Position numbers and translations under genes: made by a program | Part shown: positions 1-64,000 of the stretch, piece by piece | Layout: each line of letters opens with the position of its first letter | Position numbering within the stretch: the first letter of the stretch is position 1 | Notes under the pieces: model-generated | The model's database searches: none | Told to the model about the DNA's origin: nothing | The model's input: the letters and a program-made list of their open reading frames with translations, nothing else | Source: Streptomyces sp. NBC_01803 | GTDB lineage: Bacteria > Actinomycetota > Actinomycetes > Streptomycetales > Streptomycetaceae | Length of the DNA: 64,000 nucleotides | Reading direction: 5' to 3' | Assembly (NCBI RefSeq): GCF_035917415.1 | Contig: NZ_CP109073.1 | Location: 806,001 to 870,000, forward strand

Positions 1-347
1 CCGGGGAGCATCCGGGGACGGGCTCCGGTGGCGATGACGACTCCGTCGGTGCGCAGCTCCCGTCCGCCGGCCAGGGTGACGGACCGGGCCGCGGGGTCGA
101 GCCGCACCGCGCGCTCGCCGAGCAGCCACCGCGCCTCCAGGTCCTCATACTCGTCCGCGTCCCCGAGCGCGAGCGCGTCGGCGTCGACGTCGCCCTTGAG
201 GAAGTCCTTGGACAGGGGCGGGCGATCGTAGGGGGCGTGACGCTCCTCCCCCACGACGACGATGTCGCCGTCGTAGCCCTCCGCGCGCAGCGCGCGAACC
301 GCGCTCAGACCTGCCAGCGACGCTCCGACGACGGTGATGCTTCTCAT
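1..347 (-). CDS. Ferredoxin reductase, FAD-dependent (N-terminal part, runs off window)
   Basis: Only the first ~115 codons are present. They start MRSITVVGASLAGLSAVRAL, a Rossmann FAD-binding motif (G8-x-S-x-x-G13), followed by YDRPPLSK and a second FAD contact ATGARPRML, as in rhodocoxin/putidaredoxin-type reductases. Its ATG overlaps the stop of the upstream Rieske ferredoxin gene (ATGA), so the two are translationally coupled. It presumably passes electrons from NAD(P)H to that ferredoxin and on to the Rieske oxygenases at 2.9 and 21.8 kb. The family is clear; the specific partners are inferred from context. Confidence 0.85.
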   Translation of the reverse strand, partial: MRSITVVGASLAGLSAVRALRAEGYDGDIVVVGEERHAPYDRPPLSKDFLKGDVDADALALGDADEYEDLEARWLLGERAVRLDPAARSVTLAGGRELRTDGVVIATGARPRMLP

Positions 348-664
348 CCCAGCTCCCCAACAGTGACGTGGAGCAGGACGTAGCCGTCCTCCAGCGAGAC
401 CCGGTGGGTGCGCACCGGGGCCTTCGCCGGCGGGCAGGTCGGGCGACCGGTGCGCAGGTCGAAGGATGCCTCGTGCAGGGGGCATTCGACGAAGCAGCCC
501 TCCAGCCAGCCGTCGGCCAGCGAGGCGTCCTGGTGCGTACAGGTGTCATCGATGGCGTAGACCGTGCCGTCCGCGTTGAACAACGCGATGGGGGCGGGGA
601 CGCCTTGGGTGACACGGATGGACTCGCCAGGCGGCAGGTCTTCGATCCGGCACACCGTGATCAT
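344..664 (-). CDS. Rieske [2Fe-2S] ferredoxin
   Basis: 106 residues, the usual size of a stand-alone Rieske ferredoxin. The cluster-binding motif C-T-H-x16-C-P-L-H is complete, with an intact downstream fold (RVSLEDGYVLLHV). The ATG is preceded by a GGAGG site. The gene is first in a ferredoxin-reductase pair with its own promoter at 761-825, which carries the operator shared across the betaine cluster. It is likely the electron donor to the GbcA-like oxygenases, making this a three-component system rather than the two-component GbcAB of Pseudomonas (inference). Confidence 0.9.
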   Translation of the reverse strand: MITVCRIEDLPPGESIRVTQGVPAPIALFNADGTVYAIDDTCTHQDASLADGWLEGCFVECPLHEASFDLRTGRPTCPPAKAPVRTHRVSLEDGYVLLHVTVGELG

Positions 665-760
665 GGGGAACCTCCGGGTTGCGGGTGCCCGACAGAGAGG
701 GGGAGCCGTCGGCCGGCCGATGACGCCCGGCCTTGCGACGGGAGGGGAACAGCGAGAGAT

Positions 761-825
761 GCCTCAAATAGCGCAACACAAACCACTATACGCAACATGC
801 TTTCCGTCGCGCAGCGGGTTGTCAA
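761..825 (-). promoter_or_regulatory. Promoter plus paired operator upstream of the Rieske ferredoxin (locus 1)
   Basis: On the minus strand a TTGACA hexamer (825-820) is followed 23 bp later by two 17-bp half-conserved dyads, GTTGC-GTATAGT-GGTTT (796-780) and GTTGC-GCTATTT-GAGGC (777-761). The dyads are offset by exactly 19 bp. The same layout recurs before other operons of the cluster. The position just downstream of the presumed -10 suggests repression. Confidence 0.6.
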
Positions 826-1033
826 GGGAGGAACCGCATCAGTCGGCGTTAGCGCATGAGGTTGCGGGATAAGCAACAGAATGGGTGCGGTGACCGGCGC
901 CCCGGACACGGCGTTCCGCCTCGTGGCGGCCCCGGACGCGCGCGCATCCGGGGCACGACGCCGCAGCCGAACCGCTCGGCGAACGGAAGGCGGGGCCGTG
1001 GACGCACACGTCGTCGCACGGCCCCGTCGTGCC
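826..1033. other. Intergenic, no gene seen
   Basis: This lies between the ferredoxin promoter and the end of the BCCT gene. It holds a short perfect hairpin (ccgcc-tcgt-ggcgg) flanked by two copies of gccccggac, which could end the BCCT transcript. Open frames here are out-of-frame GC artefacts. Confidence 0.4.
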
Positions 1034-2770
1034 TCAGAGCCCGGCTACTGTTGGGGGCTTCTGGGACGCCAGGCCGTTGGTGGATGTGGCGGGGCCTATG
1101 CGGAGTTCGAAGTCGCCGTCGTACTTCTCATGGCCGGCCACGACGGCCGTTTCGATGGCTTCCGTGCACTGCTGTCCACGGATGATGAGCGGGTCCTGGC
1201 GCAGATCGCGGGTGAGAGCGATGCACAACCCGACCATCACCAGGGTGAAGGGGGCGGCCGCGAGGATGGTGAGGTTCTGCAATCCGGTGAGCGCGTCGCC
1301 CGTGCCGCCACCGATGAGCAGCATGACGGCGGCGACCGCCCCGGTCAGCACACCCCAGAACACCACGACGGCCCGGGTCGGTTCCAGGGATCCGCGCTGC
1401 GAGAGCGACCCCATCACGATCGAGGCGGCGTCAGCGCCGGAGACGAAGAAGATCCCGACGAGGATCATCACCAGCAGGCTCGTCACCGTGGCGATCGGGT
1501 ATTGCTGGAGCACGTCGAAGAGTTGGCCCTCGGCTGTCGTCGCGTCGCTGAGGTGCCCCTGGTCCTGCAGCCGTATCGCCGAGCCGCCGAAGATCGCGAA
1601 CCACATCAGACTGACCGAGCTGGGGATCAGGATGACCCCGCCCACGAACTGCCGAATGGTCCGGCCACGACTGATGCGCGCGATGAACATGCCGACGAAC
1701 GGCGTCCAGGAGATCCACCAGGCCCAGTAGAAGACCGTCCACCCGGACAGCCAGTCGGCGACTCCCTCGCCATGCGATGCTTCGGTACGTCCCGCCATCT
1801 GCGTCATGTCGCCGAGGTAGGCGCTGACGGAGGTGGGCAGCAGGTCGAGGATGAGGATGGTCGGCCCGGCGACGAACACGAAGACCGCCAGGGTCAGCGC
1901 CAGCACCATGTTGATGTTGGACAGCCACTGGATGCCCTTGGCGATCCCGGACACCGCGGAGGCGACGAACGCCACGGTCAGCACCACGATCACGGCGATC
2001 AGCAGGCCGGTGCCGACGGTTCCCATCCACCCCAGTTCGGTGATGCCGCTGCCGATCTGCAGGGCGCCGAGCCCCAAGGAGGCCGCAGAACCGAAGAGGG
2101 TGGCGAAAATGGCGAGGATGTCGATGACCCGTCCGCCCCAGCCGTTCGCCCGCTTCGCGCCGATCAGTGGGGTGAACACGGCGCTGATCAACTGCCGGCG
2201 CCCGCGGCGGAAGGTGCTGTAGGCGATGGCCAGGCCCACGACCGCGTAGATCGCCCACGGGTGGAGCGTCCAGTGGAAGAGGGTGGTGGCCATGGCGGTC
2301 TCCGTGGCCTCGGCCGCGTCGGCCGGGGTGGTGCCCGGCGGCGGGCTGGAGAAGTGTGACAGTGGTTCGCTGACGCCGTAGAACATCAGGCCGATGCCCA
2401 TGCCCGCGCTGAACATCATGGCGATCCAGGAGATGGTGCGGAACTCGGGCCGCTCGTTGTCCTGGCCCAGGGTGATCCGCCCGTAACGGCTCATCGCCAG
2501 CCAAAGAGCGAAGACGACGAAGCCCGAGGCGGCGAGGACGAATACCCAGCCGCCGTTCACCATGAGCGCGTCCAGCAGCGTCCCGGACACGCTCTCCAGA
2601 GAATCGGTGGCCGTGGCTCCCACCACGACGAAGGCCAGGGTGAGGGCCGCGCTGACGCCGAAGACGACGGGGTCGGTGCGAGGGCTGACGGTGGTCGCCG
2701 GGCTTCCCGGCAGGTCCGCGCCGACGGGATGGCCTCGGCTCCCGTCTCTGCTGTGTTTTCTGTTTTTCAT
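1034..2770 (-). CDS. BCCT-family glycine betaine/choline transporter
   Basis: A 578-residue membrane protein with about 12 hydrophobic segments and BCCT hallmarks: GMGIGLMFYGVSEP, the tryptophan-rich TM8 segment WTVFYWAWWISWTPFVG followed by MFIARISRGRTIR, and FFVSGADAASIVMG. I chose the ATG at 2770 (MKNRKHSRDG) because AAAGGA lies 7 nt upstream; the frame stays open to 2830 but that start has no good site. It lies 143 bp downstream of the first Rieske oxygenase on the same strand. It probably imports the betaine degraded by the cluster. The C-terminal hydrophilic tail is short, so strong osmotic regulation is not obvious. Confidence 0.9.
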   Translation of the reverse strand: MKNRKHSRDGSRGHPVGADLPGSPATTVSPRTDPVVFGVSAALTLAFVVVGATATDSLESVSGTLLDALMVNGGWVFVLAASGFVVFALWLAMSRYGRITLGQDNERPEFRTISWIAMMFSAGMGIGLMFYGVSEPLSHFSSPPPGTTPADAAEATETAMATTLFHWTLHPWAIYAVVGLAIAYSTFRRGRRQLISAVFTPLIGAKRANGWGGRVIDILAIFATLFGSAASLGLGALQIGSGITELGWMGTVGTGLLIAVIVVLTVAFVASAVSGIAKGIQWLSNINMVLALTLAVFVFVAGPTILILDLLPTSVSAYLGDMTQMAGRTEASHGEGVADWLSGWTVFYWAWWISWTPFVGMFIARISRGRTIRQFVGGVILIPSSVSLMWFAIFGGSAIRLQDQGHLSDATTAEGQLFDVLQQYPIATVTSLLVMILVGIFFVSGADAASIVMGSLSQRGSLEPTRAVVVFWGVLTGAVAAVMLLIGGGTGDALTGLQNLTILAAAPFTLVMVGLCIALTRDLRQDPLIIRGQQCTEAIETAVVAGHEKYDGDFELRIGPATSTNGLASQKPPTVAGL

Positions 2771-2913
2771 GGGTCGTCCTTTCCGAGGGGTGGCGGTGAA
2801 AGTTGTCTCAGGGGTCGGTCGGCAGCTCATGGGCGACCTGGTGGCCTGTCGGGGACGCCGTCGGACGGCCCGCGCGAGCAGTCCCCGGGTTCGTCCGGGG
2901 GCGCGGGATGATC

Positions 2914-4035
2914 TCAGGCGCCGAGCTTGCTCTGAAGCCAGGTGTGGAATGCGCCGATGTGGTGCTCGCTGGGCACCAGGACACCGCCGCTGGCATAGAC
3001 CCGGGAACTCATCCCCGGCTGGGTACGCTCACAGGCGTCGAAATCCTGCTGATTCACCCGGTGGAACAACTCCACCGACCGCTCCACATCCGCACCGCCG
3101 TCGACGACATGGGGCAGATAGAGCCAGTCGCACTCCACCACAGTGCGGTCATGCGCCATCGGGAACATCCGATGGAAGATCACATGATCCGGCACCAGAT
3201 TGATGAACACCTGTGGCCTGACCGTGATCGCGTAATAACGCCGATCCTGCCCCTCGGCGACACCGGGAATACGGCCCAGCCCCTCAGAACCATCGACGGT
3301 GAAACCCTCAACCCCCTCACCGAACTCCGCACCATGACCCACGAAGAACTGCGCCGCATACCCATCAGCGAACTCCGGCAACACCTCCGTCAGCTCCGGA
3401 TGAATCGTCGCGCAGTGATAACACTCCATGAAATTCTCGATGATCAGCTTCCAGTTGGCCTGCACGTCATACGTGATCCGCCGGCCCACCCGCAGATCAT
3501 CGATCCCGTAATTCCCGATCGACTCCACATCACCCAGCCGCTCGACCACCGCACCGATCACGTCCTCCTCGAAGGACGGCGGAACCTCGGCCAGGCACAC
3601 CCACACATACCCCAGCCACTCCCGCACATGGACACCCACCAGCCCGTACCCGACCCGGTCGACATCCGGCATCGACGTCAGATTCGGCGCCGCGACCAGC
3701 TTCCCGTCCAGACCATAGGTCCAGGCGTGATACGGACACTGGAACGCCCGCTTGACCTCACCCGACTCCTCCGTGCACAACTTCGCACCACGGTGCCGGC
3801 AAACGTTCAAGAACGCCCTGACCGACCCGTCCCGGGCACGGGAGACCAGCACACTCTCCCGCCCCACCTGACACGTCCGGAACTGACCCGGCCTGGACAG
3901 ATCCGAAGCGCGGGCCACACAGAACCACATCGCCTCGAAAACCCGCTCCTGCTCCAGAGCGAAAATCCCCGGATCGGTGTAGTACTCCCCCGACAGCGTC
4001 GAGATCAGACTGGAAGACAGATTCGTCATGGTCAC
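2914..4035 (-). CDS. gbcA: Rieske non-heme iron oxygenase, copy 1 (glycine betaine monooxygenase-like, GbcA)
   Basis: 373 residues. The N-terminal Rieske domain has C79-R-H81 and C100-P-Y-H103. The catalytic domain has the mononuclear-iron segment NFMECYHCATIHPEL with H207 and H212. The family removes one methyl from glycine betaine (or related betaines such as stachydrine), giving dimethylglycine and formaldehyde. It sits 20 bp after the sarcosine oxidase gene and before the BCCT transporter. The gene is almost identical to the one at 21805-22926: the only amino-acid differences are A67 (S in copy 2) and S370 in QSKLGA (N in copy 2). The exact substrate is inferred from the surrounding genes. 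Confidence 0.88.
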   Translation of the reverse strand: MTMTNLSSSLISTLSGEYYTDPGIFALEQERVFEAMWFCVARASDLSRPGQFRTCQVGRESVLVSRARDGSVRAFLNVCRHRGAKLCTEESGEVKRAFQCPYHAWTYGLDGKLVAAPNLTSMPDVDRVGYGLVGVHVREWLGYVWVCLAEVPPSFEEDVIGAVVERLGDVESIGNYGIDDLRVGRRITYDVQANWKLIIENFMECYHCATIHPELTEVLPEFADGYAAQFFVGHGAEFGEGVEGFTVDGSEGLGRIPGVAEGQDRRYYAITVRPQVFINLVPDHVIFHRMFPMAHDRTVVECDWLYLPHVVDGGADVERSVELFHRVNQQDFDACERTQPGMSSRVYASGGVLVPSEHHIGAFHTWLQSKLGA

Positions 4036-4075
4036 ATGTCACCTTCGGAGAAACGTCAGACGCGCACACGTCGAG
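2918..4075. repeat. Large direct repeat, copy A (gbcA unit)
   Basis: About 1.16 kb matching 21809-22966 in the same orientation, with only about five mismatches that I can see. It covers the whole oxygenase gene except the stop codon. It also covers the spacer with its ribosome binding site and the last codons of the upstream gene (…RRVRV stop here, …RRVGV stop in copy B). It shows no terminal inverted repeats or transposase, so it is a segmental duplication or gene conversion, not an insertion sequence. Confidence 0.95.
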
Positions 4076-5204
4076 GGTCGAACAGGGCGATGGAATGCTT
4101 GGTGGTGCCTTCGGTGGCCAGGTCGGCGAGGATTTCGCCGATCACCGGAACGAACTTGAACCCATGGCCGGAGAACCCGCACGCCACTGTCACTTGGGGG
4201 TGCTCGGGGTACCGGGAAATGACGAAATGCTCGTCGGGGGTGTTGGCGTACATGCAGGCCGCGGCCTTGAGGAAGCTGCCGGGCAGAGTGGGGATGCGCG
4301 GGCGCAGGTACTCGGTCATGGCCGCGATCTCGTCCGGGTGGATTCGGCGGTCAAGACTGTCGGGGTCGCTGGGGACGCCCTTGCGGAAAAAGGCGACCTT
4401 AGCTCCGCCTTCGGGTCCGTCGAGGGCGGGGAAGCCGTAGATCTGGGTGCCGTCCGGATCCTCCCAGACGTAGACGGGGTGCCCGTCGGCGGAAAACGGG
4501 CCGGTCCCGCCTTCGGGCTGGAACCAGTACATGACCTGCCGCTCCACCGTCACGGTCACGCCCAGGTCGGGGAGGAGCTTGGGGGCCCACGCGCCGGTGG
4601 CGATGACCAGCCGGTCGGCGGTGTACACGCCGCGGTCGGTGGCCACCCAGGCCCTGCCCCCCGGTCCGTCGGTCTCCCAGCGCCGGACGACCTCCCCGAA
4701 ACGCAGCTCGGCACCGCGGGCGCGGGCCAGCTCCAGGTGGGCGGTGACGGTCGCCTCCGGCCGGGCCACCCCCGCCTTGCGCTCGTAGAAGGCGACGTCC
4801 TCGGCGGCCGGACGGAAAGTCGGGAAGCGTCGCCGGATGTCGGCGGCGGTAAGGATCTCGTGGTCCAGGTCCCACCGCTGGGCGCTCTTCAGGGTGCCGG
4901 AGAACGCCGTGCTGTCCTCACGGCCGATCATCAGGCCGCCGGTTTCGATGAAGACCTCGCGTCCCGAGTCGACCGTCAGCTTCTCCCACAGTTCGTGGGC
5001 ACGGAGCAGCAAGGGAACGTAGGCGGGGTCCTCGAAGTACGCCTGCCGGTAGACGCGGGATCCACCGTGGCTGGAGCCGAAGTTGTGGGCCGGGCCGAAG
5101 CGCTCCAGGCCGAGCACTCGCTGGCCGCGAGCGGCGAGGTGGTAGGCGGCTGCGCTGCCCATCCCGCCCAGACCGACGACGATCACGTCGTACGAGGAGG
5201 GCAT
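4056..5204 (-). CDS. solA: FAD-dependent monomeric sarcosine oxidase / N-methyl amino acid oxidase (SolA/MTOX family)
   Basis: 382 residues, the family's normal length. The N-terminal FAD motif is GLGGMGSAA (11-19), and [14 protein letters not shown] follows. Near residue 315, [11 protein letters not shown] supplies the Cys that binds FAD covalently in MSOX/MTOX, and [10 protein letters not shown] is the C-terminal signature. It oxidises an N-methyl amino acid, here probably sarcosine, to glycine, formaldehyde and H2O2. The ATG at 5204 has GGAGA upstream. It lies between the formaldehyde-detoxification pair and gbcA. The last five residues come from the duplicated segment shared with folP at 22.9 kb. 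Confidence 0.87.
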
Positions 5205-5296
5205 GTGTCCATCTCCTGGATCTTGCTGACGATGCGTTGGTGGTACTGGTGCCCGGGCGGGCTCAGCCGGTCGGCGCCGCCCCTGTGCGGGGCGGG

Positions 5297-5926
5297 TCAG
5301 TGCCCTCGGGCGATCCATTCGCCGAGAGCGGGTGCTTCGGCCCCGATCGAGGTGTTGCCGCCGTGCCCGGTGTGCACAGTGGTGTCGGCGGGGAGAGTGA
5401 GCAGCCGGTCGCGGATCGAGGCGATGATGGTGTCGAAGTCGGAGTACGAGCGGCCGGTGGCGCCGGGGCCGCCCTGGAAGAGGGTGTCGCCGGAGAACAG
5501 TGCCTCCAGCTCCGGTGCGTACAGGCAGACCGCCCCGGGAGCGTGCCCGGGGGTGTGCACCACATGCAGTCCGGTGCCGGCCACCGTCAGCAGCTCGCCG
5601 TCGACCAGCTCCCGGTCGGGCTCCCGCTGAGGGTGCTGGAGCTTCCACAGCACCGTGTCAGCGGGGTGGAGCAGGATGGGCGCTCCGGTGCGGGCCGCGA
5701 GGGCCGGAGCGGCGTTGATGTGGTCGTTGTGGGCGTGCGTGCACACGATGGCGACCAGACGCCGGTCGCCGACCGCCGCGGCGATCGCCGCGTCGTCGTG
5801 CGCGGCATCGATGACCAGGACCTCCTGCTCATCGCCGACCAGCCAGACGTTGTTCTCCACCTCCCAGCTGCCGCCGTCCAGCTCGAAGGTCCCGGAGGTG
5901 ATCAGGTGCTCGATCCGCGCGGTCAC
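5297..5926 (-). CDS. MBL-fold hydrolase, probable S-formylmycothiol hydrolase
   Basis: 209 residues with the metallo-beta-lactamase motif THAHNDH, a later HTPGHAPG, and FSGDTLF, the pattern of glyoxalase-II-like thioesterases. Its ATG overlaps the stop of the mycothiol-dependent dehydrogenase gene. Actinobacteria commonly pair these two genes, so the likely reaction is hydrolysis of S-formylmycothiol to formate and mycothiol. The fold is seen in the sequence; the substrate is inferred from pairing. Confidence 0.85.
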
Positions 5927-7008
5927 AGGACCACCACCGAGCGCAGAACCTCACCACGGTGCATCTTCTCGAACGCCGACTCCACCTGGTCCAGGGCGAT
6001 CTCCTCGCTGACGAAGGCGTCCAGGTCGAGGCGTCCCTGCAGATAGAGGTCGATCAGGGCGGGGAAGTCCCGGGAGGGCAGGCAGTCGCCGTACCAGGAA
6101 GACTTCAGGGCCCCGCCGCGGCCAAAGACGTCCAGCAGCGGCAGTTCCAGCTTCGCCTCGGGCATGGGCACGCCCACCAGCACCACCGTTCCGGCCAGAT
6201 CGCGGGCGTAGAACGCCTGCTTGTACGTCTCGGGGCGGCCCACCGCGTCCACGACGACATCGGCGCCGAAGCCGCCGGTGAGCGTGCGGACGGCCTCGAC
6301 AGCGTCGGTCTCGGAGGAGTTGACGGTGGCGGTGGCGCCCATCTTCTCGGCCCACTTCAGCTTCCGCTCGTCGACGTCGACGGCGATGATGCGGCTGGCG
6401 CCGGCGACAGCGGCGCCGGCGATGGCCGCCATGCCCACACCTCCGCAGCCGATCACGGCGATCGAGTCGCCCCTGCCCACGGCGCCGGTGTTGACCGCGG
6501 CGCCGAACCCGGCCATCACGCCGCAGCCGAGCAGCCCCGCCGCGGCGGGCGAGGCAGCCGGATCGACCTTGGTGCACTGTCCGGCGGCGACCAGGGTCTT
6601 CTCGGCGAACGCGCCGATGCCGAGCGCGGAGCTAAGCGGCGTGCCGTCGAGCAGCGTCATCGACTGGGTGGCGTTGTGGGTGGTGAAGCAGTACCACGGC
6701 TTGCCCTTGCGGCAGGCCCGGCACTGACCGCAGACCGCGCGCCAGTTGAGAACGACGAAGTCGCCGGGCGCGACCTCGGTGACGTCCTCACCGACCGCCT
6801 CGACCACGCCCGCGGCCTCATGACCGAGCAGGAAGGGGAACTCGTCGGTGATCCCGCCCTCCCGATAGTGCAGGTCGGTGTGGCAGACGCCGCACGCCTG
6901 CACCCGCACCAGCGCCTCCCCCGGGCCGGGATCCGGCACCAGGATGTTCTCCACCGAGACCGGAGCGCCTTTCTCCCGGGCGACGACTGCGCGTACCTCG
7001 TGTGACAT
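5923..7008 (-). CDS. mscR: S-(hydroxymethyl)mycothiol dehydrogenase (formaldehyde detoxification)
   Basis: A 361-residue class III zinc alcohol dehydrogenase. Visible are GVCHTDLH (C42, H43), LGHEAAG (H63), a structural-zinc block [15 protein letters not shown], and the NAD motif CGGVGMAAI. Length and sequence match actinobacterial mycothiol-dependent formaldehyde dehydrogenases. It oxidises the formaldehyde-mycothiol adduct made when betaine and sarcosine are demethylated. It is the first gene of a minus-strand unit mscR - MBL - solA - gbcA - bccT, with GAGGAG before the ATG and the shared operator 230 bp upstream. Confidence 0.9.
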
Positions 7009-7235
7009 GGTCAAGCTCCTCGCTGGGGGCCGAAAGCGAGCTTCGGCCGGACGTTCTGTGGCTGGCGACGACGCCGGATCGCGCGGTGAGACCGGCGAGG
7101 GAAGGAAGTGACCTTCGCCGGTGGTGGGTGCTCCGCACGAACGAGGTCCGATGTGCTCAACGGCCCCGGCGGCCGTTCGCGGGAAGATCCAGCAGAAGTT
7201 CGTTGAGGCCAGGACGGAGTCGCCGGACCCGCGCT

Positions 7236-7299
7236 GTTGCGCATAGCGCACCCTTGTCTATTTGACACAACAGTCTGGCGCTCCGGAGGGGGCTGTCAA
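7236..7299 (-). promoter_or_regulatory. Promoter plus paired operator of the mscR-gbcA-bccT unit (locus 2)
   Basis: On the minus strand TTGACA (7299-7294) is followed after 22 bp by GTTGT-GTCAAAT-AGACA (7271-7255). Offset by 19 bp is a second site, read on the plus strand as GTTGC-GCATAGC-GCACC (7236-7252). The layout is the same as at loci 1, 4, 6 and 7. Confidence 0.65.
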
Positions 7300-7471
7300 G
7301 GGGGCAGTCGACCCGAATCGCCCGACGGTGTTCGGCCGGGCCGCCCGGACGGCTTCCCGAGCGAGAAGCGCGGCACGACGAACCGCCGGAGGAACCGCTG
7401 GGACACGTGGCTCGCGCACCGCGACCTCCTTCCAGCACCACCGCGGGATCCACCGCCGCGACACGACACTT

Positions 7472-7534
7472 GTTGCGCCCACAGATGCACGTTTCTGCAT
7501 ACGCAACAAAATATCGATATTGTATCGGCGTCAA
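7472..7534 (-). promoter_or_regulatory. Second paired operator between mscR and iclR (locus 3)
   Basis: Two dyads are offset by 19 bp: GTTGC-GCCCACA-GATGC (7472-7488) and GTTTC-TGCATAC-GCAAC (7491-7507). TTGACG (7534-7529) on the minus strand lies 21 bp further upstream. The orientation points back towards mscR, so it may be a distal promoter of that unit or a binding site shared with the divergent iclR. The rest of the 7009-7693 gap holds no gene. Confidence 0.5.
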
Positions 7535-7685
7535 GACATGCGGTTGAAGTTCTTGTAACTTCCCGGCCCGCCCGGACAACGGCTTCGCCCCCATCGGCCG
7601 CCGGCGGGGCCCGCCCAGCCCCCTCCCCCAGAACTTCCGGAAGAGGCCACCCAAAGGTCCCCACGAGGAGCGCTCTGCGCATAGA

Positions 7686-7702
7686 GTTGCGCCATGAGCA
7701 AC
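7686..7702. promoter_or_regulatory. Perfect GTTGC-N7-GCAAC dyad over the iclR start codon
   Basis: GTTGC-GCCATGA-GCAAC. The ATG of the regulator gene is inside the 7-bp centre. Binding here would block translation-initiation-region transcription, consistent with autorepression. The same arrangement occurs at the second iclR (18625-18641). Confidence 0.65.
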
Positions 7703-8524
7703 AATTTGCGTGGTCGTTGGCCGCTTGAGGGGGCGGACTCCTCTCACCAGCCGGAGTCCCCGGTGCGATCCGTCGACCGGGCCGTGGCCATCCTGGAGTT
7801 TCTGGGGCGCCGGGAAGAGGCGGGCGTCACGGAGATAGCCGCCGAGCTCGGGGTGCACAAGTCGACGGCATCCCGGCTCGCCACCGCTCTGGAGGTGCGC
7901 GGGCTCATCGAGCAGACGGATGAGCGCGGCAAGTACCGCCTCGGTCTCGGCCTGATCCGCCTGGCCGGTGCCGCCACGGTCCGACTGGACCTGTCCCGGC
8001 AGAGCCGCCGGGTCTGCGAGCGGCTCGCGGCACAGGTCGCGGAGACCATCAACCTCGCCATCCCCGAAAGAGACGCCGCGATCAACATCGACCAGGTGCT
8101 CGGCCCCTCCGCCATCACCACGCACAACTGGCTGGGACGGCGGTCGCCGCTGCACGCCACCTCCAGCGGCAAGGCGCTGCTGGCACATCTGCCCGAGCCC
8201 CAGCGCGAGAGCACGCTGGCGGCACCCCTGGAGCGCTACACGCCGCGCACCGTCACCGATCCCGGCACCCTCCGGGCTCAACTGGCGAGCATCCGCACGG
8301 AGGGCTGCGCCTACAGCGTGGAGGAGTTCGAAACGGGTCTGAACGCGGTGGCCGCGCCGGTCCTCACCGTCAACGGGCAGGTGGTGGCCGCTCTCAGCGC
8401 CTCGGGGCCGTCCTTCCGGTTGACCGAGCAGCGACTGCTGGAGATCTCCCCCCTGGTGCGGGCCGCGGCCAGGAAGATCTCAGCCCGGCTCGGCTACCTC
8501 CGCCGGTCCGAGACTCACGGGTGA
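7694..8524 (+). CDS. IclR-family transcriptional regulator 1
   Basis: 276 residues. The N-terminal winged helix (about 25-90) includes SVDRAVAILEFL, VTEIAAELGVHKSTASRLATAL and KYRLGLGLIRLA. The C-terminal IclR ligand domain includes LHATSSGKALLAHL and a final ALSASGPSFRL. It is transcribed divergently from the mscR-gbcA-bccT unit and is clearly paralogous to the IclR at 18633. It is a strong candidate for the protein that binds the GTTGC-N7-GCAAC pairs in the cluster. The effector (betaine, dimethylglycine, sarcosine or formaldehyde-related) cannot be told from sequence. Confidence 0.92.
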   Translation: MSNNLRGRWPLEGADSSHQPESPVRSVDRAVAILEFLGRREEAGVTEIAAELGVHKSTASRLATALEVRGLIEQTDERGKYRLGLGLIRLAGAATVRLDLSRQSRRVCERLAAQVAETINLAIPERDAAINIDQVLGPSAITTHNWLGRRSPLHATSSGKALLAHLPEPQRESTLAAPLERYTPRTVTDPGTLRAQLASIRTEGCAYSVEEFETGLNAVAAPVLTVNGQVVAALSASGPSFRLTEQRLLEISPLVRAAARKISARLGYLRRSETHG

Positions 8525-8570
8525 GGCGCCCCGCCCGCGGCGGGCTTCGGACCGCGTGCGCGCACAGCGG

Positions 8571-8614
8571 CGTCTCACCCACAGGGCGCCCCAGGCCGTC
8601 CTGTGGGTGAGACG
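8571..8614. terminator. Bidirectional hairpin terminator between iclR 1 and soxG
   Basis: Perfect 15-bp inverted repeat: cgtctcacccacagg at 8571-8585 pairs with cctgtgggtgagacg at 8600-8614 around a 14-nt loop. It lies between two converging genes. Confidence 0.8.
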
Positions 8615-8670
8615 TGGCCGAAGCAGGCCGGCGACACGCGCCGGCCGCGGCGGCGTGACGGCCTTCCGCT

Positions 8671-9339
8671 TTACGGCTGCTCGGCGAACCCCCCACCGGT
8701 GACGTCCCACACCTCACAGGGCAACACGCCTCGGAGGCGGTCACGCGCGACGTATTCGGAGGCCGCGTCGAGCAGCCAGTCGGCCAGGTAGCCGGCGAAC
8801 GAGGAGCGCACCAGCACCCAGAAGCCGGGCTTGTGCTCGTCCCGCGGGACCAGCACCACCTGGGCGCGGGCCAGTGTCGTCTGCGCGCAGCGGCCCGCGC
8901 CGAAGGAACGGGGGTGCAGGTCGAGGGAGCAGCCGTGGGCCAGTAGCTCAGCGGCCCGTGGCCCGGCGACGAGCAGGGTGGTGCGCTGTGCCGAGACGTC
9001 CACGACGGAGGCGGGCTCCTCGCCCACGGCTTCGCGCAGCCGCTCCTCGACCTCCCCCGCGCCGCCGGGCGGGCCGACGACGAGCCACTCGTCCGGACCG
9101 AGCCACAGGACGGACAGCTCGCCGCCCCGGCTGACGGTGTTCGGCTCCAGCGGCAGCGGTACGCCGAGGGCCAGGCCGACGGCCTCCGCCGCCGGGCTCT
9201 TGGGCTCGACGCGCACACTGACCTGGGTCAGGAACGGGAGTTCGGCCAGGCGCAGCGCGCCGCCCGATGTCCGGCCCGCGGCCGCCAGCCGGTCGGCGGC
9301 GTGCGCCAACGGGCTGCGCCGGGTGGTGATTTCAGCCAT
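8671..9339 (-). CDS. soxG: Heterotetrameric sarcosine oxidase, gamma subunit
   Basis: 222 residues, last gene of the soxBDAG run. The pattern LSVLWLGPDEWLVVGPPG, then VVDVSAQRTTLLVAGPRAAELLAHGC…DLHPRSF, ending WLLDAASEYV, is typical of SoxG (GcvT-like fold). It starts 8 bp inside the end of soxA, showing tight coupling. The gamma subunit lines the cavity where tetrahydrofolate receives the C1 unit. Confidence 0.88.
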   Translation of the reverse strand: MAEITTRRSPLAHAADRLAAAGRTSGGALRLAELPFLTQVSVRVEPKSPAAEAVGLALGVPLPLEPNTVSRGGELSVLWLGPDEWLVVGPPGGAGEVEERLREAVGEEPASVVDVSAQRTTLLVAGPRAAELLAHGCSLDLHPRSFGAGRCAQTTLARAQVVLVPRDEHKPGFWVLVRSSFAGYLADWLLDAASEYVARDRLRGVLPCEVWDVTGGGFAEQP

Positions 9340-12157
9340 CGCGGCGTGCCCCCTCGGGGTCGTAGAGAACAGGGCTGGTGACGGTCACCGGGATCAGCTC
9401 GCCGCCCACCGGCGCGTACACCCGCTCGCCGACGCGCTCCCGTCCGCCCTTGAGGAGGGCGAGCGCGAAGGCGCGGCCGAGCGCCGCACTGCGGTAGCTG
9501 GAGGTGACATGTCCGAGCATCGGCACCGGAGGCTCCGGCAACCGGTCCGTGGCGACGAGCTGGGTGCCTTCGGGCAGCAGCGTGCCCGGCTCCTCGGGGA
9601 GCAGGCCGACGAGGTGCTTGCGGTCGGGCCTGCCGGTGTCGGCACGGGCGTACGAGCGCTTGCCGATGAAGTCGGCCTTCTTCTTCGACACCACCCAGCT
9701 CATGCCGAGGTCCTGCGGGGTCACGGTGCCGTCGGTGTCCTGACCGACGATGGGATAGCCCTTCTCGGCGCGGAGCACGTGCATCGTCTCCGTGCCGTAC
9801 GAGGTGATGCCGTGCCGTCGGCCGGCCTCGTACAGCGCTTCCCACAGCGCGGTCGCGTCCCACGGCGAGACGTTGATCTCGAAGGCCAGCTCACCGGAGA
9901 AGCTGATGCGGCACACCCGCGCCGGGATGCCGGCGACCTCGGTGTCGTGCCACGCCATGAACGGGAAGCTCTCGTTGTCCACGGCCAGCCGCGGGGCGAG
10001 GCCGGAGAGCACCTCGCGGGAGCGGGGCCCGACGAGCGCGACGGTGGCCCACTGCTCGGTGACCGACGTGCAGCGCACGCGCAGTTCCGGCCATTCGGTC
10101 TGGAGCCACTCCTCCATCCAGTCCAGGACCGCGGCGGCGTTGCCGGTGGTGGTGGTCACCAGGAACCGGTGCTCGGCGAGGCGGATGACGGTGCCGTCGT
10201 CGAAGACCATGCCGTCGGGGCGGCACATCACGCCGTAGCGGATCCTGCCGACCTTCAGGGTGCTCATCATGTTGGTGTAAAGCCGGTCCAGGAAGACGCC
10301 CCCGTCCGGGCCCTGCACCTCGATCTTGCCGAGGGTGGAGGCGTCCATGAGGGCGACTCCCTCACGGGCGGCACGGCACTCGCGCAGCACGGCGGCTTCC
10401 ATGTCCTCGCCGTCCCGCGGGTAGTACCAGGGCCGCTTCCACTGACCGACGTTCTCGAACCGGGCGCCATGGGCGACGTGCCAGTCGTGGAGGGCGGTCA
10501 CACGCACGGGGTCGTGCAGGACGCCACGGTCGCGGCCGGCGAGGGCCGCGAAGGAGACGGGCGCGTAAGGGGCGCGGAACGTCGTCGTGCCCAGGTCGCC
10601 GATGTCGACACCCAGCAGCCCGGCGACGGCACCGCTGGTGAGCACGCCGGAGGTCTTGCCCTGGTCGTGCGCCGTACCGGCCGTGGTATAGCGCTTGACG
10701 TGCTCGACCGACCGCATGCCGGCGCCCGTCGCGCGCGCCAAGTCACCGACGGTGACATCGCGTTGCAGGTCGACGAAGCTGCGAGCCGGGTCCGCGCCCG
10801 GAACCACCCACAGGTGCGCGGGGGGCGACGAGGACTCGGCCGCGGCCAGCGGGAGCGGGAGCGGCTCGGCCGCGGCGAAGCCCTCGGCCTGGACCGCGCG
10901 GGACCCGGCGGCCACGCCGTCGGCCAGGACGCCCGGCAGACCGAGCACGCCGCGGGCGACACCGGCGACCTCCACCTTCTGGCGGCAGCTACCGGGGACG
11001 AACGAGCCGATCGCCTCGTCGTAGTGCAGCTTCCCGCCGGCCTGGCTGAAGAGATGGACGACCGGGTTCCAGCCACCGGAGACGAGGAGCAGATCGGCGC
11101 TGATCTCCCTGGCCGGGATCCCCTCGCCGAGGGCGGCGACGGTCACCGAGGTCAGGCGCGGCTCGCCGGCGGTGCCGGTGACGGCGTGGCCGTGCAGCAC
11201 CTCGATCCCGGCCTGTGCCGCGCGGCGCGCCGCCTCCCCCGCCTCCGGCCGCGTGTCGACGATCGCCGCGACCCGCACGCCCGCCGCGGCGAGGTCGAGG
11301 GCGGCGGCGTACGCGCTGTCGTTGGTGGTGAAGACGACCGCGTGGCGGCCCGGGGCGACGGCGTACCGGTTGACGTACGCGCGGCCCGCGCCGGCGAGCA
11401 TGATGCCGGGCCGGTCGTTGTCGGCGAACGCGAGCGACCGCTCGTGGGCACCGGTCGCGAGGACCACCCGCCGGGCCCGGATCCGCCACACCCGCTCGCG
11501 TGCCACGTGCGTCGGAGCCTGCGCGCCGAGGTGGTTGGTGCGGCGCTCGACGGCGAGGACGTGGTTGTCGTCGTAGTGGCCGAAGACCGTGGTGCGGCGC
11601 AGCACCCGTACGGCGGGGGCGGCCACGAGTTGGTCGCGGACGTCGGCGACCCAGTCGAGCAGCTCTCCCGTGCTCAGCAGGCTGCCGCCGAGTTCCGGCT
11701 GGTCGTCGGCGAGGATGACGCGCGCCCCGCTGCGGGCGGCGGTGGCCGCCGCGGCGAGCCCGGCCGGTCCCGCGCCGACGACCAGCAGGTCGCAGTGGGC
11801 GTGGACGGCGTCGTAGCGGGCCGGGTCCGGTTCGGTGGCGAGCCGCCCCTGGCCGGGCAGGCTGCTGGCCGCGAGCCCGTCGTACAGCTCGACGGTGGTC
11901 GCCGGGAGCATGGGCTCCGGGAACGGGGCGTCGATCTGCACGACGGCGTTCGGCTCTTCGCCGCCGGCCGAGAAGATGCCGCGCGGGCGGCCGAGCTTGA
12001 CGCTGGTGGCGACCTGGTGGACACCGTTGGCCAGCAGCGCGGAGGCGAGGGTGTCGCCCCGGTGGCCCTGGTATGCGATCCCGTCGAAGCGGAAGGCCAG
12101 CGGCTGGTCCCGCGCGATCCGCCCGCCGGTGGTCAGTCGGAAGTTCTGTGCGGTCAT
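9332..12157 (-). CDS. soxA: Heterotetrameric sarcosine oxidase, alpha subunit
   Basis: 941 residues, standard for SoxA. An N-terminal ferredoxin-like domain lacks the cluster cysteines. Next is a nucleotide-binding domain with VVGAGPAGLAAA (G128-G133), then the C-terminal GcvT/aminomethyltransferase half (about 570-935) with WKRPWYYPRDGEDM, VGPRSREVL and RISFSGELAFEINV. With SoxB it oxidises sarcosine to glycine and H2O2, and the methyl group is trapped as 5,10-methylene-tetrahydrofolate. It overlaps soxD by 4 bp and soxG by 8 bp. Confidence 0.93.
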   Translation of the reverse strand: MTAQNFRLTTGGRIARDQPLAFRFDGIAYQGHRGDTLASALLANGVHQVATSVKLGRPRGIFSAGGEEPNAVVQIDAPFPEPMLPATTVELYDGLAASSLPGQGRLATEPDPARYDAVHAHCDLLVVGAGPAGLAAAATAARSGARVILADDQPELGGSLLSTGELLDWVADVRDQLVAAPAVRVLRRTTVFGHYDDNHVLAVERRTNHLGAQAPTHVARERVWRIRARRVVLATGAHERSLAFADNDRPGIMLAGAGRAYVNRYAVAPGRHAVVFTTNDSAYAAALDLAAAGVRVAAIVDTRPEAGEAARRAAQAGIEVLHGHAVTGTAGEPRLTSVTVAALGEGIPAREISADLLLVSGGWNPVVHLFSQAGGKLHYDEAIGSFVPGSCRQKVEVAGVARGVLGLPGVLADGVAAGSRAVQAEGFAAAEPLPLPLAAAESSSPPAHLWVVPGADPARSFVDLQRDVTVGDLARATGAGMRSVEHVKRYTTAGTAHDQGKTSGVLTSGAVAGLLGVDIGDLGTTTFRAPYAPVSFAALAGRDRGVLHDPVRVTALHDWHVAHGARFENVGQWKRPWYYPRDGEDMEAAVLRECRAAREGVALMDASTLGKIEVQGPDGGVFLDRLYTNMMSTLKVGRIRYGVMCRPDGMVFDDGTVIRLAEHRFLVTTTTGNAAAVLDWMEEWLQTEWPELRVRCTSVTEQWATVALVGPRSREVLSGLAPRLAVDNESFPFMAWHDTEVAGIPARVCRISFSGELAFEINVSPWDATALWEALYEAGRRHGITSYGTETMHVLRAEKGYPIVGQDTDGTVTPQDLGMSWVVSKKKADFIGKRSYARADTGRPDRKHLVGLLPEEPGTLLPEGTQLVATDRLPEPPVPMLGHVTSSYRSAALGRAFALALLKGGRERVGERVYAPVGGELIPVTVTSPVLYDPEGARRDG

Positions 12158-12432
12158 GAGGTCACCGGCTTCGGCTCACCGGCCGGGGACACGGCGAGGA
12201 TCTCGTTGGTCGCCGTGTCCCGGACGGCGTTGAACCAGCGGCGGCAGCCATCGGCGTGACTCCACCGCTCGGGGAACGGCCCTTTGGGGTTGTCGCGGAA
12301 GAACAGGTAACGGGCCCACTCCTCGTCGGTCAGGGCCGCGGGGTTCTCGGGGTAGGCCACGTGTGCCTGGCCGCCGTAGTGGAACTCGGCCTCGTCACGA
12401 GGCCCGCACCAGGGGCAGGGAATGAGCAGCAT
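12154..12432 (-). CDS. soxD: Heterotetrameric sarcosine oxidase, delta subunit
   Basis: 92 residues starting MLLIPCPWCGPRDEAEF. The CPWCG knuckle and a later HADGCRRWFNAVRDT give the Cys/His ligands of the SoxD zinc site. FRDNPKGPFPERW is the strongly conserved central block. The longer open frame upstream is overlap with soxB and was not used. ATGA overlap with soxA. Confidence 0.9.
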   Translation of the reverse strand: MLLIPCPWCGPRDEAEFHYGGQAHVAYPENPAALTDEEWARYLFFRDNPKGPFPERWSHADGCRRWFNAVRDTATNEILAVSPAGEPKPVTS

Positions 12433-12442
12433 CGGCAGGCTC

Positions 12443-13675
12443 CTAGTGAGCGACCGCGGCCGCGCCGTGCTCGTCGACGAGCGCGCCAGTGGTGAAACGG
12501 TCGAGCGAGAAGGGGGCGTTGAGCGGGTGCGGGGTGTCATGGGCGATGGTGTGGGCGTACGCCCAGCCGACTCCGGGAGTGGCTTTGAAGCCGCCGGTGC
12601 CCCAGCCGCAGTTGACGTACAGGTTGTCCACGGGGGTGAGCCCGACGATCGGCGAGGCGTCGGGGCTGACATCGACGATGCCGCCCCAGGTGCGCAGGAC
12701 GTGGGCCCGGGCGAAGACGGGGAACAGCTCCAGAGCCGCCGACATCTGGTGTTCGATGATGTGGAACGCGCCACGCTGGGTGTACGCGTTGTACGCGTCG
12801 ATGCCCGCGCCCATGACCAGCTCGCCCTTGTGGGCCTGGCTGACGTACACGTGCACGGCGTTGGACATGACGACGGTCGGGTGCACGGGCTCCAGCAGCT
12901 CGGACACCAGGGCCTGCAACGGGTGGCTCTGGATCGGCAGCTCGAATCCAGCCATGGCGGCGAGGACGGAGGAATGGCCGGCGGCGCACAGGGCCACCTT
13001 GCCCGCGGAGATGGGGCCCAGAGTGGTCCGCACGCCGGTCACCCGGCCACCCTGGATGTCGATGCCGGTCACCTCGCAGTTCTGGATGAGGTCGATGCCG
13101 GCGGCATCGGCGGAGCGGGCCAGGCCCCAGGCGACGTGGTCGTGCTTGGCGATCCCGGCGCGTGGCTGGTACGTCGCGCCCATGACCGGATAGCGCACGT
13201 CCGGCGAGATGTTGACGATCGGGCAGACGTCCTTGACCTGCCGCGGGTCGAGCCATTCGGCGTCGACGCCGTTGAGCCGGTTGGCCTCCACTCGGCGCAC
13301 GCTGTCGCGGACGTCCTGGAGGCTGTGCGCCAGGTTCAGCACACCGCGCTGGGAGAACAGGATCGGATAGTCGAGCTCGTCCTCCAGCCCCTCCCACAGC
13401 TTGAGCGCGTGCTCGTAGATCCCGGCGCTCTCGTCCCACAGGTAGTTGGACCGGATGATGGTGGTGTTGCGGGCCATGTTGCCGCCGGCCAGCCAGCCCT
13501 TCTCCAGCACGGCCACCTTGGTGATGCCGTGGTTTCTGGCGAGGTAGTGGGCGGTGGCGAGGCCGTGTCCACCCCCGCCGACGATGACGACATCGTAGGA
13601 GGGTCGGGGCTCGGACGTGCGCCAGAGCCAGTCGGGGTGCTCGGGCAAGTCGGCGCCCGGGGTGCGGGGGCTCAT
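12443..13675 (-). CDS. soxB: Heterotetrameric sarcosine oxidase, beta subunit
   Basis: 410 residues. The FAD motif is [14 protein letters not shown] (29-42). The block [14 protein letters not shown] (H178/H180) matches the region where FMN is attached to a histidine in this family. The C-terminal signature is [21 protein letters not shown]. It is the catalytic subunit, oxidising sarcosine at FAD and passing electrons to the covalent FMN. It lies 73 bp after folD and 10 bp before soxD. Confidence 0.93.
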
Positions 13676-13748
13676 CGTGCGCCTCCTGACAGGTACGGGC
13701 AGAGAGAATGCCGGGCGGCCAGGGCCTCGCCACGGTACGGGGACGCGT

Positions 13749-14660
13749 TCATACAGCCTGCCTCGGTCGGGGGGACGGGAGGGAATCCCGGGAAGCCCGG
13801 GCGGGCACGGCGCCGGCGGCGCGTTCGGCGGCCTCGACGACGTTGGCGAGCAGCATGGCCCGGGTCATGGGGCCGACGCCGCCCGGCATGGGGGCGAGCC
13901 ATCCGGCCACCTTGGCCACGTCCGGGTGGACGTCGCCGAGGAGTCCGTCCGGGGTGCGGCTGATGCCGACGTCGAGGACCGCGGCACCGGGCCGGACCTT
14001 GTCCGCGGTGACGAGCCCGGGCGAACCGGCGGCAGCGACGACGATGTCCGCCTCACGCAGGTGCCAGGCCATGCCCTGGGTGCCGGTGTGGCACAGCGTC
14101 ACGGTGGCGTTCTCGGACCTGCGGGTGAGCAGCAGGCCGAGTGGACGCCCGACCGTGATGCCGCGGCCGACGACGCACACCCGGGCGCCGGCGATCGGGA
14201 CGTCGTGGCGGCGCAGCAGCTCGACGATGCCGCGCGGGGTGCAGGGCAGCGGGCCGTCGACGCCGAGCACGAGCCGGCCCAGGTTGACCGGGTGCAGGCC
14301 GTCGGCGTCCTTCGCCGGGTCCATGCGCTCCAGGACCGCGCCGGAGTCGAGGCCGCGGGGCAGCGGGAGCTGCACGATATAGCCGGTGCAGGCGGGGTCG
14401 GCGTTGAGCTCGTCGACGACGGCCTCGACCTGTGCCTGGGTGGCGTCGGCGGGGAGTTCGCGCCGGATCGAGGCGATCCCCACCTGCGCGCAGTCCCGGT
14501 GCTTGCCGGCGACGTAGGCGTGGCTGCCGGGGTCGTCGCCGACGAGCACGGTGCCGAGGCCGGGGGTGATGCCCCGCGCGGCCAGGGCGGCGACGCGCTC
14601 GGTGAGTTCGGTGCGGATCGCCGCGGCGGTGCGGCGTCCGTCCAGGATGTGTGCACTCAC
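13749..14660 (-). CDS. folD: Bifunctional methylene-THF dehydrogenase / methenyl-THF cyclohydrolase
   Basis: 303 residues from a GTG at 14660. FolD signatures are complete: the [14 protein letters not shown] block with the catalytic Lys, [43 protein letters not shown] and the C-terminal [14 protein letters not shown]. It converts the methylene-THF made by the dimethylglycine and sarcosine enzymes to 10-formyl-THF. It lies 14 bp after the dimethylglycine dehydrogenase gene and before soxB, a placement that ties it to demethylation rather than to purine synthesis. Confidence 0.94.
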
Positions 14661-14674
14661 GTGGTTCCTCTTCC

Positions 14675-17392
<2,718 letters not shown>

Positions 17393-17418
17393 TCACCCGC
17401 GGCCACACACTGCCGATT

Positions 17419-17454
17419 GTTGCGTATAACACAGTCTATTGTGTAGAGCGAAAC
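17419..17454. promoter_or_regulatory. Paired operator in the dmgdh/purU divergent gap (locus 5)
   Basis: GTTGC-GTATAAC-ACAGT (17419-17435) and ATTGT-GTAGAGC-GAAAC (17438-17454), offset by 19 bp. No TTGACA lies at the usual distance, so it may be an auxiliary site for looping or a weak promoter. The rest of the 17195-17532 gap shows no gene. Confidence 0.45.
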
Positions 17455-17532
17455 ACGGCTACCTGCGGGCATTTTCCCAGGAAGAGGGTCCGGGCGACGG
17501 ATTCAGCGGGTGGGCCGGTCGCGTGCCACCCC

Positions 17533-17598
17533 TTGACCAGTCGGTCACCCACACTGGACGATGTTGCGTATCACTCATCACGTTGCGCATTGCGCACC
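17533..17598 (+). promoter_or_regulatory. Promoter plus paired operator of purU (locus 6)
   Basis: TTGACC (17533-17538) is followed after 24 bp by GTTGC-GTATCAC-TCATC (17563-17579) and GTTGC-GCATTGC-GCACC (17582-17598), offset by 19 bp. The purU ribosome binding site begins 5 bp further on. Confidence 0.65.
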
Positions 17599-17612
17599 AA
17601 TGGAGGGATGTC

Positions 17613-18485
17613 ATGTCTCCCCGACCGCAGCCCGGCCGCGAGTTCGTCCTCACCCTTTCGTGCCCTGACCAGGCCGGTCTCGTCCACGCCGTGACCACTT
17701 TTCTCGTGCGTCACTCCGGCAACATCCTGGAGAGCCATCAGTTCGATGACCGACTGCAGGACCGCTTCTTCATGCGGGTGCACTTCGAGGTCACGGATCG
17801 GGACGTCTCGCTGGAGGACCTGCGCACCGGTTTCGCCCCGGTGGCCGCGACCTACCGGATCACCTGGCAGCTCCACGACGCCTCGACCCCGACCCGCACG
17901 CTGATCATGGTGTCGAAGTTCGGCCACTGCCTGAACGACCTGCTCTTCCGCAAGTCCACGGGCGCGCTCAACATCGAGATCGCGGCGATCGTCTCCAACC
18001 ACCGCGACTTCGAGCCACTGGCACAGAACTACGGCATCCCCTTCCACCACGTCCCGGTGACCCCGCAGACCAAGGCCCAGGCAGAGGCGCGCCTGCTGCA
18101 GCTCGTCCACGAGCTCGACGTCGACCTGGTGGTACTCGCCCGCTACATGCAGATCCTCTCCGACGACCTGTGCAAGCGGCTCGACGGCCGGGCCATCAAC
18201 ATCCACCACTCCTTCCTGCCGAGCTTCAAGGGGGCCCGGCCGTACGTCCAGGCACACGAGCGCGGTGTCAAGCTCGTCGGGGCCACGGCGCACTACGTCA
18301 CATCCGACCTCGACGAAGGCCCGATCATCGAGCAGGACGTCGTCCGTGTGGACCACTCGCGCGCCCCGGACGAGCTGGTCACCATCGGCCGCGATGTCGA
18401 GGCCCAGGTACTCGCCCGCGCCATGGAGTGGCACAGTGAGAGCCGCGTGCTGGTCAACGGCAACCGGACGGTCGTCTTCCGCTGA
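17613..18485 (+). CDS. purU: Formyltetrahydrofolate deformylase
   Basis: 290 residues from the ATG at 17613 (GGAGG upstream; earlier in-frame sequence lies in the promoter). N-terminal ACT domain LTLSCPDQAGLVHAVTTFL…GNILESHQF. C-terminal formyl-transferase fold with VSKFGHCLNDLLFR, IAAIVSNH, ARYMQILS, INIHHSFLPSFKGARPY and HYVTSDLDEGPII. It hydrolyses 10-formyl-THF to formate and THF, recycling the folate that carried the methyl groups. It is divergent from dmgdh and followed by iclR 2. Confidence 0.94.
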   Translation: MSPRPQPGREFVLTLSCPDQAGLVHAVTTFLVRHSGNILESHQFDDRLQDRFFMRVHFEVTDRDVSLEDLRTGFAPVAATYRITWQLHDASTPTRTLIMVSKFGHCLNDLLFRKSTGALNIEIAAIVSNHRDFEPLAQNYGIPFHHVPVTPQTKAQAEARLLQLVHELDVDLVVLARYMQILSDDLCKRLDGRAINIHHSFLPSFKGARPYVQAHERGVKLVGATAHYVTSDLDEGPIIEQDVVRVDHSRAPDELVTIGRDVEAQVLARAMEWHSESRVLVNGNRTVVFR

Positions 18486-18494
18486 CGCGCGAAG

Positions 18495-18568
18495 CCGGGT
18501 GACGTCCGTCTCGTGCGCCCTGGCGCGGGCGGACGGCCCGGCTTCCGGCACGGCCGGGCGTCACCCGG
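18495..18568. terminator. Probable hairpin after purU
   Basis: ccgggtgacg at 18495-18504 pairs with cgtcacccgg at 18559-18568, enclosing further complementary GC-rich sequence. It lies directly after the purU stop. Confidence 0.45.
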
Positions 18569-18624
18569 GGGGCCCGTGAGGGCGCCGCCACACCCGCGCG
18601 GTCAATGGATTACCAGTGGGTATA

Positions 18625-18641
18625 GTTGCGTTATGGGCAAC
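18625..18641. promoter_or_regulatory. Perfect GTTGC-N7-GCAAC dyad over the iclR 2 start codon
   Basis: GTTGC-GTTATGG-GCAAC, with the ATG at 18633 in the centre. It mirrors the site at 7686-7702. I saw no convincing partner dyad 19 bp away. Confidence 0.65.
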
Positions 18642-19430
18642 CACGCGGCAGAGAGCGAAACAGCAGGTCCAACGGTGAACGGGGTGCAGTCCGTTGACCG
18701 TGCCGTCAGCGTCCTGGAGATTCTCGCCCAGCGGGGCGAGGCGGGCGTGAGCGAGGTCGCCGCCGAGATCGACGTCCACAAGTCGACCGCGTTCCGCCTG
18801 CTCGGGGCGCTGGAGGCGCGCGGTCTGGTCGAGCAGGCGGCCGACCGGGGCAAGTACCGACTCGGCTTCGGGATCGTGCGCCTGGCGGGGGCGGTGACGG
18901 GCCGTCTGGACATCACGCAGCAGGGCCGGCCCGTGTGCGAGCGGCTCAGCGAGGAGATCGGCGAGACCGTGAACATCGCTGTCCAGCAGGAGCACTACGC
19001 GGTCAACCTCTATCAGGTACGCGGCCCGGGCGCGGTGGGCACGCACAACTGGGTCGGGCAGCTGACCCCACTCCACGCCACGTCCAGCGGCAAGATCCTG
19101 CTCGCCCACCTGTCGGCGAAGGGGCGCGCCGAAGCGCTCGCGGCGTCCCCGTTGCAGAAGCTGACGCCACACACCCTGACCACCAGGGCGAAGCTGGAGA
19201 AGAATCTCACCGAGGCGCGGGAGCGCGGATACGCGGTGACGCTGGAGGAACTGGAGATCGGGCTGCACGCCATGGCGGCCCCGATCCGGTCTCGCGACGG
19301 TGAGGTCATCGCCGCCCTCAGCGCCTCCGGCCCGGCGTATCGCTTCACGGAGGCGCGCATGCTCCAGTTCGCACCCGTGCTGCTCAAGGGCGCGGACGAG
19401 ATCAGCCACCGGATGGGCTACCTGGGCTGA
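18633..19430 (+). CDS. IclR-family transcriptional regulator 2
   Basis: 265 residues from the ATG at 18633; the longer open frame starting at 18513 lies in the purU terminator. HTH region: SVDRAVSVLEIL, VSEVAAEIDVHKSTAFRLLGAL, KYRLGFGIVRLAGAV. Effector domain: LHATSSGKILLAHL and AALSASGPAYRF. It is a close paralog of IclR 1 at 7694 with the same motif spacing, so the two probably recognise the same DNA. Its 3' end overlaps the convergent formate dehydrogenase gene by 13 bp. Confidence 0.92.
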   Translation: MGNHAAESETAGPTVNGVQSVDRAVSVLEILAQRGEAGVSEVAAEIDVHKSTAFRLLGALEARGLVEQAADRGKYRLGFGIVRLAGAVTGRLDITQQGRPVCERLSEEIGETVNIAVQQEHYAVNLYQVRGPGAVGTHNWVGQLTPLHATSSGKILLAHLSAKGRAEALAASPLQKLTPHTLTTRAKLEKNLTEARERGYAVTLEELEIGLHAMAAPIRSRDGEVIAALSASGPAYRFTEARMLQFAPVLLKGADEISHRMGYLG

Positions 19431-21766
19431 GCCTCCCCCGGCCCGCCGGACGGGGAACCGCGGCGCTCCAGGCGTACCACGATGCTCTTGGACGTCGGCG
19501 TGTTGGACGTGTCGGCCACCGAGTCGAGCGGGACGAGCACGTTGGCTTCGGGGAAGTACGCCGCGCAGCAGCCGCGGGGCGTGTCGTAGGCGACGGCGCG
19601 GAAGGCATCCGCCCGCCGCTCCAAGCCGTCCGGCCACTCGCTGACGAGGTCCACCAGCCCGCCGTCGGTGATCCCGCGCTCCGCGAGGTCGTCGGGGTGG
19701 ACGAAGACCACCCGGCGTCCCCGGCGGATGCCACGGTAGCGGTCGTCGAGCCCGTAGATCGTGGTGTTGTACTGGTCGTGGCTGCGCAGTGTCTGCAGCA
19801 GCAGGCGGCCGGGCGGGACGCGCGGCACCTCCAGCGGGTTGACCGTGAAGTTGGCCTTACCCGTGCGGGTGGGGAAGCGCCGCTCGTCTCGGGGGGCGTT
19901 CGGCAGGGTGAAGCCGCCGGGACGCCGTACCCGGGCGTTGAAGTCGTCGAATCCGGGCACGACCCGGGCGATGCTGTCGCGGACGGCGTCGTAGTCGGCT
20001 CCAAAAGCCGCCCACGGTACGTCGCTGCCGGTGGCGGCGCCGCAACCGGCACCGAAGAGGCCGCGTGCCAGCCGGCAGACGACTTCCGGTTCGGAGAGCA
20101 GGTGCGGCGAGGCGGGTGGCAGCCCGCCGCGCGAGGCGTGCACCACCCCCATCGAGTTCTCGACGGTGACGAACCGGTCCGCCCCGTCCGGTCCTCGATC
20201 CCGCTCGGTGCGGCCGAGGACGGGGAGGATGAGGGCTTCCCGGCCGCATACCGCGTGGGAGCGGTTGAGCTTGGTGGAGACCTGGACGGTGAGCCGGCAG
20301 CTCCGCAGGGCCCGCTCGGTGACGGCCGTGTCCGGAGCGGCGGAGACGAAGTTGCCGCCCATGGCGAAGAACACCTTCACCTCCCCGGCGCCCATCGCCC
20401 GGATCGTCTCCACCGCGTCGAAACCGTGGTGGCGGGGCGGGTCGAACCCGAATTCCTTCCGCAGCGCGTCGAGGAATTCCGGCGCCGGCTTCTCGTAGAT
20501 GCCCATCGTCCGGTCGCCCTGGACGTTGGAGTGGCCCCGCACGGGGCACACTCCCGCGCCGGGGCGCCCGATGTCGCCGCGCAGCAGCAGGAAGTTCACG
20601 ACCTCGCGGATGGTGGGCACGGAGTGCTTGTGCTGGGTCAGGCCCATGGCCCAGCACACCACAATCGACTGGGCGGACATGACGTCGCGAGCGGTCGCCT
20701 CGATGGCATCGCGCGCGAGTCCGGTCGCCTCGGCGACGTCGTCCCAGTCGAGTTCGCGCAGCCGTTCGGCGTATGCCTCGAAGCCGTCGGTGTGCGCGGT
20801 GATGAAGTCACGGTCGAGGACCGTTCCGGGCGCGGCGTCCTCGGCGTCGAGCAGCAGTCGTGACAGCGCCTGAAAGAGCGCCATGTCGCCGCCGAGCCGT
20901 ATCTGCAGGAACCGGTCCGCGAGGGACGTGCCGCCACCTGCGACTCCACGGGCGTTCTGCGGGTTCTTGAAGCGCAGCAGCCCGGCCTCGGGCAGTGGGT
21001 TCACCGCGACGATGCGCGCACCGCGCCGCTTGGCCTTCTCCAGCGCGGACAGCATGCGCGGGTGGTTGGTGCCGGGATTCTGCCCGACGACGAAGATCAG
21101 TCCGGCACGGTGCAGGTCGTCGAGGTGAACGCTGCCCTTGCCCACCCCGATCGTCTCGGTGAGCGCCGAACCGCTCGACTCGTGGCACATGTTCGAGCAG
21201 TCCGGCAGGTTGTTGGTCCCGAATTGCCGTACGAGGAGCTGGTAGAGGTACGCCGCCTCGTTGGAGGTCCGCCCCGAGGTGTAGAAGGCGGCCTCGTCGG
21301 GGCTTCGCAGCGCCTTGAGCTCACGGGAGACGATGGTGAATGCCGTCTCCCAGGTGACCGGCACGTACGTCTCCGAGCCGGCCGGCTTGTACATCGGCTC
21401 GGTGAGGCGGCCCTGCTGGCCCAACCAGTAGTCGCTGCGGCTCAAGAGGTCGCTCACCGGGTGCGCGGCGAAGAATTCGGGCGTCACCCGGCGGACGGTG
21501 GCCTCCTCGGCGACGGCTTTGGCGCCGTTCTCGCAGAACTCGGCCTTGCTGCGGTGATCACCCTCCGGCCAGGCGCAGCCGGGGCAGTCGAAGCCGTCCT
21601 TCTGGTTGACCTTGAGCAGCGACAGCGCGGTGCGCCGCACGCCCATCTGGTCGTATCCCATGCGCAACGCATGGGTCACCGCGGGAATCCCCGCAGCCCA
21701 GGTCTTGGGCGCGGTCACCTCCAGCGCGTCCTCGCCGGGGTCCTCGCGCGGCGCCTTGCGTGCCAT
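19418..21766 (-). CDS. Molybdopterin formate dehydrogenase, catalytic subunit (FdhF/YdeP-like)
   Basis: 782 residues, the size of cytoplasmic FdhF/YdeP-type oxidoreductases. An N-terminal FDCPGCAWPE block is followed by NMCHESSG (probable Mo-ligand Cys), VGQNPGTNHPRML, ARIVAVNP, MGLTQHKHS, RGHSNVQGDRTMGI and a C-terminal molydopterin-dinucleotide domain with PRGCCAAYFPEANVLVPLD. It likely oxidises to CO2 the formate from PurU and from the mycothiol pathway. It lies 38 bp after the second gbcA, at the end of the unit fused ORF - folP - gbcA2 - fdh. No electron-transfer subunit is nearby. GGAGAGG precedes the ATG. Confidence 0.85.
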   Translation of the reverse strand: MARKAPREDPGEDALEVTAPKTWAAGIPAVTHALRMGYDQMGVRRTALSLLKVNQKDGFDCPGCAWPEGDHRSKAEFCENGAKAVAEEATVRRVTPEFFAAHPVSDLLSRSDYWLGQQGRLTEPMYKPAGSETYVPVTWETAFTIVSRELKALRSPDEAAFYTSGRTSNEAAYLYQLLVRQFGTNNLPDCSNMCHESSGSALTETIGVGKGSVHLDDLHRAGLIFVVGQNPGTNHPRMLSALEKAKRRGARIVAVNPLPEAGLLRFKNPQNARGVAGGGTSLADRFLQIRLGGDMALFQALSRLLLDAEDAAPGTVLDRDFITAHTDGFEAYAERLRELDWDDVAEATGLARDAIEATARDVMSAQSIVVCWAMGLTQHKHSVPTIREVVNFLLLRGDIGRPGAGVCPVRGHSNVQGDRTMGIYEKPAPEFLDALRKEFGFDPPRHHGFDAVETIRAMGAGEVKVFFAMGGNFVSAAPDTAVTERALRSCRLTVQVSTKLNRSHAVCGREALILPVLGRTERDRGPDGADRFVTVENSMGVVHASRGGLPPASPHLLSEPEVVCRLARGLFGAGCGAATGSDVPWAAFGADYDAVRDSIARVVPGFDDFNARVRRPGGFTLPNAPRDERRFPTRTGKANFTVNPLEVPRVPPGRLLLQTLRSHDQYNTTIYGLDDRYRGIRRGRRVVFVHPDDLAERGITDGGLVDLVSEWPDGLERRADAFRAVAYDTPRGCCAAYFPEANVLVPLDSVADTSNTPTSKSIVVRLERRGSPSGGPGEAQPR

Positions 21767-21804
21767 GACTACCTCTCCTCGTCGATGTACCGATGGGACT
21801 GCTG

Positions 21805-22926
21805 CTACGCGCCGAGCTTGTTCTGGAGCCAGGTGTGAAATGCGCCGATGTGGTGCTCGCTGGGCACCAGGACACCGCCGCTGGCATAGACCCGGGAACT
21901 CATCCCCGGCTGGGTACGCTCACAGGCGTCGAAATCCTGCTGATTCACCCGGTGGAACAACTCCACCGACCGCTCCACATCCGCACCGCCGTCGACGACA
22001 TGGGGCAGATAGAGCCAGTCGCACTCCACCACAGTGCGGTCATGCGCCATCGGGAACATCCGATGGAAGATCACATGATCCGGCACCAGATTGATGAACA
22101 CCTGTGGCCTGACCGTGATCGCGTAATAACGCCGATCCTGCCCCTCGGCGACACCGGGAATACGGCCCAGCCCCTCAGAACCATCGACGGTGAAACCCTC
22201 AACCCCCTCACCGAACTCCGCACCATGACCCACGAAGAACTGCGCCGCATACCCATCAGCGAACTCCGGCAACACCTCCGTCAGCTCCGGATGAATCGTC
22301 GCGCAGTGATAACACTCCATGAAATTCTCGATGATCAGCTTCCAGTTGGCCTGCACGTCATACGTGATCCGCCGGCCCACCCGCAGATCATCGATCCCGT
22401 AATTCCCGATCGACTCCACATCACCCAGCCGCTCGACCACCGCACCGATCACGTCCTCCTCGAAGGACGGCGGAACCTCGGCCAGGCACACCCACACATA
22501 CCCCAGCCACTCCCGCACATGGACACCCACCAGCCCGTACCCGACCCGGTCGACATCCGGCATCGACGTCAGATTCGGCGCCGCGACCAGCTTCCCGTCC
22601 AGACCATAGGTCCAGGCGTGATACGGACACTGGAACGCCCGCTTGACCTCACCCGACTCCTCCGTGCACAACTTCGCACCACGGTGCCGGCAAACGTTCA
22701 AGAACGCCCTGACCGACCCGTCCCGGGAACGGGAGACCAGCACACTCTCCCGCCCCACCTGACACGTCCGGAACTGACCCGGCCTGGACAGATCCGAAGC
22801 GCGGGCCACACAGAACCACATCGCCTCGAAAACCCGCTCCTGCTCCAGAGCGAAAATCCCCGGATCGGTGTAGTACTCCCCCGACAGCGTCGAGATCAGA
22901 CTGGAAGACAGATTCGTCATGGTCAC
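21805..22926 (-). CDS. gbcA: Rieske non-heme iron oxygenase, copy 2 (GbcA-like)
   Basis: 373 residues with all metal ligands intact (C79, H81, C100, H103, H207, H212). It differs from copy 1 only at S67 and N370. It ends in TAG, against TGA in copy 1. The near-identity at silent sites means recent duplication or ongoing conversion. It lies 20 bp after folP and 38 bp before fdh, under the locus 7 operator, so it could be expressed together with a different set of partners than copy 1. Confidence 0.88.
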   Translation of the reverse strand: MTMTNLSSSLISTLSGEYYTDPGIFALEQERVFEAMWFCVARASDLSRPGQFRTCQVGRESVLVSRSRDGSVRAFLNVCRHRGAKLCTEESGEVKRAFQCPYHAWTYGLDGKLVAAPNLTSMPDVDRVGYGLVGVHVREWLGYVWVCLAEVPPSFEEDVIGAVVERLGDVESIGNYGIDDLRVGRRITYDVQANWKLIIENFMECYHCATIHPELTEVLPEFADGYAAQFFVGHGAEFGEGVEGFTVDGSEGLGRIPGVAEGQDRRYYAITVRPQVFINLVPDHVIFHRMFPMAHDRTVVECDWLYLPHVVDGGADVERSVELFHRVNQQDFDACERTQPGMSSRVYASGGVLVPSEHHIGAFHTWLQNKLGA

Positions 22927-22966
22927 ATGTCACCTTCGGAGAAACGTCAGACGCCCACACGTCGAG
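21809..22966. repeat. Large direct repeat, copy B (gbcA unit)
   Basis: Matches 2918-4075 in the same orientation. The left edge is the base next to the oxygenase stop codon. The right edge is inside the last codons of folP, so the C-terminus of FolP (…SRRVGV) was brought in by the repeat. Confidence 0.95.
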
Positions 22967-23897
22967 AACCGGGTCGGCGGCGCACAGGCGGTTGCGCCGA
23001 GGCTGCCGCCTCGACGCCCCAGCGGGCAGTCACCCGCACCGCGTCGAGCGTCGAGGCCACATCGTGCACACGCAGGCACCAGGCGCCCTGCGCGGCGGCG
23101 AGCACGGAAACGGCGGCGGTCGCGGCGTCCCGCGACCGCGCGGGGCGCGGGTGCCCCGTTGTTGGATCCGCCAGCAAACGGCCCAGGAACGACTTGCGTG
23201 ACGCGCCCACCAGGACGGGATGACCCAGCGCGCCAACCTCCCCGAGACGACCCAGCAGCTCCCAGTTGTGCTCGGGCGTCTTGGCGAAGCCCAGCCCAGG
23301 GTCGATGATCAGGTAGCCGGGCGGGATCCCCGCTCGCAGCGCGGCCTCGACCCGCAGGCTCAACTCGTCGACCACACCGGTGACGACGTCGTCATAGTTC
23401 GCGTTCACCTGCATGTCGGCGGCGTGTCCGCGCCAGTGCATCACCACGTACGGCGTGGCGGCCCGCGCCATCAGGGGGAGCATCCTGGGGTCGGCAAGGC
23501 CACCTGAGACGTCATTGATGAGCCGTGCACCCGCATCGAGAGCGCGGGCGGCGACTTCGGCCCGCATGGTGTCAACGCTGACGATCCCGCCTGCCGTGGC
23601 GAGTTCCCGGACGACGGGCAAGACACGCCGCAATTCCTCCTCGACCGGCGGGCGGGCGGCGCCGGGGCGGGTGGACTCACCGCCCACGTCCACGATGTCC
23701 GCTCCCTGCTCAAGCAGCGCCAGTCCGTGCGCGACAGCGGATTCCGGAGCGAACGACCGCCCGCCGTCGGAGAACGAGTCCGGCGTGACGTTCACCACGC
23801 CCATGACCAGCGTCCGGCCGGGCCGCGGAAGCCCGTAGGGGTGGAGATCCGGCACTCCCGGGCACGGTGCGGCGGTGGCGTGGGCTGTGGCGTTCAT
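22947..23897 (-). CDS. folP: Dihydropteroate synthase (cluster copy)
   Basis: 316 residues. DHPS motifs are complete: MGVVNVTPDSFSDGGRSF, DIVDVGGESTRPGA, LINDVSGG, VVMHWRG, LIIDPGLGFAKTPEHN and VLVGASRKSFLGRLL. It joins p-aminobenzoate to hydroxymethyl-dihydropterin. Both its N-terminus (17 extra residues) and C-terminus are longer than usual, and the C-terminal tail coincides with the duplicated segment. Standing among C1 genes, it probably raises the folate pool used by dimethylglycine and sarcosine demethylation. A role as a drug-insensitive spare copy is also possible. Confidence 0.92.
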   Translation of the reverse strand: MNATAHATAAPCPGVPDLHPYGLPRPGRTLVMGVVNVTPDSFSDGGRSFAPESAVAHGLALLEQGADIVDVGGESTRPGAARPPVEEELRRVLPVVRELATAGGIVSVDTMRAEVAARALDAGARLINDVSGGLADPRMLPLMARAATPYVVMHWRGHAADMQVNANYDDVVTGVVDELSLRVEAALRAGIPPGYLIIDPGLGFAKTPEHNWELLGRLGEVGALGHPVLVGASRKSFLGRLLADPTTGHPRPARSRDAATAAVSVLAAAQGAWCLRVHDVASTLDAVRVTARWGVEAAASAQPPVRRRPGSRRVGV

Positions 23898-24142
23898 CGG
23901 GAACCGCCTCTGCCCGCGGCCTCCTTGGCAAGCTGCCGACGTCCCCGTGTGAACGGGCGGGTCCGGTTCACACCGAGCACGTCGGCCGGGCGGTCCGCCC
24001 GCCGGTGGACGGCGAGGAAGCCGCGGTGATCCACGGCACCCTCCTCCTCGATGGTCACGCTGTCGGCTCCGGCCGCGGATCCGGCGAACCGGAGCGCCTC
24101 ACCTCGCGGCGGATCGGCGAGACGGCACACGGGAATCATCAT
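23894..24142 (-). pseudogene. Fusion remnant: Rieske ferredoxin start joined to ferredoxin reductase end
   Basis: 82-83 codons from ATGATG at 24142/24139, with AAGGTGG upstream. The first residues MIPVCRLADPPRGEALRF align with the start of the intact ferredoxin at 664 (MITVCRIEDLPPGESIRV). The rest, VTIEEEGAVDHRGFLAVH…VLGVNRTRPFTRGRRQLAKEA, resembles the reductase C-terminal domain (GFLAv…vlGvNrpR). The [2Fe-2S] ligands, FAD and NAD domains are all missing. The simplest reading is an in-frame deletion between the two adjacent genes of a second ferredoxin-reductase pair. ATGA overlap with folP may keep it translated and useful for coupling. Confidence 0.6.
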
Positions 24143-24151
24143 GACCACCTT

Positions 24152-24219
24152 GGTGCGTATCACGAAACTAATTGCGTAAAGCGCAACGTAAGTCTGGAGT
24201 CACCCCTACCCCTTGTCAA
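24152..24219 (-). promoter_or_regulatory. Promoter plus paired operator of the folP-gbcA2-fdh unit (locus 7)
   Basis: On the minus strand TTGACA (24219-24214) is followed after 26 bp by a dyad read on the plus strand as ATTGC-GTAAAGC-GCAAC (24171-24187), then by GGTGC-GTATCAC-GAAAC (24152-24168). Offset 19 bp. This is the same design as the promoter of the intact ferredoxin (locus 1), supporting the fusion-remnant reading of the next ORF. Confidence 0.65.
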
Positions 24220-24504
24220 GGAGTCGACCCGGGTGGCCACCGAGGTTGCCCGCAGCCCCGGCAGCCGCGAGGTGGACCGGCGCGAGCGCCGCTCGACCGC
24301 CACCGGGATCGGCATGGAGAACCACCCCGGACTGACCTGTGCCCCGGTCGGGGTCCGGTGCGGGGCCCGCGCGTCGAGCGCGATGCGCACGGCCTGTGCG
24401 GCACCGACCCGCGTCGCGTCCCGGGACAAGGCCATCAGAACGACGTGTGAAAGCAGTGCCGACATCAGGGTCGAGCACAGGTGGACCAGACCTCCGAGCT
24501 GGAC
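24220..24504 (-). other. Possible gene fragment upstream of the locus 7 promoter
   Basis: The minus strand reads SALLSHVVLMALSRDATRVG, an ARAP stretch, then GAQVSPGWFSMPIPVAVERR. The GWF…PVAV pattern is weakly reminiscent of a condensation/acyltransferase-type domain end. The frame runs on into the promoter, so no intact gene is present. Identification is very uncertain; it may be noncoding. Confidence 0.2.
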
Positions 24505-25551
24505 TCATTCGCTTGTCCGGCACACCCCCGACGCCACCGCGAGCAGCCGGGACGCCTTCAGCTCGGTCTCCGCCCACTCCCGCTCCGGGTCGGAACCCCA
24601 GGTGATACCGGCGCCCGTACCGAACCGCAGCGCCGGGCCCCCGGGGGCGGAGCGGTCGATCCAGAAGGTGCGGATACCCACGGCCAGCTCGCCGGCCCCG
24701 CGGTCGGCGTCGACCCAGCCGATGCCGCCGCAGTACGGGCCGCGGGGGGCCGTCTCCAGCGCCCCGATGATCCGCAGTGCGCTGGACTTGGGCGCGCCCG
24801 TGACAGAGCCGGGAGGAAACGTTCCGGCCAGCAGCTCGGGCCAGCCCACTCCCTCCGCCAGTTCGCCCCGCACGGTGGAGACCAGGTGGACCAAGCCCGG
24901 ATGCGACTCGACCACGCACAGCTCCGGAACCGTCACGGATCCGGTGGCGCAGACGCGCCCCAGGTCGTTGCGGACCAGGTCCACGATCATCACGTTCTCG
25001 GCGCGGTCTTTCTCCAGCAGGTCATCGGCGGTCCGACCGGTGCCCTTGATCGGCCCGGACTCCACGGTCCGCCCAGTGCGCCGCAGGAAGAGCTCGGGCG
25101 ATGCGGTGGCCACCTCGACGCCATGGGTCGGCAGCCGGACCGTGCCGGCGTACGGGGCGGGATTGCCGCGGGCCAGCCAAGAGGTCAGGGCGTCGGCATC
25201 GGCCGCCGCGGGGTCGGGCAGGGGCGCGGACAGCACCCGGCACAGATTGGCCTGGTACACCTCGCCCGCCGCGATGTGCTCGCGTATGCGCCGCACCCCC
25301 GCGGTGTACGCGGCCCGGTCCAGTGACGAGGACCAGTCGGCGACCGCCGGGCCGCGCCAGGCGCCGGACACCGGATCGGGCACCGGCGCCCGGCGTACGT
25401 CCCCGAAGCGGGCACACACCAGATCGCCCTCGAAGTCGGCGACCACTGCCCAGAAGCCGGAGGACTCCAAGGCCGCGGGGTCGCTGGTGACGTCGCGAAG
25501 GTCAGCGGCGACAAGGCCGTCGAAGCGGGCCAGTGGGGCGAGGTCGTGCAC
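24505..25551 (-). CDS. pabB: Aminodeoxychorismate synthase component I-like (chorismate-binding, PabB)
   Basis: 348 residues from a GTG at 25551; the open frame continues to 26007 but that extension looks non-coding. The chorismate-binding core is intact: IAAGEVYQANLCR, ASPELFLRR, ESGPIKGTGRT, ENVMIVDLVRNDLGRV, VVESHPGLVHLVSTV, PGSVTGAPKSSALRII and YCGGIGWV. PIKGT, rather than the PIAGT of anthranilate synthase, marks the p-aminobenzoate branch. Together with folP it suggests locally boosted folate synthesis. No glutaminase (PabA) or PabC partner is adjacent. Confidence 0.85.
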   Translation of the reverse strand: MHDLAPLARFDGLVAADLRDVTSDPAALESSGFWAVVADFEGDLVCARFGDVRRAPVPDPVSGAWRGPAVADWSSSLDRAAYTAGVRRIREHIAAGEVYQANLCRVLSAPLPDPAAADADALTSWLARGNPAPYAGTVRLPTHGVEVATASPELFLRRTGRTVESGPIKGTGRTADDLLEKDRAENVMIVDLVRNDLGRVCATGSVTVPELCVVESHPGLVHLVSTVRGELAEGVGWPELLAGTFPPGSVTGAPKSSALRIIGALETAPRGPYCGGIGWVDADRGAGELAVGIRTFWIDRSAPGGPALRFGTGAGITWGSDPEREWAETELKASRLLAVASGVCRTSE

Positions 25552-26527
25552 GGCTGCGAGCCTTTCTCGTGACCTGGGCCAGAGGTTCTGCGGGCCCTCC
25601 AGGGCTTGGCCCTCCAGGGCTTGTCGAAGATCTCGTCCGTGGTCCTGGGGCCAGGCGAAAGGTCGAGGACGCGCGGCACCGACCGCGGTCTCCGCGCCGC
25701 GTTCACGCCACGGGATCAGCCCCTTCCCCGAACAGGCGGTCGACTGGGGCGGCAGGTTCCGCTCCGCTTCCCAGCGCCACGTCGTCGCCCCAGCGCGAGG
25801 TGAACACAGCCTCGAAGACCGCCTGGCAGATCCGCTCCGGGCGCGGACCGAACCGCCGTCGACCCCCTGAGGCGTCCTTCGCCCCGGGGACGGATCGCAG
25901 CCAGTCGCCCCGCGGGCACGGGACGTCGCGAGGCTGATCGTGAGCCCACGGCTGGCGCGAGAGGTCTTGAGCGTGGGACACGAAGAGGAAAGCCCTTTGT
26001 TGCACATAAGGAGAAACGTCTCTCAATGTACAACATCTGCTGCCGCCTGAGCCGGTTCCGGGTGCGCGGGCCGGGCGGGACGCGGTGGGGGGTCGGCGCA
26101 CAGGTACGCGGCGGCGATGAGTGTTCCGGCCCGGTGGGCGTCGTAGCCCTCGGGGCCGACGGAGTCCGCCGCGACCAGGTTCAGGGAGCGCCCGTCGCCG
26201 AGCGGCACCGCGGTCCTGCCGTCAGGGGGGCGAAGCGGCTCCCGATGCCGGGGATGTCGGTGGCGCGCCGCCGGTGGGGAGGCCGGGCCAGGACGACGGC
26301 CGCCGGGGCCACCTGATCTCCGCTCTGCGCGACGACGGCATCGCGCCGCCCCACACCAACACACCCACCCCGCAAGACCGGGGCCAGACACGCACAACAC
26401 CCCAGCCCGACCACCCGCCAACGCCGACCCACAACCGGGCAACGCTCCCGCTCAGGCCCAGCAACTCGCAAGAGCGGTGGGGGCGTACCCCTGCCGGATG
26501 GACCGACCGGGCCACCGGCGCCGCGCA
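25552..26527. other. Decayed segment between pabB and the XRE regulator
   Basis: No intact gene. On the minus strand, 25703-25860 reads PRPERICQAVFEAVFTSRWGDD…PAAPVDRLFGEGADPVA stop, which looks like an unidentified C-terminus. Around 26023-26260 two frames splice as IPGIGSRFAPLTAG / TAVPLGDGRSLNLVAADS…GYDAHRAGTLIAAAYLC. This resembles a frameshifted enzyme remnant, with a faint likeness to the C-terminus of short adenosylhomocysteinase-type proteins. These calls are weak. Confidence 0.35.
25967..26034 (+). promoter_or_regulatory. Paired operator in decayed DNA at the island edge (locus 8)
   Basis: GTTGC-ACATAAG-GAGAA (25999-26015) and GTCTC-TCAATGT-ACAAC (26018-26034) are offset by 19 bp and together form a larger imperfect palindrome. 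TTGAGC at 25967-25972 lies 26 bp before the first dyad, the same spacing as loci 4 and 7. No intact plus-strand gene follows, so the controlled gene may have been lost. Confidence 0.5.
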
Positions 26528-27463
26528 TCACAAGGGCGATAGCTCACGCAGTTGCCCGGGGCTTACATAGTCGCTGATCCAAGGCGCCGAAAGGTGTTCG
26601 GCGGCGACTCCAGCGAGACCGGCAGCAATGTGTTCGCGGGCGGTTTTCTCGTCCCCGATGGCGGCGTGCGCGATGCCCTGATTGAGAAGCTGGAACGCCT
26701 GCCCCCGAAGCCAGTAAGCAGCCTCGGGCGGGGTCTGATTCGCGGCACGTTCCCCAAGGCGTTCCGCAGCCCGCAGGAGCGTCCTGGCGGCCGTCTTGTC
26801 GCCAGCTTTCGCTGTCTGCTCGGCGGCCCGCGCCGTGTTCGCTGCCCTTTGGGTCAGATGTACGCCCTCGGTGCGGGTCACGGCGTCGAAGTGCTGCGCC
26901 GCTTGTCGGTGGTCGCCGCGCGTCCGCCAGTGGCAGGCGAGGAAGTTCCGGGACTGTGCGATCAGCGGCCCAGACCCGATCTCGCGGGCAATCTGCTCCC
27001 CCTCACGGAGTACCGAAACGGCACGGTCAGACCGCATCTGGACGTGAAGCCAGCCGAGAAACGCGCAGTGCTCGGCGACCACTTCGGCCAGCGCGTCACG
27101 CTCCGGGCCCCGTGCATGGCTCAGAAGCCCCAAGAGCACCGTCCGGTGCGTCTCGGCGGCAGGCAGCAGCGGCATGGGGCCCACTACGTCATCCGCACGC
27201 CGCTGAGCCGCCAGGGCACCCGCCAGAGCATCCACGGCCGCCCGGTCAAGCCGGGTCGGGTGCAGCATCACGTATTCCGTTCGCTCGTCGTCCTCGTCCA
27301 GGTCGAGCAGTTCGGTGAGGGACCGCTGAAGGGCGGCCGAAGGCGCCTGCCGACCGTTGAGGACACGCGAGAGGTAGGCCGCGTCATAGCGAATCCGGCG
27401 GGCCACCTCAGCCGCACTCAGGCCCTTACGGGCGAGTACCGCACGCACGTTCCCGACGTCCAT
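26528..27463 (-). CDS. XRE-family regulator with C-terminal TPR-like region
   Basis: 311 residues. The N-terminal helix-turn-helix (1-60) reads VRAVLARKGLSAAEVARRIRYDAAYLSRVLNGRQAPS. The remainder is helical with TPR-like repeats (HRQAAQHFDAV, AARTLLRAAERLGERA, ARTAREHIAAGL-type). This architecture is common in Streptomyces beside small DUF-type genes, as here, where divergent small genes follow. Target genes are unknown. Confidence 0.88.
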   Translation of the reverse strand: MDVGNVRAVLARKGLSAAEVARRIRYDAAYLSRVLNGRQAPSAALQRSLTELLDLDEDDERTEYVMLHPTRLDRAAVDALAGALAAQRRADDVVGPMPLLPAAETHRTVLLGLLSHARGPERDALAEVVAEHCAFLGWLHVQMRSDRAVSVLREGEQIAREIGSGPLIAQSRNFLACHWRTRGDHRQAAQHFDAVTRTEGVHLTQRAANTARAAEQTAKAGDKTAARTLLRAAERLGERAANQTPPEAAYWLRGQAFQLLNQGIAHAAIGDEKTAREHIAAGLAGVAAEHLSAPWISDYVSPGQLRELSPL

Positions 27464-27607
27464 GATCGATCGCTCCGTTAGTCAATGGGTCGTCAACGCC
27501 AACTTCAACCGTACCGGCCGAGTTTGGCGCAGGATCGGGAGAGCGAGGTGGCCCCGCGACGGGTTCAGCGTCCGGGGCCATGGACCACCTGAGAAAGGCA
27601 GGCAGCC

Positions 27608-27970
27608 ATGGGCGAGCCTATGTCAACCACAAGCCATGAGAAGTCCCCGTCACGGGGGATGCGGCACGAGCCCACTCGCCCCGTGGCCGGGGCTCGGTTG
27701 TTGCCCTGGCCCGGCGAGGACGGCGGCCCGGCCTACCTCAGCCCGGACAGTACGAATCGGCATCTGCTCCCCCTGGCCGAAGAACTGGAGAACACCCAAC
27801 TCGCCGCCGGGGCCAAGGTACTGCGCTGCGCCCGCCCGCTGATCGGTGAACCGCACACATCCGCCCGCGAGCTGCGGTTCACCGCCACGCGGCTTGCCGA
27901 GTGCCTGATCGACGCCCTCAGGGTCGCGGAAAGCCGCAGCGCCCGCCTCGGAAAAGGAGACACGGAGTGA
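27608..27970 (+). CDS. Small hypothetical protein (Streptomyces type)
   Basis: 120 residues, MGEPMSTTSHEK…, with a conserved-looking middle (LLPWPGEDGGPAYLSPDSTNRHLLPLAEELE) and a helical end (ELRFTATRLAECLIDALRVAESR). It has a plausible ribosome binding site and overlaps the next gene by 4 bp (GTGA). Such proteins often sit next to XRE/TPR regulators in this genus. Function unknown. Confidence 0.7.
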   Translation: MGEPMSTTSHEKSPSRGMRHEPTRPVAGARLLPWPGEDGGPAYLSPDSTNRHLLPLAEELENTQLAAGAKVLRCARPLIGEPHTSARELRFTATRLAECLIDALRVAESRSARLGKGDTE

Positions 27971-28443
27971 GGCGCGGGGTCATTCTCCGGGGCGCCGACT
28001 GGGTAGTCGCCGGGGAACCGGACGAGGAGGCACCCGTCGGCCGCTGCGGAGCCATCTGCACCACCTGCCACGACGCCTCACCCTGGGAGAACGACCCCAA
28101 ACGCATCGGCATGTGGGCCCTTGACCACACCCGCCAGCACGGCCCCGCACACTCCCTGTTCCTCACCACCACACAACGCCACTGGCGCGCCTACCCCGCC
28201 AGCACCACCCCCGCCACCAGCGCACCGTACTCCCATGCCCCTCGGCCGCCCCGGACCCACGCACGGCCCCGCACCCGATGGCCACGGCACGCGGGCATCA
28301 CAGCCGCACGGATCGCCGGACGCGCCTTCCTGGCCCTGTCCGCCCTCTGCCTGCCCAGCCTCAACGCCGGCACCCGCCACCAACGGGCCCGCCCGACCCA
28401 GAAAACAGAGGAACCGACATGCCCACGCGGCGTATGCCCGTGA
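27967..28443 (+). CDS. DUF7848-like small protein
   Basis: 158 residues from a GTG that overlaps the upstream stop. The N-terminal half, RGADWVVAGEPDEEAPVGRCGAICTTCHDAS with a C-x2-C pair, then WALDHTRQHGPAHSLFLTTTQRHWRAY, is the pattern of a DUF7848 family seen in Streptomyces phage-like and regulatory neighbourhoods. The C-terminal half is basic and low complexity and may not be part of the fold. Confidence 0.6.
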   Translation: MRRGVILRGADWVVAGEPDEEAPVGRCGAICTTCHDASPWENDPKRIGMWALDHTRQHGPAHSLFLTTTQRHWRAYPASTTPATSAPYSHAPRPPRTHARPRTRWPRHAGITAARIAGRAFLALSALCLPSLNAGTRHQRARPTQKTEEPTCPRGVCP

Positions 28444-28622
28444 TCCCCAGAGACGAAGCCATCCAGCTCTACCTGGACCACAAGATCTCCGTCAACGCAC
28501 TCGCCCGCGACTACGGCGTCTCCGCCCCCTACCTCACCAAACTCCTCACGGATTGGAAGATCCCACTCAGGGGACGCAAAGAAGCAGCGCAGCTCCGCAA
28601 AGCCAGTAAACGCGACCAGTGA
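28419..28622 (+). CDS. Small helix-turn-helix protein
   Basis: 67 residues: MPTRRMPVIPRDEAIQLYLD…ISVNALARDYGVSAPYLTKLLTDWKIPLRG. This is a resolvase/homeodomain-like HTH with a basic tail. GAGG lies before the ATG and it overlaps the previous gene by 25 bp. Probably DNA-binding; target unknown. The following 28623-28888 shows no gene. Confidence 0.7.
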   Translation: MPTRRMPVIPRDEAIQLYLDHKISVNALARDYGVSAPYLTKLLTDWKIPLRGRKEAAQLRKASKRDQ

Positions 28623-28970
28623 CGAGGCCCGGACCCCCACACCCGATGCCCGATCATGCCGCTGTACGGGCACGGGGCCGGTGACCTCCGAGACTTTAGG
28701 CAGCCACCGGGGGGCGAGCCTCGAAGACCGGGGGCCAATCGGGCACAACACCGGGCAGGCCAAGGCTGCCCGATCCGCTGGCAAACGTACGGCCCCCCGG
28801 CTCTCTCGCCCCCCGGCAGCTCCCGCCCAAAGTCTCTCCGGCCACCCGCGCGGAACGTGCCGCACCCACCAGCCACCCACCACACAGAGCTAGTGCTGTG
28901 ACCGCATAGGTTCGCAGGGTTGGAACGGTTGGATGGGCGGTGACGTCCGTTCCGACCGCTGGAGGCGTGA

Positions 28971-30092
28971 GTGGCCGAGCCTGTGCGGGTGCGCAGACTG
29001 ACCGACCAGGAAGGGCAGAAGCTGCAGCAGATCGTGCGCCGGGGCAGTACCAGTTCGGTGCGCTATCGGCGGGCGATGATGCTGCTCGCCTCGGCGGGCG
29101 GGAACCGGGTGCCGGTGATCGCCCAGCTGGTGCAGGCCGACGAGGACACCGTGCGCGATGTGATCCACCGGTTCAATGAGGTCGGCCTGGCCTGTCTGGA
29201 CCCTCAGTGGGCGGGAGGCCGTCCCCGCCTGCTCAGTCGTGAGGACGAGGACTTCGTCATCCGGACGGCCACCACTCGCCCCACCAGGCTCGGCCAACCC
29301 TTCACCCGCTGGTCGATCCGCGAACTCGCCGCCTACCTGCGCCGCGTGCCCGGACGCGTCATCCGTATCGGCCGTGAAGCCTTACGGTGCCTGCTCCTGC
29401 GCCGCGGGATCTCCTTCCAGCGCACCAAGACCTGGAAGGAGTCGCCCGACCCTGATCGCGACGCCAAGCTCGACCGGATTGAGCAGGTGCTGGGCCGCTT
29501 CCCGGACCGGGTCTTCGCCTTCGACGAGTTCGGGCCCCTGGGGATCCGGCCCACCGCGGGCTCCTGCTGGGCGAAACAGGGCAAGCCAAACCGGCTGCCG
29601 GCGACCTACCGCCGCACTCACGGCGTCACCTACTTCCACGGCTGCTACTCCGTGGGCGACGACCGCCTGTGGGGCGTCAACCGACGACGCAAGGGCACCG
29701 CCAACACCCTGGCCGCGCTCAAGTCGATCCGCGCCGCCCGACTCGACGGCGCCCCGATCTACATCATCCTGGACAACCTCTCCGCCCACACCGGCACGGA
29801 CATCCGCCACTGGGCAAGCAAGAACAAGGTCGAGCTGTGCTTCACCCCGACCTACGCCTCCTGGGCCAACCCGATCGAGGCCCACTTCGGCCCACTGCGG
29901 CAGTTCACCCTGGCCAACTCCCACCACCGCAGCCACCCCGCGCAAACCCAGGCACTGCACCGCTACCTGCGCTGGCGCAACACCAACGCCCGCCACCCCG
30001 ACATACTCACCGCCCAACGCAAGGAACGCGCCCGCATCCGCAGCGAGAAAGGCATCCGCTGGGGCGGACGCCCCCTCAACACCGCAGCCTGA
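28971..30092 (+). CDS. IS630-family transposase
   Basis: 373 residues, intact. The N-terminal HTH region is RYRRAMMLLASAGGNRVPVIAQLVQADEDTVRDVIHRFNEVG. The DDE catalytic core has FAFDEFGPLG, IIILDNLSAH-like YIILDNLSAHTG, and ASWANPIEAHFG supplying D, D and E. It starts at a GTG 79 bp inside the left inverted repeat. No frameshift, so it could still be active. Confidence 0.93.
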   Translation: MAEPVRVRRLTDQEGQKLQQIVRRGSTSSVRYRRAMMLLASAGGNRVPVIAQLVQADEDTVRDVIHRFNEVGLACLDPQWAGGRPRLLSREDEDFVIRTATTRPTRLGQPFTRWSIRELAAYLRRVPGRVIRIGREALRCLLLRRGISFQRTKTWKESPDPDRDAKLDRIEQVLGRFPDRVFAFDEFGPLGIRPTAGSCWAKQGKPNRLPATYRRTHGVTYFHGCYSVGDDRLWGVNRRRKGTANTLAALKSIRAARLDGAPIYIILDNLSAHTGTDIRHWASKNKVELCFTPTYASWANPIEAHFGPLRQFTLANSHHRSHPAQTQALHRYLRWRNTNARHPDILTAQRKERARIRSEKGIRWGGRPLNTAA

Positions 30093-30164
30093 CCAACCGC
30101 GAACCGCAGCCCCCGAGCGCCGAAGGAGGCAAGTTCAGGAGAAGGACAGCGACAGAAGGATGAC

Positions 30165-30542
30165 TCATGAGGCGGGCGGCTCGATCTCCCCCGCAAAGAC
30201 GATGACCTGATCGATGAGGCTCCGCCGCAGATGGACGACGTCCGTTCCCGCCAGGCGGGGGCCTCCATCCGGCGTGGTGAAGACCCACTGGTACCGGGCC
30301 CACTCGTGAGGCATGTCCACCGCTGAGCAGCGCACCATCGTGCCGGTCCCCGCCGGGTGGTGCCGGATGTCCAGCACGAACTGCTCGACCGCAGCGATTC
30401 CTTCGCTGCGACCCAACGGCCCCCAGAAGACCACGTCTGAGGTCAGAGCCTGGGAGAGCAGGGCAGTCACGTAGTTGTCGTCCGAGGCGTTGAACGCGGA
30501 GATGAACGTGTCGATCGCGGAGCGTGCGGTCTCTTCCTCCAT
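30165..30542 (-). CDS. NTF2/SnoaL-like protein (IS passenger)
   Basis: 125 residues with the cystatin-like alpha+beta pattern of SnoaL/NTF2 proteins: AIDTFISAFNASDDNYVTALLSQALTSDVVFWGPLG…GIAAVEQFVLDIR…VFTTPDGGPRLAGTDVVHL. It lies inside the IS630 inverted repeats, opposite to the transposase, with only ~70 bp before the right repeat. The reaction, if any, is unknown. The following 30627-30858 shows no gene. Confidence 0.75.
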   Translation of the reverse strand: MEEETARSAIDTFISAFNASDDNYVTALLSQALTSDVVFWGPLGRSEGIAAVEQFVLDIRHHPAGTGTMVRCSAVDMPHEWARYQWVFTTPDGGPRLAGTDVVHLRRSLIDQVIVFAGEIEPPAS

Positions 30543-30858
30543 GCCCCAGTAATACCAGCCGTTTCGCGTGCGCTCGTCCCGCGAGCCGCCTTCCGATCAC
30601 GGTGAACCATCCCGGTCACAGCACTAGCACCCGAAAACACCGCACGTCACGACAGCCGCCGACCGAACCACCACTACGAAGATGTGAACCGCCAGTCAGC
30701 GCGGGGCACGTACCGGGACACCGGCACCTGGTCCGCTCCAGGCCGACGGACCGGCGGGGCGGTGATGAAGGCGTGCTCGTGCTACCCATGTGACCACCGC
30801 ACCGCGCGGGCTCCGTACGAACGGGCCCGCGCGGCGACCGTCGGGCGGCGCGCGCCGG

Positions 30859-31119
30859 TTACGTGAGGTCCTTGCGGACGTGCCGGTAGAGGCTGTTGAC
30901 GGTCGGGTTCACCACGTCCTGGCCGAACTTCTTGCTCGCCTCGCCGATGTGGTGCCCGTTCAGCGGGTCGTTGGGGTGGGCCTTGGTGTGCTGGTAGGAG
31001 GCCAGCAGGCCCGCACCGGCCATCGTCGCTCTGCCCTGGGGGGTCTTCTGCGTCCAGTCGTAGACGCTCTTGGCGATCTTGAAGGCCATTCCGGCCGCCG
31101 CGATCAGGGGAAATGCCAT
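30859..31119 (-). CDS. Small hypothetical protein
   Basis: 86 residues from the ATG at 31119 with AGGAG upstream: MAFPLIAAAGMAFKIAKSVYDW…, with a weakly hydrophobic N-terminus and a polar end (EASKKFGQDVVNPTVNSLYRHVRKDLT). No family recognised. The extended open frame to 31509 is low complexity and was not used. Confidence 0.55.
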   Translation of the reverse strand: MAFPLIAAAGMAFKIAKSVYDWTQKTPQGRATMAGAGLLASYQHTKAHPNDPLNGHHIGEASKKFGQDVVNPTVNSLYRHVRKDLT

Positions 31120-31861
31120 GACGCGCTCCTGGTGTGCGTTCGTCTGTGTCGTCTGACGCGCCCGTACGAAGGTGTCTCCCGGCCGACCGAGAGGACGGCA
31201 AGGCGACGGAGCGGAACCAGGCCCGACGGCCCGGCACCCCGTATGACGCCTCGTCAGCCCGCGAGGTTCCCCGGTCGTCACCGCCGGTTCCCCGGCGCCC
31301 CAGGCGCAACGGCACACCCGAACACATGCCGTGCCCACCGCTCGGCAGCGGTCACCCGTGTCCGCCACCTCAGGGCACGGCGGAGGGATTGGGTCTGATC
31401 TCCGCCGCCGACGGAGCACCGGTCGACCGGCGGTCTCTCTGTTCTCCGGAGCTCGCGGAAACCCCGCGTGGCCAACGCGGGCTTCGAAGCTTCCACACTC
31501 GGCGGCCATATCCGGTCATGCTGTGGCCCGGGGGTGTGGCGTTGGCCGGGGGCGGCTTCGGAATCATCGCCGGGGCGTCCCAGGGACCAGTGGTTTGACG
31601 CGCGGAGCCATGGGCGGTCGTCCTCCATGGTGGACCGGGGAAACCGGCATTTCGCGGGGAAGGCAGCCACCGTGTACAGGGACCTGCCCACGGCGGGATC
31701 GAATCCGTGAATCCGTATCGGGCGGGTCCGGCGGAAGTCGGGCTTCCCGGAGAGACCGAGGCGGACCGCGCCGGGGCCGGGGTCGTCATCCCCGAGTCAG
31801 GGGCTCGCCGTCTTCGCGGAATTGATTCCCGCATTCCCCGGGTCCGCTTCGGGAACAGCTT
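31120..31861. other. Intergenic, no gene supported
   Basis: Several overlapping open frames exist on both strands but they are Arg/Pro/Ser-rich, lack ribosome binding sites and show no conserved pattern. Base composition is slightly less GC-rich than neighbouring coding DNA. I see no RNA gene. Confidence 0.4.
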
Positions 31862-31889
31862 CGGCCCCCTCCCTCGGGGAAGGGGGCCG
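31862..31889 (-). terminator. Terminator of lsr2
   Basis: A strong GC hairpin lies 30 bp after the lsr2 stop: cggccccct (31862-31870) pairs with agggggccg (31881-31889), and the stem continues inside around a short loop. Confidence 0.65.
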
Positions 31890-31919
31890 GCGTCGGGGGG
31901 TGGGTAACTGGGGGTCGGG

Positions 31920-32258
31920 TCAGTGGGCCTTCTCATAGGCTTCGCGGACGTTCGCCGGCACCCGGCCGCGCTCGTTGACCTCGAAGCCGTTCTCCTTCGC
32001 CCAGGCCCGGATCTTCGCGGTGTCCTGGGACGGGGTCGGCACCGGGCGCCTGACCGCCGCGCCGGACCGGGGGGTGCGGCCGGTCTTCCGGCCGGCCTCG
32101 ATGAAGGGGCTCAGGGTCGCGAGGAACTTGTCGAAAGAGTCGGGTGCGAGGTCGATCTCATAGTTCACGCCGTCAATGCTGAACGTGTGAGTACCGACCT
32201 CGCTCGCCTCTTCGCCCGTGAGGTCGTCGGTGTAGACCGTAACAATCTTGGTAGCCAT
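31920..32258 (-). CDS. lsr2: Lsr2-family nucleoid-associated protein
   Basis: 112 residues. The N-terminal dimerisation domain is KIVTVYTDDLTGEEASEVGTHTFSIDGVNYEIDL, then a variable linker, then the C-terminal DNA-binding part KIRAWAKENGFEVNERGRVPANVREAYEKAH, whose RGR acts as an AT-hook-like motif. Lsr2 silences AT-rich or horizontally acquired DNA in actinobacteria. It sits in the accessory zone beside the IS element. Whether it is the main or a secondary copy cannot be told here. Confidence 0.95.
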   Translation of the reverse strand: MATKIVTVYTDDLTGEEASEVGTHTFSIDGVNYEIDLAPDSFDKFLATLSPFIEAGRKTGRTPRSGAAVRRPVPTPSQDTAKIRAWAKENGFEVNERGRVPANVREAYEKAH

Positions 32259-33090
32259 GCGGGGAGTATAGGGCCGAAGGAGTTACAGAAGACAACCCCG
32301 TGCGGAAACCGGTCCGGGTTCCCCGCTTCTCGCATTCGCACGGCCGTGTCACTCGTTTGGCTCCCGGCCGGGTGACAGCGTACTCGGCCCCCCGGTTTCA
32401 CCGGGAGGCGCGGGCTGCGCCGACCGGTCGGCGGGGGCGGAAGCGGGTGCTTACCAAGAGTCTCCGGCCGAACGCGCGGGCCGGGATTTCCGGCGACGCG
32501 ACGGCCGGGAAGAGGTGGCCAAGCGGTTTCTCGCCGACCCGCGCAATCATCGGCGCGCCGAATGCCCCGACCGCCGCCGACGGTATTCCGCCTTACGGCG
32601 ACGGGCCGCCGCCCCGGCGCGGGAGGACGGGCGCGCCGGATATGTGGTGGTTGTCACGCGGGCTTTCCGTGGGAGAAGTGGCGGGCGGTGGGGGTGAGGC
32701 GGCGGCGGCCGGGGCGAGGAAGCCAGCGGGGCGCAGGGGGGGCGAGGACCGCCGTGGTGCCGAACGCCCCGATGGCCGGGGCGATGAGGCGAGGAACCAC
32801 GGATGCCGCCGGGCCTCGCGGATTCCATCGGCGAACTCCAGGGGGGAACGGGCCCCGTTCGGCCGCCGGTGCGGGGACGCCGCTGCCCCGGCGCGGGAGC
32901 TGGGCGCCGGCCGACCAGAGCGGGCCGGTGCCCGGCGGCGGCGCGCCGGTGCCCACGACGGCGGCGAGCAGGGCCGGCGGCGGCGGCGCGCCGGTGCCCA
33001 CGACGGCGGCGAGCAGGGCCGGCGGCGGGGGCCGACCTGCCACCGACCGGCTCGTCGTAGCCGCCGCCCCGCGGCAGGACGGTCTCACCG
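32259..33090. other. GC-rich low-complexity segment, no gene
   Basis: No credible gene. The segment holds many short GCC/CGG runs and a 45-bp direct repeat. Open frames on either strand are Pro/Arg/Ala-rich artefacts. It lies between lsr2 and the decayed ABC ATPase and is probably eroded DNA. Confidence 0.4.
32941..33031. repeat. 45-bp tandem duplication
   Basis: Two copies of a 45-bp unit beginning gcgcgccggtgcccacgacg start at 32941 and 32986. It is a short local duplication in non-coding DNA. Confidence 0.8.
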
Positions 33091-33099
33091 GCCCGGCGG

Positions 33100-33480
33100 A
33101 GCGCGTTCGGGGGAGAGCCTGTCCAGCGGTGAACGCCCACGCGCCCACCTCGCCCGCGCCCTGGTCCGGCGGCCGTGGGGCATCCTGCTGGACGAGCCCA
33201 CCAACCACCTTGACGTCAAGCATCAGTCAGTTGGCCCTGATGGAGCTGTGCGCGGCGACGGACCGGACGGTCCTGGTCGCGCCGCGCGACCTGGGCCCGG
33301 CGCCCGCTATCGCGACCGGCCGCTCCTGACGCACGGCGGCGCCCTCGTCGCCGCCGTCCACCACGGGGAGGTGCTGACGACGGGCCGCTCGCGCACCAAC
33401 GTCTGCGGTGTCGAGGGCGCCCGCACCCGGGGCGACACCGGCGGCCTCACTCACCGTCACCTTCCGGGATGTCACGCGCA
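33100..33480 (+). pseudogene. Decayed ABC transporter ATPase (FepC/FecE-type siderophore uptake), C-terminal half
   Basis: Three stretches in alternating frames splice into a siderophore ABC ATPase end: LSSGERPRAHLARALVRRPWGILLDEPTNHLDVKH (signature plus Walker B), then QLALMELCAATDRTVLVAPRDLG, then YRDRPLLTHGGALVAA…GEVLTTGR…DTGGLT. The Walker A half is absent and at least two frameshifts break the frame. It is clearly dead. The nearby living siderophore operon at 48.5 kb carries no importer. Confidence 0.75.
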
Positions 33481-33569
33481 CGGACGCCGGCGGCGCCGCC
33501 AGGGCGGCGGCGGCCGGTGCGAAAGGCGCCGAGGTCGGGGGGCCGTCAACGGGCCAGTAGACTTGCCGA

Positions 33570-34613
33570 ATGACCACAAACCGTTTCGGAATGTTGATTC
33601 TGCCTGCCGCCAACCGGGTCTACGCGGAGGCTTCCGTGGAGCTGACACAGGCCGAATTGGGGGTATTCAGCGAGACGGTTCTGGGAGGTCAGATCGGCGA
33701 GATCCGCGATGAGGAGATCGGCGGTGTCCGCTATGTGACGTTCAGCGTTCCGGAGCTGTCGGACCGCCAGAAGGAATTTCTGGCGAATCTGTCGTCGATC
33801 TACGCGCTTTTCGGGATCAATGAGAACGGCACCCTCACCCCGGTCGCGCTGACAAGCATGGACCGGTTCGACGACGACCTCATCTCCATTCAGAAGTACG
33901 CGGGCAAGACGAATGAGCATTTCACCAAGATGCTGCTGAACGTCACCGTCCTGTCGTCGGACTCGGCCGAGCACATGACCGGCCGGACGCTCCGGGTGTT
34001 CGACCCGCTGTGCGGCCGGGGCACCACCCTCAACCAGGCGATCATGTACGGCTACGACGCGGACGGCATGGACCGCGACCGCAAGGACTTCGAGGCGTAC
34101 GCGGCCTTCCTCCGCACATGGCTCAAGCGGAAGCGCGTCAAGCACACCGCCGAGGTCGCCTCCGTCCGGCGGGACCGGAAGATGATCGGCCGCAGGCTCG
34201 ATGTCTCGCTGGGCCTGGCCAAGGAGGACTACAAGGCCGGTGACAAGCGGCGGCTGACGGTCGTCAACGCCGACACCCTCAAGGCCGGCGACTTCTTCTC
34301 CGCGTCGACGTTCGATGTGATCGTCGCCGACGCGCCCTACGGCGTGCAGCACGGCAGCCGCGGCAAGGAGGGCGGGCTGAGCCGCCACCCCCTGGACCTC
34401 CTCCAGGACGCCCTGCCCGTCTGGACGCCGCTGCTCCGTCGGGGCGGGGCGGTCGGGATCTCGTGGAACACCAACGTCGCCCGCCGGGACGACGTGGTGG
34501 ACATCTTCACCAAGAACGGCCTGGAGGTGAAGGACTCCGGACCGTATCTGCGGTTCGGCCACCGCGTCGATCAGGCCATCGTGCGGGACATCATCGTCGC
34601 CCGGAAGCCCTGA
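33570..34613 (+). CDS. SAM-dependent methyltransferase, Trm11/TRMG10-like
   Basis: 347 residues. Motifs: FDPLCGRGTTLNQAIMYGYDADGMD (SAM-binding DPLCGxGT), VNADTLKAGDF and DVIVADAPYGVQHGS (NPPY-like catalytic motif as DAPYG). These are the hallmarks of N2-guanine RNA methyltransferases. The N-terminal ~140 residues are unlike a THUMP domain, so the RNA substrate is open. It is a single gene with its own upstream gap. Confidence 0.75.
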   Translation: MTTNRFGMLILPAANRVYAEASVELTQAELGVFSETVLGGQIGEIRDEEIGGVRYVTFSVPELSDRQKEFLANLSSIYALFGINENGTLTPVALTSMDRFDDDLISIQKYAGKTNEHFTKMLLNVTVLSSDSAEHMTGRTLRVFDPLCGRGTTLNQAIMYGYDADGMDRDRKDFEAYAAFLRTWLKRKRVKHTAEVASVRRDRKMIGRRLDVSLGLAKEDYKAGDKRRLTVVNADTLKAGDFFSASTFDVIVADAPYGVQHGSRGKEGGLSRHPLDLLQDALPVWTPLLRRGGAVGISWNTNVARRDDVVDIFTKNGLEVKDSGPYLRFGHRVDQAIVRDIIVARKP

Positions 34614-34797
34614 GCGCTCCGGTCGGATCCCGTCGGGGGCGTCGCATCCGTAACGGGTGAAGGGCGGCGGCGGGCGGGCGGCGGGTCCGCGCCCTTGGCC
34701 GAATACACGCGGACAGGCTCCTTTCACCCAAATATGTCACGCTATCCTCTGAGCAGCTTGTCGCATGAGGAGCGGCCGCCGAGGAAAGACGCGAAGC

Positions 34798-36243
34798 ATG
34801 ACCACACGCAAAGAACCGCAGGGCGGCGCGGAGGGTTCCGACGAGGGGTACCACCGCGGGCTCGGCAGCCGCCAGGTGCAGATGATCGCCATCGGCGGTG
34901 CCATCGGGGTCGGGCTGTTCATGGGCGCCGGCGCGAACATCGTCGAGGCGGGCCCCAGCCTGGTCCTGATGTACGCCCTGGCGGGCGTCGTCGTCTTCTT
35001 CATCATGCGGGCGCTGGGCGAGCTGCTGCTCTATCGCCCGGTCTCGGGCAGCTTCGCCGAATACGCCAGGGAATTCCTCGGCCCGTTCTTCGGCTACGCC
35101 ACGGGCTGGACGTACTGGCTGCTGTGGGTGGTCACCGGGATGGCCGAGCTGACGGCGGCGGCCATCTACGTCACCTACTGGTTCCCCGACATACCGCAGT
35201 GGGTCAGCGCGCTGATCTTCCTGCTGGTGCTCTTCGCGGTGAACCTGATTTCGGTCAAGGTCTTCGGCGAGATCGAGTTCTGGTTCTCGATGATCAAGGT
35301 GACCGCGATCATCGGCATGATCGTCATCGGGCTCGGCGTCCTCACCCTCGGCGTCTCGCAGGCCGGTGACACCGCGGCCGTGTCCAATCTCTGGTCGCAC
35401 GACGGCTTCTTCCCCACCGGGGTCGGCTCCAGCCTGATGACGCTCCAGGGGGTGATGTTCGCCTATGTGGCCGTCGAGCTGGTCGGCGTCACCGCGGGCG
35501 AGAGCGAGAACCCGCGCGAGTCCCTGCCCAAGGCGATCAACACGCTGCCCTGGCGCATCGCCCTCTTCTACGTGGGCTCGCTCACGGTCATCCTCACCGT
35601 GGTGAAGTGGACCGAGTTCGACTCGGGGACCAGCCCCTTCGTGGCGGCCTTCACCAAGATCGGGCTCCCCTTCGGCGCCGCGATCGTCAACTTCGTGGTG
35701 CTCACCGCCGCCCTGTCCTCCTGCAACTCCGGCATGTACTCCACCGGCCGCATGCTCAAGGACCTCGCCAGCAACCACGAGGCGCCGTCCCTCTTCGGGA
35801 GGCTCAACGCCCGCCAGGCCCCGGCCACCGCCGTCACCGTCTCGGTGGCGCTGATGGGCATCGGCGTGGTGCTCAACTATCTCGTTCCGGAGAAGGCGTT
35901 CGGCTACGTCACCTCCGTGGCCACGGCCTGCGGCATCTGGACCTGGACCATGATCCTGGTCAGCCACCTCCGCTACCGCCGCGCCGTCGTCGCCGCACGC
36001 CTGCCGGCCTCCTCCTTCCCGGCTCCCGGCGGCGCCCTGTCGAGCTGGATCGCCCTGCTGTCCCTGGCCCTCGTGACCGTGATCATGGCTCTGGACGACG
36101 ACGCCCGGATCTCGCTGTACGTCGGCGCGCTGTGGGCGGTCTTCCTGATCGTGGGCTGGTTCAACGCCGTGCGCGCCACGGCCCCGGTCGCGACGCCGGC
36201 CGTCGCGTCGGCCACCGTGGAGCCCGAGTACGTCACGGAGTGA
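34798..36243 (+). CDS. Amino acid permease (APC superfamily, AAT family)
   Basis: 481 residues with about 12 membrane segments. GLGSRQVQMIAIGGAIGVGLFMGAG is the AAT-family first-helix signature, followed by GPSLVLMYALAG, MRALGELLLYRPVSGSFAEYA and a GESENPRESLPKAI loop. It likely imports amino acids by proton symport; substrate not predictable. I use the ATG at 34798 (MTTRKEPQ); an in-frame ATG at 34765 is possible. Confidence 0.88.
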   Translation: MTTRKEPQGGAEGSDEGYHRGLGSRQVQMIAIGGAIGVGLFMGAGANIVEAGPSLVLMYALAGVVVFFIMRALGELLLYRPVSGSFAEYAREFLGPFFGYATGWTYWLLWVVTGMAELTAAAIYVTYWFPDIPQWVSALIFLLVLFAVNLISVKVFGEIEFWFSMIKVTAIIGMIVIGLGVLTLGVSQAGDTAAVSNLWSHDGFFPTGVGSSLMTLQGVMFAYVAVELVGVTAGESENPRESLPKAINTLPWRIALFYVGSLTVILTVVKWTEFDSGTSPFVAAFTKIGLPFGAAIVNFVVLTAALSSCNSGMYSTGRMLKDLASNHEAPSLFGRLNARQAPATAVTVSVALMGIGVVLNYLVPEKAFGYVTSVATACGIWTWTMILVSHLRYRRAVVAARLPASSFPAPGGALSSWIALLSLALVTVIMALDDDARISLYVGALWAVFLIVGWFNAVRATAPVATPAVASATVEPEYVTE

Positions 36244-36350
36244 GGCCGCCACCTCGTCGCCGACGAGCACCGACGAGCGCCGCGGCGCGCCGGAGCCCGT
36301 AGGCCGGAGCCCATACGTCCGGCCGCCGCGCCGCCTCGGGCGCCGACCGG

Positions 36351-37226
36351 TCAGGGGCGCAGGAACGCCCCGACGCGGTCCAGGGTCCAGTCCGGGCGCT
36401 CCTCGGGGATGAAGTGGCCGGCGCCGGGGACGGTCTCCACGGTCATGTCGTCGGCGTGTCCGTGGTGCAGGTCGGGCAGACGCCGGCCCAGCGGATCGTG
36501 CGCGCCGTTGAGCTGGAGGGTCGGGACGGTGAGGTGCCGTCGTCCGTGGGCGCGCAGGAAGGTGGGCAGCTCCCGGAGCACGGCGCCCCGGTAGAAGCGG
36601 GCCGCGGCGTGGGCGGAGAGGGGGGTCGTGGCGGCCCGCACGTAGGTGTCGGTCTCCTCGGCGGTGAACGAGCCGTGGTACCGCCAGGCCCGCAGACGGC
36701 CCGCGACCAGCCCGGGGCGGGCGGCCAGCCGGTCCCCGCCCGGGAGGCCCAGGGCGTAGAAGTGCCACGGTCGCAGGAACAGCGCCGGCGGGGCGAGCGC
36801 GGTCAGCCAGGGCGGGACGGTGGCCAGCGCGACGAAACGCTCGAAACGGTCCGGGTGGTCCAGGCAGGCCCGGAATCCGGCGGCGCCGCCCACGTCGTGG
36901 CCGACGAGCCGGGCACGCGGGATGTCCAGGGCGTCCAGCAGGCCGACGATGTCCTGACCCAGGCTCTTCAGGTCGTACCCGTCCGGCGTCCCCTCCGACC
37001 AGCCGAAGCCCCTCAGGTCGGGGCAGATGACGCGGAACTCCCGGGCCAGTGGACCGATGAGGGCGCGCCAGACGAACCAGTGCTGCGGCCAGCCGTGCAG
37101 GAGCACCAGCGGATCGCCGGTGCCCGCCTCCACGTAGTGCAGCCGCACTCCCCCGACGACCGCGTGGCCGTGCGAGACCCCGTCGACGTGCGGCATCGGC
37201 GGTGGGGTGGTGGTGGTGACGGTCAT
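36351..37226 (-). CDS. Alpha/beta hydrolase (epoxide hydrolase-like)
   Basis: 291 residues from the ATG at 37226 with GGGAGGG upstream. HGWPQHWFVW (oxyanion HGxP), DLRGFGWSEG, the nucleophile elbow GHDVGG (Asp nucleophile, as in epoxide hydrolases and haloalkane dehalogenases), a lid region, and a C-terminal PGAGHFIPEERP with the catalytic His. Divergent from a TetR regulator and controlled from a shared operator, so probably an inducible detoxification enzyme. Confidence 0.85.
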   Translation of the reverse strand: MTVTTTTPPPMPHVDGVSHGHAVVGGVRLHYVEAGTGDPLVLLHGWPQHWFVWRALIGPLAREFRVICPDLRGFGWSEGTPDGYDLKSLGQDIVGLLDALDIPRARLVGHDVGGAAGFRACLDHPDRFERFVALATVPPWLTALAPPALFLRPWHFYALGLPGGDRLAARPGLVAGRLRAWRYHGSFTAEETDTYVRAATTPLSAHAAARFYRGAVLRELPTFLRAHGRRHLTVPTLQLNGAHDPLGRRLPDLHHGHADDMTVETVPGAGHFIPEERPDWTLDRVGAFLRP

Positions 37227-37280
37227 CGTGCCCTCCCGTGGGCTTCTCGCGTCGGACTCCGCGCTCCGGACCTCGAAACC

Positions 37281-37318
37281 ATACGATCGTATCGGAAAAT
37301 ACATGCGACCGTATCGGT
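37281..37318. promoter_or_regulatory. Palindromic TetR operator
   Basis: A perfect 12-bp palindrome atacgatcgtat (37281-37292) and a direct repeat, gatcgtatcgg then gaccgtatcgg 21 bp later, lie between the divergent hydrolase and tetR starts and reach to within 6 bp of the tetR ATG. Confidence 0.7.
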
Positions 37319-37323
37319 CTAGA

Positions 37324-37932
37324 ATGGCCGACATGCCGACGACCCGGCGTGGTGACGAACGCCGCCGCGCGATCCTGCGACGTGCCACTCACCTCGCGTC
37401 CGTCGAGGGGCTGGAGGGGGTCACCCTCGGCCGGCTCGCCACCGAGCTGGGGATCAGCAAGGGCGGGCTCCAGGCGCTGTTCGGCACCAAGCAGGAGCTT
37501 CAGCTCGCCATCGTGGGCGCCGCCGTCGAGGTCTTCCAGGAGCGGGTGCTCGATCCCGCCGAGCGCGCCCCGGACGGGCTGCCGAGGCTGCGGGCGCTGC
37601 TCGGCGCGTGGATCGACTATCTGGAGGTCTTCGAGGGCGGCTGCTTCTTCACCGCCGCCGCCGCGGAGTTCGACGGCCGCGAGGGGCCCGTGCGGGACGC
37701 GATCCTGCTCCTCGCGCTCGCCGCCCACGACCTCGCGGGCACTCACGTCCGGCTCGCCGTCCGGCTGGGCGAGCTGGCCCCGGACACGGACGCCGACCAG
37801 CTCGTCTTCGAGCTGCACGGCGCGATCCTGGCCGCCAATCAGGCCCGCCAGCTCCTCGGCCGCCCCGACGCCCTGGACCGCGCCCGCCGGGCGGTGCGCG
37901 ACCGCCTCGACCGCGCCGCCGCCCCGGCCTGA
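37324..37932 (+). CDS. TetR-family regulator
   Basis: 202 residues. HTH: RRRAILRRATHLASVEGLEGVTLGRLATELGISKGGLQALFGTKQELQLAIV. The C-terminal ligand/dimer domain resembles the YcdC/TetR_C families (FEGGCFFTAAAAEFDGREGPVRDAI). It is the likely repressor of the divergent hydrolase through the palindrome at 37281, and of itself. Confidence 0.9.
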   Translation: MADMPTTRRGDERRRAILRRATHLASVEGLEGVTLGRLATELGISKGGLQALFGTKQELQLAIVGAAVEVFQERVLDPAERAPDGLPRLRALLGAWIDYLEVFEGGCFFTAAAAEFDGREGPVRDAILLLALAAHDLAGTHVRLAVRLGELAPDTDADQLVFELHGAILAANQARQLLGRPDALDRARRAVRDRLDRAAAPA

Positions 37933-37957
37933 CGGAGGCGGGCGCGCCGGGCGGGCG

Positions 37958-40786
37958 TCACCGCAGCTGGCGGCGGACCAGCTCGTGGAAGAGGCCGCCG
38001 GTGTCGGCCAGCAGCTCGGCCGGGGCGCCCTGCTGCGCGATCCGGCCGTCCGCCATGACGATCACGCGGTCGGCGTCCATGATCGTGGACAGCCGGTGGG
38101 CGATCACCACCCGGGTGGCCCGCAGGGCGCGGGTGGAGGCGATGACCACGCGCTGGGTCTCGTTGTCCAGCGCGCTGGTCGCCTCGTCGAAGAACAGGAT
38201 CCGCGGCTTGCGGATGAGGGCCTGGGCGATCATCAGGCGCTGGCGCTGGCCGCCGGAGACGGTGCCGCCGCCGTCGGAGAGCATGGTGTGCATGCCCATG
38301 GGCATGGCTTTGATGTCCTCCGCCAGACCCGCCATCGCGGCGGCCTCCCACGCTTCCTCCAGGGAGAACGTCCCGGTGCCCCGGACGCAGTCGAGGAGGG
38401 AGCCGGTCAGGGGCTGGGCGTTCTGCAGGACGACGCCGCACTGGCGGCGCACGGCGGCCTGGTCGAGGGCCGCCAGGTCCTGGCCGTCGTACAGGACGCT
38501 GCCGGAGAGCGGCTTGTCGAAGCCGATGAGCAGCCGCAGCAGCGTGGACTTGCCGCAGCCGCTGGGGCCGACGATCGCGACGAACTCCCCCGGCCGCACG
38601 CGGAAGCCGACGCCGTCCAGGACGAGCGGGCCGTCGTCGCCGTACCGGTAGGTCAGCTCGCGGACCTCGATGTCGCCGCTGAGCGTGCCCGGCCGGACGC
38701 CCTCGGCGCGCACCTCGGGGGTCTCTTCCAGGATCGGCCTGACCTGCTCGAACATCGGCAGCACGGCGGCGGCCGACAGCAGCGCGCCGGTGAGCTGGGT
38801 GACCGAGGCCAGGGCCATGGTCACGGCGGTGCTGAAGGTGAGGAACGCCCCGGCGGACATGCTGCCGCGCGCCGGTCCGGCCAGCAGCATGAACATCGCC
38901 AGCGTGCACAGCGGCAGATAGACCGCGTTGAGGACCGTGACGACGTTCTGGATCCGGCCGGCGCGCTGCTGGAGCTCGCGGGTGCGGGCGAACTCGCGGG
39001 CCCAGGCGGCGTAGGCGAAGCTCTCGGCGGCGGCGACCCGGAGCTTGGGCAGGCCGCGCAGGGTCTGGAACGCCTGGTTGTTGAGCTTGTTGCCGAGCTT
39101 GATCAACTGCCGCTGGTAGCGGAGCTGCCACAGCCCCAGGCCGAGGAAGACGGCGGCGATGAGCAGCAGCATGGCGAGGGCCGCCAGCGCCAGCGGCACG
39201 CTGTAGAGGAGCAGCACGACCATGTTGACCGCGCCCACGGTGCCGGCCTGCAGGCACACCGGGCCGATGCCGGACAGCACGCGGCGGATGGCGCTGACGC
39301 TCATGGCGGCACTGGCCAGCTCGCCCGTGGAACGGCCGGTGAAGAACGTGGTCGGCAGCCGCAGCAGCCGGTCCCACACGGCGGGCTGGAGGGTCGCCTC
39401 GACGCGGCCCTCCATGCGCAGGATGGAGAGGTTCTGGAGCAGCATGAAGGCCGCCGAGACGACACTGGTGGCGATGATCGCGCCCGCGGCCTGCGCGATG
39501 AGGCCGGTCTCGCCCCGCGGTACGTACTCGCCGAGGACCGTGCCGGTGGCGACGGGGATCAGCGCGCCCAGGCCGACCGCGACCAGTCCGGCGAGCAGGA
39601 TGGCGGGCAGCTCGGCGCGGGTGCCGCGCAGGCTGAAGCGCAGCAGCGGGAGCAGCCCCAGCGGCCGGTCCGGCAGCGGGCGGTAGAGCATCACGGCGCG
39701 CGGTTCGAACGCGGCCTCGTTGGCGCCGCCGACGCGCTCGCGTCCGCCGGTGACGGGGTCGACGGCGACATAGCCGCCGCGCCGCCACAGCAGCGCGACC
39801 GGGGCGGCGTCCTTCTCGCGGTGGCCGATCAGGGGGCCGCTGTTCTCCTGCCACCAGCGGCCGGTGAGCCGCACGGCGCGGGTGCGGACCCGGGAGGCGA
39901 GGGCGACGCGCTCGACCGGATCCTCCTGGCCGGGGGCGGCGGCGGCCTCGGCCGGGTCGGTCAGGGTGATCCGGGCCTCCTCGGCGACCAGGCGGCAGGC
40001 GGCGAACGTGGCGTCGGCGTCCCCGGCGCGCGGGCGGGCGGCCCGGCCGGTCCGTCCGGGGCCGCCGATGGAGGCCACCAGGGCCGCGTCGGCCTGGCTG
40101 CGGGCGGCCTCGCCGGCCCGGATGCCGGCGGCGGTGCGGTCCTCGTGGGCGCGTTCGAGGTGGTCGATCCAGCGGTCCACGGCGGACAGCAGCCGGTGCT
40201 GCTGGTCGACCATGGCGTGCCACAGCGCCGCGTCCAGCAGGAGGGTGCCGGGCATATGAGCGTCGTACCCGGCGCCGTACGCGGCCCCGTAGGCGACGCT
40301 GCCGGGGGCGATCGGCATCCACAGGATGTCGTCATCGGCGCCGACGGCGGCGCCCGTCGGACCGTCCGGGGACACCTGGGACAGGACGCGCAGGCCCCGG
40401 CCGACGCCGCGCGCGAAGGCGTCCTCCAGCGGGCTCAGCCACCCGTCGGCGGCGCCCGGCGCCGGGTACAGCTCGTAGATCTCGACGCGGCGCAGCGCGC
40501 ACCCCTCCAGGGGGCGGGCGATCAGTGTGTGTTCGGGTCCCTCGACCGGGCCGAGCAGCAGCGTGCCGGCCGTCAGCCGGCCGAGGAAGTGCCAGGGTCC
40601 CGGCCGCGCGGCCTCCACGGCGAACAGGTCCAGGGCGCCGTCCACGACGAGCCACAGCACGTGCGGCCCCTCCAGGGACAGGCTGCGCAGGCCGGCGCAG
40701 TCGACCGGCATGCCCAGGGCCCCCAGGGCGGCGACGACCGGGTCGGGGAACGGTGGCGTCGGGGACATCGGGGGCGGTGCCGTCAC
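37958..40786 (-). CDS. NHLM-type bacteriocin ABC transporter, second ATPase/permease subunit
   Basis: 942 residues from a GTG, starting 1 bp after the previous stop. The N-terminal ~350 residues hold a cyclic-nucleotide-binding-like fold and a helical region. Next is a six-helix exporter domain (about 380-660), then an ATPase with VGPSGCGKST, VVLQNAQPLTGSLLDCV (Q-loop), VSGGQRQRL and ILFFDEATSALD. This order matches the NHLM bacteriocin-system ATP-binding protein that pairs with a peptidase-bearing ABC. It is last in the export operon. Confidence 0.87.
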   Translation of the reverse strand: MTAPPPMSPTPPFPDPVVAALGALGMPVDCAGLRSLSLEGPHVLWLVVDGALDLFAVEAARPGPWHFLGRLTAGTLLLGPVEGPEHTLIARPLEGCALRRVEIYELYPAPGAADGWLSPLEDAFARGVGRGLRVLSQVSPDGPTGAAVGADDDILWMPIAPGSVAYGAAYGAGYDAHMPGTLLLDAALWHAMVDQQHRLLSAVDRWIDHLERAHEDRTAAGIRAGEAARSQADAALVASIGGPGRTGRAARPRAGDADATFAACRLVAEEARITLTDPAEAAAAPGQEDPVERVALASRVRTRAVRLTGRWWQENSGPLIGHREKDAAPVALLWRRGGYVAVDPVTGGRERVGGANEAAFEPRAVMLYRPLPDRPLGLLPLLRFSLRGTRAELPAILLAGLVAVGLGALIPVATGTVLGEYVPRGETGLIAQAAGAIIATSVVSAAFMLLQNLSILRMEGRVEATLQPAVWDRLLRLPTTFFTGRSTGELASAAMSVSAIRRVLSGIGPVCLQAGTVGAVNMVVLLLYSVPLALAALAMLLLIAAVFLGLGLWQLRYQRQLIKLGNKLNNQAFQTLRGLPKLRVAAAESFAYAAWAREFARTRELQQRAGRIQNVVTVLNAVYLPLCTLAMFMLLAGPARGSMSAGAFLTFSTAVTMALASVTQLTGALLSAAAVLPMFEQVRPILEETPEVRAEGVRPGTLSGDIEVRELTYRYGDDGPLVLDGVGFRVRPGEFVAIVGPSGCGKSTLLRLLIGFDKPLSGSVLYDGQDLAALDQAAVRRQCGVVLQNAQPLTGSLLDCVRGTGTFSLEEAWEAAAMAGLAEDIKAMPMGMHTMLSDGGGTVSGGQRQRLMIAQALIRKPRILFFDEATSALDNETQRVVIASTRALRATRVVIAHRLSTIMDADRVIVMADGRIAQQGAPAELLADTGGLFHELVRRQLR

Positions 40787-40787
40787 C

Positions 40788-43070
40788 TCAGTGCTCCCTG
40801 AGCAGACGGGCGTACGGGCCCTGCGCGGCGATCAGGTGTTCGTGACGACCGCGCTCGACGACCGTGCCCCGGTCGAGGACCAGGATCTCGTCGCTGTCGC
40901 GCACGGTGCTCAGCCGGTGGGCGATGACGACGCAGGCGCAGCCGCGGCGGCGCAGGTTGTCGATGATGAGCTGCTCGGTGGCGGCGTCGAGGGCGCTGGT
41001 CACCTCGTCGAGGACCATGACGCTGGGGCGGCGCACCAGGGCGCGGGCGATCTCCAGGCGCTGGCGCTGGCCGCCGGAGAAGTTACGGCCGTCCTGCTCG
41101 ACGCGGCTGCGGATGCCGCCGGGGCGGCGGGCGACCACATCGTGAACGGCGGCGTCCCGCAGGGCGGCGATCACGGCCTCGTCGGGAATGGAGGGGTCCC
41201 ACAGGGTGACGTTGTCACGGACGGTGCCCTCGAAGAGGAAGACGTCCTGGTCGACGAAGGCGACGGAGGCGGCGAGGGCGCCGCGCGGGATGTCCTCCAG
41301 CCGGGTGCCGTCGATGCGGATGGTGCCTTCCCAGGGTGTGTGGAGGCCGGCCACCAGCCGGGAGACGGTGGACTTGCCGCTGCCGGAGCCGCCGACGAGC
41401 GCCACCTGCCGGCCGGGGCCGACGGTGAGCGAGAAGTCCTTCAGCAGCGGGGGGTCCAGCGGGCTGTAGCCGAAGGTGACGCCCGCCAGCTCCACATGGC
41501 CGGTGAGGCGACGGGTGGCGCCCTCGGCGGAGGCGGGCTCGGGCCGGGTGTAGCGGGGGTCGGCGGGGAAGTTCTCGACGTCCTTGAGGCGGGCGACGTC
41601 GGCCGCGAAGTCCTGGATGCGGCCGGCGACACCGTTGAGGCGGGTGATCGGCGCGGTGAAGCTGGTCACCAGGGCCTGGAAGGCGACCAGGAGACCCACG
41701 GTCAGGTGTCCCTCGACCGCGCGGGTGCCGCCGATCAGCAGGATCAGCGCGCTGTTGAGCGCGGCCAGGGTGGGGGCGACGATCGCCAGCCACGCGCTGG
41801 GCACGCCGAGCCGCTGCTGGGTGTCGAGGGTGGCTGCGTGCTGTCCGGCCCAGCGGCGGAAGAAGCCGTTCTCGCCGCCGGTGGCCTTCATGGTCTCGAT
41901 GAGCGTCAGGCCGCTGTAGGCGGTGTTGACCAGGCGGGCGCTGTCGGCGCGCAGCTTCTGGGTGCCGGTGGCCCGCAGGTGGATGACGATCCGCATGGCC
42001 ACGATGTTGAGCAGCGCGATCAGCACGCCGACGACGGTGAGCTGCGGGTCGTAGCTCCACAGCAGCACGGCGTAGAGCAGCACCACCACGGCGTCCACGC
42101 CGGCGGCGGCCAGGTCGCGGGCGAGTGTCTCGGCGATGGTGTCGTTGGACTGGAGGCGCTGGACGAGGTCGGCCGGGTTGCGCTGGGAGAAGAAGGTGAC
42201 GGGCAGGCGCAGCAGGTGCCGCAGGAACCGGGCGCTGCCGAGGGTGGAGGCGATGACGCGCCCGCGCAGCAGGTTGGCCTGCTGGATGGCGGTGAGGGTG
42301 GCGGCGAGCACCAGGGCGGTGGCCATCGCGGCGAAGAGCGTGCCGAGCAGCGAGGTCTGGCCGCCGATGAGGAACGTGTCGATGTAGGTGCGGCTGAGCG
42401 CGGGCACCGTGGCGCCGACGAGCACCAGCAGGAGGCTGGAGAGCACGGCGGCGAGCATGGTGCCGGACATGCCCCGCAGGCGGGCGGGCAGGGCGCGCAG
42501 CACGCCGGGTTTCCGGCCGGTGCGGCGGAAGCCGTCGCCGGGTTCGAAGGTCAGGACGACGCCGGTGAAGCTGGTGTCGAACTCGTCCAGTGGCACGAAC
42601 CGGCGTCCCTTGCCGGGGTCGTTGACGTGACAGCCGCGCCGGCCGAGGCGGCGGGCCATGCCGTCGTAGACGACGTAGTGGTTGAACTCCCAGAACAGGA
42701 CGGCCGGCGGGCGGAGCTCGGCGAGCGCCGCCAAGTCCATCTGCATGCCCTTGGCGGTGAGGCCGTAGCCGCGCGCCGCCTTGAGGAGGTTGCTGGCGCG
42801 GGAGCCGTCGCGGGAGACACCGCAGGCGATCCGCAGCTCCTCCAGGGGGACGAAACGGCCGTAGTGACCCAGCACCATGGCCAGCGCGGCGGCGCCGCAC
42901 TCCACCGCCTCCATCTGCAGCACGGTGGGCGTACGCACCGGCTTCGGCGTGCGGCCCCGGGGGACGGGGGCGCGCCGCCCGCGCCCGGAGCGGTGGCGCC
43001 GGTGGGCCGCGTGCGGGGTCCGGTCGGCCGTCGCGGTCCGGGCCGGGGCGGTCTCCCTGGGCGCGGTCAC
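40788..43070 (-). CDS. NHLM-type bacteriocin exporter: C39 peptidase-permease-ATPase
   Basis: 760 residues from a GTG at 43070 overlapping the stop of the HlyD-like gene. The N-terminal C39 peptidase has QMEAVECGAAALAMVLGHYG (C58 catalytic) and FNHYVVYDG (His) then NDPGKGRR (Asp). The membrane domain spans about 230-520. The ATPase has LVGGSGSGKSTVSRL, FVDQDVFLFEGTVRDN, FSGGQRQRLEIARAL and VMVLDEVTSALD. It should cut the leader of the nearby precursor after its double glycine and export the core. Confidence 0.92.
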   Translation of the reverse strand: MTAPRETAPARTATADRTPHAAHRRHRSGRGRRAPVPRGRTPKPVRTPTVLQMEAVECGAAALAMVLGHYGRFVPLEELRIACGVSRDGSRASNLLKAARGYGLTAKGMQMDLAALAELRPPAVLFWEFNHYVVYDGMARRLGRRGCHVNDPGKGRRFVPLDEFDTSFTGVVLTFEPGDGFRRTGRKPGVLRALPARLRGMSGTMLAAVLSSLLLVLVGATVPALSRTYIDTFLIGGQTSLLGTLFAAMATALVLAATLTAIQQANLLRGRVIASTLGSARFLRHLLRLPVTFFSQRNPADLVQRLQSNDTIAETLARDLAAAGVDAVVVLLYAVLLWSYDPQLTVVGVLIALLNIVAMRIVIHLRATGTQKLRADSARLVNTAYSGLTLIETMKATGGENGFFRRWAGQHAATLDTQQRLGVPSAWLAIVAPTLAALNSALILLIGGTRAVEGHLTVGLLVAFQALVTSFTAPITRLNGVAGRIQDFAADVARLKDVENFPADPRYTRPEPASAEGATRRLTGHVELAGVTFGYSPLDPPLLKDFSLTVGPGRQVALVGGSGSGKSTVSRLVAGLHTPWEGTIRIDGTRLEDIPRGALAASVAFVDQDVFLFEGTVRDNVTLWDPSIPDEAVIAALRDAAVHDVVARRPGGIRSRVEQDGRNFSGGQRQRLEIARALVRRPSVMVLDEVTSALDAATEQLIIDNLRRRGCACVVIAHRLSTVRDSDEILVLDRGTVVERGRHEHLIAAQGPYARLLREH

Positions 43071-43873
43071 GGCAGCAGCCAGTCGACGGGGCGCTCGGCG
43101 GAGAGGTGGACAGCGCCCGTGACGGCGGTCGGGGAGTCGACGGCGAACGGGGGGCCGTCGTCGGAGGACCATGCGTAGCCGGAGTCGGTGGTGTCGGAGC
43201 GTTCCAGCTCGACCAGGACGGCGACGGGGTCGCCCTCACGGGCGAATGCGGCGGCGAGCCGGCTGTCGCCGAGGAAGCCGGCGATCCGCGCCTCGCTCTG
43301 GGGCGCCCGGCCGACCGCCTGGACCCGGCCGCGCAGCACGCCGAACTCCTGCCGGTCGACGGATTGGACGGTCAGGTCGACCCGGGCGCCCACGGGGATG
43401 GTCGCGCCGTGGCCGCCGGGCACGTACAGCACGGCGACCAGCGGGTCGTCCGGCCCGGTCACGCGCTCCAGGGTCGCCACGTCCGCGCCGGTCGTGACGA
43501 CCGAGCCGGTGTCGGCGAGGAGGGTGGTCAGCCGGCCTCCGGCCACCGCGCTGACGGGTTCGTCGCCCTCGTCCGTGCGGACCGTGAGCAGCGGTTCGCC
43601 CGGGGAGAGGAGGTCGCCCTCCTCGACGAGGACCTCGGTGACCTGTCCGGCGACCGGGCTCTGGAGCAGGTAGCCGCCCTCGGCGTGGGTGAGGACGCCG
43701 GGCGCGCTCAGCTTGGAGGAGACCGAGCCGGTCAGGCCCCAGCAGCCGGCGGCCACCAGGACGACGGCCGTGACCGCCAGCACGAGGCGGCCCTGCGGGC
43801 GGGCGAACCGGACGGGCAGGTCGAGTTCCTCCGGCGACTGCAGCTTGGTGAGCGCCTTCTGACGGAACTGCAT
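43067..43873 (-). CDS. HlyD-like NHLM secretion (membrane fusion) protein
   Basis: 268 residues from the ATG at 43873 (MQFRQKALTKLQSPEELD; GGGAGG upstream). A single membrane anchor LVLAVTAVVLVAAGCWGLTGSV is followed by a beta-barrel/lipoyl-like region (GGYLLQSPVAGQVTEVLVEEGDLLSPGEPLLTV). This is the standard third component of NHLM export systems and begins the three-gene exporter run. Confidence 0.85.
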   Translation of the reverse strand: MQFRQKALTKLQSPEELDLPVRFARPQGRLVLAVTAVVLVAAGCWGLTGSVSSKLSAPGVLTHAEGGYLLQSPVAGQVTEVLVEEGDLLSPGEPLLTVRTDEGDEPVSAVAGGRLTTLLADTGSVVTTGADVATLERVTGPDDPLVAVLYVPGGHGATIPVGARVDLTVQSVDRQEFGVLRGRVQAVGRAPQSEARIAGFLGDSRLAAAFAREGDPVAVLVELERSDTTDSGYAWSSDDGPPFAVDSPTAVTGAVHLSAERPVDWLLP

Positions 43874-43939
43874 CTCGCCTCCCCCTTTCTGAGCGGGACG
43901 TGCGGGCCGTGCGGGCCGGGGCGCGGGCCGCCGGACAGC

Positions 43940-43975
43940 CATGAACCCCGGGCCGGGAAGGCTCCGGGGTTCATG
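43940..43975 (-). terminator. Hairpin between precursor gene and exporter genes
   Basis: Perfect 12-bp inverted repeat: catgaaccccgg (43940-43951) and ccggggttcatg (43964-43975) with a 12-nt loop. It lies 28 bp after the precursor stop and 66 bp before the exporter start, and probably acts as a partial terminator keeping precursor mRNA in excess. Confidence 0.7.
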
Positions 43976-44003
43976 CGGGTGTCACGGGAGCGTACGCCCG
44001 GGA

Positions 44004-44246
44004 TCAGAGACCCAGCGGACCGGTGAGGGCGCCGGTGTCGACCTGCACGCCGGTCACGGCGGAGACCTGGGCCAGACCCTGGGCGGCCAGGCCCTGGACG
44101 GCACCCACGGTGTGGAGCGAGCTGGCGGCACCGGCCACGTCGGAGACGACCGCGCCGGCGAGGCCGCCGGAGACGCTCACCACACCGCCGGCGACGGCGT
44201 CCAGCTCGGAGTCGGCGATCTCACGGGTCTCAATGTCGTTGCGCAT
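44004..44246 (-). CDS. Double-glycine leader bacteriocin-like precursor peptide
   Basis: 80 residues from the ATG at 44246 (an ATG 9 bp upstream is possible). The leader MRNDIETREIADSELDAVAGG (21 aa) ends in ELDAVAGG, the typical double-glycine recognition site for C39 peptidases. The 59-residue core, VVSVSGGLAGAVVSDVAG onward, is rich in Gly, Ala and Val, has no Cys, few charges, and ends TGPLGL. It lies immediately upstream of an NHLM exporter set. Without Cys, and with no lanthionine, cyclodehydratase or radical-SAM gene nearby, it may be exported unmodified. Confidence 0.82.
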   Translation of the reverse strand: MRNDIETREIADSELDAVAGGVVSVSGGLAGAVVSDVAGAASSLHTVGAVQGLAAQGLAQVSAVTGVQVDTGALTGPLGL

Positions 44247-44518
44247 GACGCACATTCCCTTCAATTCAAGCTTTTTACAGAGGATCGTGGCCAAGGTCGT
44301 AATTAAGTAAGACCATCCGGACCACTTCCAAGCGGTGCGCACGATGAAAGCACGCGCGCCGGGACCATGCCAATCCCGATGACGCACCCTTTGCGGGAAG
44401 TTCGAAAGCGTGAACGGGCAGTGCGGGCTCACCTTCGTCAAACAGTGACAACCCCTTCATGAGAAATAGTTCGGAGCGCGCAATACACCCTTCATACGCC
44501 CCCATAACTCACCGTTTT

Positions 44519-45406
44519 TTACCCCTTGGTCGACATATCGGGCATATCTGCGATCGGGGTGACAGGTCGGTCCGTCATGTTCACGATGTGGAGATTCGCT
44601 GAAGCGGAGGTCCGGTGTCCGCTCGTCCGCACGGCCCGCGAACCGTGACGCCACAGGCCGCGGTGGTCCCAGCGCAGGCGCAGCGGCAGCAGGGCGGACT
44701 CACGCTGGGTGGCGAAGTCCATCTTCGAGGTGCCGTGGGATCGGTCCTCGAAACGGATCGGTACCTCCACCACCTTCTGGCCCGCCTGGACGGCCAGGAA
44801 CTTCGTCTCCACCTGGAAGCTGTATCCGGCGGACCGCACCCGGGAGAGCGCGATGCCGTCCAGGGCGGACGCCGACCAGAGGTTGTAGCCGGCCGTCAGG
44901 TCCCGGATCGGCACGCCGAGCACGGCCGTCGCGTAGAAGTTCGCGCACGCGGACAGCATCCGGCGGCGCACGCCCCAGTCGGCGGCGAGCTGACCGCCGG
45001 GCACATAGCGGCTGCCGACCACCAGTCCCGCGCCGGTGGCCATGGCCGCGCCGAGCAGCTGCGGCAGGTGCTCCGGGCGGTGACTGCCGTCCGCGTCCAT
45101 CTGGGCCACGAAGTCCGCGCCCGTCCGCAGCGCCGTCTCGATACCGGCGGCGTAGGCACGGCCGAGCCCGTCCTTGGCGGTGCGGTGCAGGGCGCTGACC
45201 CGTGGGTCGGCGGCGGCCAGCCGGTCCGCGAGGCGGCCGGTGCCGTCGGGGCTGTCGTCGTCCACGATCAGCAGCCGCAGGCCGGGCAGCGGCAGCGAGA
45301 GCACGGCCGAGGCGGTGCCGGGCAGGCTCTCGGCCTCGTTGTAGGTGGGCATGACGACGGTCAGCCGGGTGTCGGCCCACTCACGGGGGATGGCGGTCCT
45401 GGTCAC
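44519..45406 (-). CDS. Family 2 glycosyltransferase, polyprenol-phosphate mannose synthase-like
   Basis: 295 residues. LTVVMPTYNEAESLPG, LIVDDDSPDGTG, AQMDADGSHRPEHLP (metal-binding DAD), GSRYVPGG and GYNLWS…GYSFQVE are DPM1-type signatures; no C-terminal membrane domain. It would make a polyprenyl-phosphate sugar. It lies 6 bp after the GT39-like gene, forming a run with it and gtrA. The last ~45 residues are polar and unlike the family. Confidence 0.87.
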   Translation of the reverse strand: MTRTAIPREWADTRLTVVMPTYNEAESLPGTASAVLSLPLPGLRLLIVDDDSPDGTGRLADRLAAADPRVSALHRTAKDGLGRAYAAGIETALRTGADFVAQMDADGSHRPEHLPQLLGAAMATGAGLVVGSRYVPGGQLAADWGVRRRMLSACANFYATAVLGVPIRDLTAGYNLWSASALDGIALSRVRSAGYSFQVETKFLAVQAGQKVVEVPIRFEDRSHGTSKMDFATQRESALLPLRLRWDHRGLWRHGSRAVRTSGHRTSASANLHIVNMTDRPVTPIADMPDMSTKG

Positions 45407-45412
45407 GGTCTC

Positions 45413-47509
45413 TCACTTCTCTTCGGGGGAGCACTGGTAGAGGACGGCTTCGGTGCCAGGGCCGGTCCCGGTGCCGCCGCCGTAGTCCCCGGGGTCGACG
45501 CGGGCGCAGGCGGAGCGCACCCAGTCGCTGATCCGCGCGGTCCCGGTCCCGGTGGCGGGGGCGGGGGCGGGGGTCGGGGCGGTGGCGCCGGGACCGTCGG
45601 CCGGTTCGGTAAGGAGGGCGAAGCGCAGCTCACCGGTGCGGACCAGCTCGCGGTACTCCTCGACGGTGACCGAGGCCGCCTGGCCGCCGAAGCCGCCGAG
45701 CGGCAGGACGGGAGCGCCGGTCTCCCGGATGTACGAGGACGCGGTGGACCAACTGTCCGTGGAGAACGTGTAGGTGACGTCGTCGCCGTTGTGCTCCGTC
45801 ACATGGGCGAGCAACCGCTCCTGTTCCGCCGTGAGTCCGTCCGGACCGGGAGCCGGGACGCCTCCGGCGGTGGGTCCGGCCGCCGCGTCGAACGCCGAGC
45901 CGCCGTAGTCCTCGTCCAGCACGGACAGCGACCACGCCGCCGGGGCGGCGAACATCGCGACGCAGCCCGCGACCAGCCCCGCCACCGCGAACCGCCGCCC
46001 GCCCGGGGTCCGGCCGCTCCGCCACCGGGCCGCCACGGCGACGAGCGCGGCCGTGACCAGCGACGGGATCAGCCACGGCGTCCAGTCGCGGTAGTCGGCG
46101 GCGAGCCAGCAGCACCAGGCGGTCTGGACGGCGATGGCGACGGCCGGCGGCAGTCGGCGTCCCGATCGCCACATGGCCACGGTCCCCGCGGCGGACAGGG
46201 CGGCGAGCGGCGCGGCGAGGACGGCCGCGTAGCCGGTGTGCGGAACGCCGATCGCGCTCAGCACCACGGCCGAGGTGAGCAGCCACACGCCCCAGACCAG
46301 ATAGCCGCCCCGGGCCTGGTCGACATACCCGCCGGGGCGGCGGCGCCGGGTGAGCCCGTGGGCGAGGGAGAGCAGCGCGATCGGGAAGAGCCAGGCGATC
46401 TGGGTGGCGAAGCGGTCGCCGACCAGCTTGGTCCAGCCGTCACCCCGGTCCGCGCCGGACCGGGCGGTGGCGGTGCCGGTCGGTGCCGTGCCCCGCCCGG
46501 CCGGTGGGGAGCCGGCCGCCGGCGGCGCGCCCGGGGCCCGCGCACCGGGGGCCTCCGCCACCGGAGCGGTCCCGCCCGCCCCGCCCGGGGCCTGGCCCGC
46601 CACGGCGCCGGGGAGGTCGACGCCCAGCCGTCCCAGGCCGTTGTAGCCGAAGACCATGGCTGCGGCGCTGTTGTTCGTGGAGCCGTCGGCGTACGGCCGG
46701 GAGTCTTCCGGGGTCAGCGTCATCAGTCCCACCCAGGACAGGGACACGCCCAGCAGGACCGCGCCCGCGACGACCGTGTGCTTCAGACGGGCGCGCACCG
46801 CGATCGGGGCGGTGAGCAGATATCCGACGGCGAGGGCGGGGACGATGAGCCACGCCTGCATCATCTTGGTCTGGAAGCCCAGGCCGATCCACACCGCCGC
46901 GAACAGCAGGGGCCGGAGCCGTCCGTCCCGTACGGCCCGCTGATACTGGTCGGCGGCGAGCACCAGACACATGGTCAGCATGCCGTCGAGCAGCGGGTGC
47001 CCGAACAGCGAGGCCAGCAGCGGCGTCAGCGCGGTCAGCGCCGCCGCCAGCAGCCCAGCCTCCGGTCCCTGCCAGCGGCGGACCATCCGGTAGGTGACGA
47101 GAACGGTGACGACGCCGGCGACGCAGTGCGGAAGCGTCAGGGACCACGCGCCGTAGCCGAAGATCCGCGCCGAGATCGCCTGCGGCCACAGGAAGCCGCC
47201 GATCTTGTCGAGCGTGATGGTGGCGGAGGGGTCGAAGGCGGTGAAGAGGAACGCCTCCCAGCTCTCCGTCATGCTGCGGGCGGCGACGGCGTAGTACTCG
47301 GCGTAGCCGCTGCTGGTGATGTTCCAGGCGTAGAGCGTGGCGGCGAGCGCGGCGATGCCCAGCAGCGCCGGCCGGGCCCAGTGGGGCTGGCCAGGCGGCG
47401 AGCGCCACACCTGGCGACGGCGACGGGGCGGTGGGCCGACCGCCGCCGGGTCGCGGTCGGCGAGGCCGGGTGCGGGCGCGGAGGTGACAGGGGAAGCGGA
47501 AGCGGACAT
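45413..47509 (-). CDS. GT39/ArnT-like membrane glycosyltransferase
   Basis: 698 residues from the ATG at 47509. About 11 membrane segments follow a short cytoplasmic start. EYYAVAARSMTESWEAFLF and TLDKIGGFLWPQAI are the first-loop Asp/Glu region of PMT_2-type transferases, then LLDGMLTMCLVLAADQY. A Pro/Gly/Ala-rich linker (about 310-365) interrupts it, and a soluble C-terminal domain ends CARVDPGDYGG. It would use a lipid-linked sugar, plausibly from the neighbouring GT2, to modify an exported molecule. Confidence 0.85.
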   Translation of the reverse strand: MSASASPVTSAPAPGLADRDPAAVGPPPRRRRQVWRSPPGQPHWARPALLGIAALAATLYAWNITSSGYAEYYAVAARSMTESWEAFLFTAFDPSATITLDKIGGFLWPQAISARIFGYGAWSLTLPHCVAGVVTVLVTYRMVRRWQGPEAGLLAAALTALTPLLASLFGHPLLDGMLTMCLVLAADQYQRAVRDGRLRPLLFAAVWIGLGFQTKMMQAWLIVPALAVGYLLTAPIAVRARLKHTVVAGAVLLGVSLSWVGLMTLTPEDSRPYADGSTNNSAAAMVFGYNGLGRLGVDLPGAVAGQAPGGAGGTAPVAEAPGARAPGAPPAAGSPPAGRGTAPTGTATARSGADRGDGWTKLVGDRFATQIAWLFPIALLSLAHGLTRRRRPGGYVDQARGGYLVWGVWLLTSAVVLSAIGVPHTGYAAVLAAPLAALSAAGTVAMWRSGRRLPPAVAIAVQTAWCCWLAADYRDWTPWLIPSLVTAALVAVAARWRSGRTPGGRRFAVAGLVAGCVAMFAAPAAWSLSVLDEDYGGSAFDAAAGPTAGGVPAPGPDGLTAEQERLLAHVTEHNGDDVTYTFSTDSWSTASSYIRETGAPVLPLGGFGGQAASVTVEEYRELVRTGELRFALLTEPADGPGATAPTPAPAPATGTGTARISDWVRSACARVDPGDYGGGTGTGPGTEAVLYQCSPEEK

Positions 47510-47583
47510 GGCTGCGCGGACCTTCCTGGGGGGAGGTGGGAGCGATGGCGCGGGCGGGCGCGAGAGAGGCGCCCGGGGGACGG

Positions 47584-48099
47584 TCAGCGGGGGGAGCGCT
47601 CCGGGGCCGCGCGGTGGCCGGGGGCGGGGCGGGTGCCGCCCGTCGCGACCACGCCGGATCTCGCTTCGGGGAAGACCCAGCGGCGGTAGGACCAGTACCG
47701 GAAGGCCGTGCCCAGCCCGGTGCCGACGACGTTCGCCGAGACGTTGTAGGCGACGGGCCCGGTGAGGCCGAGGACGGAGCGGGAGACGGCCAGACACAGC
47801 AGGGCGATGGCCAGACCCGCCATGTTGAGCAGGAGGAAGACGGGATAGCGCCGTCTCGCGCTGCCGATGTCGCGGTGCCGGAACGTCCAGTAGCGGTTGC
47901 CCGCGTAGGCCACCAGGGTCGCGGCCACGGTGGAACACGCCTTGCTCGTCAGCGGGCCGAGCCCGGCTCCGAAGTGCAGGACGTTGCCGCCGACCGTGTC
48001 AACGGCGAAGGCCACGGCCCCCACCAGGCCGAAGGAGCCCAGCTCGGCCGCCCTGAGCCGGATACGGCGCGGGAACACGGAGAGCGTACGAGGAGTCAT
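47584..48099 (-). CDS. GtrA-family membrane protein
   Basis: 171 residues with four hydrophobic helices: GSFGLVGAVAFAVDTVGGNVL, KACSTVAATLVAYAGNRYWTFRHR, FLLLNMAGLAIALLCLAVS, VGTGLGTAFRYWSYRRWVF. NRYWTF and FRYWSYRRWVF are GtrA signatures. It is thought to help lipid-linked sugars across the membrane. First of the GtrA - GT39 - GT2 run. Confidence 0.9.
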   Translation of the reverse strand: MTPRTLSVFPRRIRLRAAELGSFGLVGAVAFAVDTVGGNVLHFGAGLGPLTSKACSTVAATLVAYAGNRYWTFRHRDIGSARRRYPVFLLLNMAGLAIALLCLAVSRSVLGLTGPVAYNVSANVVGTGLGTAFRYWSYRRWVFPEARSGVVATGGTRPAPGHRAAPERSPR

Positions 48100-48536
48100 C
48101 GGTCGTCACTCTCCAAGGCATATCTGAGAAAGAAATGATGATCCAATGAAAGCGGGATAAGGAGTGATGCGCCCGGGCCGGCGCGGGAGCCCGCCGGGCG
48201 AGCCGGCGGCGTGGCGCCGACCCGGCTCGGCCGCGGTGGGCAGCGGGTCGTCCCGCCCGAGCAGACAGGGGTGCGACCGCCGATCAGCTCGGTGCCGCAG
48301 TCGAACGGGAGCGGCTCCAGGCCGCCGAAAGGACGTGACTCGACTTCCGGTGGCGGCCGTCCCGGTTGTCATGACCGCGCTACGGCATCCCCCGTGGAGC
48401 CGCCGCCTCGCGCCGCCGCCACGTATCGCCGCCGCGCCGTGCGGGCGGGATCAACACCCCTTCGGGAGACGGGTCGTGCCCTTCCGGGGGCCCGGCTCGT
48501 TTCGCCGGGCGGACTTGGCATCCATCGAGCCAGCCA
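48100..48536. other. Divergent intergenic region, no gene
   Basis: About 440 bp between gtrA and the siderophore operon. Apart from the iron box at its right end I see no conserved element and no credible small gene. Confidence 0.5.
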
Positions 48537-48555
48537 TTAGGTTAGGCTCACCTAA
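48537..48555. promoter_or_regulatory. Iron box (DmdR/IdeR operator)
   Basis: TTAGGTTAGGCTCACCTAA, one base from the actinobacterial iron-box consensus TTAGGTTAGGCTAACCTAA. It lies 30 bp before the first siderophore gene. It predicts repression of the whole operon when iron is sufficient. Confidence 0.93.
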
Positions 48556-48584
48556 GTTCGCTTCCGAGCAGAGGTAGAGCCGCC

Positions 48585-49814
48585 GTGTCCGTCCAGTTCC
48601 CGCCCTCCGCCGCGCCGCGTTCCGCCTATCCGGTGGATGTGCTGCCCGAGCCCGTCCGCCGGCGTCTGCTGGAGCTGGCGCGGGACGGGGAGCCGGTCGC
48701 CGCCTATGTGTACGACGGTGCCGTCGCCGCCGAGCGGGCGCGGGAGTTGCGCGCCGCGCTGCCCGGGTGGGCCGCCGTGTACTACGCCGTCAAGGCCAAT
48801 TCCTTCCCCGGCGTCCTCAAGGCCCTGGCCCCGCATGTGGACGGCTTCGAGGTCGCCTCCGTCTCCGAGCTCGAACTCGCCACCGCCGCACGGCAGTCGG
48901 CCCCGGTCGTCGCGGCGGGCCCGGCGAAGTCGGTGCCCGTGCTGACCGCCCTGGTGCGCGCCGGGGCCGAGGCCATCAACGCCGAAAGCCTCCTGGAGCT
49001 GCACCGGATCAGCCGCATCGCCACCGCCGAGGGCGTCACCGCGCGGGTCGCGCTGCGGGTCAACCCGGCGGACCTCCCGATCACCGGCTCCCTCCATATG
49101 GGCGGCGCCCCCTCGCAGTTCGGCGTGGCCGAGCCCGACGTTCCCCACGTCCTCGACGCGGCACGCTCGTTGCCCGGCCTGGACCTGGTGGGCTTCCACA
49201 TCCACGCCGCCTCGAACAACCTCGACGCCGGAACTCACGCCGCCTACCTGCGCTGGTGTCTGGAGTGGAGCGAACGGACCGCGTCGACCCACGGGATCGA
49301 CCTGCGCCACGTCGACATCGGCGGCGGCATCGGCGTCGCCTTCGAGGGCGAGAAGCCGTTCGACGTGGCCCACTTCGGCGAGTTGGCCCGGGCCATCCGG
49401 CCCCCCGCCGGGGTCAAGGTGCTGCTGGAGCCCGGCCGTTACCTCGTCGCGGACTGTGGCTGGTACGCCGCCGAGGTGACGGACGTCAAGGCGTCCTACG
49501 GCGAGTGGTTCGCCGTGCTGCGCGGCGGCATCAACCACTTCCAGCTGCCCACCTCGTGGGACATCGTGCACAACGTGGCGGTGCTGCCCGTCGAGAACTG
49601 GCCCGAGAGCTGTCCCCGCCCGGCCGCCGAGCGGACCCGGGTCACCGTCGTCGGCGAGCTGTGCACCCCCGAGGACACCCTGCTGCGCGATGTCCGCGTG
49701 GATCGGGTGCGCGCGGGCGACCTGGTCGTCTTCCCCTTCGCCGGGTCCTACGGCTGGGAGTTCGCGATGCACTCCTTCCTCGGCCACCCCGTCGCGGGCC
49801 GCCACCTGATCTGA
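48585..49814 (+). CDS. PLP-dependent type III decarboxylase, SbnH-like
   Basis: 409 residues from a GTG. Alanine-racemase-fold decarboxylase: VYYAVKANSFPGVLKAL (PLP Lys in VKAN), GFEVASVSELELA, GFHIHAASNNLD, DIGGGIGV, LEPGRYLVADCGWY and a C-terminal GELCTPEDTLLRDV (catalytic Cys) with FPFAGSYGWEFAMHSFLGHP. The closest functional type is SbnH, which decarboxylates a citryl-amino-acid intermediate in staphyloferrin B, or diaminopimelate/ornithine decarboxylases. First gene of the eight-gene operon. Confidence 0.8.
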   Translation: MSVQFPPSAAPRSAYPVDVLPEPVRRRLLELARDGEPVAAYVYDGAVAAERARELRAALPGWAAVYYAVKANSFPGVLKALAPHVDGFEVASVSELELATAARQSAPVVAAGPAKSVPVLTALVRAGAEAINAESLLELHRISRIATAEGVTARVALRVNPADLPITGSLHMGGAPSQFGVAEPDVPHVLDAARSLPGLDLVGFHIHAASNNLDAGTHAAYLRWCLEWSERTASTHGIDLRHVDIGGGIGVAFEGEKPFDVAHFGELARAIRPPAGVKVLLEPGRYLVADCGWYAAEVTDVKASYGEWFAVLRGGINHFQLPTSWDIVHNVAVLPVENWPESCPRPAAERTRVTVVGELCTPEDTLLRDVRVDRVRAGDLVVFPFAGSYGWEFAMHSFLGHPVAGRHLI

Positions 49815-49883
49815 GCCTTCTCCCCCACCTGAGCCTCGGCCACATCTTCACCCCTCACTTCTCCCCTTCCCCCGGAGTCGTCC

Positions 49884-51281
49884 ATGACCATGCAGCCAAC
49901 CGCCCCGCCCCAGACCGGGCGGTCCTCCCACGACGCGGGCGCCATCCTGCGGCGGCAGCGCGACCGGGAGTCCTCCGCGCGCACCTACGCCCGTTCGTTC
50001 CCGATCGTCCCGGCCCGCGCCCACGGCATGGTGATCGAGGGGGCCGACGGCCGCCGTTACCTGGACTGCCTGTCCGGCGCGGGCACGCTCGCGCTCGGCC
50101 ACAACCACCCGCTCGTGCTGGAGGCTATCCGCCGCACAATCGACAGCGGCGCGCCGCTGCACGTCCTGGACCTGGCGACGCCCGAGAAGGACGACTTCAC
50201 CGACGCGCTGTTCGCCACCCTGCCCAAGGCGTTCGCCGACAAGGCGCGCGTCCACTTCTGCGGGCCCGCCGGGACCGACGCGGTGGAGGCGGCGCTGAAG
50301 CTGATGCAGACGGCCACCGGGCGGCGCGGGGTGCTGGCGTTCACCGGGGCGTACCACGGGATGACCGCCGGGGCGCTGGCCGCCTCGGGCGGCGTCGGGG
50401 TGAAGCGGTCGGTGGCCGGGATCGCCGCCGACGTGACGCGACTGCCGTTCCCGTACTCGTACCGCTGCCCGTTCGGCGCCGGGGGCGAGCGCGGCGCGGA
50501 GCTGTCGGCCGCGTACACCGAGCGGCTGCTCGACGACCCCAACGGCGGTGTGGTGCCGCCCGCCACGATGATCCTGGAGGCGGTGCAGGGCGAGGGCGGC
50601 GCGGTCCCGGCGCCGGACGGCTGGCTGCGCGAGATGCGGCGGATCACCGCCGAGCGCGACATCCCGCTGATCGTGGACGAGGTGCAGACCGGGGTGGGGC
50701 GCACGGGCGCCTTCTGGGCCGTGGAGCACAGCGGGATCGTGCCGGACGCCATGGTGATGTCGAAGGCGATCGGCGGCAGCCTGCCGCTGGCGGTGCTCGT
50801 CTACCACGAGGACTACGACGGCTGGCTACCCGGCGCGCACACCGGCACGTTCCGCGGCAACACCCTGGCCATGGCGGCGGGCGCGGCGACCCTGCGGCAC
50901 GTCGCGCGGGAGGGCCTGACCGAACGGGCCGCCACCGTCGGGGCCCGGATGACCGCCCGCCTGGACGGGCTGCGCGCCGCGCTGCCCACGATCGGTGACG
51001 TGCGCGGGCGCGGCCTGATGATCGGCGTCGAACTGGTCGACCCCGAGGGTGAGTCGGACTCCTGCGGCGCCCGGCCCTGCGCCCCGGCGCTGGCGGCCCA
51101 GGTACGCGCCGCCTGCCTGGACCGGGGCCTGATCGTGGAGCTGGGCGGCCGGTTCGACTCCACGGTGCGGCTGCTCCCGCCACTGATCATCACCGACCAG
51201 GAGGCCGAGGCGGTGCTCGACCGGCTGTCCGACGCCATCGCCGAGGTGACGGCCCGTCAGCGGGTGGGGAGGACGGCATGA
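49884..51281 (+). CDS. Diaminobutyrate-2-oxoglutarate aminotransferase (RhbA/Dat-like)
   Basis: 465 residues. Class III aminotransferase motifs: YLDCLSGAGTLALGHNHP, HFCGPAGTDAVEAALKL, AYHGMTAGALA, EAVQGEGG, LIVDEVQTGVGRTG, MSKAIGGSLPLAVLVY (PLP Lys) and GTFRGNTLAM. It converts aspartate-semialdehyde to L-2,4-diaminobutyrate, the first step towards 1,3-diaminopropane siderophores such as schizokinen and rhizobactin 1021. GGAG before the ATG. Couples by ATGA to the decarboxylase gene. Confidence 0.9.
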   Translation: MTMQPTAPPQTGRSSHDAGAILRRQRDRESSARTYARSFPIVPARAHGMVIEGADGRRYLDCLSGAGTLALGHNHPLVLEAIRRTIDSGAPLHVLDLATPEKDDFTDALFATLPKAFADKARVHFCGPAGTDAVEAALKLMQTATGRRGVLAFTGAYHGMTAGALAASGGVGVKRSVAGIAADVTRLPFPYSYRCPFGAGGERGAELSAAYTERLLDDPNGGVVPPATMILEAVQGEGGAVPAPDGWLREMRRITAERDIPLIVDEVQTGVGRTGAFWAVEHSGIVPDAMVMSKAIGGSLPLAVLVYHEDYDGWLPGAHTGTFRGNTLAMAAGAATLRHVAREGLTERAATVGARMTARLDGLRAALPTIGDVRGRGLMIGVELVDPEGESDSCGARPCAPALAAQVRAACLDRGLIVELGGRFDSTVRLLPPLIITDQEAEAVLDRLSDAIAEVTARQRVGRTA

Positions 51282-52882
51282 CGCCGACGAGTGACCTGCG
51301 CGACGCCGCCGTGGCCGACCCGCCCCGGGCCGACCCGCCGTCCGCCGTCGCGCCCCCGGCGCCTGTCCCGGCCGACGCCCTGTCGGGCGGGCCGCGCGGC
51401 GCGGACGCCCTGGAGCCGCTGCTGCGCACGGTGCTGGGCGCGCTCGCCGAGGGGGCCGTGCGGCGCGGTGGGCCGATCGCGGCCGGCCGGCCGGCGGAGC
51501 TGGCCGGGCTGGTCGCCCGCGAGTTCGACGCGCCGGGCGGCGAGGACGCGCTGCACCGCCTCACCGAGCTGCTCGCCCACGGCAGCGCCGACCCCGCCGA
51601 CCCGTCGTGCGCCGCCCACCTGCACTGCCCGCCGCTGGCCGTCGCCGTCGCGGCGGACCTGGCGGTCTCCGCGCTCAACCCCTCGCAGGACTCCTGGGAC
51701 CAGGCGCCCGCCGCCACCTCCCTGGAGACGCTGCTGCTGGAGGAGCTGGCCCAGCTCGTCGGATACGACCCGGCCGAGGCCGCGGGCGTGCTCACCTCGG
51801 GCGGCACCGAGTCCAATCTGATGGGCCTGATGCTGGCCCGGGACCGGGTGCTCGGCCGCGCGACGAGCGGGCGGATCGAGCTGGGCGGTGTCCCCGGCTG
51901 GAAACTTGACGGGACGCCCCGCCCCCGGATCTTCGCCTCCGAGGCCGCGCACTTCTCGGTGCGGCGGGCCGCCGCCCTGCTCGGGCTCGGCGAGGAAGCG
52001 GTCGTGACCGTCCCCGTCGACAGCACACTGCGCATGGACCCCGAGGCCCTGGCCGCCGCGCTCGACACCGCCGTCCGGCGCGGCGAGCTGCCGGTCGCGG
52101 TGGCGGCCACGGCCGGCACCACCGACACCGGCGCGATCGACCCGTTGCGGGAGTGCGCCGCGCTGGCGGACCGGCACGGCGCCTGGCTGCACGTGGACGC
52201 CGCGTACGGGGGCGGCGCGCTGCTGTCCGACCGGCTGGCGCCGCTGCTCGACGGCATCGCGCTGGCCGACTCCGTCTCCCTGGACTGGCACAAGCTGGGC
52301 TGGCAGCCCGCCGCCGCCGGGGTGTTCCTGGTGCGGCGCGCGGAGACGTATGCCTCGCTGGCCCGCCGCGCGGCCTACCTCAACCCGGCCGACGACGAGG
52401 AGGCGGGCTACCCGAGCCTGCTGGGCCTGTCGCTGCGCACCACGCGCCGTGCCGACGCCTTCAAGATCGCCGTCACCCTGCGGACGCTCGGCCGGGCGGG
52501 ACTGGGCCGCCTCGTCGACACCTGCCACGACCTCGCCCGTTCGGCGGCGGAGACGGCACGCGCCCACCCCCAGCTGGAACCGCACTGCGAGCCGGTGCTG
52601 ACCGCGTTCGTCTTCCGCTACCTGCCGGAGGACCCCCGGCTGGCGGGCCGGGCCGACGCGATCGACACGATCAACGCCCGGCTGCGGCGCGGGCTGCTGC
52701 GCGCGGGCCGGGCCGTGGTCGGCCGCACCGAGCTGCCCGGCGACGGGCCCGGCCGGGTGCGGCTGAAGCTGACCCTGCTCAACCCGCACACCACGCCGGC
52801 CGACGTCGCGGGTCTGCTGGCCACCGTCGTGACGGCGGGCCGCGCCGAGGAGGAAGCACTGCTGCGGGGAGAGGCCCAGTGA
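51278..52882 (+). CDS. L-2,4-diaminobutyrate decarboxylase (group II PLP; RhbB/Ddc-like)
   Basis: 534 residues. Group II decarboxylase pattern: SAAHLHCPPLA-type substrate loop (CAAHLHCPPL), LTSGGTESNLMGLM, ATAGTTDTGAIDPL, WLHVDAAYGGG and SLDWHKLGWQP (PLP Lys). It yields 1,3-diaminopropane from the product of the preceding enzyme. Overlaps both neighbours by 4 bp; its stop lies at the edge of the 90-bp repeat array. Confidence 0.9.
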   Translation: MTPTSDLRDAAVADPPRADPPSAVAPPAPVPADALSGGPRGADALEPLLRTVLGALAEGAVRRGGPIAAGRPAELAGLVAREFDAPGGEDALHRLTELLAHGSADPADPSCAAHLHCPPLAVAVAADLAVSALNPSQDSWDQAPAATSLETLLLEELAQLVGYDPAEAAGVLTSGGTESNLMGLMLARDRVLGRATSGRIELGGVPGWKLDGTPRPRIFASEAAHFSVRRAAALLGLGEEAVVTVPVDSTLRMDPEALAAALDTAVRRGELPVAVAATAGTTDTGAIDPLRECAALADRHGAWLHVDAAYGGGALLSDRLAPLLDGIALADSVSLDWHKLGWQPAAAGVFLVRRAETYASLARRAAYLNPADDEEAGYPSLLGLSLRTTRRADAFKIAVTLRTLGRAGLGRLVDTCHDLARSAAETARAHPQLEPHCEPVLTAFVFRYLPEDPRLAGRADAIDTINARLRRGLLRAGRAVVGRTELPGDGPGRVRLKLTLLNPHTTPADVAGLLATVVTAGRAEEEALLRGEAQ

Positions 52883-54924
52883 GCGACGGACGCCGGGCCA
52901 CCGAGGGAGAGCCGACCACCAACCCGCCACTGCCGCCCGGCGACCGGAGAAGCTCACCAAAAAACACAACCAGCGACGGACGCCGGGCCACCGAGGGAAA
53001 GCCGACCACCAACCCGCCACTGCCGCCCGGCGACCGGAGAAGCTCACCAAAAAACACAACCAGCGACGGACGCCGGGCCACCGAGGGAAAGCCGACCACC
53101 AACCCGCCACTGCCGCCCGGCGACCGGAGAAGCTCACCAAAAAACACAACCAGCGACGGACACCGGCGCGTGATGTCCGGGCCCGATCCGTTGGATCATT
53201 CCGACCCGCTGCGCGCGGGGCACGCGGCGGCCGGGGAGACATTGCTGCGCGCCTACGTCCGGGAGACGGGCGCGGTCGTGCCGCCCGCCGGGCAGGTGCT
53301 GCGGCTGCCGCTGCCCGCGACCGGTCTTGAGCTGGCCGTTCCGGTGCGCTACCGGTCCCGGACCGGCTGGCACCGCTTCGGCGAGCCGGAGGTCGCGGGT
53401 GGCCGGCCCGCCGACACCGCGCTGGTGGCGGCGGCGCTGATCCGGGAGAGCACCCTGGGCCGGGGGGCGCCCCCGCATCTGGGTGGCGACGCCGCCGCCC
53501 GGGTGCTGGGATCGGCGGCACGGACCGCCGTCCATCTGGCGCGCCGCCGTGCCGAGGGCGAGAGCGAGGGCGCCGGGGGGCCGACGCCGTTCCTCGACGC
53601 CGAGCAGGCGTTGCTGCTGGGCCATCCGTTCCACCCCGCGCCGAAGAGCCGCGAGGAGGCATCCGGCTCCGAACTCGACGCCTACTCCCCCGAGTTGCGC
53701 GGCTCGTTCGCGCTGCACTGGTTCGCCGCGCACCCGGACGCCGTGGTCGGCGAGAACGCCGACGGCGGCCCGGTCGCCGAGCTGCTGCGGCCGTTCGCCG
53801 AGGGCCTCCGGCTGCCGCGCGGAATGCTGCCGGTGCCCGCGCACCCGTGGCAGGCGCGCGAGGTGCTGGGCCGCCCGGAGGTGGCGGCGCTGGTGGACGC
53901 CGGGCTGCTGCGCCCGCTCGGGCCGGCCGGGCCGGCCTGGCACGCGACCTCGTCGGTGCGGACCGTGCACCGGCCGGACGCCGCCGTGATGTTGAAGCTG
54001 TCGCTGGGCATGCGGATCACCAACTCCCGCCGCAACAACCTGCGTGGCGAGATGCGGCTCGGCGTGCGGGCCGCCCGGCTGCTGGCCACGGGTCCGGCGG
54101 GGTGGCTGCGGGCCGAGCACCCGGAGTTCGCCATCCTGCGGGACTTCGCCTGGATCTCGGCCGGCGCCGAGGGCCCGGAGACCGGCCTGGAGACGGCGAT
54201 CCGCGACAACCCGTTCCACGGCGGCGCCCGCGAAGGGCTGTGCGTGGCGGGCCTGTTGGCGGAACGAACCGGGCCGGGCGACGGCTCGCCGCCGCCGCAC
54301 CGCGCGCTGCTGTCGGCCGCCGTGGAGCACGCGGCGCGGGCCCTGGGCGTGCCGGCCGCCGAGGCGGCGGAGCGCTGGTTCGGCCGGTATCTCGACGTGC
54401 TGGCCGTGCCGTTGATCCGGCTGTACGCGCGGTACGGCCTCGCGCTGGAGCCGCACCACCAGAACACGCTGGTCGCGCTGGACGGCGACGGGCTGCCGTG
54501 CGCGGGCTGGTACCGGGACAGCCAGGGCTACTACCTGGCGGCCTCCCGCGCCGCCGAGTTGGAGCGGCAGTTGCCCGGCGTGACCGACGGCGTGGAGCTG
54601 GTCTTCGACGACGGGTTCGTGGACGAGCGCGTCGCGTACTACCTCGGCGTCAACAACCTGCTCGGCCTGATCGGCGCGTTCGGCGCGCTCGGGCTCGCGG
54701 ACGAGGACGTCCTGCTGCGGGCGCTGCGCGCCGCCCTGGAACGGCTGCGCGCCGCCGAGCCCGCCGCCAAGGGCCTGCTCGACCTGCTGCTGGACGCGCC
54801 CGCGCTGCGCTGCAAGGCCAACTATCTGACCTGTGTGGACGGACTCGACGAGCTCGTCGGCGACGTCCACACCCAGTCCGTCTACATCGATCTCCCCAAC
54901 CCCCTGACGGAGGCACAGCGGTGA
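52879..54924 (+). CDS. NRPS-independent siderophore synthetase (IucA/IucC family), first copy
   Basis: 681 residues if translation starts at the GTG overlapping the upstream stop, which has GGGGAGAGG before it; an internal ATG at 53173 lacks such a site. The first ~95 residues are a 30-residue motif repeated three times (SDGRRATEGKP…RRSSPKN), probably disordered. The catalytic part shows WHATSSVRTVH, VMLKLSLGMRITNSRRNNLRGEM, EPHHQNTLVALD and KANYLTCVDG, all NIS-synthetase signatures. It joins a carboxylate such as citrate to an amine or hydroxylamine. Confidence 0.88.
   Translation: MSDGRRATEGEPTTNPPLPPGDRRSSPKNTTSDGRRATEGKPTTNPPLPPGDRRSSPKNTTSDGRRATEGKPTTNPPLPPGDRRSSPKNTTSDGHRRVMSGPDPLDHSDPLRAGHAAAGETLLRAYVRETGAVVPPAGQVLRLPLPATGLELAVPVRYRSRTGWHRFGEPEVAGGRPADTALVAAALIRESTLGRGAPPHLGGDAAARVLGSAARTAVHLARRRAEGESEGAGGPTPFLDAEQALLLGHPFHPAPKSREEASGSELDAYSPELRGSFALHWFAAHPDAVVGENADGGPVAELLRPFAEGLRLPRGMLPVPAHPWQAREVLGRPEVAALVDAGLLRPLGPAGPAWHATSSVRTVHRPDAAVMLKLSLGMRITNSRRNNLRGEMRLGVRAARLLATGPAGWLRAEHPEFAILRDFAWISAGAEGPETGLETAIRDNPFHGGAREGLCVAGLLAERTGPGDGSPPPHRALLSAAVEHAARALGVPAAEAAERWFGRYLDVLAVPLIRLYARYGLALEPHHQNTLVALDGDGLPCAGWYRDSQGYYLAASRAAELERQLPGVTDGVELVFDDGFVDERVAYYLGVNNLLGLIGAFGALGLADEDVLLRALRAALERLRAAEPAAKGLLDLLLDAPALRCKANYLTCVDGLDELVGDVHTQSVYIDLPNPLTEAQR
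52882..53161. repeat. 90-bp tandem repeat array, 3.1 copies
   Basis: Units begin at 52882, 52972 and 53062, with a 10-bp partial fourth at 53152. They are identical except for one base in the first copy (gagagcc versus gaaagcc). The period is a multiple of three, so the reading frame is kept. Confidence 0.97.
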
Positions 54925-56315
54925 CCGCGTCCTCGGCATCCCCCGACCGGAACGCCCCCTACGACCTCGTCGGCGTCGGCATCGGCCCGTTCAACCTGTC
55001 CCTGGCCGCGCTGGCCGACGGGGTCGCCGGGTTCGACGCCCTCTTCCTCGACGCCAAGCCGGCCTTCTCCTGGCACCCGGGACTGCTGATGGAAGGAACA
55101 GTTCTCCAGGTGCCGTTCCTCGCGGATCTGGTCACCATGGCCGACCCGACCAGCCCGTGGTCGTTCCTCAACTACCTGCGCGCGCACGACCGGATGTTCA
55201 CGTTCTTCTTCTCGGAGCGCTTCCACATCCCGCGCCGCGAGTACGACCACTACTGCCGCTGGGCCGCCGAACGGCTGCCGTCCTGCCGCTTCGACGCCGA
55301 GGTCACCGCGCTGGAGTGGGATGAGACGGCGGACGCCTTCGCCGTGACGTACCGTTCGTCGTCCGGGGCGGTCAGCCGGGTGACGGCGCGGCAGGTCGTG
55401 CTCGGCGTGGGCACCTCGCCGGTGGTGCCCGAGCCGCTGCGGCCGTTCCTCACCGAGGCGCACGCCGGGCGCGTGCTGCACAGCGCCGACTTCCGCGCCC
55501 ACCGCGAGGAGCTGGGCGCCCTGCCGGACGTGACCGTGATCGGCGCCGGGCAGTCGGGCGCCGAGGTGATGCTCGATCTGCTGCGGCGGCAGGACGGCGA
55601 CGGCGCGGGCGGCCCGTTCGTCCGCTGGCTCGCCCGGACGCCCGCGTTCGCGCCGATGGAGTACAGCAAGATCGGCCTCGAACACTTCACGCCGGACTAC
55701 ATCCGGTACTTCCGGAGCCTGCCCGAGGCGACGCGCGAGCGGCTGGTGCGCGAGCAGTGGCAGCTCTACAAGGGCGTCAGTGAGAAGACGCTCGGCGACA
55801 TCCACGACGAGCTGTACGAGCGGACCATCGGCGGCGGCGAGCCGCGTGCCGCGCTGCAGCCGGGGGTGCGGGTGGCGGCGGCCGAGGCGGTCGGCGACGG
55901 CTATCTGCTGACCTGCCGACACGATCAGCAGGGCGAGACGTTCGAGGTGCGGACCTCGGCCGTGGTGGCGGCCACCGGCTACGCGGCCGTCCGGCCGGCC
56001 TTCCTGGACACCCTGACCGACCTGGTGGACTGGGACGACAAGGGTCGCTACCGGATCGACGGCGACTACCGGGTGGCGCTCGACCCCCGGGTCACCGGCG
56101 CGCTGTACGCGCAGAACGCCGAGACGCACACGCACGGCGTCGGCGCCCCCGACCTCTCCCTCGGGGCGTGGCGGGCGGCGACGATCCTCAACGCCGCCGC
56201 CGGGCGCACGGTGCTGGACGTGCCGCGGCGGCAGGCGTTCACGACGTTCGGCGCGCCGATTCCGGACGCGCCGGTGGCTTCGGCGCTCCCCGCCGCCGTG
56301 GGCATACCACGATGA
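54921..56315 (+). CDS. FAD/NADPH N-hydroxylase (lysine/ornithine/diamine monooxygenase, IucD/RhbE-like)
   Basis: 464 residues from a GTG overlapping the synthetase stop. GVGIGPFNLSLAAL (FAD), LQVPFLADLVTMADPTSPWSFLNYL (family core), TVIGAGQSGAEVMLDLL (NADPH) and AATGYAAVRP near the end. It hydroxylates a terminal amine, here probably 1,3-diaminopropane or a derivative, to make the hydroxamate precursor. Confidence 0.93.
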   Translation: MTASSASPDRNAPYDLVGVGIGPFNLSLAALADGVAGFDALFLDAKPAFSWHPGLLMEGTVLQVPFLADLVTMADPTSPWSFLNYLRAHDRMFTFFFSERFHIPRREYDHYCRWAAERLPSCRFDAEVTALEWDETADAFAVTYRSSSGAVSRVTARQVVLGVGTSPVVPEPLRPFLTEAHAGRVLHSADFRAHREELGALPDVTVIGAGQSGAEVMLDLLRRQDGDGAGGPFVRWLARTPAFAPMEYSKIGLEHFTPDYIRYFRSLPEATRERLVREQWQLYKGVSEKTLGDIHDELYERTIGGGEPRAALQPGVRVAAAEAVGDGYLLTCRHDQQGETFEVRTSAVVAATGYAAVRPAFLDTLTDLVDWDDKGRYRIDGDYRVALDPRVTGALYAQNAETHTHGVGAPDLSLGAWRAATILNAAAGRTVLDVPRRQAFTTFGAPIPDAPVASALPAAVGIPR

Positions 56316-58051
56316 GATCCCGCGCCAAGGCGGTGCTGATCTCGGTCGTCGGCCTCCATCTGGTCGCCGAGACGGCGCTGACGCCCTTTCTGCCGCAGCT
56401 CTTCGAGCGGCTGTACGGGATCGACGACGCGGAGGCGACCGGTCTGTACCTGTGGGTCTGCCGCCTCGTCGGGCTCGCCGCCCTCCCCCTGTGGGGGCTG
56501 GCGGCCCGGCGGTGGCCGCTGCACCGGCTGGTGCTGTCGGGGCTGTGCGGGTCGGCGGTGCTGGACCTGCTGCTGGGCATGGCGCCCAGTTACGCCGCGT
56601 ACACCGTGCTGTCCACGCTGATCGTGGCGACCAACTGCGCGCTGCTGCTGGCCTATCCGGCGTTCATCGCGGAGCACGGCGAGGACGGCGGCCCGGAGGG
56701 GGGCGGCGGCGAACGGGCGCGGCTGGCGGGGCTCTGCTCGATCGTGGTGGTCTTCCATCTGTCGGTCGTGGTCGCGACGGTGGTCGGGGCCGGGGTGCTG
56801 GCGCTGCCCGAACCGCGCGTCGGGATTGCGGCGTTCGCGGTGGTGGACGCGGTGCTGGCCGTGCTGACGTACCGGGTCCTGGGCCGGCAGGGCCAGGAAT
56901 CCCAGGAGGGCCGGGCATCCCAGGAGAGCCGGGCATCCCAGGAGGGCCGGGCATCCCGGGAGGGCCGGGAGGAGGCCGGGACCGCCCCGGTGGCTCCCAC
57001 CGCCGCGCCGCGCCGCCGTTCACGGCTCGTCGTGCTCGCCTACGCCGCGCTGATCGGGCTCGCGTTCGACTTCTCCACCAATGTGGCGCGCCCGTTCTTC
57101 ACCGAGTTCTCCGACAGCCTGGGCGGCGGTTCGGCCGCGTCCGCCGTGCTGTTCTTCCTGCCGAGCGTGGCCGCGCTGGCCGTGCTGCCGACCGTGCGCC
57201 GCTGCCACGAGACGCTCGGCGACCGGCTGTTGCCGGTCGCCATGGCCGTGGGGGCGGCCGGGCTGGCCTGGCAGGCCCTGGCCGACTCCCTGCCCGGACT
57301 GGTCGGCGGGCGGCTGCTGTTCGGTGTGGGGCTGGGGCTGGGACAGGTCTCCGTCGAGCTGTGGATGTTCCGCGCGACCGGCACCGACGGTCCGGCCTAC
57401 ACCGCCGTGGAGACGGCCCGTTCCGTCGGCCTGCTGGCGGCCCCGATCGCCGCGACCGCCGCCGTCTCCCACGACCTGGCCTTCCCCCTGGTCGTCGCGG
57501 CGGCCATCCAGGCATGCGCCGTGGCCCTGGCCCTCCGCCCCGCACGCAGCACCCCGGCGACGGCCCCCGCCTCGCCACGGCCGACGGCGGGAACGGCACC
57601 GCCGAGCCGGGACGTTGCCCACCCGGAGAAACGACCGTTCGCCACCGCCGAGCCGACGAGGCCGAAGGCCGGTGGCAAGGCCGTTGACGCCCCGGCAGGG
57701 CAACCGGTCGCCACCACCACCGCATTGACACGACCGGCGAGCGGTGGCACGGCCGGAGGCGATCCGGACAAGCAAGCGGTCCGCGCCGCGGTCTCAGCCG
57801 CCGGGGCGGCGCGGACGGAGGCCGGCGGCGCGGCCGTTGGTGATCCGGCGTCCGCCCTGGCGGGGGCCGGCGCGGCTGTCGATCCGTGGGCGCGCGGGCC
57901 GCTTCCGGGCCCTCGGTCCGTCCTTCCGCCCGGCGCGGAGACCGGCGCCGAGGGGGCCCGGGTGCTCCCGGCCCGTCCCGCTCGCGTTCCCCCGGCCGCC
58001 GAGGCGGCGCGGCCGGTCTTCCCCCTGTACTCCGAGGAGAACAAGCGATGA
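56312..58051 (+). CDS. MFS transporter, probable siderophore exporter
   Basis: 579 residues. Twelve-helix MFS core in the first ~420 residues with an LLFGVGLGLGQVSVELWMF segment. Two oddities: the central loop has a tandem ASQEGR-type 6-residue repeat (about 190-215), and the last ~150 residues form a long Pro/Ala-rich polar tail. ATGA overlaps at both ends place it firmly in the siderophore operon. The export direction is inferred from biosynthetic context. Confidence 0.82.
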   Translation: MRSRAKAVLISVVGLHLVAETALTPFLPQLFERLYGIDDAEATGLYLWVCRLVGLAALPLWGLAARRWPLHRLVLSGLCGSAVLDLLLGMAPSYAAYTVLSTLIVATNCALLLAYPAFIAEHGEDGGPEGGGGERARLAGLCSIVVVFHLSVVVATVVGAGVLALPEPRVGIAAFAVVDAVLAVLTYRVLGRQGQESQEGRASQESRASQEGRASREGREEAGTAPVAPTAAPRRRSRLVVLAYAALIGLAFDFSTNVARPFFTEFSDSLGGGSAASAVLFFLPSVAALAVLPTVRRCHETLGDRLLPVAMAVGAAGLAWQALADSLPGLVGGRLLFGVGLGLGQVSVELWMFRATGTDGPAYTAVETARSVGLLAAPIAATAAVSHDLAFPLVVAAAIQACAVALALRPARSTPATAPASPRPTAGTAPPSRDVAHPEKRPFATAEPTRPKAGGKAVDAPAGQPVATTTALTRPASGGTAGGDPDKQAVRAAVSAAGAARTEAGGAAVGDPASALAGAGAAVDPWARGPLPGPRSVLPPGAETGAEGARVLPARPARVPPAAEAARPVFPLYSEENKR

Positions 58052-59877
58052 ACCCCACCACGCGCGACGCCTGGGCGCAGGCGGGCCAGCGGCTCGTCGT
58101 CAAGGCCGTCGAGGAGTTCGCCTACGAGGAACTACTCGTTCCCGTGCCCGACGCCGGCGGTCCGGACGACGGCTGGCGGCTGGAGCTCGGGGACGGCGCG
58201 CACTGGTCGTTCCGGGCCGCGCGGGGCACGTTCGGCACCTGGCGGCTCGTGCCCGGCACCCTCCGCCGCCATCCCGCCCCCGACGACGGCGGCGAGGCCG
58301 GGCCCGAGCGGCTGCTGCTCGACGCCCGGCCGGTCCTCGGCTGGGACGGGCCGACCACCGCCGAGGTGCTGCGCGAGCTGACCGCGACCCGGCGGGCCGA
58401 GGCCGAGGTGATCGCGCGCGGGCTGCCCGCCGCCGAGCTGGCCGACCTGGACCACCTCGATCTGGAGGCCCACCAGGACGGTCACCCCTGCATGCTGCTC
58501 AACAAGGGCCGGCTGGGCTTCTCGGCCTCCGACGCCGCCGCCTACGCGCCCGAGGCGGCCGGCTCGTTGCGCCTGCGGTGGGCCGCCGTGCACTCCGGTC
58601 TCGCCTCCTACGGCGGCGTCCACGGCCTGGACGCCGACGCCCTCCTCGCCGAGGAGCTGGACGCGGAGACCCGCGAGCGGTTCGCGGCGGTGCTGCGGGA
58701 CGCCCGCGCCGCCGGCGGACACGACCCGGCGGACTACCACTGGCTGCCCGTGCACCCTTTCCACTGGGACGAGGCCGTCGCGACGCTCTTCGCGCCCTAT
58801 CTCGCGGACGGCCGCATCGTGCCGCTCGGCGAGGGCCCCGACCGTTACCGCCCCCTCCAGTCCATCCGCACCCTCGCCAACCTCGACCACCCGCACCGGC
58901 GCAACGTGAAGGTGCCGCTGCTGATCCGCAACACCCTGGTGTGGCGGGGGCTTTCGCCCGAGCCGACCCGGGCCGCCCCCGATGTGACGGCCTGGCTGCA
59001 CGCGGTGCGCGTCGCCGACCCGTACCTCCGCGACGAGCTGCGCTTCCATCCGCTGGGCGAGGTCGCGGCGGTGGCCGTGCGGCATCCGCTGTACGCGTCC
59101 GTGCAGGACGCCCCCTACCGCTACCACGAGCTGCTGGGCGCGGTCTGGCGCGAGCCGGTCGCGGCGCTGCTACGGGAGGGCGAGAAGGCCCGGACCATGG
59201 CCGCGCTGCTGACGGTCGGCTCGGACGGCCGCGCGCTCGTCGCCGAACTCGTCGAACGCTCCGGCCTCGCGCCGCGCACCTGGCTGGCTCGCTTCTTCGG
59301 GGCCCTGCTGCCCGGCCTGCTGCACTACCTCTACCGGTACGGCGTGGCCTACTGCCCGCACGGCGAGAACACCGTGATCCTCTACGACGCCGCCGACCTA
59401 CCCATCGGCATCGCCGTCAAGGACTTCGCCGAGGATGTGAACCTGCTGCCCGGCAGCCACCCCGAGTACGAGGCGCTGTCCGAGCGCGCCGACGCGCTGC
59501 TGCTGCGCTGGCCGGCCCGGGAGCTGGCGCACTCGCTGCTCAGCGCGGTCTTCGCGGGCCACTTCCGGTTCTTCGCCCCGCTGGCCGCCGAGCATCTGGG
59601 GGTGCCCGAGGAGGAGTTCTGGGCGATGGTCCGCGCCGAGATCCTGCGCTACCACGCGCGGTTCCCCGAGCTGTCCGACCGATTCGAGGAGTTCGGCCTG
59701 CTAGCACCGGAGTTCGACCGGGTGGCGCTCAACCGCGAGCAGCTGCTCGGCGGCGGTTTCCACGACCGCGCCGAGAAAGACGAGGGGTTCGACATCGTCC
59801 ACGGCACCGTCGCCAATCCCCTCGCCCATCCCCTCGTCGACTCGCTCACCAACTCCCCTGCCCAGGAGCGGATATGA
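58048..59877 (+). CDS. NRPS-independent siderophore synthetase (IucA/IucC family), second copy
   Basis: 609 residues. HQDGHPCMLLNKGRLGFS, HWLPVHPFHWDE, LQSIRTLANLDHPHRRNVKVPLLIRNT, YRYGVAYCPHGENTVILYD and VKDFAEDVN match the IucC/RhbF group. Two synthetases suggest stepwise amidation of both arms of a dicarboxylate such as citrate. Coupled by ATGA at both ends. Confidence 0.93.
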   Translation: MNPTTRDAWAQAGQRLVVKAVEEFAYEELLVPVPDAGGPDDGWRLELGDGAHWSFRAARGTFGTWRLVPGTLRRHPAPDDGGEAGPERLLLDARPVLGWDGPTTAEVLRELTATRRAEAEVIARGLPAAELADLDHLDLEAHQDGHPCMLLNKGRLGFSASDAAAYAPEAAGSLRLRWAAVHSGLASYGGVHGLDADALLAEELDAETRERFAAVLRDARAAGGHDPADYHWLPVHPFHWDEAVATLFAPYLADGRIVPLGEGPDRYRPLQSIRTLANLDHPHRRNVKVPLLIRNTLVWRGLSPEPTRAAPDVTAWLHAVRVADPYLRDELRFHPLGEVAAVAVRHPLYASVQDAPYRYHELLGAVWREPVAALLREGEKARTMAALLTVGSDGRALVAELVERSGLAPRTWLARFFGALLPGLLHYLYRYGVAYCPHGENTVILYDAADLPIGIAVKDFAEDVNLLPGSHPEYEALSERADALLLRWPARELAHSLLSAVFAGHFRFFAPLAAEHLGVPEEEFWAMVRAEILRYHARFPELSDRFEEFGLLAPEFDRVALNREQLLGGGFHDRAEKDEGFDIVHGTVANPLAHPLVDSLTNSPAQERI

Positions 59878-61238
59878 CCGCGCCCGAGACCCCGTGGGCG
59901 CGGTTGCGCGCCCAGGCCGACGCCGGCCGCGTCGAGGAGGTCATCGTCTCCGTCCCCGATCTTCAGGGCCGGCTCCAGGGCAGCCGCCTGTCCGTGCCGT
60001 ACTTCCTGGCGGAGGCCGCCGAGCGCGGCTTCGGGGCGTGCGTCTATCTCCTCGCCTCCGACGTGGAGATGGGCACCGGCCCGGGCTACGCCATCGACGC
60101 CTGGGAGAGCGGCTTCGGCGACTTCGAGCTGCGCCCCGACCCGTCGACCCTGCGCACGCTGCCCTGGGACCCGGGCACCGCGCTGGTCCTCGCCGACGCG
60201 GTGTGGCCCGGCGGCGCCCCGGTGGAGGTCGCGCCGCGCCAGGTGCTGCGCATCCAGCTCGACCGGCTGGCCGAGCGCGGGCTGACCGCGTTCGCCGGGA
60301 CGGAGCTGGAGTTCCTGGTCTTCCTCGACTCCTACCGGGCCGCGTGGGACCGCCGCTACCACGGTCTGTCCCCCGCCACGAGCTACAACGTGGACTACGC
60401 GCTCCAGGGACTGACGGCGATCGAGCCGGTGGTACGCCGCATCCGCCGCGAAATGGCGGGCGCGGGGCTGGCGTTGGAAACGGCCAGGGGCGAATGCCAC
60501 CCCGGGCAGTACGAGATCGTCTTCCGGTACGCGGAGGCGATGGTCACCTGCGACAACCACGTGGTGTTCAAGAACGGTGCCAAGCAGATCGCCGCGCAGG
60601 AGGGCGTGGCGCTCACGTTCATGCCCAAGTACGACCAGGGTGAGGGCAATTCGTGCCACATCCATCTCTCGCTGCGTGGCACCGACGGCACCCCGGTGCT
60701 GGCCGACGCGGCGGCGGATGACGGCATGTCGGACCTGATGCGGCACTTCGTGGCGGGCCAGTTGGCCTGCCTGCCCGACTTCGCGCTGCTGATGGCGCCC
60801 AACATCAACTCCTACAAGCGCCTCCAGCCCGGCGCGTTCGCCCCCACCGGCATCACCTGGGGCCGCGACAACCGGACGTGCCCGGTGCGCGTGGTGGGCG
60901 CGGGACAGTCCCTGCGCATCGAGCACCGGGTGCCCGGCGGGGACGCCAACCCGTACCTCGCCGTGGCGGCGGCCGTCGCCGCCGGGCTGCACGGCATCGA
61001 CAACCGGCTGCCCCTGCCGCCCCCGCACACCGCCAACGCCCTGGCCGACCCGGCCGTCCCGCGCCTGCCCGCCACCCTGACGGAGGCACTGCGCCGCTGG
61101 GAGCGCAGCGAGATCGCCGCGAAGGTCTTCGGCGAGGCGGTCGTCACCCACTACGCCCAGGCCGCGCGCGCCGAACTGACCGCGTTCGAGACGGCGGTCA
61201 CCGACTGGGAGCGGGTGCGCGGCTTCGAGCGCCTGTGA
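59874..61238 (+). CDS. Glutamine synthetase-like ligase (gamma-glutamylpolyamine synthetase type)
   Basis: 454 residues. GS core motifs: FAGTELEFLVFL, ARGECHPGQYEIVFRYA, NSCHIHLSL, INSYKRLQPG and HRVPGGDANPYLAVAAA; it lacks the adenylylation loop typical of GlnA1. This resembles PuuA/GlnA3-type enzymes that ligate glutamate to amines. Last gene of the siderophore operon (ATGA overlap). Since no acetyl- or succinyl-transferase is present, it may supply the acyl cap on the hydroxylated diamine. The ligase role is inferred. Confidence 0.85.
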   Translation: MTAPETPWARLRAQADAGRVEEVIVSVPDLQGRLQGSRLSVPYFLAEAAERGFGACVYLLASDVEMGTGPGYAIDAWESGFGDFELRPDPSTLRTLPWDPGTALVLADAVWPGGAPVEVAPRQVLRIQLDRLAERGLTAFAGTELEFLVFLDSYRAAWDRRYHGLSPATSYNVDYALQGLTAIEPVVRRIRREMAGAGLALETARGECHPGQYEIVFRYAEAMVTCDNHVVFKNGAKQIAAQEGVALTFMPKYDQGEGNSCHIHLSLRGTDGTPVLADAAADDGMSDLMRHFVAGQLACLPDFALLMAPNINSYKRLQPGAFAPTGITWGRDNRTCPVRVVGAGQSLRIEHRVPGGDANPYLAVAAAVAAGLHGIDNRLPLPPPHTANALADPAVPRLPATLTEALRRWERSEIAAKVFGEAVVTHYAQAARAELTAFETAVTDWERVRGFERL

Positions 61239-61253
61239 CCGGCCGGTGTACGG

Positions 61254-62048
61254 TCAGGGCTTGCGGGCGACGCCCCCGGCCATGAGGCGCTGGGCGACGG
61301 ACAGCGGCTGCTCGACCGGGCCGTCGGGGTGCCACATCGGGAGCGGCACCACGCCCGGTTCGAGCAGCTCCAGGCCCTGGAAGTACGCCTCGATCTCCTC
61401 GATGGTCCGGAACCGGCCGGTGCCGAGGAATTCCAGCATCGTCTTCTCCACGGCGCGGGCCTCCGGGCCCGTGTCGCAGAAGTGCGTGATGACCAGGTGG
61501 CTGCCGGGCGGGACGGCGGCCAGGTAGCTGTCCACGATGCCCTGCGGGTTCTCGTCGTCGTGCAGGTGGTGCAGCATCCCGACCAGCAGGACGCCGACCG
61601 GCTGGCCGAAGTCGATCAGCTCGCGCAGGACGGGGTGGCCGAGGACCGTCCCGGGGTCGCGCAGGTCGGCGGTGACGACGGCCGTCCGGTCGTTCTCCTC
61701 CAGCAGGGCCCGGCCGTGGGCGAGCACGATCGGGTCGTTGTCCACGTACACCACGCGGGCGGCGGGGTTGTGGCGCTGAGCGACCTGATGGGTGTTCTCC
61801 ATGGTGGGCAGACCGGCGCCCAGGTCCACGAACTGCTGGATGCCGACCTCGCTCGTCAGATGGCGGACCGCCCGGCCCAGCGCCGCCCGGTTGAACCAGC
61901 CCACGTCGCCGATGTGCGGCATGGTCGCCCGCACCTGGTCGGCGACGACGCGGTCGACCTCGTAGTTGTCCTTGCCGCCGAGCACCGCGTCGTAGACGCG
62001 CGCGATGCTGGGCCTGCTCAGGTCGATCTCGACGTTCTGGTCCGCCAC
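61254..62048 (-). CDS. SAM-dependent methyltransferase (DUF574/SAV2177 family)
   Basis: 264 residues from a GTG at 62048. IDLSRPSIARVYDAVLGGKDNYEVDR, GVGWFNRA-type VGWFNRAALGRAVRHL, FVDLGAGLPTMENTHQVAQ and VYVDNDPIVLAHGRALL are family signatures widespread in Streptomyces. Substrate unknown. Convergent with the siderophore operon, 15 bp apart; I see no functional link. Confidence 0.9.
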   Translation of the reverse strand: MADQNVEIDLSRPSIARVYDAVLGGKDNYEVDRVVADQVRATMPHIGDVGWFNRAALGRAVRHLTSEVGIQQFVDLGAGLPTMENTHQVAQRHNPAARVVYVDNDPIVLAHGRALLEENDRTAVVTADLRDPGTVLGHPVLRELIDFGQPVGVLLVGMLHHLHDDENPQGIVDSYLAAVPPGSHLVITHFCDTGPEARAVEKTMLEFLGTGRFRTIEEIEAYFQGLELLEPGVVPLPMWHPDGPVEQPLSVAQRLMAGGVARKP

Positions 62049-62210
62049 GGCAGCTCCCGTTCCTGTGTCCCCGCGCACGCGCCCGCCCCAGGACACGCCG
62101 CTCCGTGCGAGGTCAGAGTAACGCTTTTGAGCGGCGACCCGCACAGTCGTGCGCCGATCAACTCTCCTTCCTTTCAGTCCACTTGCCGCGCTCCACCTTT
62201 CCGCGCATCT

Positions 62211-62246
62211 AAGTATCTGCGTGTATACGCAAGTATGAGCTATAGT
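62211..62246 (+). promoter_or_regulatory. Metal-responsive-type operator/promoter before the P1B-ATPase
   Basis: The dyad TGCGT-GTAT-ACGCA (62218-62231) is flanked by direct repeats AAGTAT (62211-62216 and 62231-62236). A TATAGT -10 (62241-62246) lies 17 bp after the weak -35 TGCGTG. The design fits an ArsR- or MerR-type regulator, but none is in the window. Confidence 0.5.
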
Positions 62247-62300
62247 CCGTGGTGCTCCGGCCGTCATCGACGCCGGCTCCCGGAGACACGGACGGAACGG

Positions 62301-64000
62301 ATGGAGTTGATGACCATGGCGGCGACGACCGGTCGAACCGCTATCGCCGAGCCCGCGGCGGCACCCCCGCGCGGGCCGGTGACCGCGCACCGCACGCGGC
62401 TGTGGGCGCTGGCCGAGGTGCGCTGGGCGGCGGCGGCGACCGCCCTGTTCGTGCTCGGCGTCGTGGCCGACGTCGCGGGCGCGCCGGGCTGGGCGACCTG
62501 GACCCTGTATCTCTCCTGCTACGTGGCCGGCGGCTGGGAGCCGCTGTGGGCGGGTCTGACGGCGCTTCGGGAGAAGAGCCTCGACGTGGATCTGCTGATG
62601 ATCGTGGCCGCGATCGGCGCCGCGTCGATCGGTCAGGTGCTGGACGGCGGCCTGCTGATCGTCATCTTCGCCACGTCGGGCGCCCTGGAGGCGTACGCCA
62701 CCCAGCGGACGGCCGACTCAGTGCGGGGCCTGCTGGACCTGGCGCCCGAGCACGCCACCCGGCTGACGGCGGCGGGCGGCGAGGAGGTGGTGGCCACCGC
62801 CGAACTGGTCGTCGGCGACGAGATCCTGGTCCGGCCCGGCGAACGGGTCGGCGCCGACGGCGAGGTGATCGACGGCGCGAGCGACGTGGATCAGGCCACC
62901 ATCACCGGCGAGCCGCTGCCCGTGCCCAAGCTCATGGGCGACGAGGTGTTCGCCGGCACGCTCAACGGCGGCGGCGCCCTGCGGGTGCTGGTGACCCGGC
63001 CCGCCGAGGACTCGGTGGTGGCCCGGATCGTGGCGATGGTGCGGCAGGCCAGCGATACCAAGGCCCCCACCCAGCTCTTCATCGAGAAGATCGAACAGCG
63101 GTACTCCGTGGGCATCGTGGTCGCGACCCTGCTGATCTTCGCCGTGCCCTTCTTCGGCCTGGGCCAGAGCTTGGACGACGCGCTGCTGCGGGCGATGACG
63201 TTCATGATCGTCGCCTCGCCCTGCGCGGTCGTGCTGGCGACGATGCCCCCGCTGCTGGCGGCCATCGCCAACGCCGGCCGGCACGGCGTGCTGGTGAAGT
63301 CGGCGGTCGTGATGGAGCGTCTGGGCGCCACCGACCGGGTGGCGTTCGACAAGACCGGCACCCTCACCGAGGGCACCCCGCGCGTGGCGGACGTCCGCGT
63401 CCTGCCGGGCACCCAGCTGGACGCGGCGGGGGTGCTGCGGCTGGCGGCAGCCGCCGAGTACCGCTCGGAGCACCCGCTGGCACGTGCCGTCGTGACCGCC
63501 GCCGCGGAGCGCGGCATCTCCCCCGACCCCGTCACGGACTTCTCCTCCGCGCCGGGCCGGGGCGTCAGCGCCCTGGTCGGCGGCCACCGGATCGAGGTGG
63601 GCAGCCCCGCCCACCTGCTGCGGGAGATCACCGGCCCGGCCGACACCGTGGTGCCGGAGCTGGAGGAAGCGGGCCGCACGGCCGTGGTGGTCCGCGTGGA
63701 CGGCACGCCCGTCGCCGTGCTCGGGATCGCCGACCGGCCGCGTCCCGGCGCGGCCGGGACCGTCCGGGCGGTCGCGGAGCTGACCGGCGCTCCGCCGGTC
63801 CTGCTCACCGGGGACAACGCCCGCGCCGCCCGGCGCCTGGCCCGCGAGGTGGGCATCGAGGACGTGCGGGCCGGCCTGCTTCCGGAGGACAAGGTGGCGG
63901 CCGTCCGCGAGCTGGAGGACGCCGGCTACCGGACCCTGGTCGTCGGCGACGGCGTCAACGACGCGCCGGCCATGGCGGCGGCGCACCTGGGCGTGGCCAT
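62301..64000 (+). CDS. P1B-4-type metal-transporting ATPase (partial, runs off window)
   Basis: About 566 codons are present with no stop. In-frame ATGs lie at 62301, 62310 and 62316; 62310 has the best site. It lacks an N-terminal CxxC metal domain. DVDQATITGEPLPVPK (actuator TGE), the transmembrane metal motif SPC in MIVASPCAVVLATMPP, DKTGTLTEG (phosphorylated Asp), SEHPLARAV (HP), LLTGDNARAARRL and GDGVNDAPAM are all present. SPC, rather than CPC, with few membrane helices, indicates subgroup P1B-4 (Co2+/Ni2+/Fe2+ export, CtpD/CoaT-like). Confidence 0.92.
   Translation, partial: MELMTMAATTGRTAIAEPAAAPPRGPVTAHRTRLWALAEVRWAAAATALFVLGVVADVAGAPGWATWTLYLSCYVAGGWEPLWAGLTALREKSLDVDLLMIVAAIGAASIGQVLDGGLLIVIFATSGALEAYATQRTADSVRGLLDLAPEHATRLTAAGGEEVVATAELVVGDEILVRPGERVGADGEVIDGASDVDQATITGEPLPVPKLMGDEVFAGTLNGGGALRVLVTRPAEDSVVARIVAMVRQASDTKAPTQLFIEKIEQRYSVGIVVATLLIFAVPFFGLGQSLDDALLRAMTFMIVASPCAVVLATMPPLLAAIANAGRHGVLVKSAVVMERLGATDRVAFDKTGTLTEGTPRVADVRVLPGTQLDAAGVLRLAAAAEYRSEHPLARAVVTAAAERGISPDPVTDFSSAPGRGVSALVGGHRIEVGSPAHLLREITGPADTVVPELEEAGRTAVVVRVDGTPVAVLGIADRPRPGAAGTVRAVAELTGAPPVLLTGDNARAARRLAREVGIEDVRAGLLPEDKVAAVRELEDAGYRTLVVGDGVNDAPAMAAAHLGVA

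Follow-up and report, generated by a model that had tools for sequence, protein, structure and literature searches.

The window, a 64,000-nucleotide stretch of the Streptomyces sp. NBC_01803 genome, carries genes of betaine demethylation and one-carbon metabolism together with two IclR-type regulator genes. The minus strand holds a gene that we take, from its translation, to encode a Rieske ferredoxin (344..664), a BCCT betaine/choline transporter gene (1034..2830; above the cut-off of TIGR00842 and below that of its best match, NF047988), the first copy of a glycine betaine monooxygenase-like Rieske oxygenase (2914..4035; NF058607, E 1.1e-63, below its cut-off), a monomeric sarcosine/N-methyl amino acid oxidase (4056..5204; NF008425, above cut-off), and an S-(hydroxymethyl)mycothiol dehydrogenase (5923..7008; TIGR03451, 691 bits against a cut-off of 513). 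These are followed on the plus strand by iclR1 (7694..8524), whose product gives IclR-family matches and is 53% identical to IclR2. The next minus-strand genes are soxG, soxA, soxD and soxB of a heterotetrameric sarcosine oxidase (8671..13675), of which soxG falls just below the cut-off of TIGR01375 and the other three names are presumed from the translations; folD, likewise presumed from its translation (13749..14651); and a flavoprotein gene with a GcvT-like C-terminal half (14675..17113). The NCBIfam matches of this flavoprotein are all below cut-off, the best being NF053776 (trimethylamine N-oxide demethylase; 220 of 1100 bits), followed by soxA and GcvT models, and we assume it to be dimethylglycine oxidase-like.

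Further along, the plus strand carries purU, for formyltetrahydrofolate deformylase (17613..18485; TIGR00655, 355 bits against 286), and iclR2 (18633..19430), the likely cognate regulator on the strength of its IclR-family matches and its co-occurrence with the sites described below. Returning to the minus strand, translations point to what are presumably an FdhF-like formate dehydrogenase (19418..21766) and a folP-like dihydropteroate synthase copy (22947..23897), the latter matching two other places in the genome, with identities of 61% and 37%. Between them lies the second copy of the glycine betaine monooxygenase-like oxygenase (21805..22926), sharing 1158 bp with the first at 99.6% identity.

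Paired dyads and their neighbouring genes

The sites considered here are 17-bp dyads resembling GTTGC-N7-GCAAC, which occur in pairs with a start-to-start offset of 19 bp. The first-pass annotation had listed eight such pairs, and all eight are present with exactly this offset. The window holds ten pairs rather than eight, however, plus one unpaired dyad at 18625. The E-values that follow are for the window.

The pair at 761..796 (minus strand; 25.2 bits, E 2.3e-4, or 4.7e-5 with a matrix that leaves out its own target class) is a candidate tandem operator of the Rieske ferredoxin, ferredoxin reductase, glyA, sdaA and fdhD genes. A second candidate, absent from the annotation, lies on the opposite side of the same promoter at 842..877 (plus strand; 24.8 bits, E 3.3e-4, leave-class-out 1.6e-4); nine pairs of relatives are likewise found at least 60 bp upstream of this gene, several of them at 113 bp. 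The candidate operator of the mycothiol-dependent formaldehyde dehydrogenase (mscR) genes is at 7236..7271 (minus strand; E 2.2e-5), and another candidate is found between mscR and iclR1 at 7472..7507 (E 2.3e-4; no strand assigned). In some relatives, a site matching the latter is found in front of an apparent MFS transporter gene, for which there is no match in the window or in the related loci L005 and L006. A further candidate missing from the annotation, at 7667..7702 (plus strand; E 2e-5; model match at G000:C1:813670), extends across the start codon of iclR1.

The dimethylglycine oxidase-like gene and purU are divergent. A candidate operator of the former is at 17127..17162 (minus strand; E 1.6e-7), that of purU at 17563..17598 (plus strand), and a second candidate of the intergenic region lies at 17419..17454 (E 6.2e-7; no strand assigned). 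The purU site is the best match in the window, with an E-value of 1.4e-10 there and 1.3e-5 in the whole genome. The pair at 24152..24187 (minus strand; E 2.7e-10) precedes a Rieske remnant, the folP-like gene and the second betaine monooxygenase-like copy. The target of the last candidate, at 25999..26034 near a pabB-like gene (E 2.1e-5; no strand assigned), is uncertain; pabB was rejected as a conserved target, being the closest gene to none of the relatives' pairs, though present in 8 of 79 related loci. Finally, a single perfect dyad (GTTGCGTTATGGGCAAC; 18625..18641, plus strand) spans the start codon of iclR2, and no second dyad is found 19 bp before it (matrix E 5.8 at 18606).

Spacing, specificity and conservation

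Single dyads with up to two mismatches are no more common in the window than expected (30 against 32), and the single dyad was therefore rejected as a functional unit. Nor is the spacing conspicuous at the loosest threshold, where offsets of 19, 18 and 50 bp each give 18 pairs. At stricter thresholds, 19 bp yields 9, 6 and 6 pairs, against maxima of 5, 3 and 2 elsewhere. Seven of the eight annotated pairs passed the simple pair filter, as the second dyad of the 7236 pair agrees with the core at only 5 of its 10 letters. Within the window alone, the 19-bp peak is thus modest, and the decisive tests come from other genomes.

A weight matrix, and a model (R1) alongside it, were trained on 68 pairs from relatives, out of 112 that had been selected. 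The matrix ranks the eight annotated pairs 1–4 and 6–9 in the window, with E-values from 1.4e-10 to 2.3e-4, and the two additional pairs, 842/861 and 7667/7686, complete its ten best matches. Since the training sites were picked with the dyad and offset in question, this measures likeness to the relatives' sites rather than recovering the motif from scratch. When each site's own target class was excluded (110 training pairs, two of the 112 having been dropped as doubtful), all ten pairs stayed at E-values of 1.6e-4 or below. Sixty dinucleotide-shuffled windows contained no match of at least 20 bits; the real window contains ten.

Beyond the window, scans of the genome (one of them limited to its best 80 matches) found one more pair, at genome coordinate 793713, and possibly another at 5715677, which may be due to chance, as the reversed control pattern also matches once in this genome, against four matches for the real one. 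With 150 of 1000 candidates scored, the model gave 13 matches at E-values up to 10, in nine places, all inside 793.7–830.2 kb of the 5.85-Mb genome; 7472, 25999 and 5715677 were not among them.

The same spacing dominates in relatives. In 79 related loci, after merging pairs with identical surroundings, 319 pairs have an offset of 19 bp, compared with a mean of 20 and a largest count of 83 at offsets of 32–119 bp; under a strict threshold, the figures are 156, 2 and 20. Controls with permuted half-sites (29 in all) average 9.6 pairs, at most 37. An offset of 20 bp, with 64 pairs, was rejected as a second spacing and is read as conserved coding sequence, because in 12 of the 13 cases from the first 14 loci the start-codon dyad pairs with iclR2 codons downstream.

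The annotation's assignment to betaine and one-carbon metabolism is borne out by these loci: 313 of the 319 pairs lie within 350 bp upstream of such genes, a zone making up 18.9% of that DNA. Three of the other six precede an MFS-type gene (L010, L027 and L035), one, at the margin of L050, is the dimethylglycine oxidase operator again, one in L083 resembles the class upstream of iclR2, and the sixth, in L056, looks like chance. Loci whose regulators are less similar (22, of which 17 come from other families) still hold 23 pairs at 19 bp, against a mean of 4.0 and a maximum of 10 at other offsets. Nine of these 22 have no 19-bp pair, and four IclR1-like loci among the set (L123–L126) have no strong dyad either.

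Promoter geometry and the candidate regulator

The five −35-like boxes named in the annotation were recovered. TTGACA lies 23, 22, 26 and 26 bp upstream of 761, 7236, 17127 and 24152, respectively (all minus strand), and TTGACC 24 bp upstream of 17563 (plus strand). A sixth box, TTGACG, is found 21 bp upstream of 7472 on the minus strand. No TTGAC occurs within 40 bp of the other four of the ten pairs (842, 7667, 17419 and 25999; for 842 and 17419, both sides were covered). Among the relatives' pairs, 289 of 319 have complete flanks and lie within 130 bp of a gene, 51 of them belonging to iclR2. TTGAC stands 20–30 bp upstream of 203 of the 238 non-iclR pairs, at that distance on the far side of none, and before none of the 51 iclR2 pairs. 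The operator would therefore begin right behind the −10 box, a position that suggests repression.

Instead, IclR proteins might bind these operators but mainly activate, or play a dual role like BhcR of Paracoccus. BhcR, the best NCBIfam model for both proteins here, activates the bhc cluster (PMC11323563), and two pairs, those at 842 and 17419, sit farther upstream than a promoter-proximal neighbour, in places compatible with activation or looping. The 203 pairs placed behind TTGAC occupy a blocking position, though, and we consider predominant activation or a dual role unlikely.

For an autorepressed leaderless gene, TANNNT is expected 6–7 bp before the start codon, with the operator over the start codon itself. 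A start-codon dyad matching at least 8 of 10 letters is present in 81 of 81 IclR2 orthologues, and in 80 of the 81 TANNNT precedes that codon by exactly 6 bp. Both iclR genes of the window fit this arrangement by sequence, each with a dyad across its start codon. As the −10 box lies only 6 bp from that codon, leaderless iclR mRNA is predicted.

The annotation had suggested IclR-type binding and pointed to the two IclR proteins. Both (P0001 and P0002) have the N-terminal helix-turn-helix and C-terminal effector domain of the family, match solved IclR proteins (1mkm, E 3.6e-31), and give nearly full-length matches to several IclR models, all below the narrow equivalog cut-offs; the best, BhcR, scores 188.7 and 190.4 bits against a cut-off of 350. 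Of 41 genomes, seven have at least three pattern matches, and these are precisely the ones that encode an IclR of at least 77% identity, that is, an IclR2 orthologue (0 of 34 others; Fisher 4e-8). Across 296 genomes of the class, with at most eight candidates scored per genome, at least three matches occur in 13 of 32 genomes with an IclR at E-values up to 1e-75 and in 2 of 264 without; the other 19 of the 32 have fewer than three. The operator-bearing stretches encode the IclR2 type in all 79 loci and the IclR1 type in only seven, five of these at 75% identity or more. The evidence supports an IclR regulator, with IclR2 the likely cognate protein.

A transcription factor other than the IclR proteins might read the dyads, which are missing from the IclR1-like outgroups L123–L126. 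This is distinctly improbable in view of the exact co-occurrence with IclR2 in the 41 genomes, the dyads over every iclR2 start, and a GTT-11-AAC geometry and 18–22-nt tandem spacing described for IclR proteins (PMC8222616). Far less plausible still is a function at the RNA level, with the repeats forming leader hairpins or attenuators. Most pairs would fall in a transcript's 5′ leader, and 70.9% of cells form standard pairs, against 21–47% in slid versions, as for any palindrome. The hairpin reading is rejected by the pair counts because the arms vary without compensation: both sides are altered in only 1 of 680 cells, a count equalled or exceeded by all 500 shuffles. Furthermore, dyad 1 has a degenerate right arm, and the pairs at 842 and 17419 are located farther upstream than the promoter-proximal one. 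A fixed offset arising by chance and singled out by eye, as the unenriched single dyads and modest window-only peak might suggest, can be dismissed in light of the other-genome matrix, the shuffles, the whole-genome scan and the loci of other families.

Proposed regulation and known systems

Repression by an IclR2-type protein thus remains the preferred reading. Very probably, the paired sites let an IclR-type protein switch betaine-to-one-carbon genes in Streptomyces and other actinobacteria. The operator would consist of four boxes, that is, two dyads resembling GTTGCG-N5-CGCAAC with centres 19 bp apart, recognised by an IclR2-type regulator and probably by its paralogue IclR1 too. A tetramer of two dimers on each pair, directly behind the −10 box, would block transcription. 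The annotation had placed the two dimers on the same DNA face, about two turns apart; this holds only approximately, as 19 bp is 1.8 turns, or some 70 degrees short, at 10.5 bp per turn. The repressed set would cover glycine betaine uptake, stepwise demethylation and the handling of released one-carbon units. Its putative direct targets are the betaine monooxygenase and the ferredoxin proteins that partner it, dimethylglycine oxidase, PurU and the mycothiol-formaldehyde dehydrogenase, with GlyA, SdaA, sarcosine oxidase, FolD and formate dehydrogenase predicted to be co-run, and some pathway compound would release the regulator. Each iclR gene would limit itself through the dyad over its leaderless start codon, the right arm of which falls in codons 2–3. 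We regard this model as a whole as likely. A bolder version holds that the regulator is actinobacteria-wide, with an asymmetric operator of four boxes, one inner box being weak and the other three strong, right behind the −10 and self-repression on a leaderless start codon, such that the operator occupies the repressor's first three codons and has fixed its Ser-Asn start. Its chances are somewhat short of even.

Soils and osmotically stressed cells contain glycine betaine and choline in abundance. The specificity of the motif (13 matches in one 36-kb stretch of 5.85 Mb, with 150 of 1000 candidates scored) should allow the regulon to be read off many actinobacterial genomes. Suggested new members include a PotABCD-like transporter, an MFS-type transporter and perhaps an APC permease by betB/betA. 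The start-codon dyad would also be a clean example of how an operator can constrain a leaderless start together with the first residues of a protein.

Among characterised regulators, TtgV of the IclR family (structures 2xrn and 2xro) is homologous by sequence (E 5.7e-13), and the effector domains of E. coli IclR and AllR (1tf1, 2o99) are homologous to that of IclR2. The aligned Asp and Cys of AllR, which we take to line its glyoxylate pocket, correspond to Thr and Ala in IclR2. BhcR of Paracoccus denitrificans is likewise IclR-type, is the closest NCBIfam model and belongs to glyoxylate-side metabolism; however, the scores here are far below its family cut-off, it is an activator, for which the authors suggest possible self-repression (PMC11323563), and its ligand glyoxylate is not implied for IclR2. 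The sarcosine/dimethylglycine clusters of Arthrobacter and Corynebacterium U-96 share glyA, soxBDAG, sdaA and purU with the genes discussed here, and IclR does not occur in the main text of that report (PMC3534580).

The annotation knew of no published operator of this description. The arrangement is in fact of a known kind, since Suvorova and Gelfand (2021, PMC8222616) predicted tandem palindromes 18–22 nt apart, mainly 19–21, in 94 orthologous groups of IclR proteins; the centres here are 19 bp apart in 319 pairs from 79 loci and in 23 from the 22 less similar loci. No description of the regulon itself was found: among the papers listed, judged by titles and the start of abstracts, and in the main text of PMC8222616, none dealt with this betaine/one-carbon IclR regulon, and a literature search returned none on a regulator of glycine betaine/choline demethylation in Streptomyces. 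The words sarcosine, betaine, folate, formate and choline are absent from that main text. It does report that the centres of IclR sites peak between −3 and +1 relative to the gene start, and names a GTT-11-AAC motif class, a 17-bp palindrome with the consensus GTTYCRYW3RYGRAAC. The pairs described here share the length, GTT/AAC ends and tandem spacing of this class but have G/C (GTTGC) where it has Y/R at positions 4/14 (GTTYC). The operator of TphR, the regulator of terephthalate utilization in Comamonas (TTTTTGCGCATAGCGCAAAAA; Table 1, PMC8222616), has a core, TGCGCATAGCGCA, that also occurs in the first dyad at 7236, although its flanks are AAA/TTT and those here GTT/AAC.

Tandem dyads in the window and in related loci

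Eight pairs of GTTGC-N7-GCAAC-like 17-bp dyads, which a first-pass annotation had located at 761, 7236, 7472, 17127, 17419, 17563, 24152, and 25999, are present in the window sequence with a start-to-start offset of 19 bp in every one, and the five −35-like boxes it described were found 22–26 bp upstream of pairs. The window, at G000:C1:806001-870000, has a G+C content of 71.8% and belongs to a single-contig genome of 5.85 Mb. Lone dyads are not more frequent in it than expected, and the 19-bp peak from the window alone is modest. Other genomes were therefore used for testing.

A weight matrix was trained on 68 sites from relatives' loci and none from the window, these sites having been chosen beforehand by the same dyad and offset. 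The eight pairs rank 1–4 and 6–9 in the resulting window scan (E for the window 1.4e-10 to 2.3e-4), which added two further pairs, 842/861 and 7667/7686. Every pair retained E <= 1.6e-4 when the training set was stripped of sites from its own target gene class. There are exactly ten matches of 20 bits in the window versus none in 60 dinucleotide shuffles (highest 19.25), and past 26.1 kb the top match reaches 10.8 bits.

The offset was counted in 79 loci (L007–L085), the best IclR2 matches listed from one protein-guided scan of named genomes, some of which are represented two or three times. Of these loci, 77 are labelled Streptomyces, with matches 80–89% identical, which places the host in Streptomyces or near it. 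With at least 15 of 20 core letters, there are 319 distinct pairs at offset 19 versus a mean of 20.4 (largest 83) at offsets 32–119; at a threshold of 17, the counts are 156 versus a mean of 2.1 (largest 20). Control searches with 29 permuted half-sites gave a mean of 9.6 and at most 37. Since the loci are akin to each other, pair counts are not independent; the contrast between offsets, however, comes from the same DNA.

These sites also served to build a sequence-only model, which was run over the whole genome. Among the 150 of 1000 first-look candidates scored, it gave 13 hits at E <= 10 in nine distinct places; seven of the hits have E < 0.02, and all 13 fall in one stretch (793,713–830,187); the pairs at 7472 and 25999 and a site at 5715677 are missing from these hits.

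Probable target genes and the betaine pathway

Pairs of the best 79 loci were assigned using 25 query proteins of the genome, with a zone covering the 350 bp ahead of each gene and its first 60 bp. This zone makes up 18.9% of the DNA and holds 313 of the 319 pairs, with the caution that pairs at other offsets are mostly within it too (on average 17.7 of 20.4), many probably because they reuse the same dyads. The closest genes are those for dimethylglycine oxidase (52), iclR2 (52), purU (51), Rieske ferredoxin (45), mscR (44), a betB-like aldehyde dehydrogenase (28), betaine monooxygenase (24), ferredoxin reductase (7), and a BCCT transporter (6), with four other genes at one each. Three of the six unassigned pairs stand before a gene reading as an MFS transporter (L010, L027, L035).

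Glycine betaine is converted via dimethylglycine, sarcosine, glycine, and serine to pyruvate, while formaldehyde and folate-bound one-carbon units are drained via mycothiol dehydrogenase, FolD, PurU, and formate dehydrogenase. Most of the genes beside the pairs fit this single pathway, and the relatives' pairs support the one-carbon regulon proposed earlier.

Outside the window, a strong new predicted operator lies at 793713 (G000:C1:793713, equivalent to L005:3713; matrix E for the genome 1.3e-9). It has TTGACG 22 bp upstream and stands ahead of an ABC transporter operon, which we take from its translations to be of the PotABCD type and which is a candidate importer of betaine or of products of its demethylation. 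A pattern search gave another candidate at 5715677 (matrix E for the genome 0.014), flanked by genes presumably encoding an APC permease and BetB-BetA for choline oxidation. This single outlier may be due to chance, because the reversed control pattern also matches once in the genome. A choline dehydrogenase-like gene is doubled (L005:1476-3248 and L006:4290-6071, ~4.9 Mb apart), the proteins sharing 97.3% identity across 553 residues.

Within the window, a betaine monooxygenase-like gene occurs twice (2918-4075 and 21809-22966), with 1158 bp at 99.6% identity 19 kb apart, consistent with recent duplication or gene conversion. The cluster also contains a folP-like gene (22947-23897), which has two further matches in the genome (61% and 37% identity) and is present in 30 of the 79 best relatives' loci. 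Behind the 24152 operator, a short ORF (23890-24140, minus strand) starts like a Rieske ferredoxin and diverges afterwards; it looks like a remnant, since a Rieske ferredoxin occupies the matching place in relatives. Some relatives have an MFS-type transporter where the window has ~460 bp without a clear gene (7009-7471). This transporter has no match in the window, L005, or L006, and the predicted operator at 7472 may be left over from its gene.

Promoter and start-codon geometry

Of the 238 non-iclR pairs in the best 79 loci that have a gene no more than 130 bp away, 203 show TTGAC 20–30 bp before the predicted operator, and none shows it at that distance on the far side. Assuming a 17–18 bp spacer, the −10 box read from the sequences ends immediately ahead of the first GTTGC, so a protein bound at the pair, directly behind this box, would cover the transcription start. 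Six of the ten window pairs have a TTGAC-type box within 40 bp; 842, 7667, 17419, and 25999 have none within that distance. Arm information in promoter order is uneven (8.3, 3.4, 5.8, and 6.4 bits; 100 sites), suggesting that, of the four arms, the inner right one of dyad 1 is read least, for which an asymmetric tetramer would be one explanation. The behaviour of the dyads does not match that of RNA stems.

At iclR2 itself, a dyad matching 8 or more of the 10 core letters spans the start codon in all 81 distinct orthologues (48 perfect). Of these genes, 58 start with ATG and 23 with GTG, and codon 2 is AGC (75), GGC (5), or AAC (1), never TCN. TANNNT stands exactly 6 bp ahead of the start in 80 of 81, the spacing expected for a leaderless transcript. 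Both window genes, iclR1 (7694..8524, plus strand) and iclR2 (18633..19430, plus strand), fit, with TATAGT-TGCGTT-ATG and TAGAGT-TGCGCC-ATG. The start-codon position itself is not new: according to PMC8222616, the centres of IclR sites peak at −3 to +1 relative to gene starts.

The likely regulator and published IclR operator predictions

Across 41 related genomes, an IclR at ≥77% identity is present in the same seven that show at least three pattern matches and in no other (Fisher 4e-8); the rest have an IclR at ≤60% or no match at E <= 1e-60. Among 296 class genomes, at least three matches occur in 13 of the 32 that carry an IclR at E <= 1e-75 versus 2 of 264 without; one exception, G087, has three control matches as well, and the other, G235, has none. 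The remaining 19 of the 32 stay below three, including four whose IclR is 70–71% identical and which show a single match each.

Where the regulator is less similar (22 loci, of which 17 come from other families and five from the same genus; ~1.5 kb either side), there are 23 pairs at offset 19 versus a mean of 4.0 (largest 10), 13 of them from other families; nine loci have no such pair within this reach. At least one query gene adjoins the IclR gene in 18 of the 22, including purU, fdhF, betB, soxA/soxG, mscR, and the dimethylglycine oxidase and Rieske ferredoxin genes.

IclR2 is the likelier cognate regulator, because IclR1-type genes occur in 7 of the 79 best loci (five at ≥75% identity) within reach of the fetched stretches. 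The recognition segments of the two proteins are closely similar, and IclR1 may read the same sites. Four loci with IclR1-like proteins (L123–L126) contain neither pairs nor strong GTTGC dyads. At the probable start, three of them have in common a block that ends in ATGGCTTCCAACGACC, with a close variant in L125, and these genes may use another operator. In two of the four, soxA/soxG adjoin the IclR1-like gene.

The first-pass annotation knew of no published operator of this description; tandem IclR palindromes at 18–22 nt and a GTT-11-AAC class already appear as predictions in PMC8222616. The words sarcosine, betaine, folate, formate, and choline are absent from the main text of that paper, whose supplementary regulon tables may list the regulon. 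Among the papers listed by literature searches aimed at the regulon, none described it.
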